Assembly: GCA_902761225.1 (NCBI GenBank)
Contig: CACWJQ010000039.1
Coordinates: 1-33,956, forward strand
Source: an uncultured Lachnospiraceae bacterium
GTDB taxonomy: Bacteria > Bacillota > Clostridia > Lachnospirales > Lachnospiraceae
Direction of reading: 5' to 3'
Length of the DNA: 33,956 nt
The notes below the pieces were generated by a model. That model made no database searches. It saw only the letters and a program-made list of their open reading frames with translations, and had not been told where the DNA came from. Made by a program: the position numbers and the translations under genes. The first letter of the stretch is position 1. Each line of letters opens with the position of its first letter. Of this stretch, positions 1 through 33,956 are shown piece after piece.

Positions 1-216
1 TTTAGCCTCATTTATGATATCCGGATTAAGTTCTCCGTAATAGATCATATATGAGGATTTCTCTGTGTAAGGATATTCCTTTCCCTCCGCTACGGTTGCA
101 GTGGGATCCTGTATTCCCTGACCGGGATCACCGGATCCGTTATTACCTCCGCATCCTGCAAGCATCACCGCCGACATGAGCAGTGCTGATAACTGTAACA
201 ATTTACTACATTTCAT
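1..216 (-). CDS. N-terminal part of a secreted lipoprotein, possibly a TM1410/polygalactosaminidase-like hydrolase (partial)
   Basis: Only the first 72 codons lie in the window; the gene runs off the left edge. It starts at an ATG ending at 216, with an AAAGG-like ribosome site upstream. The N-terminus is a clear lipoprotein signal: Lys near the start, a hydrophobic stretch, then the lipobox LAGC with Cys at about residue 22. A Gly/Asn/Asp-rich linker follows. The last visible residues, SSYMIYYGELNPDIINEAK, resemble the first strand and helix of TM1410-like / GH114-like (alpha/beta)8 hydrolases, a group that includes the hydrolase part of PelA. Its place directly after the Pel-type operon on the same strand would suit an extracellular enzyme trimming that polymer. 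The lipoprotein call is firm; the hydrolase family is an inference from about 20 residues. Confidence 0.6.
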   Translation of the reverse strand, partial: MKCSKLLQLSALLMSAVMLAGCGGNNGSGDPGQGIQDPTATVAEGKEYPYTEKSSYMIYYGELNPDIINEAK

Positions 217-240
217 TTCTCGAATGCCTTTCTAAAAAAT

Positions 241-270
241 ACACTTTTGGGGTATATCACCCCTCTTTTC
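241..270 (-). other. Small GGGGT/ACCCC hairpin in the lipoprotein leader
   Basis: On the minus strand GGGGT-GATAT-ACCCC forms a 5-bp stem with a 5-nt loop (plus strand about 250-264), followed by an A/T-rich stretch and then the ribosome site of the lipoprotein gene. It could be a weak terminator or a leader structure. No known riboswitch is recognised. Confidence 0.25.
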
Positions 271-287
271 CATCTTAGAACATGAGT

Positions 288-316
288 GCCGATATACATC
301 CTGAATGTATATCGGC
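288..316 (-). terminator. Perfect 12-bp inverted repeat after the polysaccharide operon
   Basis: GCCGATATACAT (288-299) and its exact reverse complement (305-316) flank a 5-nt loop. The hairpin sits about 45 nt after the stop of the last gene of the long operon and before the lipoprotein gene. It lacks a following T-run on either strand, so it is a poor intrinsic terminator; an mRNA-stabilising hairpin or an operator for the lipoprotein gene are equally possible. Confidence 0.4.
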
Positions 317-359
317 TGTTCACGCGCGTAAGTATATCACATTATCGCAAATCTTTCAT

Positions 360-1598
360 TTAGCTGCTCTGATCAGGCTTTTTTATCTTCCCGAAAAAAG
401 CTCGTCTGCCTGCAGATATAAGAACTGACTTAAGTGACACGTTTCTTATCTTTTTATTATTGATCATAAACCTTGCAAAGGTAAGGCACCATAACACGGG
501 CCAGAGAGGTACCATCCTGCAGGCTTCGGGATAATTCAGCTTCATCTGATGATGGAATTCCCTGGCATAATCCACTATTCCGCTGCCTCTTAAGGCAACC
601 ATTCTGTCCTTCGACACCTTGCCGAATTCTCCTGATCTTAAGAAATCCTCCCAGTATGCATCCGTTTCGCTTCTGGTATACCTTCTGTCTCCGGCTGTAA
701 GAAGCTTTACGGACTTTTTGCACAGACCCAAATGTCTGTAGCACACAAGGGTGATCATATCGGAAAAGCCCTTGATGCCGCTTTCCTTTACAAGCTTAAG
801 GTATTTCCTGACTGTATGTTCGGGTATCTCCCTGTTCCAGAATGTTACCCAGTCACACAAAAGCCTTATTCCGAATCCGGATCTCAGATAATGCTGAAGC
901 ATATGAAGAAGCAGTTCGTATGCATGGAATGCATCTCCCAGGATATTAAGATCGACGCCAAGAACATTCCTGCTTACAACAAGGTCTTCATCCCCTGCAT
1001 TATTTTCTGACATAAGTCTGCGCTGCTGTTTTAAAAGGATCCTGTTGATCCTGTCATCATCGAAAGGCTCAACAAGAAGTGTGTGAAGTTCCACATCAAT
1101 GGTATCTTCAAAGGACATCACAACATGATGGAGGGCAAGCTGTGTCTCCTTCACTTTAAGGCCGTGCTCCTCAAGAACGCTTATAGCCCCGGTAAGCTTT
1201 TCCGCATCAGGGATAAGTATATCCACATCCCCGCTTTTTCTCATCAGAGGTGAGGGATAAAAAAAGGCTGTGCCCATACCTTTTAAAAGAAGCGAAGGAA
1301 TTCCCTTTTTTCTAAGTACATCAAGAATATCCCGTGACAGAAAAAGCAGCCTGAAATCCGAAGCAGCTGTCCTTATGGCATCATTGCGAAAACCGGCAAC
1401 GATCTTTTCGGGAATATGCTCCATACAGGATGCCGTGTCATATAAAAGCGCAGACACCTTCTGTGCACCGGCAATACCCGCAAGATCCATCCATTCTTTA
1501 TCGGACAGATAACCCTGTACATCGGTTTCTTTATTTATCTTTGCCCCGCTCAGAGAACATTTCAGCATTTCCCTGAGCATAATTTCCGTTTTATTCAT
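360..1598 (-). CDS. PF14907-type nucleotidyltransferase family protein
   Basis: 412 residues. The signature of the uncharacterised nucleotidyltransferase family NTP_transf_5 is plain: LLLKGMGTAFFYPSPLMRKS (about 103-122) followed at once by GDVDILIP, with the Asp pair D124/D126 placed as metal ligands in the pol-beta-like fold. The remaining ~280 residues are alpha-helical and without recognisable motifs. The ATG overlaps the TGA of the upstream flippase gene (ATGA), so the two are translationally coupled. Members of this family occur in polysaccharide clusters and also beside PqqD-like proteins in some modified-peptide clusters. Here a PqqD-like gene opens the same operon 18 kb upstream. The substrate (sugar, lipid or peptide carrier) cannot be told from sequence. 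This is the last gene of the operon. Confidence 0.8.
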   Translation of the reverse strand: MNKTEIMLREMLKCSLSGAKINKETDVQGYLSDKEWMDLAGIAGAQKVSALLYDTASCMEHIPEKIVAGFRNDAIRTAASDFRLLFLSRDILDVLRKKGIPSLLLKGMGTAFFYPSPLMRKSGDVDILIPDAEKLTGAISVLEEHGLKVKETQLALHHVVMSFEDTIDVELHTLLVEPFDDDRINRILLKQQRRLMSENNAGDEDLVVSRNVLGVDLNILGDAFHAYELLLHMLQHYLRSGFGIRLLCDWVTFWNREIPEHTVRKYLKLVKESGIKGFSDMITLVCYRHLGLCKKSVKLLTAGDRRYTRSETDAYWEDFLRSGEFGKVSKDRMVALRGSGIVDYAREFHHQMKLNYPEACRMVPLWPVLWCLTFARFMINNKKIRNVSLKSVLISAGRRAFFGKIKKPDQSS

Positions 1599-3139
1599 TT
1601 TGTAAGCCTGTTTTCAAGCACCTCGGAAGCCTTGCATCTCAGATACACAAAATCCGGATTTCTGCGGTACAGTGCCATATAAACCAGATTGGTAACACCG
1701 AAAGTGATAAGTATCCTTATAATGAGGCCGCCCCAGCTTCCCATCTCCGATATCAGCCTGTTTATAAGTGAATGCTCTATGACAAGAAGCGCCATGGTAA
1801 TAAATGTGTAATAAGCATATTTAAGGAAATACGGAATACAGCTTCTGCCCAGCCTGTGCCTGTAGAACATAAATGGTTCCACCCAGAATGAAGTAAGCAG
1901 CAGACTGATGAGGGTTCCGAGAAACACTCCCACCGTACCGTATCTGAATCCGAGCACCAGCGATACCACCAGATTGATCACAGCTTCAGCAACAGCCTTC
2001 CACTTATCATATTTGAAAAGCCCCATGGAATTCCTGAATATCAAAACAGGCTGTCTCATTCCCGAAAAATAAAACACCAGACACAGAACTATCGTGACCT
2101 TCATATCAAATCTGTACTGAGCTCCGAAGCTGAGTGAAACAAATACATCAAGCACTTCAAAAAGCATTATTGTGATCAGACCATATATCCATTGTCCCAG
2201 GAAGAATACAGAATCGAAAACTCTCACTATCCTGTCCTTGGATACATTGACATTCATGTCACCGATGCTCGCAGTCATTCCTTCAAACACCTGCTCGATT
2301 ACCTGTCTTACAGATCCTATGATCAGGTAATAGTTCGAATAACATCCGAGAGCAAGAGTCCCCACAAGCGAAGATAAAAGCAAGTTGTCGGTGTTGTTAA
2401 CGATAACGCTTCCGGCTTTATGGACCATCATAGCCTTAACGTCTTCATCAAGGGAAAGCTTTTCCTTATCATCTAGTTTTCTGACATCCCTGTCGTTAAG
2501 AAAGGGATACATCTTCCCTGCTTTTACGTGGACGCTGATATTGGATGCAACTGTACAGAGTATCCACACGCTCAGATACAGTATGAAATTCCCTGTAAGG
2601 AGCAGGATGACTATCTGCAGTATATTCTGCAGTATCCAGAAGGATGTCCTGATGATAGTTGTGATATGGCTCTGCTGGTGAGCATCAATGATTATCTTTC
2701 GGTATATCCCGATATATGAAAGGGCCGAATTAGCCACATACAAAAAATATATCAGTGGTAGACCTGGTATGGCGGACTTATCCTTTATCAGGATACCAAG
2801 CAGCGGAGTCACGGCAAGTCCGCCTGCAAGCATGATACCGGCCACGATGTAGTAAAACCGCCTGAACATTAGCATCAGAGTCTTCTGTTTTTCAATATCT
2901 CCGGATGCTATAGGCTTATAGAGTGCAAATGATACAGCAGTGTGAGCTCCAAGCTCAGATACAGCCATTATGTTCAGGATATCGCAAAACAGACCGTTTA
3001 TTCCGACATAGACAGAACTGAGGGTATGTGTAAACACGACTCTTGCTATGAACCCAATGAGTATGGCAGATACTCTGGATATCACCGCAACAGTCGAATT
3101 TCTTGCAGAATTCTCTGTTCTTCCGTTTATTTGAACCAA
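1595..3139 (-). CDS. Wzx-type polysaccharide flippase (MOP superfamily)
   Basis: 514 residues, almost wholly hydrophobic with about 12-14 membrane segments. The N-terminus (RNSTVAVISRVSAILIGFIA, then VFTHTLSSVYVGINGLF) is typical of Firmicutes O-antigen/teichoic-acid type exporters of the MATE-like MOP exporter superfamily. Such proteins flip undecaprenyl-linked oligosaccharides across the membrane. The start is a TTG at 3137-3139 with GCGGGT about 10 nt upstream; no better in-frame ATG precedes the first membrane helix. It lies 40 bp after the Stealth gene and overlaps the nucleotidyltransferase by 4 bp. Its presence is notable because PelG, also a MOP-family protein, is encoded by the same operon. 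This suggests a second, lipid-linked glycan or decoration besides the Pel polymer. Confidence 0.85.
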   Translation of the reverse strand: MVQINGRTENSARNSTVAVISRVSAILIGFIARVVFTHTLSSVYVGINGLFCDILNIMAVSELGAHTAVSFALYKPIASGDIEKQKTLMLMFRRFYYIVAGIMLAGGLAVTPLLGILIKDKSAIPGLPLIYFLYVANSALSYIGIYRKIIIDAHQQSHITTIIRTSFWILQNILQIVILLLTGNFILYLSVWILCTVASNISVHVKAGKMYPFLNDRDVRKLDDKEKLSLDEDVKAMMVHKAGSVIVNNTDNLLLSSLVGTLALGCYSNYYLIIGSVRQVIEQVFEGMTASIGDMNVNVSKDRIVRVFDSVFFLGQWIYGLITIMLFEVLDVFVSLSFGAQYRFDMKVTIVLCLVFYFSGMRQPVLIFRNSMGLFKYDKWKAVAEAVINLVVSLVLGFRYGTVGVFLGTLISLLLTSFWVEPFMFYRHRLGRSCIPYFLKYAYYTFITMALLVIEHSLINRLISEMGSWGGLIIRILITFGVTNLVYMALYRRNPDFVYLRCKASEVLENRLTK

Positions 3140-3179
3140 TCTATATACCCGCAGTTTCTAAATCACACGGACAGATGTC

Positions 3180-4199
3180 TCATTTTTCAAATGAGCATTT
3201 ATCACCGAATCTCTTATCAAAAGCCTTCACAAGCTTTTCTGTCACTTCCGTTTCATCACGCACAAGCCCCGTATCATTCAGGCACAGCACCTTTATATCA
3301 GGTAAAAATACTCTCCTGCCTCCGGATGAAATAATATCAGCTGCCTTCTTCAGATCATCGCACAGTTCATAATACCTGAAACTTGCGGTGACATTGGAAG
3401 GAACAAATTTCCCCGACAGCTTACCCCATTCACGGAACAGATACTGATTAACATCCGTATCATTCCTGAACTTATTATTATCAAGACTGCTGAGATATTT
3501 CCCTTCTCTGTTCCACACTTCGTTAAATACGCTCTTAAGCATGGGCGATGGACCATGAACGGTATATAATCCCGTGAATCTGGGAAAACCCAGCTCAAGA
3601 AGATTATAGAAAAAATACAAAGGCGGATAACCCAAATGGAAATATGCGCCCGGCTGTTTCCTGACATTATTCCGCTTGTCAAAATGCTTCGACAACACGA
3701 TGGAATCATTCATCAGATGATGCGACATGACCGGATTTGAGGGATTGGCCACCACAGGCTGAAATGCCAGCATATCTCTGGGAAGTCCGTTTTTAAAGAA
3801 ATAATCCTCTCCGCATTTTCCGAGCAGATACATGTCGTCATTAAAATATATAAACTGTTCGGAAAGACCCGGGATCAGATGCAGATATCTTTCTATAAGT
3901 GCCGAATTAAAACATGGTCTCGCACTCTCCGGCATAAAGTCTTCATGTCTTACTATATTGAGTCTTTCATTGGAGGTATCAAGCCATTCAGGAACATGCC
4001 CCCATGTGACAAAGTGGATCATACGTACCCAGGGTGCATTCTTTTCCATGCATCTGAACCAGTATTTTAGGAGCCCCCACTCATGATATCTTTCATCAGC
4101 ATCGTCTACGGGCTGTTCAGTGCGGTATTTTCTTTTTTCAGACAGCCACTCAGGGTCCGAACCGTCAACCCAGGTGATAACGATATCTGTATTCATCAT
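3180..4199 (-). CDS. Stealth family sugar-phosphate transferase
   Basis: 339 residues carrying the conserved regions of Stealth proteins (hexose-1-phosphate or similar phosphotransferases of capsules). CR1 is DIVITWVDGSDPEW (5-18). CR2 spans about 36-128 and includes RYHEWGLLKYWFRCMEKNAP and the acidic motif FNDDMYL (119-125). CR3 spans about 214-262 (HGPSPMLKSVFNEVW through NQYLFREWGK). A short CR4-like LCLNDT follows near 305. There is no signal peptide, as expected for a cytoplasmic enzyme. Two ATGs lie in tandem; AGAGGACA precedes them, and the second (start 4196) has the better spacing. Stealth enzymes normally join sugars through phosphodiester bonds, so this predicts a phosphate-containing glycan or a phospho-substituent made by this operon. 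The acceptor is unknown. Confidence 0.9.
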   Translation of the reverse strand: MMNTDIVITWVDGSDPEWLSEKRKYRTEQPVDDADERYHEWGLLKYWFRCMEKNAPWVRMIHFVTWGHVPEWLDTSNERLNIVRHEDFMPESARPCFNSALIERYLHLIPGLSEQFIYFNDDMYLLGKCGEDYFFKNGLPRDMLAFQPVVANPSNPVMSHHLMNDSIVLSKHFDKRNNVRKQPGAYFHLGYPPLYFFYNLLELGFPRFTGLYTVHGPSPMLKSVFNEVWNREGKYLSSLDNNKFRNDTDVNQYLFREWGKLSGKFVPSNVTASFRYYELCDDLKKAADIISSGGRRVFLPDIKVLCLNDTGLVRDETEVTEKLVKAFDKRFGDKCSFEK

Positions 4200-4225
4200 T
4201 GTCCTCTGCAGATCCGATAAGCATT

Positions 4226-6664
4226 TTACTTAGTCTGATATATGATATCCTGTGTTGTAACCCTGCTGTCATCCACCTCAAATCCCAGCTGATACAGGCA
4301 TGAAGGATTCTGTCTGAAATAATAGCACACAAAATCTTCATCCTCATAATACACATGGAGTTCCGTAGGATACAGATTCTGGAAATCATTGACCCACTTT
4401 AAGAGTCTCGACTCAAGAACAGTTCTGGTGATCCACTCCGCATAAGCATCGGATACAATGGGGAATTTATAGAATACTCCCGTTGCTATCTCAGGCGAAG
4501 CTGTTGAAGCAATATGATAGGGATATACGCTTCTTATGGAATTATCGTAATACTCGGAATATTTCTCCTTAGCAAGCCAGCCGGGTCCCGAGAAAAAATT
4601 AAACTGCGCATATTTCAGAGGATGTTTTTCAAAGAACAGGAATACGTACTCCGTGGGAAGCGTGTAATCCTTCTCTACACATTCATTGATAAAGTAAACC
4701 AGCTCCTCATGGTAGCCGTACTCTATCACATGATATATCTCCTCAACAGGTGAAACTATGGTAAAATTCCCCTTCTCCATATCTGATATTATGGATTCAG
4801 AAACGGAAACCGCCTGATTATACCTGGTAAACTCGGTATACAGATACCCGTGCAGACTTCCGGTGGCGATAACAACTATATAAATCGCCAATGTAACGAT
4901 ACCGGCACAGATCTCATTGACCAGAACAGGCAGCTTCTTATCCATTGCAAAAAACAGGATATCAAAGGGAACCACCATCACAGCGCATATCAGTATCTGC
5001 GCGATCAGGCACAATCTGCTGGGTGCAAACAGATTGTGAAGACCTATATATGACGAGCTGTACAGTATCATAAAAACAATGGATGAAAGGGCAAGTATGG
5101 CGTATCCGTCAAAGAGATCCATCCCTATATTATCGAAATTGTATTTATGTACATATATGATATTGGCTGCTTTAAGGATTACATACAAAGCCAGCACCAC
5201 TAAGGTAATGATACATATCATCTTGGCTCTTTCATGTCCGTAAATGGCAATATATCCGTGACGATAGACTCCTACGACTGTCTTTCTTATTCCCGATATA
5301 ACGGAAGCGTTATTCTCAGCCTTCCCCGGTTCATTCCCCTGTCCGGCCGCCCTGACCACAGGTAATCTGTTATCTTTCAGATCAAGCTTTCCATCTGTTA
5401 TACCCTGCTCTGCATTGACATTAGGATCACCCTGATATGTTCCGTCTTCTCCTCTTATGACTTCAATTCCCCATCCGAGGGAACCCTGTATACCGGTTCC
5501 CGTCACATATGCTATGAGCATCGGAGCTCCGGATAATACCAGTCCCACCATCACAGATGCGATGATCGGTATAAATCTTGCCGGTTTAAATACTCTGAGA
5601 AAGTAAAAAGGAACGATACACAGACAAAGGAAAAATGCAAAGCCCGATACATAGAAATGCGTGCATACCGATACTGCCAATGCGCCCGCAAACAGTATCA
5701 GTTCATCGTTGTAAAGAAGCTTTTTCAGCTTCTCTGTATTTCCGCCTCTTTTACCGATAAGATTTCTGATCCTGCTCTTTTCACTGCCGGATCTGAGATA
5801 TCTGATAAAGCCTATGGCACAGATAAATGCACTGAAGAGACAAAACTCCTGCGGTATTGTCCATTGCATTCTTGCCATGGAGTAGATCTCATCAACGCTG
5901 AGCGCATCGATAGTAAGAAAAATGGCAAGCGCAAATATGGGAGTGTATCCGGATCTGAACAGCTCCCTGAAGAAGAGATATGCGCACAGAAGGATCACCG
6001 GGATATTCACGCACTGAGCAAACAGCATACAGCTGAAAAGTCTTACACCAAAAAGGATATGCATTGCATAGAGGAAGCAGTGCATGCCCTCGGGATAAAT
6101 GCCCAGGGAAAAGATCTGCCCGTTTATCAGTCCATACAGCATGGAACTGTGGGTATACATATCACCGGTCCCGTATGAACGGTTCAGAAAGGAACCGTAT
6201 GAAAAATAGATCATTCCGAAAAGTATCACAACCGAAAGAAGGATGTATTCTATCTTATGTCCCTTAACCTTTTCTCTGAACGCCTTCTTATTACTGTTCC
6301 ATGCATCTATGGAGTTCCTGAAAAGATTCAGGAACATCTGCTTGACTCCGTAGCTTCCGGCTAGAATCCTGCCGGCTTCGTCCAGCCTTTCCTTTTTATC
6401 CGGTATCCTGATATACAGACTTATAAGTATGCTTCCGAAGAATAATACTCTGAAAAGCCAGGGTTTCAAAATACCAAACTGTCCAAGGAGCAATACAACC
6501 GTGTTAAGTATCACGATACTGATAACCGGACAGAACATGAATCTGTATGATAAGTATTTACCCTTAAGAAACCTGCGAAAAAGTATCGAAGGCCATAAGA
6601 ACATCAGAATAAAATATACGATCCCTACCTTGAAATATTCCAGAAACCAATAAAACAGCTCCAT
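4226..6664 (-). CDS. Large polytopic membrane protein, candidate GT-C-type glycosyltransferase (DUF6541-like)
   Basis: 812 residues. The first ~610 contain about a dozen hydrophobic segments; the last ~200 form a soluble, Tyr/Phe-rich domain, most likely outside the cell. Between early helices there is a loop with GTGDMYTHSSMLYGLINGQI followed by LGIYPEGMH. An Asp/His loop and a YP-G-H motif after the first helices resemble DUF6541-type and other GT-C enzymes that use polyprenyl-phosphate sugars. I do not recognise the protein with certainty. The start codon overlaps the preceding stop (TAATG), and the Stealth gene follows after 26 bp, so it belongs to the same transcript. A plausible role is extracytoplasmic addition of a sugar supplied by the GT2 enzyme encoded upstream; this is inference. 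Confidence 0.55.
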   Translation of the reverse strand: MELFYWFLEYFKVGIVYFILMFLWPSILFRRFLKGKYLSYRFMFCPVISIVILNTVVLLLGQFGILKPWLFRVLFFGSILISLYIRIPDKKERLDEAGRILAGSYGVKQMFLNLFRNSIDAWNSNKKAFREKVKGHKIEYILLSVVILFGMIYFSYGSFLNRSYGTGDMYTHSSMLYGLINGQIFSLGIYPEGMHCFLYAMHILFGVRLFSCMLFAQCVNIPVILLCAYLFFRELFRSGYTPIFALAIFLTIDALSVDEIYSMARMQWTIPQEFCLFSAFICAIGFIRYLRSGSEKSRIRNLIGKRGGNTEKLKKLLYNDELILFAGALAVSVCTHFYVSGFAFFLCLCIVPFYFLRVFKPARFIPIIASVMVGLVLSGAPMLIAYVTGTGIQGSLGWGIEVIRGEDGTYQGDPNVNAEQGITDGKLDLKDNRLPVVRAAGQGNEPGKAENNASVISGIRKTVVGVYRHGYIAIYGHERAKMICIITLVVLALYVILKAANIIYVHKYNFDNIGMDLFDGYAILALSSIVFMILYSSSYIGLHNLFAPSRLCLIAQILICAVMVVPFDILFFAMDKKLPVLVNEICAGIVTLAIYIVVIATGSLHGYLYTEFTRYNQAVSVSESIISDMEKGNFTIVSPVEEIYHVIEYGYHEELVYFINECVEKDYTLPTEYVFLFFEKHPLKYAQFNFFSGPGWLAKEKYSEYYDNSIRSVYPYHIASTASPEIATGVFYKFPIVSDAYAEWITRTVLESRLLKWVNDFQNLYPTELHVYYEDEDFVCYYFRQNPSCLYQLGFEVDDSRVTTQDIIYQTK

Positions 6665-7914
6665 TATCTTAATTCTCCCAAAAGAACGCTTCCGTCATCT
6701 TCGCAGATGTTGGCATAGCGTATTGTTTTTCCATCAAACATACGAACGGTCTTAAGGTATACATATACCGTTCCCGAAAACCCGTCTTTATAACCACCCG
6801 GTATACATACCTGAATGCTTTCCGTTTCACCGGGCATGATGCTTCTTCCCATATCAGCCGGTATGTCTATCGTCTTTATGCCGGGACCCTGACTTTTTAA
6901 AATGATACAGCTCTTTGTCTCTCTGTATAAAGGAGCAAATCCGTTATTTGAAATATTGATCTGCAGGATATTTTTTGACCTTGAGAATTTCACGCTTTTT
7001 ACAATAAGCCTGTATCCCAGTCTACTGCTTACGGAATCAAAGAGCCCTTCTCTTTCCTTAAGTTTTTCAAGGAGAAGCGGATCATAGTCCATATTCAGAT
7101 AAGTGATCCTTTTTTTCTGTAAAAATGAGATCACCTCATTATCCTTAAGCCGGTCTATATATCCTCCACCGTATACAGCCTCGCCGCCGTTTGGCGAATC
7201 CAGGGATATACCACTCTCATATTCCGGATCTGCGTCCTGATCCTTATATGTCCCCATGTCTGACTCGGATGCAAATATCGCATCATCGAAGAGTCCGAGT
7301 CTGCGGTCATCATTATCGAGCTGTCTGTGTATATCCGGTCTTCTTACAGCAAAAAAGCATTCGGGATGTCCTTCAGAAAGTTCATCCGAACCCAGCCCCT
7401 TTATCCTGTCATATATACCTGTAAAGGAAGCGGCATCCGTATATCTCGAAGTATGCATCTCCCCCCAGTTACCCACAAGGAGACCCTGATAAATAAATAC
7501 CCTGCTTCCGGCACGCGCAAGAACGTTCCTTACGAGCCCTGCATCCCTGAGCACCTGCTCGTAGTAATACGGCTCATTTTCAAGAGCATGGCCACAGGTA
7601 TCATAAGTGACTCTCAGGATGATATCCTTGCCCTGTCCGTAGAAATGATCGATGATCCCGAGCATCCTGTCAGCAAGTACTGCCTGAGACGATCCATCTT
7701 CAGATACTGATCCTATGCAAAAAAGAAGGAGTATCATTGAAGGTGCTATACCGGTTATTTTGGGAAGCTCATCCCTGCCCGGCCCTTCCTTCCTGAGATC
7801 ATAGGTATACATCCTGTACCAGCCTCTGTCAGGATTGCACAGATCTTCTGATGACTCTCTAAGTTCAGATGCTTTGAACGAAGGTCCTGTTTTAAAAAAA
7901 TCCGTTAATCCCAT
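6664..7914 (-). CDS. DUF4874/DUF4832-like putative TIM-barrel protein, without signal peptide
   Basis: 416 residues. The N-terminal LCNPDRGWYRMYTYDLR (25-41) matches the 'NP-RG-YR' opening of DUF4874. LLVGNWGEMHTSRYTD (145-160) matches the W-G-E-M-H signature found between DUF4874 and DUF4832. Families with this layout are predicted glycoside-hydrolase-like (alpha/beta)8 barrels with a C-terminal beta-sandwich, consistent with the beta-rich last 120 residues. Known relatives are usually secreted. Here the protein begins MGLTDFFKTG with no hydrophobic leader, so it is predicted to be cytoplasmic unless exported another way. Its first 10 bp overlap the end of the GT2 gene, and its stop overlaps the next start. 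The activity is unproven. Confidence 0.7.
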   Translation of the reverse strand: MGLTDFFKTGPSFKASELRESSEDLCNPDRGWYRMYTYDLRKEGPGRDELPKITGIAPSMILLLFCIGSVSEDGSSQAVLADRMLGIIDHFYGQGKDIILRVTYDTCGHALENEPYYYEQVLRDAGLVRNVLARAGSRVFIYQGLLVGNWGEMHTSRYTDAASFTGIYDRIKGLGSDELSEGHPECFFAVRRPDIHRQLDNDDRRLGLFDDAIFASESDMGTYKDQDADPEYESGISLDSPNGGEAVYGGGYIDRLKDNEVISFLQKKRITYLNMDYDPLLLEKLKEREGLFDSVSSRLGYRLIVKSVKFSRSKNILQINISNNGFAPLYRETKSCIILKSQGPGIKTIDIPADMGRSIMPGETESIQVCIPGGYKDGFSGTVYVYLKTVRMFDGKTIRYANICEDDGSVLLGELR

Positions 7915-8678
7915 AACTGGTCCGTTGCAGTAATATCTTTCTTCTCTTTAAAAAGTCTTATCCTGATCCACACCGAGGCTATTGAAAAAGACATTCTCAG
8001 CATATACATGAGGGGCTTCAATCCCGAATGCATGCTCTTCCCCGATTCCCTTATATGCATCACCGCAGGGATCTCTATCACCTTAAATCCAAGGAGAAGC
8101 ATCTGCATTATCATATTGGCATCAGGATACCTGTCATCAAAGTGTCCGTACCCCATGTAATATGAAAATGCATCACGGCTCAGTCCCTGTAATCCTGTAG
8201 TGGGATCGGATATCTTCATGCCGGTACCGATCCTTATAAGTCTGCTGAAAAGTCTGTAAGCTTTTCTCTTTATAAATGAAGTGGGATAGTCCTTCCATCC
8301 GTTTATGAATCTCGATCCAAGGACCAGATCCGGTCTTACTCCGTTCTCATCTTCCACGGTGAGTGCCCTGTATATCTCGGGGATATTGCATGCATCATGC
8401 TGCCCGTCTGCATCCATCTGGATCACATATTCATACCCGTGATCATATGCATATCTGTAGCCCAGCTGCAGTCCGCTTCCGTATCCGAGATGATAGACAT
8501 ATGATATGACTCTGATCCCCATATCAGAGACAACCCGAACGGTATCATCACTTGAAGAATCATTCAGGACAACAACATCACACACACCGGCTATGTCAGG
8601 CTCCTTAAGGCGCTCAAGCAGCCTGCCGATGGTTTTTTCCTCGTTATAAGCAGGTATGATGATCAATACTTTATTCAT
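7905..8678 (-). CDS. GT2 family glycosyltransferase (DPM1/polyprenyl-phosphate type)
   Basis: The start chosen is the ATG ending at 8678 (protein begins MNKVLIIIPAYNEEKTIG, 257 residues), because the family begins exactly there; an in-frame ATG 18 nt upstream (8696) is possible. GT-A motifs are visible: NDSSSDDT, the DxD-type MDADGQHD, and further on DPTTGLQGLSRDAF and PDANMIMQMLLLGFKVIEIP. These are typical of enzymes that move a sugar from a nucleotide to polyprenyl phosphate. A DUF2304 membrane protein gene, a frequent partner of such GT2 enzymes, lies two genes upstream. It probably supplies a lipid-linked sugar to the GT-C-like protein encoded downstream. Confidence 0.88.
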   Translation of the reverse strand: MNKVLIIIPAYNEEKTIGRLLERLKEPDIAGVCDVVVLNDSSSDDTVRVVSDMGIRVISYVYHLGYGSGLQLGYRYAYDHGYEYVIQMDADGQHDACNIPEIYRALTVEDENGVRPDLVLGSRFINGWKDYPTSFIKRKAYRLFSRLIRIGTGMKISDPTTGLQGLSRDAFSYYMGYGHFDDRYPDANMIMQMLLLGFKVIEIPAVMHIRESGKSMHSGLKPLMYMLRMSFSIASVWIRIRLFKEKKDITATDQLWD

Positions 8679-8738
8679 AGGCAACCTGAGTAACATCCAT
8701 GTACTTTCGGTACGATATCCGCAATCTACCCTCAGAGC

Positions 8739-9989
8739 TTATCCGGGAAGGGATACGAGTTTTTCAACAGCCTTTCCGGCGGCTTCTTCATCATCCAGAT
8801 ACCCGTAAGCTGCTTTATTCCCGTATTTTCTCAAAAGGTCATCATCATAGATCAGTCCAAGCACTGTATCCGCCACAGACTCGGGGTCAAATGCACAGAG
8901 CAGCCCGTCAATGCCTTCGGTTATCTGTTCTCTGTTACCGCTGCAGTCAGATGCTATAACCGCCTTTCCAAGGATCCTGGCTTCCTGTATCGCAATGCTC
9001 TTTCCCTCATACCCTGTGACATGCACATACAGATCGGCTCCTGCGATATAGGGATACGGATTATCCACAGCCCCGCACAAGATAAAATCATTCTCAAGAC
9101 CGTATCTTCTGATGCATTCCGTAAGGAACTTCCTTCTGTCTCCGTCACCGATCAGATACCATCTTACAGGCTTTAGATCCGGTCTGCCCTTCAGTTTATC
9201 CACTATAATCTTCATGGCTTCGATGGATACTTCAAAGGATTTCTGATCGGTGAGACGTCCGACCGTTACGATCCTCCTGCCATCAAAACCGTCGTTAAAA
9301 CCATGTCCCTTCTCAGACATTGCGATAATGCGGTCCCTGTCGATAAGATTTGGGAACACTTCCGTGATACTGCTCTTTTCCGGATACACCTTTAAGAAGG
9401 AATCCCTCACTTCAGCAGAGACAGTAAATATCCTGTCCATATGGTCATAACAATCAAGATCAAGCTTTCTGTTATAACCGGCCCGCACATAATCCACATG
9501 CACGAATGCAGCCTTAATGTCCGCATTTACATGATCTGCCGCATAATAAGTCGATCCGCCTTCAAGAAATGCCACGGCAAGATCGTAATGTTCATTAAAA
9601 ATTTCAGAGGTATCTGACAGCACTCTCCACATCAGCTTATCTGCCCTGACTTTACCATCTGCGATCATGGACAAGGCATTACGAAGAAGGTATGAAAAGT
9701 GCCTGATCATTCCGCCTTTTTGGATCAGCGCGGCGGTACAGGTTTTTCTTAAGATCTTCCTTCCATCATCTGTCAGTACGGATACATTACTGATATTCCG
9801 GTTAAGCACCCTGACGCCTGCGGGAAGCTCGTCCCACATATCCCCCTGAGAGGTTATAACATACAGACTTATATCATATAACCCTTCATATTCTCCGCTC
9901 AGGAGCTTTTTAAGAAGGGTTATCATAGCAGTCTCGGCGCCGGCACGGCTGAGGGTATTTATAACAAATAAGATTTTTTTCTTATCCAC
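8739..9989 (-). CDS. GT4 family glycosyltransferase (GT-B fold)
   Basis: 416 residues. The N-terminus KILFVINTLSRAGAETAMIT is the classic GT4 opening. The C-terminal half has VGRLTDQKSFEVSIEAMKII and the nucleotide-sugar site YEGKSIAIQEARILGKAVIA, in which two Glu residues are spaced E-x7-E. It begins with GTG, supported by AAGGAA at good spacing upstream, and follows the DUF2304 gene by 16 bp. There are no membrane segments, so it is a cytoplasmic enzyme. The sugar donor cannot be read from sequence. It is distinct from PelF encoded in the same operon and probably acts on a side chain or on the lipid-linked unit handled by the flippase. Confidence 0.88.
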   Translation of the reverse strand: MDKKKILFVINTLSRAGAETAMITLLKKLLSGEYEGLYDISLYVITSQGDMWDELPAGVRVLNRNISNVSVLTDDGRKILRKTCTAALIQKGGMIRHFSYLLRNALSMIADGKVRADKLMWRVLSDTSEIFNEHYDLAVAFLEGGSTYYAADHVNADIKAAFVHVDYVRAGYNRKLDLDCYDHMDRIFTVSAEVRDSFLKVYPEKSSITEVFPNLIDRDRIIAMSEKGHGFNDGFDGRRIVTVGRLTDQKSFEVSIEAMKIIVDKLKGRPDLKPVRWYLIGDGDRRKFLTECIRRYGLENDFILCGAVDNPYPYIAGADLYVHVTGYEGKSIAIQEARILGKAVIASDCSGNREQITEGIDGLLCAFDPESVADTVLGLIYDDDLLRKYGNKAAYGYLDDEEAAGKAVEKLVSLPG

Positions 9990-10005
9990 TTACATTCCTT
10001 TTTTG

Positions 10006-10422
10006 TCAGCCGTTCTTATTGTCATCTTCAACACTTTCGGATATATTCTCTTCGCTTTTCCTGATCTTCTCTAATTCTTCCCTTATCTCATCCTTTTCCT
10101 GCGTAAGAAGAGTCAGTCTTATCGCAAGTTCCGTATTTTTTCTCATCAGTTCGGATATGGCACGGGAGAAAAACAGGGCTATGTACACAAGGAGAAAGAA
10201 AATGATAAGTATGATCACAAAGCTGACGGGACTAATGAGGGCGGACAGTCTTGAGGGCCTGATGATACACCCGCCAATGATGGTGAGTACCGATACCAGT
10301 CCCCACATAAGGCAGAAAGATTCCGTCATACGGCGCTTTGCAAGAGAAAACACCGCATCGCCCAGCAGAAATACTCCAACGATTATAATGACCGCTTTCA
10401 GAATAATGCCCATGGAATTCAT
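10006..10422 (-). CDS. DUF2304 family small membrane protein
   Basis: 138 residues. Three hydrophobic segments (about 7-21, 37-53 and 62-85) are followed by a charged, coiled-coil-like tail rich in Glu and Lys (about 90-138). Size, topology and the motif RRMTESFCLMWGLVSV match DUF2304 proteins, which are commonly encoded beside GT2 polyprenyl-phosphate glycosyltransferases and are thought to act in lipid-linked sugar supply. The gene starts 8 bp after pelG and precedes the GT4 gene by 16 bp. No enzymatic motif is present. Function is by association only. Confidence 0.75.
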   Translation of the reverse strand: MNSMGIILKAVIIIVGVFLLGDAVFSLAKRRMTESFCLMWGLVSVLTIIGGCIIRPSRLSALISPVSFVIILIIFFLLVYIALFFSRAISELMRKNTELAIRLTLLTQEKDEIREELEKIRKSEENISESVEDDNKNG

Positions 10423-10430
10423 AGATATTA

Positions 10431-11885
10431 TTACTTCTCTTTCTTCTCTGTGCGGGGGTAAACCTTATTGGAAGGCATCTCCCCATCCTTTCGCTTCATA
10501 AGTGTTCCGGTGCAGAAAATATGTACATCAAGTGTGCGCTCGATCTTTCTGAGTCTGAAATATGCGGTGGTCCATCCTGCAAGAGTTCCCAGCACCAGGC
10601 CAAGTCCGAACCAGACAGGGGGAAGTTCCTTGGAAATGATGGCTCCTGCAAGTGTTGTCAGCACAAACACCAGTGCAGTAAGTACCGCTCCGCTGAAATC
10701 ATTAAAGTAATACAGGAATATTATCGCTGCATACATAATGAACAGGATAAAATAGCCGGCGGTAAGACAGGGATAGATCCTAAGCACCAGACCTCCGAAA
10801 CCGAGTCTCGGCAGGAAGATCATGGCCAGGAAGAACACCACGACAGTAACTATGAACTGGATACGTACAAGATTCAGAAGTTCGTCTGCAAGCTGTTCAA
10901 ACATTCTGAGCTTGGCATTTCTTATATCCATTCCTCTTCCGCCTGTAACTGCCTCGGAATAGTTCTTATATCTTTCATGGAAATACATCTCGACTCTTGA
11001 GATAAAAATAACGCTGGCCGAAATGTTGGTGAACATCGCAAGGCATGTTGCCATATCATAAGCAGGCATACATATAAAACTCTTCACCACCACTATCCTC
11101 ATATCCGTTGTCCAAAAGACAAAATTATGAATATATAGTCCGAGGATATAAAGGAAATTGGTGACTATCAGACCTTTGTACTTCTTCAGGTAATTGAATA
11201 CCTCTTTGTACTTCCCGCTGTTTTCCCTGAAATAGCTTCTGATCAGCGCATACTCAAGACTGGCTATGATCATAAAGCCGATATCAAGGGAAACGACCAT
11301 GGCGTATATCACGTTCATTCCGAACAGATATACAAGAATAAGGGACAGGACCACGGTTATTGTCATTCCTATGATAAAGAACAGGGAGATCCTTTTATAA
11401 ACCTTGCATATCGACAGATACAGCATGGAATAAAATACTATCATCAGTGACATGTATCCGAAAAAGCTGATAAATACAAAGACCGGATCCACTTCTCCGA
11501 CAAAATACTCATGAAGGCAGAAAGGAACACCTACGATAAAACTGAGTATGGCGTTCATGCTTAAGCCAACATAGTAACAGGGCATTATGCTGTCATATTC
11601 GTCATAATAGATTATATCCGACAGATACTTGGATAATACCGCATTAAACGGCGCCGCTGTCAGCAGACTGAATATGAATATATAGAGAACCGTACATGAA
11701 AACAGCTCTCTTGAAGCATATCCCGCGTTGGAGTAGCCAAGCCACTTCTGCATCAGTATAACCGCAAGGATGACCACTATCATGGGTGCTATGGATACAA
11801 CGGTTGAATAACCCACGCCCCATATTCCCGTGGCGATAGTGCGCTTGCTGTATATCTTATTAAGTTTGACACCTATTCCTGCCAC
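10431..11885 (-). CDS. pelG: PelG-like inner-membrane protein of Pel exopolysaccharide synthesis
   Basis: 484 residues with about 12 membrane segments. The start region GIGVKLNKIYSKRTIATGIW, then GYSTVVSIAPMIVVI, and the motif FSLLTAAPFNAVLSKYLSDI are hallmarks of PelG. PelG is a MOP/MATE-like protein that works with PelF, PelD and PelE to polymerise and export Pel, a partly deacetylated alpha-1,4-N-acetylgalactosamine-rich polymer. It begins with GTG (11883-11885), 5 bp after the old pelF stop codon. Length is normal for the family and I see no damage. Because PelG needs a working PelF, the lesion in the neighbouring gene bears directly on whether this system is active. Confidence 0.9.
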   Translation of the reverse strand: MAGIGVKLNKIYSKRTIATGIWGVGYSTVVSIAPMIVVILAVILMQKWLGYSNAGYASRELFSCTVLYIFIFSLLTAAPFNAVLSKYLSDIIYYDEYDSIMPCYYVGLSMNAILSFIVGVPFCLHEYFVGEVDPVFVFISFFGYMSLMIVFYSMLYLSICKVYKRISLFFIIGMTITVVLSLILVYLFGMNVIYAMVVSLDIGFMIIASLEYALIRSYFRENSGKYKEVFNYLKKYKGLIVTNFLYILGLYIHNFVFWTTDMRIVVVKSFICMPAYDMATCLAMFTNISASVIFISRVEMYFHERYKNYSEAVTGGRGMDIRNAKLRMFEQLADELLNLVRIQFIVTVVVFFLAMIFLPRLGFGGLVLRIYPCLTAGYFILFIMYAAIIFLYYFNDFSGAVLTALVFVLTTLAGAIISKELPPVWFGLGLVLGTLAGWTTAYFRLRKIERTLDVHIFCTGTLMKRKDGEMPSNKVYPRTEKKEK

Positions 11886-11890
11886 TTGTA

Positions 11891-11956
11891 TTACCTTTCC
11901 TTATACAATCTGCCATACAGTTCGGAATACTTTTCCCTCATGGATTCAACCTTCTT
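11891..11956 (-). pseudogene. Orphaned, out-of-frame C-terminal tail of PelF
   Basis: Reading the frame shifted relative to pelF gives 21 codons ending in TAA (11891-11893), including MREKYSELYGRLYKER. An amphipathic helix with Y-x-x-LY near the end is how PelF/GT4 proteins usually finish. The stop lies 5 bp before the pelG start, the spacing expected for the original pelF. At the junction the sequence GGTGAAGAAGGT can be read as G-E-E-G in the upstream frame and V-K-K-V in the downstream frame, suggesting recombination between two short GTGAAGAAGGT-like repeats. Confidence 0.7.
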
Positions 11957-13166
11957 CACCGTAGAGCAGGGCTGAACAGTTACCTACATCGGTTGCGATC
12001 ACAGGCTTTCCCGCCGCAAAGCTCTCAAGGATCGTAAGAGGCTGTCCTTCAGAGATACTTGTAAGGATAGTCATATCCATTCTTCCAAGGTAATCCTTTA
12101 CATTGATCCTTCCGGTAAATAGAACATCCTTTACGCCAAGGTCCCTGACAAGCTCATAGCATTCACGTGCATATACCTCATCTTCATCCACAGGTCCCAT
12201 GATAAAGAGTCTGAGATTCGGAACCCTCTCCTTGGCATATGCAAATGCCTGTATCATTGTCTTAACATCTTTGATGGGAGTTACACGGAGCACAGCACCT
12301 ATCTGGATCTTATTGAGTTCATCCTCATGCTTTCCCGGAAGATTCTCGAAATTCTCCACAACGATACCGTTTGGCGTAACTTCCGTCTTATATTCAGGGC
12401 ATCCCAGATCTATCTGCAGCTCCCTTGCATGTCCGTACAGCGAAGTCACTATGTTGGCACTGTCATAGGCAAGCCTGGACATCTTCCTGAACTGATCTAT
12501 CCAGATACTCTTATATATTCCGCCTACCCATGAAGCCTTCAGTATCTCTTCTTCTCTTTCTCTCGTATATATACCGTGCTCGGATACAATGAGAGGACTT
12601 CTGTAGCGGTGCTTAGCCATTCCTCCGATGATACCTGCATAACCGGTAGCAACGCAGTGATAGATATCTGCTCTCGGAATCTCGGTTCCAAGTATCAAAA
12701 ACAGCGGCAGATATATCGACCTCATGGTCCAGAGGAAATCCGAGAATACTATCTGTGAGTATTCCTTATCATAGAATTCTTCAACGATATGGAAGAAATC
12801 TTCACCCATCAGAAGTGCATCGATCGAGATATCATTATCCGCAAAAAGATCAAAGATGACTTTCCATTCCGCATTCTGTCCCATGACAATGCTGCGGAGG
12901 GCCCTGTACTGTGCAGTACTGAGCTTTACCTTCTTCTTTTTCTTCTTGCCCGCATTCCAGTCATAGTCATCCAGATATGCCTCATAGACTGCCGTTACAT
13001 TCTTAGGCAGCTCGTAAGCGAATTTCCCGCTTCCGTCACGGTTCGAAATGATCGCAAGTATCTCGAACTCGTCATTTGGAAAAGCGTTTATCATGCTGTT
13101 TATCCAGCCCGAAACGCCTCCGACCACATATGGATAACATCCTTCAGCAACAATACAAATCTTCAT
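11946..13166 (-). CDS. pelF: PelF glycosyltransferase, truncated by a frame-shifting deletion at the C-terminus
   Basis: 406 residues, GT4-like. The N-terminus KICIVAEGCYPYVVGGVSGW is diagnostic of PelF, the cytoplasmic UDP-HexNAc-using Pel glycosyltransferase. The active-site segment EGQPLTILESFAAGKP holds the E-x7-E pair (E373, E381). The frame ends seven codons after ATDVGNCSALL, at ...YGEEG-stop. In PelF proteins this point is normally followed by about 60-80 more residues (a GxGxV-type strand and the terminal helices that fold back on the N-domain). The expected very end of PelF is present just downstream but in another frame (see 11891-11956). The result is an internal deletion whose length is not a multiple of three. 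The first ~400 residues look intact. A weak ribosome site (AGGGTG) precedes the ATG. The product is probably impaired. Confidence 0.88.
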   Translation of the reverse strand: MKICIVAEGCYPYVVGGVSGWINSMINAFPNDEFEILAIISNRDGSGKFAYELPKNVTAVYEAYLDDYDWNAGKKKKKKVKLSTAQYRALRSIVMGQNAEWKVIFDLFADNDISIDALLMGEDFFHIVEEFYDKEYSQIVFSDFLWTMRSIYLPLFLILGTEIPRADIYHCVATGYAGIIGGMAKHRYRSPLIVSEHGIYTREREEEILKASWVGGIYKSIWIDQFRKMSRLAYDSANIVTSLYGHARELQIDLGCPEYKTEVTPNGIVVENFENLPGKHEDELNKIQIGAVLRVTPIKDVKTMIQAFAYAKERVPNLRLFIMGPVDEDEVYARECYELVRDLGVKDVLFTGRINVKDYLGRMDMTILTSISEGQPLTILESFAAGKPVIATDVGNCSALLYGEEG

Positions 13167-13253
13167 CTTTCACCCTATCATCAGGATTTCCGGTTTACAG
13201 AGCTTTACAAGATCACATCACAAGTCATATTTTACGATACCTGCCACAAAAAC

Positions 13254-15119
13254 TCAGAACGGATTCTCATATGTATATACTTCATCCGAATCACGAAGTG
13301 TTATCTCCGCTCTGTCACCTGTCATGTGTATCAGATATGCATCCTTCTCTATCAGCTTCCAGTCACCGCCCGTCATTCCTTCAACCTGCTGCTCATGAGT
13401 CCTTAGCAGGAACCAGCATTCATCGTAGGCTTTATCGGTGAACAATGTGATCTTCACATTTTCATCTTCCCTCTGATAATATGTCTCGTAATCAAGGGAA
13501 AGCATCTTTCTGATCCTGTAATCACTCTCCGAAAGAGTTGTCTGCTCAAAGAGGGAGAATCTGTGCCAGTAGGTAGAGATATTACTGCTGATGAGATCGA
13601 AATAATTCTCCCATTCATCATCCTCATTATCAGGCCTGAAAGCATTGTTCATGCTTATCATAAGAGACGAATACCCGACAGATGTATTGAGGCTTCTTGC
13701 AAGCAGATCCCTGCTGTAGGAATATCTGGTGGCATCCTGTGTAATGCTCTGGAATGTAATATCATCATTAAGATAATAAAACAGTTCATCAGTGTCTCCG
13801 GGACCTGCGACCGAAACTATTCCGTCAAAGAGCCCGCTTTCTGGTGACTGACGAAGTGCGTCAACCGCCTCTGAAAGACTGTCCACATATGCGGTCCTGA
13901 AGTTATATTCCACCGAAGGATCGTTATAGAATTCCGAATCGAATACCATCTTCGAGATGAGATCATCATCAGTTCCGGTATACCTGAGAGAACGACCGGC
14001 TTCTCCCGATAAGCTTCCGATCTCTTCAAGATAGAAATCCAGATGTTCCGTATCAAGAGCGGCATCATCATCCATATCGTACCTTGTTCTTATCAGGAAG
14101 GTGGGAACTATCTGATTTCTCTCCGAAACAGATACTATTCCCGGGAAGAATATATCTCTCTGGACACCATTGGAGTCCCTGTAATAGAGCTCCTGCATAA
14201 CATCACTCTGCTCATCGGACATACCCGGTATATCGATAAACAGGGAAGTCTGGGCATTGACCACAGGATACAATGCAAAATCCGCACTCTCATAAAGGAT
14301 CAGATCCAACATCCCGAGTCCCGCAAGCGACTTCAGATAATCTCCGTTAACGGCAAATACTTTGGTCTTGCCTCCGCTGAACCTCCACATTATCCTGGGA
14401 AAACTCTCGCGGTCAGCTTTGCTCTCATCAAGCAATCCGACCATATATGACTTGGAGCCTTCCGCAGTCACATACCACGGCATTCTCAGATCAAGATCCT
14501 GGAATTCTTTCTCCTGATCGTTCTCAGCCTTATATACAGCTTCTCCGCCGACAAATGCTCCCTCGAAAATCCTTATGCCCTGTACGGTAACTTCCTCAGC
14601 CATTATCTTTGTTATACCCAGAAGATTCTTTAGCTGTTCATTATTGCGGATCACCTGCACCGGAGGAAGTGTAAGGAATACAACGGTGGTACCCTTTCTG
14701 AGATAACTGTTAAGAGTGGACATATAACAGCCTGTACTGAGGGATTCTCCGTCTATAAGGATCATATAATCATGGCTGTGATCCATTGTGCTGTACAAAG
14801 GCAATATGTCATAAAATGTCAGAGGTGCCTTTATAAGCTTGCACCACTGCTTAACTGTTACAGCAGCTTCCGAATCGGGACTTCCGATAAAGATAATGTT
14901 GCGGGCTGCGGATACACCGATATTCTCTTCACCCGTCACATCAGGTGAAAAAACCACATCCTGACTCCATTCATCGGCATGGGCCGGCAGCACGATGTCC
15001 TCGTAGAAATCATTATTGTTCTGATTAACATGGCTGCGCATTACCTGTGAGAACTGACACAGGAAGAACACAACGAACATCATCAGGATTATTGCAAAGA
15101 AATTTCGTCTTGATACCAT
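13254..15119 (-). CDS. DUF2194-like, PelA-related membrane-anchored protein of the Pel locus
   Basis: 621 residues: one N-terminal membrane anchor (about 8-27, FFAIILMMFVVFFLCQ), so the bulk is extracytoplasmic. A Rossmann/flavodoxin-like segment follows (NIIFIGSPDSEAAVTVKQWC to about 165), then a long domain to the C-terminus (LFIDIPGMSDEQSD onward) that I assign to DUF2194. Position between pelE and pelF is where Gram-positive loci carry pelA-type genes (hydrolase/deacetylase). I find no N-terminal GH barrel and no H-x3-H metal motif of CE4 deacetylases in the C-terminal region, so catalytic deacetylation is doubtful. The ATG has a good site (GGTGAAGGTGTA) and lies 7 bp after pelE. A role in handling the nascent polymer outside the membrane is inference. 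Confidence 0.6.
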   Translation of the reverse strand: MVSRRNFFAIILMMFVVFFLCQFSQVMRSHVNQNNNDFYEDIVLPAHADEWSQDVVFSPDVTGEENIGVSAARNIIFIGSPDSEAAVTVKQWCKLIKAPLTFYDILPLYSTMDHSHDYMILIDGESLSTGCYMSTLNSYLRKGTTVVFLTLPPVQVIRNNEQLKNLLGITKIMAEEVTVQGIRIFEGAFVGGEAVYKAENDQEKEFQDLDLRMPWYVTAEGSKSYMVGLLDESKADRESFPRIMWRFSGGKTKVFAVNGDYLKSLAGLGMLDLILYESADFALYPVVNAQTSLFIDIPGMSDEQSDVMQELYYRDSNGVQRDIFFPGIVSVSERNQIVPTFLIRTRYDMDDDAALDTEHLDFYLEEIGSLSGEAGRSLRYTGTDDDLISKMVFDSEFYNDPSVEYNFRTAYVDSLSEAVDALRQSPESGLFDGIVSVAGPGDTDELFYYLNDDITFQSITQDATRYSYSRDLLARSLNTSVGYSSLMISMNNAFRPDNEDDEWENYFDLISSNISTYWHRFSLFEQTTLSESDYRIRKMLSLDYETYYQREDENVKITLFTDKAYDECWFLLRTHEQQVEGMTGGDWKLIEKDAYLIHMTGDRAEITLRDSDEVYTYENPF

Positions 15120-15126
15120 TACACCT

Positions 15127-16026
15127 TCACCTGAAAACCCTTATAAATTCAAGGGTTTCTCTGTCAACTACAACGGGTGACTTTTTAAGTTCTTCCACCA
15201 CTTCGAAAAACTTCTCTTTCTCATGGATGTTAAAATACAGCTTCATGCGGCAGGTATAAGCAGGAAGAGATTCAGGGAACATCTCTGCGCAGCGGTTGCA
15301 CCACATTTCGCACTTTTGATACTCTTCGATCTCCAGCAGCCTGAGACATACAGCTTCAAAATAGGATATCTGCATGGACTGTCTTGATTCGGAATAGATC
15401 ACGGAACATATCTCCTCCATAATACGGACATAGTTCCTCTGCTCTATATCGGTGAAAACCCTTTGCTGAAGTATCTCGTTCATATAGCTTATGGCAGCTT
15501 CAGCAGCAATGATCTTCTTTTCGGGCTCCTCGCGCATTGTCCTGCGATATTTTTCAACAGTGACCCTGAACTCATTCAGGGCATCCTGGAGAACCGATGC
15601 GGCATAGTGTGCGGTTTCGGTATCTTCACTGTTCAGTGCCAAGGATATGGAATTAAGAGTCTTCTGAATGTCACCGCGTACAACATTCATCATAAGTCCT
15701 CGAAGATCCTTTTCATTGGTTATGGCTATGGCTTCTTCGATGGATACGAGATTCCTCTCTCTGTCCTCCTCGGCATGGAATGTCTGCTTCACCTTGTCCT
15801 TACTGAATATGACATCTTCGAGGTCCACAGGTTCCGAGAAAAAGAATTTGAAAAAAATGTAGGAAAGCAGATAATAAACCGGACCGAGCACAGGGCAGCA
15901 CAGCATCACGATAAAAATGTGATAAGCCGATTTCTGCTGTTTCCTGCGGTTCAGTACGAGGAAAATGACAGAGACTATGATATTGATCACAAAAATGACT
16001 ATCAGGGCAATCGCACGGCCTGTCAT
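15127..16026 (-). CDS. pelE: PelE-like membrane/TPR protein
   Basis: 299 residues. Two N-terminal membrane segments (about 5-24 and 36-62) are followed by a cytoplasmic all-helical region, about 90-299, with TPR-like helix pairs (YFEAVCLRLLEIEEYQKCEM, then AYTCRMKLYFNIHEKEKFFE). This is the layout of PelE, which bridges PelD to the PelF/PelG synthase in the inner membrane. The start ATG overlaps the stop of the SDR-PelD gene (ATGA), as expected for subunits made in equal amounts, and the DUF2194-like gene follows 7 bp later. Sequence conservation in PelE is low, so the call rests on topology, helical repeats and position. Confidence 0.75.
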   Translation of the reverse strand: MTGRAIALIVIFVINIIVSVIFLVLNRRKQQKSAYHIFIVMLCCPVLGPVYYLLSYIFFKFFFSEPVDLEDVIFSKDKVKQTFHAEEDRERNLVSIEEAIAITNEKDLRGLMMNVVRGDIQKTLNSISLALNSEDTETAHYAASVLQDALNEFRVTVEKYRRTMREEPEKKIIAAEAAISYMNEILQQRVFTDIEQRNYVRIMEEICSVIYSESRQSMQISYFEAVCLRLLEIEEYQKCEMWCNRCAEMFPESLPAYTCRMKLYFNIHEKEKFFEVVEELKKSPVVVDRETLEFIRVFR

Positions 16027-18203
16027 TTATAATTCCCCTCCAATAATAAACACTCAAATCCCAGATCCTTAAGTCTTGCGATAACGAATTCCGCATCCTT
16101 CTCATCCGTATTGGCAAGAAGTACACCGATATTGCCATCCTCGAGCATACCCACATAATCGTGGTCTCTGAGCTTGGTATAAAGCAGCTTGCTGTTCTCC
16201 ACATTATCGGTGCCTGCAGTATCAAGCTTCAGTACAACGCACTCGGTAAGTCCGTCATCATCGGCTCTCATGTATGCTTCACTGAGACTCTTGAACGCAC
16301 CGGGCTCCATAAGATGGCTCTCACCCACATACATCTGATTCACAAGGGCTGCAAGATATTTATTGGCGCGCACAACCGCACTTCTTATGAGAGCTCCGAT
16401 TATAACAAGCTGGTTAGCCTGTCCGAGAGTCATGCTCTCCCAGGGAAGAGTCCAGATCATTATGATCGTCTGAATCTCTCCATCATCACTGTAGATGGCA
16501 CTTGCCATTACAGGGAGTTCATCCTTAAGCTGTCTGTTTATGAATACTTTCTTCTGCGACAAAGCTTCATACATTTCTCCGAGTTCCTTGAACTTAACGG
16601 AGTTGCCCAGATGCTTTGCTTTTTCTGAAGTGTATGAGAAAAGTCTTGCGTATGCCGAATTTCCAACGGTATATACCGCTACGTCCTCGCTCTTCATAAG
16701 ATCAGAAACAATAGCTGCTGCCTGGAAGAGAACATCTTCCTGATTGTACAGATCAAGCCTTGATGTGATGGAGTAGATCTTTCCAACACTGTCATTCTGA
16801 TTGATTATCTGAGTTTCAAGGGCATCCTTAACCCGTACGTTACTGTCATTGATATCCTTAATATCCCTGAGCTGAAGTGAGAGATATTCATGATCCTCTT
16901 CATGCTCTCTCCTCATCTTGGTTATGGTATCTCTCATATAACCGACGACCAGACCTACAATGAAGAGCTGTGCGATCCACAGGTATGTTCCGCTGTCAAC
17001 AAATACAAGGGCATCGGAATTGCCGGCGATCTGACTGATGATATAACCTGCGACAGCAAGCGTTGCCGAAACCGCTGCCTGCTGCTGTCCGTAGAACACT
17101 GCAAAAAGAAGGACATACAGGAAATAGAAATCCATCTTTTCAAAATAATTGGTATTGCCCGCCCAGGTATTGAGAAGGGTAAAGATGACAAAAGCGATGA
17201 TATTCTCGATAAAAGGAATGAGCAGTTTGAAGGAGGAACCGACTTTTTCGAAGATCCTTTCCCTGAGGGATTTCTTCATTGCCTCCCCGAAAACAAAGGC
17301 TCTTCTGTATCGTTTCATCTGATCTACGACTTTCCTGATTATCACGGAAAAATCACATAATGAAACAAATCCGAATTCCCATGTAAATGCTTCGTTAGAG
17401 AGAACCTTTCTGGTCTTCTTCTCACTGTTTACAACGGTTTTTACACTGAAGCCAAGACAGTTGCTGATCTTTTCTGCTATCTCGCCCTCCGATACCGGAT
17501 TGGATGATGAAATGTTATAGACAGGCTTCGTATGCTCTTCAGCTGTTGAAACCTTATAAATGCACTCGATAGCGTCGGTCAGATAAGTAAGAGCAAAGAC
17601 ATTGTTCTTATCAACAGGGATAACATTGTCATACAATCCGTGAGTGATCATACGGCAGCAGATATCCGTTGCATCTTCCACATGCATAGGTATTACAAAT
17701 ACATTATCAAGCCTGAGGATAACAATATCCTTACCGGTGCTCCTTAAGTAACTTGCACACATCTCCTCTGCCTGGGAAAGAACCATGCCCTTAAATCCGG
17801 AGGGATTAAGAGGTACGTCTTCGGTAATGTCATTATCATAATCACCTGAATATACCTCACTTGAGGAAAGGTACACGAATCTGCCGGTTCCCGCCATAAC
17901 ATATGCCATAAGGATGTTCATCATCCTTGCGGAATATTTAACGGCTTCATCCTCTTCCTTTTCCCAATTGAAATTGGTGTCATATGCACCCATGAAGATG
18001 GTCAGATCAGGTCTGATACTCTCAAATATCTCATTAAGACAGCTGCTGTCATATGAGAAATTGTATTTCTCAAAAACCTTCTGATATGGTCTGTCATCAT
18101 ATCTGGAACCGGTAAGAAGGTACACTCTGTGTCCTTCCTTCTTAAGCTTGACGATAAGATTGTTGATAAATGTACCGGCCCCGCCGATCAGCAGAACGTT
18201 CAT
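16023..18203 (-). CDS. pelD: Extended-SDR domain fused to a PelD-type c-di-GMP receptor
   Basis: 726 residues. Residues 1-290 are an extended short-chain dehydrogenase/epimerase domain: LIGGAGTFINNL (5-16), VYLSSSEVYSG (110-120). The YxxxK catalytic pair seems replaced by M140-xxx-Q144. Residues ~326-424 hold about four membrane helices, then a helical linker (425-480), a GAF-like domain (~485-610) and a GGDEF-like domain (~630-726). In the last, the inhibitory c-di-GMP site is intact (R679-D-H-D682), followed at canonical spacing by EDGNI where GGDEF should be. It therefore cannot be a cyclase but should bind c-di-GMP, exactly as PelD does to switch on Pel synthesis. GGAGAG precedes the ATG; it overlaps pelE by 4 bp. 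Epimerase genes are often found beside pel genes; here the domain is fused. Confidence 0.9.
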   Translation of the reverse strand: MNVLLIGGAGTFINNLIVKLKKEGHRVYLLTGSRYDDRPYQKVFEKYNFSYDSSCLNEIFESIRPDLTIFMGAYDTNFNWEKEEDEAVKYSARMMNILMAYVMAGTGRFVYLSSSEVYSGDYDNDITEDVPLNPSGFKGMVLSQAEEMCASYLRSTGKDIVILRLDNVFVIPMHVEDATDICCRMITHGLYDNVIPVDKNNVFALTYLTDAIECIYKVSTAEEHTKPVYNISSSNPVSEGEIAEKISNCLGFSVKTVVNSEKKTRKVLSNEAFTWEFGFVSLCDFSVIIRKVVDQMKRYRRAFVFGEAMKKSLRERIFEKVGSSFKLLIPFIENIIAFVIFTLLNTWAGNTNYFEKMDFYFLYVLLFAVFYGQQQAAVSATLAVAGYIISQIAGNSDALVFVDSGTYLWIAQLFIVGLVVGYMRDTITKMRREHEEDHEYLSLQLRDIKDINDSNVRVKDALETQIINQNDSVGKIYSITSRLDLYNQEDVLFQAAAIVSDLMKSEDVAVYTVGNSAYARLFSYTSEKAKHLGNSVKFKELGEMYEALSQKKVFINRQLKDELPVMASAIYSDDGEIQTIIMIWTLPWESMTLGQANQLVIIGALIRSAVVRANKYLAALVNQMYVGESHLMEPGAFKSLSEAYMRADDDGLTECVVLKLDTAGTDNVENSKLLYTKLRDHDYVGMLEDGNIGVLLANTDEKDAEFVIARLKDLGFECLLLEGNYK

Positions 18204-18214
18204 TGTGCTCTCCC

Positions 18215-18496
18215 TTAATAATCGTTTCTGTGCAGGTTATCAAAAAAAGCTTCAATATCTTTTTTTACAGTTTCAATATCGGTATCCGTTTCGGAGGATA
18301 TCTTCCCTGCGATCTCATCCGCAGTCATTCCGGATATCCACATCCTTGCTATCTCAGCCCCGAATTCATTCATCATAAGAGGCTTGTGATAATCAAAAGA
18401 CGGCTGCCCGGGATCGTAAAGCCAGAATACCCCTCCGGCCTCCGCAACAGCATACCTCATATTTATATCGACATTTTCTTCCTGTTTCTTTTGCAT
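18215..18496 (-). CDS. PqqD-like small protein, first gene of the polysaccharide operon
   Basis: 93 residues. The C-terminal two thirds match PqqD: MMNEFGAEIARMWISGMTAD (about 41-60) resembles the 'LNE-GA-IW-L--G-T--EI' core, followed by a helix ending VKKDIEAFFDNL, like the 'V--DV--FL--L' tail. PqqD proteins are peptide chaperones that bring a precursor peptide to a radical-SAM or other modifying enzyme. No radical-SAM gene or obvious precursor peptide is seen here, but a PF14907-type nucleotidyltransferase closes the same operon. No clear Shine-Dalgarno site precedes the ATG, which lies 30 bp after the pepP stop; expression may rely on read-through and coupling. Role in the Pel context unknown. 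Confidence 0.8.
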   Translation of the reverse strand: MQKKQEENVDINMRYAVAEAGGVFWLYDPGQPSFDYHKPLMMNEFGAEIARMWISGMTADEIAGKISSETDTDIETVKKDIEAFFDNLHRNDY

Positions 18497-18526
18497 TTTA
18501 TGGTTTTTTTATCATTAGAAACCCTG

Positions 18527-20350
18527 TTATACCTGCAGGGGTCCAGTTACTTCACTCAGCCATTTTTTCACTTCTTCATCCACAAACGGAGAAATCTTTT
18601 CAAAAACCGCTTTGTGATAGTCGTCGATCTTCCTGATCTCTTCAGGCGTGAGCATGCCTGTATCGATAAGATCCCTGTCATATGGGACCATGGTAAGAAC
18701 ATCGAATCCAAGGAACTTTCCGTACTCGTTCTCATCCTTGGGAACGCACAGGATCATATTCTCGGTACGTATTCCGAATTCACCGTCCAGATACACTCCG
18801 GGTTCATCGGAAGTGATCATTCCCTCTTCAATGGGCGTACCGCCTCTTTTTGACGGACCGTTAGATATGCTCTGGGGCCCTTCGTGTACATTCAGAAGAT
18901 ATCCTACTCCATGTCCCGTTCCGTGCCTGTAATCATACCCGACCTCCCAAAGAGGGCTTCTTGCAAGTATATCCAGACTCTTTCCGCTTGTTCCCTTTTT
19001 GAAGACAGCAGAAGAAAGGGCGATATTTCCTTTAAGCACAGCGGTATAGAGCCTCATCATTTTGGGAGAAGGGGTTCCGATACATATAGTCCTCGTGATA
19101 TCGGTAGTTCCTCTCATATACTGACCGCCTGTATCCATCAGTACGAGATTGTCGTCCATAATGGGTATATTGGTCTCTGCATCCGGCTCGTAATGGATGA
19201 TCGCTCCGTGCGGTCCCGCGGCTATTATAGGAGCAAAGCTCTCTTCGATAAAATCTTCTGCTTCCTTTCTGTAGCCAAGAAGCCTTTTTGCAACATCAAG
19301 TTCGGTAATGCTTCCGGCTGAAAGTTCTGCTGTTCCATGCAGATTCTTCAGATAGTGTATTATCCTTGTAACAGCAACTCCGTCAGATATATGGGCAGAT
19401 CTTTCATTCTCCGATTCGGTCCCGGTCTTTACAGCCTTAAGCACCATCGGGGGTATCCACTTTTTGATGGTCCGGGCATTATCAGGTATAAGTGAGATCA
19501 GTCTCAGATTGGTGCATTCGGGATCGTACCAGACTGTTTTTACATCCGGAAGCTTCGGGATATCTTCAAAAATCTCTTCGTAATCCCGTACCATGATCCC
19601 GTCTCCGGTCAGTTCATCCCTGATCTCTGAAGCCTTATGGGGATCAATGTAAAGCAATGCTTCATCTTTCCTGATCAGTGCATATGAAAGAGCTACGGGA
19701 TTATAATCGATATCATTTCCCCTGAACTGGAAAAGCCATGCTATATCGTCAAGAGAAGCGATGATGAGTGTATCGCATTCATTATGTGCCATGAGCTTTC
19801 GCACAAGATCTATTTTCTGCCTGCGGGACTGTCCGGTGTATGCCTCATTCAGAAGCCATGCTTTTCCCTCCGGGAGTGCCGGTCTGTCCGCCCATATCTT
19901 ACCGACAAGATCGATATCCGTAACGAATGAAAGCTTTTTATCGCCCAGCTTTTCCTTAAGTCTGTCGAAAAAGCTTCCGGATACGCATCTTCCGTCAAAT
20001 GCCAGTACCGAGCCTTCGGAAACCCTGTCCCTTATGAATTCCCAGATAGAAGGAACTCCGGGTTCGCCCATCTTCATAAGCTCAATGCCGGTTCCTTCAA
20101 GCTGCTGTCCGGCCTGCAGGAAATATCTTCCGTCGGTCCACAGATACGCTTCGGATGAAGTTATTATCATCTCACCGTTGGAACCGTCAAAGCCTGATAT
20201 ATATTCCCTGCATTTAAAATGGTCTGATATGTACTCGGACATATGAAAATCACCGCAGGGGATGTACAAAACATCCACCCCTGCGGTATTCATCTCATTT
20301 CTTAATGCTTCAAGTCTGTCTTTGTAGCACTCTGCGGACTGTCTCTTCAT
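18527..20350 (-). CDS. pepP: Xaa-Pro aminopeptidase (M24 family, three-domain type)
   Basis: 607 residues, the length of the long (APP1-like) three-domain aminopeptidase P rather than the ~440-residue bacterial type. It removes an N-terminal residue that precedes proline. All five metal ligands are visible in the C-terminal pita-bread domain: D406 (VLMDTGGQYMRG), D417 (GTTDITRT), H480 (RHGTGHGVGYLLNVHEGP), E515 (ITSDEPGVY) and E530 (FGIRTENM). Two creatinase-N-like domains occupy about 1-300. The protein has no signal peptide and is cytoplasmic. Its ATG overlaps the thrC stop (ATGA). Housekeeping function; the polysaccharide operon begins 30 bp downstream with no convincing terminator between. 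Confidence 0.93.
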   Translation of the reverse strand: MKRQSAECYKDRLEALRNEMNTAGVDVLYIPCGDFHMSEYISDHFKCREYISGFDGSNGEMIITSSEAYLWTDGRYFLQAGQQLEGTGIELMKMGEPGVPSIWEFIRDRVSEGSVLAFDGRCVSGSFFDRLKEKLGDKKLSFVTDIDLVGKIWADRPALPEGKAWLLNEAYTGQSRRQKIDLVRKLMAHNECDTLIIASLDDIAWLFQFRGNDIDYNPVALSYALIRKDEALLYIDPHKASEIRDELTGDGIMVRDYEEIFEDIPKLPDVKTVWYDPECTNLRLISLIPDNARTIKKWIPPMVLKAVKTGTESENERSAHISDGVAVTRIIHYLKNLHGTAELSAGSITELDVAKRLLGYRKEAEDFIEESFAPIIAAGPHGAIIHYEPDAETNIPIMDDNLVLMDTGGQYMRGTTDITRTICIGTPSPKMMRLYTAVLKGNIALSSAVFKKGTSGKSLDILARSPLWEVGYDYRHGTGHGVGYLLNVHEGPQSISNGPSKRGGTPIEEGMITSDEPGVYLDGEFGIRTENMILCVPKDENEYGKFLGFDVLTMVPYDRDLIDTGMLTPEEIRKIDDYHKAVFEKISPFVDEEVKKWLSEVTGPLQV

Positions 20351-21834
20351 TTAAGAAATCCTTCTATAACCTGCTTCATCTCATCGATATCACACTCTGT
20401 CTTATGAAGAACCGGAGCTGTTCTGATATCCTCTATAGCCTGAGGTATCGCGGTGTTTGAAAGCTTTGCAAGATCGTCTATAAGTTCGAAATCCGTTTTC
20501 TTATCATATTCCGGATCGATGGAATTCATAACAGATCTTGTGAACTTGTAAGGGCTTGCGGTTGACGCGATAACGACAGGTGTCTTATCTCCGGTCTTAG
20601 CCTTATACTGATCGCATACATAGGATGCAACTGCCGTATGCGTATCTATAACATATCCGGATTCCGAATATATCCTGGCAATCTGCTCGGAAGTCTCCTT
20701 CTCATCCGCATATCCGCCGTAAAAGTCTGACAGACCAGCTTTTTCCGAATCCTTTATGGTGTACTTTCCGTCTGAAGAAAGCTCTCTCATAAGCTCTGCG
20801 CATCTGTCCGCATCACAGCCTGCGATATAATAGATAAGTCTTTCAAGATTGCTTGATATAAGTATATCCATGGAAGGGGATGTTGTTACATGGAACTCTC
20901 TGTTTCTGTCATATGTTCCCGATTCAAAGAAATCGAAGAGAACCTTATTGGTATTTGAAGCACAGATGAGCTTCTTTACGGGAAGTCCCATATTCTTTGC
21001 ATAGAAAGCAGCAAGTATGTTACCAAAGTTACCGGTAGGAACACATACATTGATCTCCTCTCCGTCTGCGATCCTTCCTTCCTTAAGAAGTCTGGTGTAT
21101 GCATATACGTAGTAGCAGATCTGGGGAACAAGACGTCCTATGTTGATGGAATTGGCAGACGAGAATACAAATCCCTTCTTATCAAGCTCTGCTGCAAACC
21201 CGGCATCTCCGAAGATCTTCTTCACCCCTGTCTGTGCGTCATCAAAGTTTCCATGGATGCCCACAACCATTGTGTTTGCTCCACGCTGGGTAACCATCTG
21301 CTTTTCCTGAATGGGTGAGACACCGCTCTTGGGATAGAACACCACAATCCTTGTTCCGGGTACATCGGCAAAGCCTGCAAGTGCAGCTTTTCCTGTATCT
21401 CCGCTGGTAGCGGTAAGTATTACTATCTCCTTATCAAGACCGTTCTTCTTAGCTGCCGTAGTCATAAGATGAGGAAGAAGGGAAAGTGCCATATCCTTGA
21501 ATGCTATCGTTGCTCCGTGGTAAAGCTCCAGATAATACGAACCGCAGCTTTCGGAAAGAGGAGCTATCTCCTCTGTATCAAACTTGGAATCATAGGCTGC
21601 AGCGATACACTTCTTAAGCTCATCCTCAGTATAATCCGTAAGGAAAAGCTTCATAACCTCGTATGCAAGTCCCTGATAATCCATCTCCGCAAGTTCCTTA
21701 AGAGACTTATCAAGAGCAGGTATGCTGTCGGGAACAAACAGTCCTCCGTCTGCGGCAAGTCCTTTAAGTATAGCCATTGATGCCGTAAGTCTGGCCGAAT
21801 CCCCTCTTGTACTTGAATACGTAACTTCTTTCAT
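20347..21834 (-). CDS. thrC: Threonine synthase
   Basis: 495 residues. It begins with the family opening TYSSTRGDSARLTASMAILK and ADGGLFVPDSIP. The PLP lysine is K113 in GATIAFKDMALSLLPHLM, and the phosphate-binding loop is ATSGDTGKAALAGF. It converts O-phosphohomoserine to threonine with PLP in the cytoplasm. Length fits the bacterial/yeast type-2 threonine synthases. AGGAAGG precedes the ATG by a good spacing. It is followed by pepP with a 4-bp overlap. The gene is divergent from the AP2-like gene; the 62-bp gap must hold both promoters. Confidence 0.95.
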   Translation of the reverse strand: MKEVTYSSTRGDSARLTASMAILKGLAADGGLFVPDSIPALDKSLKELAEMDYQGLAYEVMKLFLTDYTEDELKKCIAAAYDSKFDTEEIAPLSESCGSYYLELYHGATIAFKDMALSLLPHLMTTAAKKNGLDKEIVILTATSGDTGKAALAGFADVPGTRIVVFYPKSGVSPIQEKQMVTQRGANTMVVGIHGNFDDAQTGVKKIFGDAGFAAELDKKGFVFSSANSINIGRLVPQICYYVYAYTRLLKEGRIADGEEINVCVPTGNFGNILAAFYAKNMGLPVKKLICASNTNKVLFDFFESGTYDRNREFHVTTSPSMDILISSNLERLIYYIAGCDADRCAELMRELSSDGKYTIKDSEKAGLSDFYGGYADEKETSEQIARIYSESGYVIDTHTAVASYVCDQYKAKTGDKTPVVIASTASPYKFTRSVMNSIDPEYDKKTDFELIDDLAKLSNTAIPQAIEDIRTAPVLHKTECDIDEMKQVIEGFLK

Positions 21835-21896
21835 AATATCTTCCTTCCTGTGTTATAGTTAATATCATATATAATATTAACCATTACTATACCAAT
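21835..21896. promoter_or_regulatory. Divergent promoter region between thrC and the AP2-like gene
   Basis: A 62-bp AT-rich gap. On the plus strand TATAAT (21870-21875) lies about 22 nt before the ATG of the AP2-like gene, with no good -35 and no ribosome site, implying a very short leader. On the minus strand AGGAAGG serves thrC, with TATATGAT- and TATAGT-type -10 candidates upstream. No room exists for a T-box or other long leader for thrC. Confidence 0.45.
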
Positions 21897-22697
21897 ATGA
21901 ATAACACTGATACCAATGATCATAAATCCCCATTAAAGGGAGTATATATTACAAAAACATCTGCCGGAAAGATCCTTTACAGGGCATCCGTCACCAGATG
22001 CGGCCGCCACATCTCTCTCGGATCCTATCCTTCAGAAAAAAGCGCCAATCTTGCATACCAGGATGCAATCAGCATACTCGAAAACAATAGCATTTCATTG
22101 GATGATTTTCAAGTTTTCAGCCATTTAAAGTACGAAAAAGCAGTGATATTGATCAATTTCCGGGATAACGGGATCTGTTTCGGAACTCCCATATATCTCA
22201 GAAAAGATTATTTCAATTACTACCTTTCGGCAGACAGGGTTTTCACCTTTGACCTTGATGATCTGTTCTATTTTTCCTCACACAAGATCTCATCCAGGGG
22301 CGGTCACTATTTTGTGGCAGACTACGGTTCCCAGATATCCCTGGGTTCCCGCTTCGGACTTAAAGCATATTCCGTGGCCGGAAGGGACTGCGTCTTCATC
22401 AACCACGATCCAATGGACTTCAGACGTGAAAACCTTGAGATCCTCAACACCTACCACGGAGTCATACTAACCCCGGACAAAAGATCATATATCGCAAGGA
22501 TCCACACCTCCGGCTATACCAGGATCGGAACCTATGAAACTGCTCTTGAAGCAGCCATCGCCTACAACAAAGCCGTCGATATCCTTTCCCGAAATCCTGC
22601 TTCCAAAAACTATCCCGTCAACTACATCGACGAAGTCTCCGGCAAAGTCTACGCTGAGATCTACAACTCCGTCCGCATTAACCCGTCTCTTCAATAA
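21897..22697 (+). CDS. AP2-like / HNH-like / AP2-like DNA-binding protein
   Basis: 266 residues. Residues ~13-61 (GVYITKTSAGKILYRASV, HISLGSYPSEKSANLAYQDA) and ~187-244 (HGVILTPDKRSYIARI, TRIGTYETALEAAIAYNKAV, then YPVNYID) each read as an AP2 domain: three beta strands, a G-x-(Y/F)-x-(S/T)-x-x-x-A turn, and a helix. Between them, VFINHDPMDFRRENLEIL (166-183) matches the 'H-N-dp-D-RreNL' end of AP2-associated HNH homing endonucleases, but the first catalytic His position is Phe and no zinc cysteines are present. It may therefore be a nuclease-dead descendant acting as a DNA-binding regulator. No convincing ribosome site precedes the ATG. It stands alone on the plus strand between housekeeping operons, which suits a transferred gene. 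Confidence 0.75.
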   Translation: MNNTDTNDHKSPLKGVYITKTSAGKILYRASVTRCGRHISLGSYPSEKSANLAYQDAISILENNSISLDDFQVFSHLKYEKAVILINFRDNGICFGTPIYLRKDYFNYYLSADRVFTFDLDDLFYFSSHKISSRGGHYFVADYGSQISLGSRFGLKAYSVAGRDCVFINHDPMDFRRENLEILNTYHGVILTPDKRSYIARIHTSGYTRIGTYETALEAAIAYNKAVDILSRNPASKNYPVNYIDEVSGKVYAEIYNSVRINPSLQ

Positions 22698-22778
22698 CTT
22701 ACTCCGCCACGGTCTTTGAGAAGTCACATTGACACGTTTTTCATCGCTCACACAATTCCCTTATAATCCTTCACGCAG

Positions 22779-22929
22779 CCTGTGAGCCGTATGTATGAAC
22801 TTTCAAAGGCCTGTGAGGCGCCGGCGCTTAGCGAGCGAAGCGAACTTAGCGGTGAACGAAGTGAGCGTACCGCTGCGCCGAAGAGGAAGCGAGAGCGACT
22901 TTGAAAGTCATACATAACGGCTCACCAGG
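22779..22929. repeat. 151-bp imperfect palindromic element between convergent genes
   Basis: Left arm 22779-22808 (CCTGTGAGCCGTATGTATGA...) pairs with right arm 22899-22929 over about 30 bp, with only single-base bulges. Inside lies a second GC-rich stem, CGGCGC (22822-22827) with GCGCCG (22875-22880), extended by AGCG/CGCT, around GCGAGCGAAGCGAAC- and GAACGAAGTGAGCG-type near repeats. The element folds on both strands and lies between the stops of the AP2-like gene and the Rnf operon. It looks like an intergenic REP/MITE-like repeat that can also act as a bidirectional terminator. Copies elsewhere cannot be seen from this window. Confidence 0.75.
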
Positions 22930-22955
22930 CGTCACTACGTTCAGAATAATTCAAT

Positions 22956-24074
22956 TTATTTTTGCGTATAATCTATAAACGATATGGTCAGATCCGAATA
23001 CCCTCTCACACCGTCAACGGTAGCATTATCCGAATACTCCCACATGGTAAAAGCATACGGATAATCAGGCAGATCTCCGGGATTATCCAGCCATATATCC
23101 ACATCGGTGAATTTGCTCAGGTCTATCTCCTTTATAAGGAACTCCTTATCTGCATGAATCGCGGGAGTGTATCCTGCTGCTTTTATGGTATCCGCAAAAA
23201 CTCTTATGATGGCTGTTTTCTCTGTCTTGCTGAGCTTTTCGATCCTTGATGTATCATTGCTCACAAAACCTATGTCGATGGCAAGAGGATATGTTATCCT
23301 GTAATCCGCTATGGCCGAGATAAGAGCAACAGCCTCTTCGGCAGCCTCTTCAGCGGTGATGGCCTGAGATGTAAAATACAGTCCTATATCAAGTCCCGCC
23401 TGTGATGCTCTCGAGAGATTGTCGGCATAATATTCATCAAGAGTTATGGAACCTGTTCCGTATCCTCTTACTCCGACTCTCAGCATGACAAAATCTATAC
23501 CGTCATTTTTGGCTGCGTTAAAATCGACATAATCGTCATATTTATCTACACACATCCCCAGATAAGATACTTCTTTTCCATCCGAGTAATATGCCATCCT
23601 GCCGGACTGAAGCACAAAGGATGTATGATCATAATCATTCTTGGGAAGATAAGGTGTTATTGTCACCCACTCTTCCTTGCCGTCTCTGTTTATCACAAGT
23701 GTATGACGGCCATCCGTTGCTTCCGGAGGAAGAGCCTCATCCACGGGTCCCACTTCGGGAGTATTATCCGCAGTCAAGGCAGAACCGCTACTCTGCTCTG
23801 CCGAAGTTCCGTCCTCTGCAGGATACATATTCCAGAAATCAAGATCATCCGGACTGAGGGCATTTGCAGTATCAGGTTCCGCTAATATTACGGGGCTCGT
23901 GGCATTAGCAGACTGTACTCCGGTCTGATCATGATGAGAGGGCTTTCTGTTGGCAATAAGTACAATAACGATGATCAGCAGGGTGACACAGGCAGTCATG
24001 ACCATTGCGGCCGTAACCTGAGGAGAGACGCCGTTTCTTTCATTGTCATCCGGAAGATTCATCTGGTTTCGCAT
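22956..24074 (-). CDS. Membrane-anchored GH25-like protein lacking canonical catalytic acids, last gene of the Rnf operon
   Basis: 372 residues. A short cytoplasmic N-tail and one membrane helix (~21-42) are followed by a Ser/Ala/Asp-rich linker (~45-125) and a GH25 lysozyme-like barrel (~170-372) outside the cell. GH25 landmarks are clear: YLGMCVDKYDDYVDFNAAKN (171-190), DGIDFVMLRVGVRGYGTG, YPLAIDIGF (262-270), and the end FTMWEYSDNATVDGVRGYSD. The first catalytic Asp (GxDVS in active enzymes) is Cys175, and the D-x-E pair reads D267-I-G269. It is therefore probably not a working muramidase; it may bind cell wall. The start codon overlaps the rnfB stop (TAATG), so it is co-expressed with Rnf. 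Confidence 0.8.
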   Translation of the reverse strand: MRNQMNLPDDNERNGVSPQVTAAMVMTACVTLLIIVIVLIANRKPSHHDQTGVQSANATSPVILAEPDTANALSPDDLDFWNMYPAEDGTSAEQSSGSALTADNTPEVGPVDEALPPEATDGRHTLVINRDGKEEWVTITPYLPKNDYDHTSFVLQSGRMAYYSDGKEVSYLGMCVDKYDDYVDFNAAKNDGIDFVMLRVGVRGYGTGSITLDEYYADNLSRASQAGLDIGLYFTSQAITAEEAAEEAVALISAIADYRITYPLAIDIGFVSNDTSRIEKLSKTEKTAIIRVFADTIKAAGYTPAIHADKEFLIKEIDLSKFTDVDIWLDNPGDLPDYPYAFTMWEYSDNATVDGVRGYSDLTISFIDYTQK

Positions 24075-24862
24075 TATTTTATGATCACCTTCTTAGGACA
24101 CTTTTCGGCACACAAACCGCAGCCGATACATTTTTCCTGATCTATGACAGCAAGATTATTCTCAACCGTCACCGCCTGGGAAGGACAGTTTCTTGCGCAC
24201 AGACTGCACCCGATGCATCCGGCGCTGCAGACCTTCATCACTTCAGGACCTCTTGAATGTGACGAGCATGCAACCTTATAAACAGAAGAATACGGGATAA
24301 GACTTATTATCTTCTTCGGGCAGGCCGCAACACACTTTCCGCATGCTTTACATTTTTCCTTATCAGCCACAGCAATACCGTCTATTATATGGATGGCATC
24401 AAAAGGACATACCTTAACGCATGTGCCTCCTCCAAGACAACCTTCATTACATGCCTTGGGGCCGCTGCCCGGAGCAAAGCTCATCATCCTGCAGTCAACA
24501 GGTCCGCTGTAATCATAATGGGTTACTGCTTTATCACAGTTGCCGGTGCATGCGACAAAAGCCGTCATCCTGACGGAATCTCCGCTTTCCGTACCCATTA
24601 TTGCCGCTATCTTATCGGCTGACTGTTTTCCACCCACAGGACATCCGTTTACCGGAGCCTTGCCCTTGACAATGGCGGAAGCCAATCCGGAACAGCCTGG
24701 AAATCCGCAGCCTCCGCAATTATTACCGGGAAGAGCTGCCAGAACCTTCTCTTCTCTTTCATCTGTTTTTATTTTGAATACTATTCCTGCGACTCCCAGA
24801 AAGACTCCGACAAAAAGTCCGACTCCCAATGTGCAGAGAGCAGCGATCAATACTGTGTTCAT
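24074..24862 (-). CDS. rnfB: RnfB, multi-cluster iron-sulfur subunit of the Rnf complex
   Basis: 262 residues. One N-terminal membrane helix (~3-28) is followed by NNCGGCGFPGCSGL (C49, C52, C57, with C74), the signature [4Fe-4S] site. Four ferredoxin-like Cys sets follow (C138-C152, C171-C181, C212-C226, C245-C255), each ending Cys-Pro in the second strand. RnfB passes electrons from reduced ferredoxin into the complex on the cytoplasmic side. The number of clusters is like that of clostridial RnfB proteins. It starts 12 bp after the rnfA stop and its stop overlaps the GH25-like gene. Confidence 0.97.
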   Translation of the reverse strand: MNTVLIAALCTLGVGLFVGVFLGVAGIVFKIKTDEREEKVLAALPGNNCGGCGFPGCSGLASAIVKGKAPVNGCPVGGKQSADKIAAIMGTESGDSVRMTAFVACTGNCDKAVTHYDYSGPVDCRMMSFAPGSGPKACNEGCLGGGTCVKVCPFDAIHIIDGIAVADKEKCKACGKCVAACPKKIISLIPYSSVYKVACSSHSRGPEVMKVCSAGCIGCSLCARNCPSQAVTVENNLAVIDQEKCIGCGLCAEKCPKKVIIK

Positions 24863-24874
24863 AGATCCATCCCC

Positions 24875-25459
24875 TTATAAAAGTCCGGAAAAGCCCCAGA
24901 ATGCGATTGCCATAAGGCCTGCCGTAAGCAGGACTATCGGCATTCCCTTAAAGGGTCCGGGAACTTTCGAATATTCCATCTTCTCTCTTATTCCTGCAAG
25001 GATAACTATAGCCACCGTAAATCCTGCAGCTGTACCAATGCCGTTAATGATACCCTTTACTACTCCATAGTTCTTCTGTACATTGCTTACAGCTACGCCG
25101 AGCACTGCGCAGTTGGTGGTGATCAGGGGGAGATAGACTCCAAGCGCCTGATAAAGTGACGGTACCGCTTTTCTCAGGAACATCTCCACGAACTGAACAA
25201 GTGCAGCGATGACCAGAATGAATACTATGGTCTGCAGGTATGTAACATTAAGAGGCACCAGAATAAATCTGTACAGGACGCCTGCAACGGCACTTGCAAG
25301 GGTTATGACAAAGATTACGGCAGTACCCATACCGGCTGCTGTCTTTATCTTTCTTGACACTCCCAAAAACGGGCATAGACCGAGGAACTGACTGAGCACA
25401 ACATTAGATACAAGGGAAGACCCCACGAGCAGAAGGAGCATTTCTTTTACATTATCCAT
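24875..25459 (-). CDS. rnfA: RnfA membrane subunit of the Rnf complex
   Basis: 194 residues, six membrane helices. Characteristic segments: NVVLSQFLGLCPFLGVSRKI (~19-38) with the conserved Cys that together with RnfE holds an intramembrane iron-sulfur centre, and LPLITTNCAVLGVAV near residue 115, holding the second Cys. RnfA and RnfE form the membrane core through which electrons cross while sodium ions or protons are pumped. It starts 3 bp after the rnfE stop and is of normal length. Confidence 0.97.
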   Translation of the reverse strand: MDNVKEMLLLLVGSSLVSNVVLSQFLGLCPFLGVSRKIKTAAGMGTAVIFVITLASAVAGVLYRFILVPLNVTYLQTIVFILVIAALVQFVEMFLRKAVPSLYQALGVYLPLITTNCAVLGVAVSNVQKNYGVVKGIINGIGTAAGFTVAIVILAGIREKMEYSKVPGPFKGMPIVLLTAGLMAIAFWGFSGLL

Positions 25460-25462
25460 TTT

Positions 25463-26341
25463 TTACTCCTCCTTCTCACCGGAAACATCTTTGTTATCAT
25501 CGTCTTCCGTTTCCGCTTCATTTACATCCGGTTCTTCATCGATTCTTTCGTTTTTTGTATCCTGTATTTTTCCGGTTTTTGTCTCAGCTTTTTTTTCTGC
25601 TTTTTTCTCAGCTTTTAATACGGAATCTTTGCTGTTTACAGCCTTACGGGATGCCCTGGCCTCAGGTCTTGAGCATATGCTGCTCTGAGGACATGCGGCA
25701 CATCCGGATGCAAGACCGCAACCTATCTTAGACACATCCTTACCTTTCTTAGCCATCTTCTCCTTGATATGATTCTGTACCGCCACCAGTGCGGCAAGCA
25801 CAAAGAAAGCACCGGGCGCAAGAACAAATATCGTAACTCCGTATTCTTCCGGAAAGACTCTTATACCAAAGAAGGTTCCGCTTCCGATAAACTCTCTGAA
25901 AATACCCAGAAGCGTAAGTGCAAGGGTAAATCCGAGTCCCATTCCCACTCCGTCAAAAAATGATGCTATGGGAGGATTATGATATGCATAACTCTCGGCA
26001 CGTCCCAGGATAATGCAGTTAACAACTATAAGCGGAATATATATTCCCAGCGATGCATTGAGTGAAGGCATATAGGCTTCAAGAAGAAGCTGCACCATGG
26101 TTACAAAGGATGCGACGATCACTATAAACGCGGGGATCCTCACCTTGTCGGGGATTACTTTTCTCAGTATCGATATGAACAGATTACTGAGGGCAAGAAC
26201 TGCCGCAGTAGTAAGTCCCATTCCAAGGCCGTTCACTGCGGATGTTGTTACCGCAAGTGTCGGACACATACCGAGGGTCAGTACAAAAGTGGGATTCTCC
26301 TTTATGATTCCGTTATAAAGACGCTCTGCTGCCTTATTCAT
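25463..26341 (-). CDS. rnfE: RnfE membrane subunit with a long Cys-containing charged C-terminal tail
   Basis: 292 residues. The first ~195 are a normal RnfE, homologous to RnfA: NPTFVLTLGMCPTLAVTTSA (~16-35) and YIPLIVVNCIILGRAESYA with the paired Cys residues of the membrane iron-sulfur centre. The tail (~196-292) is unusual in length: first a cysteine group GCGLASGCAACPQSSIC (C208, C214, C217, C223), then about 65 residues rich in Lys, Glu and Asp, predicted disordered. The cysteine spacing could hold a metal or an extra cluster on the cytoplasmic face, but this is unproven. The ATG directly follows the rnfG stop (TAA-ATG). Confidence 0.95.
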   Translation of the reverse strand: MNKAAERLYNGIIKENPTFVLTLGMCPTLAVTTSAVNGLGMGLTTAAVLALSNLFISILRKVIPDKVRIPAFIVIVASFVTMVQLLLEAYMPSLNASLGIYIPLIVVNCIILGRAESYAYHNPPIASFFDGVGMGLGFTLALTLLGIFREFIGSGTFFGIRVFPEEYGVTIFVLAPGAFFVLAALVAVQNHIKEKMAKKGKDVSKIGCGLASGCAACPQSSICSRPEARASRKAVNSKDSVLKAEKKAEKKAETKTGKIQDTKNERIDEEPDVNEAETEDDDNKDVSGEKEE

Positions 26342-26980
26342 TTAAGCGCCTCCCTTCAATGATGCAATCTCCGTATACACCTTCAGCGAAGCATTGACTA
26401 TATTGACAAATGCCGTCGTGGTAATGGTGGCGCCGCTTATGGCATCTATTTCATTATCAGCTGTTTTACCGGATTTGGTGAAAATGATCTGGTCCGTGTT
26501 CATATTATGGATCTGGGGAACAAGAACGCTCTCAGCCCTCATTCCCAGTCCGGCAGTCTCGGATATCTCCAGTATCGACACGCCTCTGAGCACTCCGTCA
26601 GCAGTAACTCCGCACATGATCTTAATGTCTCCGCCGTAGCCTTCGTGTGAAGTGACCTCTATGGCATATCCCATTACGCTGCCGTCGGAAGCTAAGGCAT
26701 TATAGATATTTCCAACCTCTATGCCGCTTTGTGAAAGCTCATTTTTCAGCTGTTCGGAAACCATATACTCAGATGGAGCAAAAGATGCAGCCTGTTCAAA
26801 GCCTTCTTCGTAAGGAAATACCGCCTTACAGCTTGCAGCAAGAGCAGCGGCCTTCTGCTGCTCAATGGGATCCTTGGTGATCCGGTATACATAGCCCAGA
26901 GCAAGACCGGCAATAAGAGTGATCACCATAAGGACGATCGCATTCTTTACAGCTTCCTTTACATCCTTATTCATGGTCAT
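26342..26980 (-). CDS. rnfG: RnfG, covalent-FMN subunit of the Rnf complex
   Basis: 212 residues. An N-terminal membrane anchor (~12-32) is followed by an extracytoplasmic FMN-binding domain. The flavinylation motif is ISGATITT (S182-G-A-T185), where T185 carries FMN through a phosphoester bond. The protein also shows GGDIKIMCGVTADG and ISETAGLGMRAES, typical of the family. The gene overlaps the rnfD stop by 4 bp. Two ATGs (MTM) lie 6 nt apart after a GGAGG site; the second is better spaced, so the product may be two residues shorter. A flavin transferase (ApbE) is needed but is not in this window. Confidence 0.96.
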   Translation of the reverse strand: MTMNKDVKEAVKNAIVLMVITLIAGLALGYVYRITKDPIEQQKAAALAASCKAVFPYEEGFEQAASFAPSEYMVSEQLKNELSQSGIEVGNIYNALASDGSVMGYAIEVTSHEGYGGDIKIMCGVTADGVLRGVSILEISETAGLGMRAESVLVPQIHNMNTDQIIFTKSGKTADNEIDAISGATITTTAFVNIVNASLKVYTEIASLKGGA

Positions 26981-27936
26981 CTGCCTCCTTTCTTAAATTC
27001 GGAGGCACTGATACCGAACGGAACCGGAACAGTGAACTTATCTATCAGGGGAACAATACAGTTTCCGAGGATTATGGCATAGGACACACCCTCAGCCGAA
27101 GGGCCGAACACCCTGAATATACAGGTCATGAATCCCAGGAATATACCGAATATCACCTGACCTTTTTTGGTAACGGGTCTTGTTACATAATCAGTCGCCA
27201 TGAAGAATGCACCAAGCATAAGTCCGCCGCCCGCAAGGTGAGCAGCGATAAATGCCGGATCAAAGCCATGTCCGCCAAACAGGATCAGAAACGCGGTAAA
27301 GGAAAGAATATAACTTCCGGGGACATAGAGGTCTATAACTCCTGTAAGCAGAAGTATCACCGCACCCAGAAGGATCATGATCATACTGGTCTCTCCTATG
27401 GTTCCGGGGATATTACCGAATATCATTGCTCCCGTATTCACCGGTTCGCCGCTTTTTAAAAGTGCAAGCGGTGTAGCTCCTGTATACACATCAGTTTCAA
27501 AGGAAGTCATTGATACGGGAAAAGATATCAGAAGGAAGCACCTTGCAGCCAGGGCGGGATTCATAAAATTCTGGCCCAGTCCGCCAAAAAGCTCCTTAAC
27601 GACTATTATCGCAAATACAGAGCCCAGAGCTGCCTGCCATAAAGGGATGGACACCGGAAGATTAAGCGCAAGAAGCACACCGGTAACGCATGCAGACAGA
27701 TCGCTTATGCGGATCTTTTTCCCTGCGATCAGTGCAAAAACAACCTCTGAGAGAATGCATGTCCCTACACATACCGCCGTAACGGCAAGTACCCTTGGAC
27801 CGAAATTGTAGACACCGTATCCGAAAGCAGGCACCAGAGCCAGGATGACGGTGAACATTATAAGTTGTGTTGTAGCTCCGCTCCTTATATGCGGATTGGA
27901 TGAAACATTAGGAAGACTCATCTTATTATCCTTCAA
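26977..27936 (-). CDS. rnfD: RnfD membrane flavoprotein subunit of the Rnf complex
   Basis: 319 residues, about nine to ten membrane helices. The N-terminal SSNPHIRSGATTQLIMFTVI and the loop ELFGGLGQNFMNPALAARCF are characteristic. The covalent FMN site is YTGATPLALL (T152-G-A-T155). RnfD passes electrons between RnfC/RnfG and the membrane core and is thought to form part of the ion path. It begins 10 bp after the rnfC stop. Confidence 0.97.
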   Translation of the reverse strand: MKDNKMSLPNVSSNPHIRSGATTQLIMFTVILALVPAFGYGVYNFGPRVLAVTAVCVGTCILSEVVFALIAGKKIRISDLSACVTGVLLALNLPVSIPLWQAALGSVFAIIVVKELFGGLGQNFMNPALAARCFLLISFPVSMTSFETDVYTGATPLALLKSGEPVNTGAMIFGNIPGTIGETSMIMILLGAVILLLTGVIDLYVPGSYILSFTAFLILFGGHGFDPAFIAAHLAGGGLMLGAFFMATDYVTRPVTKKGQVIFGIFLGFMTCIFRVFGPSAEGVSYAIILGNCIVPLIDKFTVPVPFGISASEFKKGGR

Positions 27937-27946
27937 TCATTCTTGA

Positions 27947-29263
27947 TCATTTCTTTCTCTTTGCCAGCTGTATCTTACGCATCGATTTAATATTCTGCGT
28001 CAGCGGCTTCTTGGCGGGACACACAAAACTGCAGCATCCGCATTCACAGCATTCCATTCCGCCATTATCAAGAAATGCCTGTTCATCAAAATTCTCAACC
28101 ATATCCGAAAGTTTTCCCGGTATCAGTCCTGCAGGACATGCATATGTACATCTCGAACAGTTGATACAGGGTGTAGTCTCCGACATCGATACCGGATCTT
28201 CCTTAAAGGCAAGAAGAGCCGTTGAAGTCTTTGTCACGGGAACATCTGTGGTAAACATCGCAAATCCCATCATGGGTCCGCCGCATATTATCTTGCCCGG
28301 CTTTGTTACAAAGCCTCCGTTTTGCTCTATAAGTTCCGTATAACTCATTCCGCAGGGTACACGGTAATTGCAGGGATTCTTAACGGCATCACCCGTTACG
28401 GTGATTATCCTCTCCATAAGCGGTTTCCCGAGAACAACTGCATTATATACCGCATATATGGTATCCACGTTATTGACTATGCATCCCACATCTGCGGGAA
28501 GCATTTTGGAATTAACCTTCCTGCCGGTTGTCGCATATATAAGGGATCTCTCGGCACCTTGAGGATACTTGGTCTTAAGCTCCTTGATACTGATCATTGT
28601 ATCTTCTCTTGTCAGCTTCCTGAGATGCGATATACATTCAGGCTTATTGTCTTCAACGCCTATTATGCCGTGGGCATCCGTAAAGAGGCTTAAAATGATC
28701 CTCAGTCCCTCAACCACACCTTCTCCCTCTTCGAGTACCCTTCGGTAATCCGATGTCAGATATGGTTCACATTCCGCACAGTTGGCAATAACATAATCGA
28801 TCCTGTCAGGTTCCTTGGGAGAAAGCTTTACATGAGTCGGGAATCCTGCGCCGCCCATTCCAACGATGCCGGCTTCATTTATTCTCGATATTATCTCTTC
28901 CCGCGAAAGTTCCCGCCAGTTTTCACAGGGGGAATACTCCACCTCATCATACTGACCATCATTCTGGATTATGATGCTCTCGATCATGTCGCCTGTTGCG
29001 ACTCTTCTCTTTTCAATGGATCTGACTGTTCCTGAAACGGATGAATATACGGGAGCCGAAACAAAGCCTCCTGCCTCTGCGATCTTTTGTCCCCTGAGAA
29101 CTTTATCACCCTTAACGACAAGCGGTTTTGCGGGTGCTCCTATATGCTGATTTAAGGGATATACCATCTCATCGCCCGGGATGGCATCTTTTATGGGCTT
29201 ATCCTTAGACAGATCCTTGCCGTCATAAGGATGTATACCGCCTTTGAACGTAAATTTGGCCAT
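27947..29263 (-). CDS. rnfC: RnfC, NADH-binding iron-sulfur/flavin subunit of the Rnf complex
   Basis: 438 residues from the start chosen here (MAKFTFKGGIHPYDGKD). An open frame extends six codons further (to 29281), but AGAGGGG lies just before the ATG at 29261-29263 and the family begins there. The glycine-rich site is IVGMGGAGFPTHVKL (nucleotide/FMN binding), as in the NuoF-like fold. Two [4Fe-4S] motifs lie near the end: PCINCSRCTYACPAGLIP and CCECGCCSFVCPAKKPL. RnfC exchanges electrons with NAD on the cytoplasmic side. It is the first gene of the operon and divergent from the YprB-like gene. Confidence 0.97.
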   Translation of the reverse strand: MAKFTFKGGIHPYDGKDLSKDKPIKDAIPGDEMVYPLNQHIGAPAKPLVVKGDKVLRGQKIAEAGGFVSAPVYSSVSGTVRSIEKRRVATGDMIESIIIQNDGQYDEVEYSPCENWRELSREEIISRINEAGIVGMGGAGFPTHVKLSPKEPDRIDYVIANCAECEPYLTSDYRRVLEEGEGVVEGLRIILSLFTDAHGIIGVEDNKPECISHLRKLTREDTMISIKELKTKYPQGAERSLIYATTGRKVNSKMLPADVGCIVNNVDTIYAVYNAVVLGKPLMERIITVTGDAVKNPCNYRVPCGMSYTELIEQNGGFVTKPGKIICGGPMMGFAMFTTDVPVTKTSTALLAFKEDPVSMSETTPCINCSRCTYACPAGLIPGKLSDMVENFDEQAFLDNGGMECCECGCCSFVCPAKKPLTQNIKSMRKIQLAKRKK

Positions 29264-29454
29264 TATTCCCCTCTTTTCCATATTTTTACATATACATATC
29301 TACTATACCTCAAAAGAATCGGATTTTCCATGATTTTAAGGAGTTTCACGGACTATTTCACATATGCGTTCAATTGATAAAAAAACAGGTTTTTGATATA
29401 GTAAAGTGGTTAAGCGAAAACGTTTATAACACTGTTTTCCCAAAGAGGCAGAAC
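29264..29454. promoter_or_regulatory. Divergent region between the Rnf operon and the YprB-like gene
   Basis: About 190 bp. On the minus strand TATAGT (complement near 29300-29305) is a possible -10 for the Rnf operon, with no good -35, and AGAGGGG is its ribosome site. On the plus strand TATAAC at 29425-29430 is a possible -10 close to the YprB-like start, and AAGAGG precedes the ATG at 29455. No conserved leader structure is recognised. Confidence 0.35.
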
Positions 29455-30564
29455 ATGAAAGAAACAACCGAAACACTTGAAAGTTTTAAGTCATCTTACG
29501 ATCTTAATTCGATCACGGATCCCAATTCACTTCTGTTCATTGATATAGAGACCACAGGTTTCACGGCCAGGACTTCCTATCTTTATCTGATAGGGTGCGC
29601 TTATCTGTCCGATAATAAGTGGTGTACCAAGCAGTGGCTTGCAGAGAAATATGAAGAGGAAGCGGATATAATAAACTGTTTCTTTGAATTTGCCACAGAG
29701 GGCGGATATGACACCCTGGTTCATTTTAACGGGAATCAGTTCGACCTTCCCTATCTTACCCAGAAGATCGCCTCCCTGGGGCTGGAGCTGTCCATAGATT
29801 CATTCAAGGGCATCGATCTGTACAGAAGGATTTCTCCGTTAAAGCATCTGCTCGGACTCACTTCGCTCAAACAGAGATCCATCGAGAGATTTCTCGGGAT
29901 TGAGAGAACCGACGTCTTCTCCGGAGGAGATCTCATCGGCATATATCATGACTATGTCAAAAATCCGTCCGAATTTGCATGCAACACCCTTCTGCTGCAC
30001 AATGAAGACGATCTGAAGGGAATGATACGCATACTCCCCATGCTTGCATACCCCGACCTGACATCGGGAAGATTCAGAGTGACCAAGGTTCATGCAGATA
30101 CTTACAAGGATTACAACGGACAGTCTCAGAGCGAGATCATTATGAGCCTTAAGCTCGAGTCTTCACTCCCCCGTCAGATCTCATCGTTTGCTCATGGCTG
30201 TTATATCAAGGCGGATAAAGACGAAGCCGTGATCAAGGTTCCTCTCTATAACGAGGAGATGAAATATTTCTACGCATCATATCAGGATTACTACTATCTT
30301 CCCGAAGAAGATACTGCGCTTCATAAATCCGTTGCCACATTTGTGGATAAGGATCACAGAACGCAGGCAACCGCTGCCACATGCTATACCAGGAAGCAGT
30401 CAAGCTATCTCCCTCAGTGGGATACCGTATTTGAGCCACTGTTCAGGCGTGAGTACAGAAGCACCGATCTGTTCTTCGAGCTGACTGATGATATGAAAAG
30501 AGACCGCAACGCATTCAACAAGTATGCATCCCACATCATCTCCATGCTCGCATCAACATACTGA
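29455..30564 (+). CDS. YprB-like ribonuclease-H-fold 3'-5' exonuclease
   Basis: 369 residues from the ATG at 29455, chosen because AAGAGG lies 6 nt upstream. A longer frame starting at a TTG (29374) adds 27 residues but has no ribosome site. The exonuclease motifs are SLLFIDIETTGF (motif I, Asp-x-Glu), TLVHFNGNQFDLPYL (motif II, Asp) and LLHNEDDLKGM (motif III, Asp). These are the DEDD-type catalytic acids of the RNase_H_2 / YprB family. The C-terminal ~170 residues are a less conserved domain usual for the family. The protein is cytoplasmic. The substrate is not established. It stands alone on the plus strand and ends at the terminator shared with cheR. Confidence 0.88.
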   Translation: MKETTETLESFKSSYDLNSITDPNSLLFIDIETTGFTARTSYLYLIGCAYLSDNKWCTKQWLAEKYEEEADIINCFFEFATEGGYDTLVHFNGNQFDLPYLTQKIASLGLELSIDSFKGIDLYRRISPLKHLLGLTSLKQRSIERFLGIERTDVFSGGDLIGIYHDYVKNPSEFACNTLLLHNEDDLKGMIRILPMLAYPDLTSGRFRVTKVHADTYKDYNGQSQSEIIMSLKLESSLPRQISSFAHGCYIKADKDEAVIKVPLYNEEMKYFYASYQDYYYLPEEDTALHKSVATFVDKDHRTQATAATCYTRKQSSYLPQWDTVFEPLFRREYRSTDLFFELTDDMKRDRNAFNKYASHIISMLASTY

Positions 30565-30651
30565 GAGAATCTCATATCATTTCACCGCTTGCATTATTTT
30601 ACTAAATACATACCTTGTGTCAGTTCAGTACCGGCATCACTATAAAAAAAT

Positions 30652-30681
30652 AAGAAGCCGCGTCCAGGCGGCTTCTTTTCT
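30652..30681. terminator. Bidirectional intrinsic terminator between the YprB-like gene and cheR
   Basis: AAGAAGCCGC (30652-30661) and GCGGCTTCTT (30668-30677) form a perfect 10-bp GC-rich stem with a 6-nt loop. An A-run lies on the left and TTTTCTT on the right, so it has a T-tract when read from either strand. It ends the plus-strand gene and lies right at the cheR stop. Confidence 0.93.
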
Positions 30682-31445
30682 TATGGTTTTTCATAATAAA
30701 AGGAATTGTCTCTCTTAAAACCTATTTCCCTGTAATTGACTATCTGTTCGGTGGAGCCGATAAACAGAAATCCTCCGCTTTTAAGCGAATCATAAAAATT
30801 ACGGAACACCTTATCCTTGGCTTCATCCGTAAAGTATATAAGCACATTTCTGCATACGATCATGTCGTAATTAGTATCGTACCTGTCCTTTAGAAGATTG
30901 TGCTCACTGAAGGTCACTCTGCTCTTGATCTCATCGGAGATCTTAAACGACGGTCCTACCTGAGTGAAATACTTCTTCTTAAGATCTTCAGGAACATTAG
31001 AGACCGCCTTTGAATCATAAAGCCCGACTTTAGCCTTTTCTATTACAGTCCTGTCAAGATCCGTTGCCGTTATCCTGATACTTGAAAGCGGCATATGTCT
31101 TGAAAGTGCCATAACCAGTGAATACGGTTCATCTCCGGTGGAACACGCCGCACTCCATATCTTAAGCCTGTTGCCGAATCTGCCTGTAAGAGTGGGGATT
31201 ATCTGCTTGTCCATATATGCCCACTGGTCAGGATTTCTGTAGAACTCCGAGACATTAATGGTAATGTAGTTGATAAACTCATTAAACAGCTCCTTGTCAC
31301 CGCGGATCGCATTAATATAATTATCATATCCGGTGATCCTGTTCTTAAGTACGAGATTATCGATCCTTCTCTTCATCTGCTTTTCTTTGTAAGCATTAAG
31401 ATCGATGGATGTCATCTTAAGGATCTCTTTTTTCTTTGTAAGCAT
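30681..31445 (-). CDS. cheR: CheR chemotaxis methyltransferase, N-terminus displaced by a tandem duplication
   Basis: The open frame gives 254 residues. CheR uses SAM to methylate glutamates of chemoreceptors. Visible motifs: YKEKQMKRRIDN (N-domain), NVSEFYRNPDQW, IWSAACSTGDEPYSL (SAM site), TATDLDRTVIEKA and VCRNVLIYF. The body is intact. The true N-terminus (MTADYEYFKKEILKMTSIDL, start 31506, with a GGAGG ribosome site at 31512-31516) is out of frame, because a 49-bp unit is duplicated. Without the duplication the protein would be 258 residues, near B. subtilis CheR (256). As it stands, translation could restart at the ATG ending at 31415, one base after the stop of the displaced N-terminal frame, giving a 244-residue CheR lacking 14 residues. 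The ATG at 31445 is an accident of the repeat. Confidence 0.9.
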   Translation of the reverse strand: MLTKKKEILKMTSIDLNAYKEKQMKRRIDNLVLKNRITGYDNYINAIRGDKELFNEFINYITINVSEFYRNPDQWAYMDKQIIPTLTGRFGNRLKIWSAACSTGDEPYSLVMALSRHMPLSSIRITATDLDRTVIEKAKVGLYDSKAVSNVPEDLKKKYFTQVGPSFKISDEIKSRVTFSEHNLLKDRYDTNYDMIVCRNVLIYFTDEAKDKVFRNFYDSLKSGGFLFIGSTEQIVNYREIGFKRDNSFYYEKP

Positions 31446-31482
31446 TAAGATCGATGGATGTCATCTTAAGGATCTCTTTTTT
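31381..31482. repeat. Perfect 49-bp tandem duplication inside cheR
   Basis: Positions 31381-31433 are identical to 31430-31482 (offset 49, 53 consecutive matches), so the span holds just over two copies. 49 is 3x16+1, so the extra copy shifts the frame of cheR. The copies begin and end in T-rich runs (TTTT and TTTTTT), a typical substrate for replication slippage. Confidence 0.98.
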
Positions 31483-31506
31483 GAAATATTCGTAATCAGC
31501 TGTCAT
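31417..31506 (-). pseudogene. Displaced N-terminal frame of CheR (29 codons)
   Basis: Starting at the well-placed ATG (31504-31506, GGAGG six nt upstream), 29 codons read through the first copy of the repeat and end ...NAYKEKRDP-TAA (31417-31419). The first 26 residues are the natural CheR start. The stop is followed after one base by the in-frame ATG of the remaining gene (TAAGATG), a layout that allows termination-reinitiation. Confidence 0.85.
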
Positions 31507-31511
31507 CAGTG

Positions 31512-31541
31512 CCTCCGGAATAATACGATGTATATATTATA
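31512..31541 (-). promoter_or_regulatory. cheR -10 box and ribosome site
   Basis: On the minus strand TATAAT (complement of 31536-31541) and GGAGG (complement of 31512-31516) precede the original cheR ATG at proper distances. No good -35 is visible. They show that cheR is transcribed on its own and identify the authentic start at 31506. Confidence 0.55.
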
Positions 31542-31566
31542 GACCAATATTCCCGCTGAAACGATA

Positions 31567-31617
31567 GAAAAATGCCTGTCCGGGAAAAAACATATCTGTC
31601 ATCCTCGAACAGGCATT
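31567..31617 (-). terminator. Likely terminator after rpsA
   Basis: AATGCCTGT and ACAGGCATT (31609-31617 and 31571-31579 on the plus strand) are exact 9-bp inverted arms around a loop of about 29 nt, followed by TTTTC on the minus strand. It lies about 40 bp after the rpsA stop. The long loop makes it a less certain terminator than the one at 30652-30681. Confidence 0.6.
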
Positions 31618-31658
31618 AATTATCTAATAATATCAATGGTCAGAACAAGCGGTGAAGA

Positions 31659-32789
31659 TCACTCCTCTTCATTCTTGACTGCTTCGATATCTACAGGAAC
31701 CTCATCAGCGTTCTCATCTGAATCGGGAGCTGTGAGAGCCTTTACGGAAAGTGAGATCTTGTGATCTGCCTCGTTGAAATCAACGATCTTGGCAGTTACT
31801 TCATCACCGACCTTAAGAACGTCTGAAGGCTTCTCTACGCGGTCCTTGGAAATCTGGGATACATGAAGCAGAGCATCAACTCCGTTCTCAATCTCAACGA
31901 AAGCACCAAAGTCGGTCATGCGGGCAACCTTACCGGTTACAACGCGTCCGATGGCGAACTTGTCGTTAGCATCCTTCCAGGGATTCTGATCATCGAACTT
32001 AAGTGAAAGAGCAATCTTGGTTCCGTTGATATCCTTAACGAGAACCTTGAGATTATCACCGATACGGAAATTCTTCTTGGGATTCTCAACTCTTCCCCAG
32101 CTCATCTCTGAGATGTGAAGAAGTCCGTCTGCTCCGCCGAGATCAACAAATGCACCGAAATCGGTAACATTCTTGACAACACCGTCTACGATATCGCCAA
32201 CCTTGATCTTCTCAAGGAGAGCCTTCTGCATCTCTTCCTTCTTAGCGGTAAGAAGCTGCTTGCGGTCACCGATGCATCTTCTCTTATGAGGATTGTACTC
32301 AACAACGACGAACTCGATCTCCTGACCGAGATACTTGCTGAGATCCTTCTCATAACTGTCTGAAACAAGGCTTGCAGGGATGAAGATCCTGGTTCCGTCA
32401 ACCTCAACGGTGATACCACCCTTAAGAATAGCGGTAACCTTTGCAGTGAGAACTTCCTGATTATTGAAAGCTTCCTCAATGCGCTGATTAGCCTTCTCCT
32501 GCTGTACTCTCTTGTATGAAACGAGGACCTGGCCCTCGCGGTCATCAACCTTGAGCACCTTGACCTCAAGCTTGTCTCCGGGCTTTACAGCCTGTGTGAG
32601 GTCGATGCTGTTATCGTTGGTGTATTCGTACTTGCTGAGAATACCGTCTGACTTGCAGCCGAGATCAAGAATGATCTCTTCGGGCTTAACGTCAAAAACT
32701 GTGCCTTCGACTACCTCTCCTGTATGTAATATGATCTTCTTTGATTCCTGCTCTTCCAGTAATTGTTCAAAAGTAAGTTCCTCTGACAT
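31659..32789 (-). CDS. rpsA: Ribosomal protein S1-like RNA-binding protein (four S1 domains)
   Basis: 376 residues from MSEELTFEQLLEEQ. The start at 32789 is set by AGGAGG nine nt upstream; a TTG-initiated frame six codons longer overlaps that site and is rejected. Four S1 repeats occur at about 20-92, 107-172, 190-262 and 278-350; the last two are the most canonical (VTDFGAFVDLGGADGLLHIS and MTDFGAFVEIENGVDALLHV). An acidic tail ends the protein. Four domains is the usual form in Firmicutes, shorter than the six-domain E. coli S1. The first 23 bp overlap the end of ispH, so the ribosome site lies within ispH coding sequence. Joint or fused ispH-rpsA is known in Clostridia. Confidence 0.93.
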   Translation of the reverse strand: MSEELTFEQLLEEQESKKIILHTGEVVEGTVFDVKPEEIILDLGCKSDGILSKYEYTNDNSIDLTQAVKPGDKLEVKVLKVDDREGQVLVSYKRVQQEKANQRIEEAFNNQEVLTAKVTAILKGGITVEVDGTRIFIPASLVSDSYEKDLSKYLGQEIEFVVVEYNPHKRRCIGDRKQLLTAKKEEMQKALLEKIKVGDIVDGVVKNVTDFGAFVDLGGADGLLHISEMSWGRVENPKKNFRIGDNLKVLVKDINGTKIALSLKFDDQNPWKDANDKFAIGRVVTGKVARMTDFGAFVEIENGVDALLHVSQISKDRVEKPSDVLKVGDEVTAKIVDFNEADHKISLSVKALTAPDSDENADEVPVDIEAVKNEEE

Positions 32790-33624
32790 ATCTTTGAACC
32801 TCCTCAATAATATTTTGCGGAGTGGAAGCCCCCGCGGTGATGCCGATCAGCTTAACAGATTCAGGTAGATTATAGTCTTTAAGGTCATCCGGTTTCTGTA
32901 TACAGACCGTATTCGGGCAGTTTTCCGATGCTATCTCATATAGCCTCCGCGTATTGGAACTGGCGCTTCCGCCTATGACTATCATCGCATCTGCCGTCTT
33001 GGAAAGGACTTCGGCTGCATCCTGCCTGTCCTTTGTTGCGGAACATATAGTGTTCACAACATTAGCATTATAACTGTTTTTATTTATTATTTCAACAATT
33101 TGATAAAATTTTCTGTATTGAAATGTGGTCTGTGCCACCACCGTGATCTCGCGGTCGGTTCTGATACTCTTTGCACCTTCCTCATCGGATATCACGGTAT
33201 ACGGTCCGTCACACCATCCGCATATTCCAACGATCTCCGGATGAGTGGATTTGCCGACTATCACGATGTGCCTTCCCTTGCCGCTCTCCTCAAGGACTAT
33301 ATTATGGATCCTCGCAACAAACGGACACGTGAAGTCTGCGATCTCACACCCCTTGCTTTCAAGGATGGAATATATATCCCTGCCCACGCCATGGGCTCTG
33401 ATCACAATACACGCATCCTTTTCAAACTCAGTCCTTTCCAGGGCCTTTTTATCTTCTATAACCCTGACTCCCTTATGTTCCAGGTCCGAGACCACCGTCT
33501 CATTATGAACAACAGGTCCGAAGGTATATATCGGTCTTCCGCTGTTTAGTTTTTCGTATACTCCGTCAACAGCCCGCTTTACTCCAAAGCAAAAGCCTGA
33601 CGGATCCGCAAGTCTTACTTCCAT
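32767..33624 (-). CDS. ispH: 4-hydroxy-3-methylbut-2-enyl diphosphate reductase
   Basis: 285 residues. IspH (LytB) catalyses the last step of the MEP isoprenoid pathway, giving IPP and DMAPP, with a [4Fe-4S] cluster. The three cluster cysteines are C12 (GFCFGVKRAV), C100 (DFTCPFVARIH) and C194 (NTICSATKDRQ). Substrate-binding residues are visible at H78 (IRAHGV), H128 and E130 (KSTHPEIVGI). Length is normal for a stand-alone enzyme. The ATG is preceded by a GTGAAG-type site. Its 3' end overlaps the rpsA start. It follows cmk by 128 bp on the same strand. Confidence 0.96.
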   Translation of the reverse strand: MEVRLADPSGFCFGVKRAVDGVYEKLNSGRPIYTFGPVVHNETVVSDLEHKGVRVIEDKKALERTEFEKDACIVIRAHGVGRDIYSILESKGCEIADFTCPFVARIHNIVLEESGKGRHIVIVGKSTHPEIVGICGWCDGPYTVISDEEGAKSIRTDREITVVAQTTFQYRKFYQIVEIINKNSYNANVVNTICSATKDRQDAAEVLSKTADAMIVIGGSASSNTRRLYEIASENCPNTVCIQKPDDLKDYNLPESVKLIGITAGASTPQNIIEEVQRYVRGTYF

Positions 33625-33752
33625 ATCTTCACTTTAAGTATCTTTTATGATCTTACATGCCGTCTAACCCCGGCACAGCGATGGTCTTTCTCAGACATCG
33701 CACTGTTTTACGGAGATCATACCCACACTTTGCGTCAGCTCTCCGCTATTTT
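33625..33752. other. Gap between cmk and ispH with an imperfect hairpin
   Basis: 128 bp with no gene. On the minus strand GCGATG-TCT and AGA-C-CATCGC (about 33682-33709) form an imperfect hairpin without a T-run, and GCCGGGG lies nearby. It could be a weak attenuator or an RNA-processing site. No known leader is recognised. Confidence 0.3.
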
Positions 33753-33956
33753 TCAGGCATGGCACAGATCGCATATCCTGTCTGTAACCTCTTCAATTGA
33801 CATATCAGAGGTATCTACAAGCACTGCATCATCAGCCTGCTTAAGGGGTGAGATCTCCCTGTGCATGTCACGGTAATCTCTCTCTTCTATATCTCTTTTA
33901 ACCTCTTCAAAATCAGGCTTTTCTCCCTTTGCCTCAAGCTCAAGCACCCGTCTGCG
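33753..33956 (-). CDS. cmk: Cytidylate kinase, C-terminal part (partial)
   Basis: The last 67 codons of a gene that enters from the right edge. GEKPDFEEVKRDIEERDYRD, then SPLKQADDAVLVDTSDMSIE, is the characteristic end of bacterial cytidylate kinase (LID-region Arg/Asp residues, then the S-P-L-x-x-A-x-D-A-x-x-x-D-T-S motif). It phosphorylates CMP and dCMP. The order cmk-ispH-rpsA is conserved in many Clostridia, which supports the call. Confidence 0.92.
   Translation of the reverse strand, partial: RRRVLELEAKGEKPDFEEVKRDIEERDYRDMHREISPLKQADDAVLVDTSDMSIEEVTDRICDLCHA

Follow-up and report, generated by a model that had tools for sequence, protein, structure and literature searches.

A Pel-derived, probably c-di-GMP-gated glycan locus of Lachnospiraceae that may be coupled to an LPP-like RiPP system

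What polymer is made by pel genes that are embedded among additional glycosyltransferase and transferase genes? The S7 Fig legend of Whitfield et al. 2020 (PMC7112168) places the Roseburia pel genes within a larger cluster of GT1, GT2, phosphotransferase and nucleotidyltransferase genes. Its authors suspected a capsule or teichoic acid and considered that the polymer may be unrelated to Pel. The window analysed here, an entire contig of 33,956 bp, carries a composite locus with the same kind of embedding. Its outline is therefore published, although the original prediction took known Gram-positive Pel loci to be compact. New here are the loss of a deacetylase site, a RiPP-like gene set and Wzx-PF14907 fusions. 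The account of the Roseburia cluster, in the part that describes it, does not mention deacetylase-site loss, PqqD, precursor, exporter or peptidase, and the kinase discussed there for other loci is CotH (PMC7112168). The 14 genes predicted to form a one-strand operon are all present as ORFs in their predicted places, followed by the start of a lipoprotein gene:

18215..18496, minus strand: PqqD-like protein, candidate RiPP recognition element (PF05402, 32.4 bits, cut-off 23.4)
16023..18203, minus strand: PelD with an N-terminal SDR (pseudo-epimerase; PF01370), two TM peaks, a degenerate GGDEF and RxxD
15127..16026, minus strand: PelE-like membrane protein (position and HMM across pel loci)
13254..15119, minus strand: PelA-slot protein, DUF2194/PelADA homologue apparently without deacetylase active site (PF09960)
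11946..13166, minus strand: PelF glycosyltransferase (GT4), C-terminal end missing (NF038011, 343 bits)
10431..11885, minus strand: PelG exporter (PF16933, 480 bits; 12 TM peaks)
10006..10422, minus strand: DUF2304 small membrane protein (PF10066, 25.7 bits, marginal to the cut-off of 25.5)
8739..9989, minus strand: GT4 glycosyltransferase (PF13692/PF00534)
7905..8696, minus strand: GT2 glycosyltransferase (PF00535)
6664..7914, minus strand: DUF4874-DUF4832 protein (PF16116, PF16173)
4226..6664, minus strand: predicted GT-C fold membrane glycosyltransferase, 812 aa (AlphaFold and Foldseek)
3180..4199, minus strand: Stealth family sugar-phosphate transferase (CR1/CR2; PF11380, 131.8 bits; PF17101)
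1595..3139, minus strand: Wzx-like flippase (PF01943 in some aligned members; nine TM peaks)
360..1598, minus strand: PF14907 nucleotidyltransferase (NTP_transf_5, NTP5; 106.8 bits, cut-off 31.2)
1..216, minus strand: lipoprotein gene start, cut by the contig end and continued on contig C91 (L217)

Spacing is as tight as predicted: intergenic distances run from -10 to 42 bp, apart from 87 bp between the DUF2194 and PelF genes and 60 bp between those of PelF and PelG. Family matches exceed their cut-offs for 11 of the 14 proteins; PelE and the PelD part have no Pfam family above cut-off, and the 812-aa protein has no Pfam match. NTP5 is not the end of the operon, because the window is a whole contig and the lipoprotein gene starting at position 216 crosses its edge. 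Contig C91 shares 66 exact bases with the window and continues the locus with the lipoprotein gene, a precursor-like ORF and an exporter gene, in this order. Genes for ThrC and PepP lie upstream of PqqD, spaced by -4 and 30 bp, and transcription may therefore start ahead of PqqD. A promoter/terminator scan gave 45 promoter-like sites for 45.7 expected and is uninformative, and an Rfam element scan returned none at or above threshold.

The locus is not a random assembly. Near-identical gene set and order are shared by 85 loci of the window's PelG clade (window included), bearing out the predicted constancy of gene company: relatives carry more than the pel core. A tree was built from 63 of 110 usable PelG rows; in it the composite PelGs form one side of a branch with 100/100 support. 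Among 69 composite loci whose upstream sequence reaches 9 kb or more, 64 carry PqqD on the strand of the locus; the PqqD-HprK-like proteins also recruited by the iterated PqqD HMM were counted apart. Downstream genes were counted in the 67 composite loci whose downstream sequence reaches 9.5 kb or more, the counts being flank-limited: the DUF4874-DUF4832 protein is found in 67/67, GT4 in 66/67, GT2 in 65/67, DUF2304 in 63/67, NTP5 in 53/67, Wzx in 43/67 and Stealth in 35/67. Constancy is lower for Stealth, Wzx and NTP5 than for the core. In most loci the pel operon opens with PqqD, and NTP5 comes last or is joined to Wzx. Left unfetched among the class- and phylum-level matches were five genomes whose 45-residue matches were marginal and a further one with fragments. 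Two apparent PqqD-PelD fusions were rejected: in G042 the PqqD ORF is distinct and overlaps its neighbour, and the long start is an over-extension; in G049 PqqD was not found.

PelD was called from its position, RxxD and an HMM that, in other pel loci, also picks up compact PelD-like proteins. The RxxD motif occurs in 74/74 composite rows and in 21/24 controls (the remaining three are gapped there), indicating that the c-di-GMP site motif is kept, as predicted. The SDR part of PelD has lost its catalytic residues, with Lys in 0/71 and Tyr in 10/71 aligned composite rows, and the clostridial PelD SDR domain has been judged likely inactive (PMC7112168). A search with Pfam PF16963 for PelD had no match in the own genome or in 14 controls and is uninformative; a PDB search (profile A6) matched SDR-type enzymes only.

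PelF and PelG are both present, and the order PelD-PelE-PelA-PelF-PelG and the c-di-GMP site are shared with pelDEADAFG of B. cereus (PMC7112168, PMC13254593), a five-gene core described without the GT-C, Stealth, Wzx and RiPP genes of the composite locus. The difference within the core resides in the PelA slot. Its DUF2194 protein aligns to intact PelADA (hhalign, 96.4%), and the full deacetylase set (D262, H350, H354, H488) is found in 0/75 composite proteins versus 18/22 from other pel loci. A typed H[PA][DE][DE] motif, sought anywhere in the protein, gave 4/75 versus 18/22. These residues show that the deacetylase active site has been lost, which is new here; lacking a catalytically competent PelADA, the locus is not classed as a true pel operon. 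The PelADA of B. cereus is active and required, and a catalytically dead version leaves Pel undetectable in the work reported (PMC13254593). That the deacetylase required there has lost its active site here casts doubt on the predicted Pel-like polymer carrying side groups. The locus product is probably not ordinary Pel, its chemistry being deduced from the genes. An ordinary Pel operon with accessory genes, whose polymer is de-N-acetylated by another deacetylase, would agree with the conservation of PelF, PelG, PelD and PelE and with a weak, sub-threshold GH114 match (E 0.06) in the lipoprotein that follows NTP5. We hold it to be very improbable given the absence of a full deacetylase site in all 75 composite proteins, the need of B. 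cereus for this activity to make any detectable Pel (PMC13254593) and the constancy of the extra glycosyltransferases across loci. The GH114 matches of the lipoprotein have E values of 0.062 and 0.065, below cut-off, and PDB searches for a PelA-type hydrolase were empty or gave one unrelated weak match.

GT2, which we take to be a candidate polyprenyl-phosphate sugar synthase, presumably has the DUF2304 protein as its candidate partner. The AlphaFold model of the 812-aa protein (pLDDT 83.9, pTM 0.86) finds OST/PglB/DPY19/ArnT/PMT folds as its best Foldseek matches. The 14 best rows are GT-C enzymes or complexes containing one, followed by noise; with modest TM-scores of 0.16-0.48, the model points to a GT-C membrane fold. 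The predicted lipid-linked sugar branch of DUF2304, GT2 and GT-C fold is supported, and Stealth and Wzx are indeed built into the locus. In the Stealth protein CR3 and CR4 are below cut-off; a typed CR1 string matched 3/39 and was discarded as a criterion. The window's Wzx-like protein matches no family over cut-off, while four of the 14 aligned members (window included) match PF01943 and four match MatE, the window's own matching neither. Wzx and PF14907 are fused into one protein in 14 loci, detected by single-sequence queries. The PF14907 GDxD ... E pattern is invariant in 13 aligned rows; a regex for this triad matched 42/57, and the 13 rows aligned all keep it.

Genes past the contig end code for a precursor, an MsbA-type exporter, a PqqD-P-loop (HprK-like) protein and a signal-peptidase-like protein. 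The copies of the window's own genome lie on contigs C91 and C44, the kinase-like gene being on C44. PqqD, a discrete RRE candidate and putative peptide binder at the locus, and PF14907 look like members of this RiPP-like set, an association that is new here. The peptide step at which they had been taken to hint gains support, and they belong to a larger set outside the window instead of forming an isolated pair. The exporter matches PF00664 and PF00005 over cut-off, with MsbA_rel as its best NCBIfam match, below its cut-off. The peptidase-like protein matches TIGR02228 (E 3.7e-7, 30.1 bits, cut-off 51.85) and has a visible SMYP motif; its gene adjoins PEPCK in the genus. A PqqD domain is found in 8/9 kinase-like proteins, and the P-loop GxGK and NGDLN are invariant in the nine rows. 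None of the nine matches a Pfam kinase family. NCBIfam HprK_rel_A is matched by 8/9 (best E 9e-4) and HprK_rel_B by 4/9 (best 1e-4), the first member scoring 11.8 and 12.5 bits where the cut-offs are 200, and the kinase label for the putative enzyme is weak. Most maps have this gene on the opposite strand.

The precursor has a leader YxxPxVL...EGxYAAS followed by a CBM-like core. Tyr is present in 40/40 leaders, V or I in 40/40 and L in 35/40; several such 'invariant' positions are imposed by the search pattern, which allowed Y/W/F, accepted six and five residues at the V/I and L positions, and demanded P. A Ser directly past the leader, not required by the pattern, is found in all 40 precursors (36 at one position, four at the next). 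The leader motif occurs in 27/85 composite versus 0/26 other loci. Each core is a folded domain, about 100-150 aa in length, and one precursor matches PF00553 over cut-off.

This set resembles that of linear polyphosphorylated peptides (LPP), as described in PMC13381572. Shared are an RRE-like PqqD, an NTP transferase, an MsbA-like pump, a putative HprK-like protein, a putative signal-peptidase-like protein, a leader that starts with YxxPxVL and a Ser soon after it. Unlike LPP, the kinase-like protein bears its own PqqD domain, and the precursors have large CBM-like cores and are tied to a pel locus. The remainder of the leader reads xExLAEGxYAAS instead of HQxIxFETxxS (PMC13381572), hence 'LPP-like' and not LPP. 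The set would share with pseudomycoidin the pairing of a kinase with an NTP-transferase homologue, which as PsmK/PsmN modify a Ser of the peptide; pseudomycoidin differs as a lasso peptide (PMC9266682). The precursor-like protein could instead be a simple secreted protein that binds carbohydrate and has an odd leader, unmodified by PqqD or the P-loop protein, as its folded cores, large for a RiPP, and the weak kinase identity would suggest. We judge this quite unlikely since its leader starts as in LPP, whose precursors span 35-200 aa (PMC13381572), and the Ser past it is found in 40/40 sequences.

Co-occurrence bears on the coupling. Among 31 genomes of the genus, precursor and kinase-like gene are each found in eight (8/31), the same eight that carry the composite locus. 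Among 240 genomes of the family, the PqqD-kinase-like fusion is present in 14 (13 with composite-type PelG) and the precursor in 15 (14 with composite-type PelG). The fusion lies 7-18 kb from PelG, on the same contig, in 11/13 genomes. Of the 23 genomes with composite-type PelG, ten have no fusion at E 1e-90 and nine no precursor; the fetched stretches of G971, G1024, G1008, G949, G951, G918 and G1083 showed no module, nor did L188, L192 and L195. In G960 both fusion and precursor occur although PelG is absent. Models derived from composite loci are biased towards close relatives. The set adjoins the locus and is co-inherited with it in most carriers. The two could nevertheless be independent neighbours, a Pel-derived capsule or teichoic-type locus and a separate co-travelling RiPP cluster with unrelated products, the peptide perhaps serving competition or signalling. 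LPP and paeninodin clusters are common inside capsule loci, with no link given in the LPP account (PMC13381572). The strand of the kinase-like gene, the PEPCK neighbour of the peptidase-like gene, G960 and the ten genomes lacking the fusion agree with independence; the exact co-occurrence in the genus, PqqD opening the pel operon with NTP5 closing it or joined to Wzx, and the CBM-like core do not. We regard independence as a real but somewhat unlikely possibility.

We privilege, with moderate confidence, the hypothesis that Lachnospiraceae have rebuilt a glycan machine of Pel origin, probably gated by c-di-GMP, and coupled it to an LPP-like RiPP system. c-di-GMP would turn on PelF/PelG and the glycan would exit without de-N-acetylation, hence not as cationic Pel, the dead PelA acting as a scaffold bound to PelG. 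GT-C would add GT2-derived lipid-linked sugars outside and Stealth would attach a sugar phosphate. The CBM-like precursor would have its leader presented by PqqD; the PqqD-HprK-like protein would phosphorylate the Ser directly past this leader, and PF14907 would add a sugar or nucleotide to that Ser. After export by the MsbA-type pump and leader trimming by the SipW-like peptidase, the small protein may bind, or become joined to, the glycan from the same locus. In a more speculative version, which we find unlikely, the CBM-like ribosomal peptide with its phospho-Ser after the leader is the acceptor on which PF14907 and Wzx start or attach the glycan of a c-di-GMP-gated, non-de-N-acetylating Pel synthase, yielding a protein-anchored exopolysaccharide.

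The coupled system is proposed as an answer to two questions: the product of the Roseburia-type pel cluster, which the authors of that work were unable to call Pel or not (PMC7112168), and the purpose of LPP-type RiPPs, whose role is given as unknown in the LPP account, with biofilm only guessed at (PMC13381572). If true, gut Lachnospiraceae would switch on a matrix via a second messenger, making a Pel-derived glycan together with a ribosomal peptide that binds carbohydrate, and an unrecognised protein-linked surface glycan would be hinted at in many gut bacteria. Annotated Pel genes need not mean cationic Pel, as a large clade has an apparently dead deacetylase. The window's own PelF, 406 aa long versus 473-479 aa in the genus, is the only shortened one among 84 composite-clade PelFs.

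Fourteen ORFs are found on the minus strand of the window between positions 360 and 18496, as the original prediction described, and their spacing is as tight as it claimed (gaps of -10 to 42 bp, except for 87 and 60 bp flanking pelF). Family scans gave names above cut-off to 11 of the 14. PelE and the PelD part were named from their position and from HMMs linking both to compact pel loci. The Wzx-like protein was named via an alignment of 14 members, four of which match PF01943 (best 2.1e-8), the window's own member giving no match. The 812-residue protein has no family match; its AlphaFold model (pLDDT 83.9, pTM 0.86) gave GT-C enzymes in the top 14 Foldseek rows (OST, PglB, DPY19, ALG9, ALG12, ArnT, PMT; TM 0.16-0.48), with noise below. 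PelF (11946-13166) is 406 residues long versus 473-479 in genus relatives of the same type, its ORF ending about 70 residues early, and residues resembling the family tail are found in a different frame. Such shortening occurs in 1 of 84 composite-clade PelFs and may be an assembly error.

Since the window is an entire contig, the operon is cut at its end. Contig C91 of the same genome shares 66 identical bases with this end, and contig C44 carries further related genes. The lipoprotein spanning the junction has homologues at five distinct loci, its own one counted.

Window 1-216 (minus strand, gene start at 216) and C91 (L217 1-1494): lipoprotein of ~550 residues between NTP5 (the PF14907 nucleotidyltransferase) and the precursor; weak GH114 match
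C91: rest of the lipoprotein, 162-residue precursor-like ORF, start of an ABC exporter
C44: partial ABC frame, PqqD-HprK-like gene, peptidase-like gene, PEPCK

PelG (PF16933) was detected in 16 of 97 genomes searched, including 11 of the 31 genus genomes, own one counted. A profile scan of genome contigs contributed the best 80 of 316 confirmed stretches, the nearest part of the list, whose PelGs are 60-81% identical to that of the window. Adding genus and family regions and dropping 7 duplicates gave 85 composite-clade loci, including the window's, and 26 other pel loci used as controls; searching at class and phylum level (20/391 and 12/398 genomes matched) supplied 22 of the latter. The initial division was made by accessory genes; L091, L104, L109 and L117, all four truncated or variant, were then reassigned to the composite set on the basis of their PelG similarity. 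A PelG tree built from 63 of the 110 usable rows (25 controls, 38 composite) places the composite loci on one side of a branch with support 100/100. Two of the composite loci (L077, L084) come from a single MAG, NALB_7961_9, whose title is Candidatus Gastranaerophilales. Their PelGs group with those of Lachnospiraceae; mixed binning, a wrong label or transfer is the likely cause. The sister pel loci of G041 and G278 (L143) are possible intermediates: GT-C and GT2 follow PelE and precede PelA, and both the deacetylase site and the downstream DUF2304-GT4 block are missing.

Among the 69 composite loci whose sequence extends 9 kb or more upstream, PelD, PelE and PelF are always present, DUF2194 is found in 67 and a PqqD of the same strand as the locus in 64. 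Among the 67 that extend 9.5 kb or more downstream, DUF2304 is found in 63, GT4 in 66, GT2 in 65, DUF4832 in 67 and GT-C in 62, the latter either before PelA or after DUF4832; Stealth (35), Wzx (43) and NTP5 (53) follow, the last genes being lost to the flank limit. Control loci read PelD-E-A-F-G with seldom additional genes. By these counts the accessory genes keep constant company, and the alternative named with the original prediction, a bare pel core with the rest varying at random, is not what relatives carry. Many loci (L053, L057, L064, L083 and others) contain a second DUF4832 gene, often on the opposite strand.

The protein in the PelA slot is securely homologous to PelADA by profile comparison (hhalign 96.4%, 437 columns). 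DUF2194 corresponds to the PelADA family: in G003, the control protein with an intact site matches PF09960 over its full length and B. cereus PelADA 9ZAU at 1.9e-57. The deacetylase residues D262, H350, H354 and H488 (numbering of PMC13254593) were compared in 75 of the 85 composite loci, those with a PelA-slot protein above 400 residues, and in 22 controls. None is retained in 74 of the 75, the remaining one having an alignment-dependent H354 only, whereas 18 of the 22 controls retain all four. An alignment-free search for HGxxH gave the same division (0/75 versus 18/22). The control exceptions (G041, L143, L144, L149) are among the loci closest to the composite clade in the PelG tree, as if the site had been lost stepwise, though several of them are long branches. 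The RxxD c-di-GMP motif of PelD is present in 74/74 composite rows. In B. cereus, mutating the catalytic residues of PelADA leaves no detectable Pel (PMC13254593). Since the synthase complex and RxxD are retained and the deacetylase site is gone, the composite clade probably does not make ordinary Pel. With 36 GGDEF matches, 35 of them above cut-off, the window's own genome is likely to supply the second messenger.

Two loci of uncultured Roseburia (L108, L111) belong to the composite clade, which therefore probably includes the Roseburia arrangement drawn by Whitfield et al. (PMC7112168). Its authors describe the arrangement as capsule- or teichoic-acid-like, with a polymer that may be unrelated to Pel, and the SDR domain of clostridial PelD as likely inactive. 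The composite rows agree with the latter, the catalytic Lys being present in 0/71 and the Tyr in 10/71.

Downstream of NTP5, relatives encode a precursor ORF, an ABC exporter, a PqqD-P-loop fusion and a small signal-peptidase-like protein. The HprK-like label of the fusion comes from weak matches (NCBIfam HprK_rel_A in 8/9 members, lasso PqqD in 4/9); none of the 9 members has a Pfam kinase match. The LPP cluster, as outlined by Popov et al. (PMC13381572), combines an RRE, an HprK-like kinase, an NTP transferase, an archaeal-type signal peptidase, an MsbA-like pump and YxxPxVL precursors; phosphorylation is on Ser 3 of the LPP core (AQSNWK), and these authors assign LPP no function. An example of the leader here is MKNYEKPVVLxNEELAEGVYAASG. 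The search pattern required P and the G and second Tyr of EGxY, and permitted few residues elsewhere, so that those positions prove little. Outside these requirements, the first residue is Tyr in 40/40 (W, F permitted), Glu precedes Gly in 40/40 (D, Q, N permitted) and a Ser lies at position 19 (36/40) or 20 (4/40) after the first Tyr. This Ser sits in AAS or xGS directly after the leader as delimited by a putative cleavage point. The main-type core is an all-beta domain ranking with chitin- and cellulose-binding modules; two precursors of another core type resemble CBM_2, one over and one slightly under the Pfam cut-off. At G1019, G042 and L115, two or three precursor-like ORFs with one leader and differing cores lie close together.

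Fusion and precursor each occur in 8 of the 31 genus genomes, exactly those with a composite locus (8/8 versus 0/23; Fisher p 1.3e-7, for related genomes that are not independent), and are absent from the three genus genomes with the other pel type. PF14907 occurs in these eight and in G018 (a divergent copy on a short contig). Among 240 family genomes of 239 genera, 23 have composite-type PelG, by a cut of E <=1e-140 that was set at a gap after the values were seen and takes in intermediates such as G041, and 17 have other PelG. The fusion at E <=1e-90 is found in 14/240, 13 within the 23 and none within the 17; the precursor in 15/240, 14 within the 23 and none within the 17. Counting every fusion match at 1e-10 gives 59/240 (16 within the 23, 1 within the 17), and four PelG-less genomes have matches at 1e-52 to 1e-61, two full-length. 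In 11/13 a single contig holds both fusion and PelG, 7-18 kb apart; in the window's own genome and G055 the fusion is on a separate contig. The leader motif is present in 27/85 composite loci (flank-limited) versus 0/26 controls. Against the linkage, the fusion is missing from 10 of the 23 composite-type family genomes, and the RiPP-like module was not seen in several of the stretches examined; G960, with fusion, exporter and precursor and no PelG, is an exception. Wzx and NTP5 form a single protein in 14 loci. The PF14907 gene, often within a frame of 911-965 residues, is present in 28/29 genomes behind 30 loci, 25 of which had no separate NTP5 in the HMM locus survey.

The evidence fits best with a single functional unit that combines a Pel synthase, re-purposed and under c-di-GMP control, with a branch for lipid-linked sugars and a RiPP-like CBM protein. 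Inheritance, position and the Wzx-NTP5 fusion support the coupling. GT2 and DUF2304 are candidates for donor roles, and the chemistry of Stealth is likewise presumed. By analogy, the precursor Ser would be phosphorylated and PF14907 could put on the sugar, like PsmN, for which hexose addition to phospho-Ser is reported (review PMC9266682). Among the matches listed in searches of the open literature, with subscription papers and supplements outside their scope, no title fitted a Pel-RiPP link or an EGxY-type leader. Both halves are of known kinds; within the scope of these searches, no description turned up of their union or of the dead deacetylase.

Elsewhere in the window, a complete-looking Rnf operon adjoins a GH25 gene.

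24074-29281, minus strand: RnfB-like ferredoxin, two Rnf-Nqr subunits, FMN-binding RnfG-like protein, RnfD/E and RnfC
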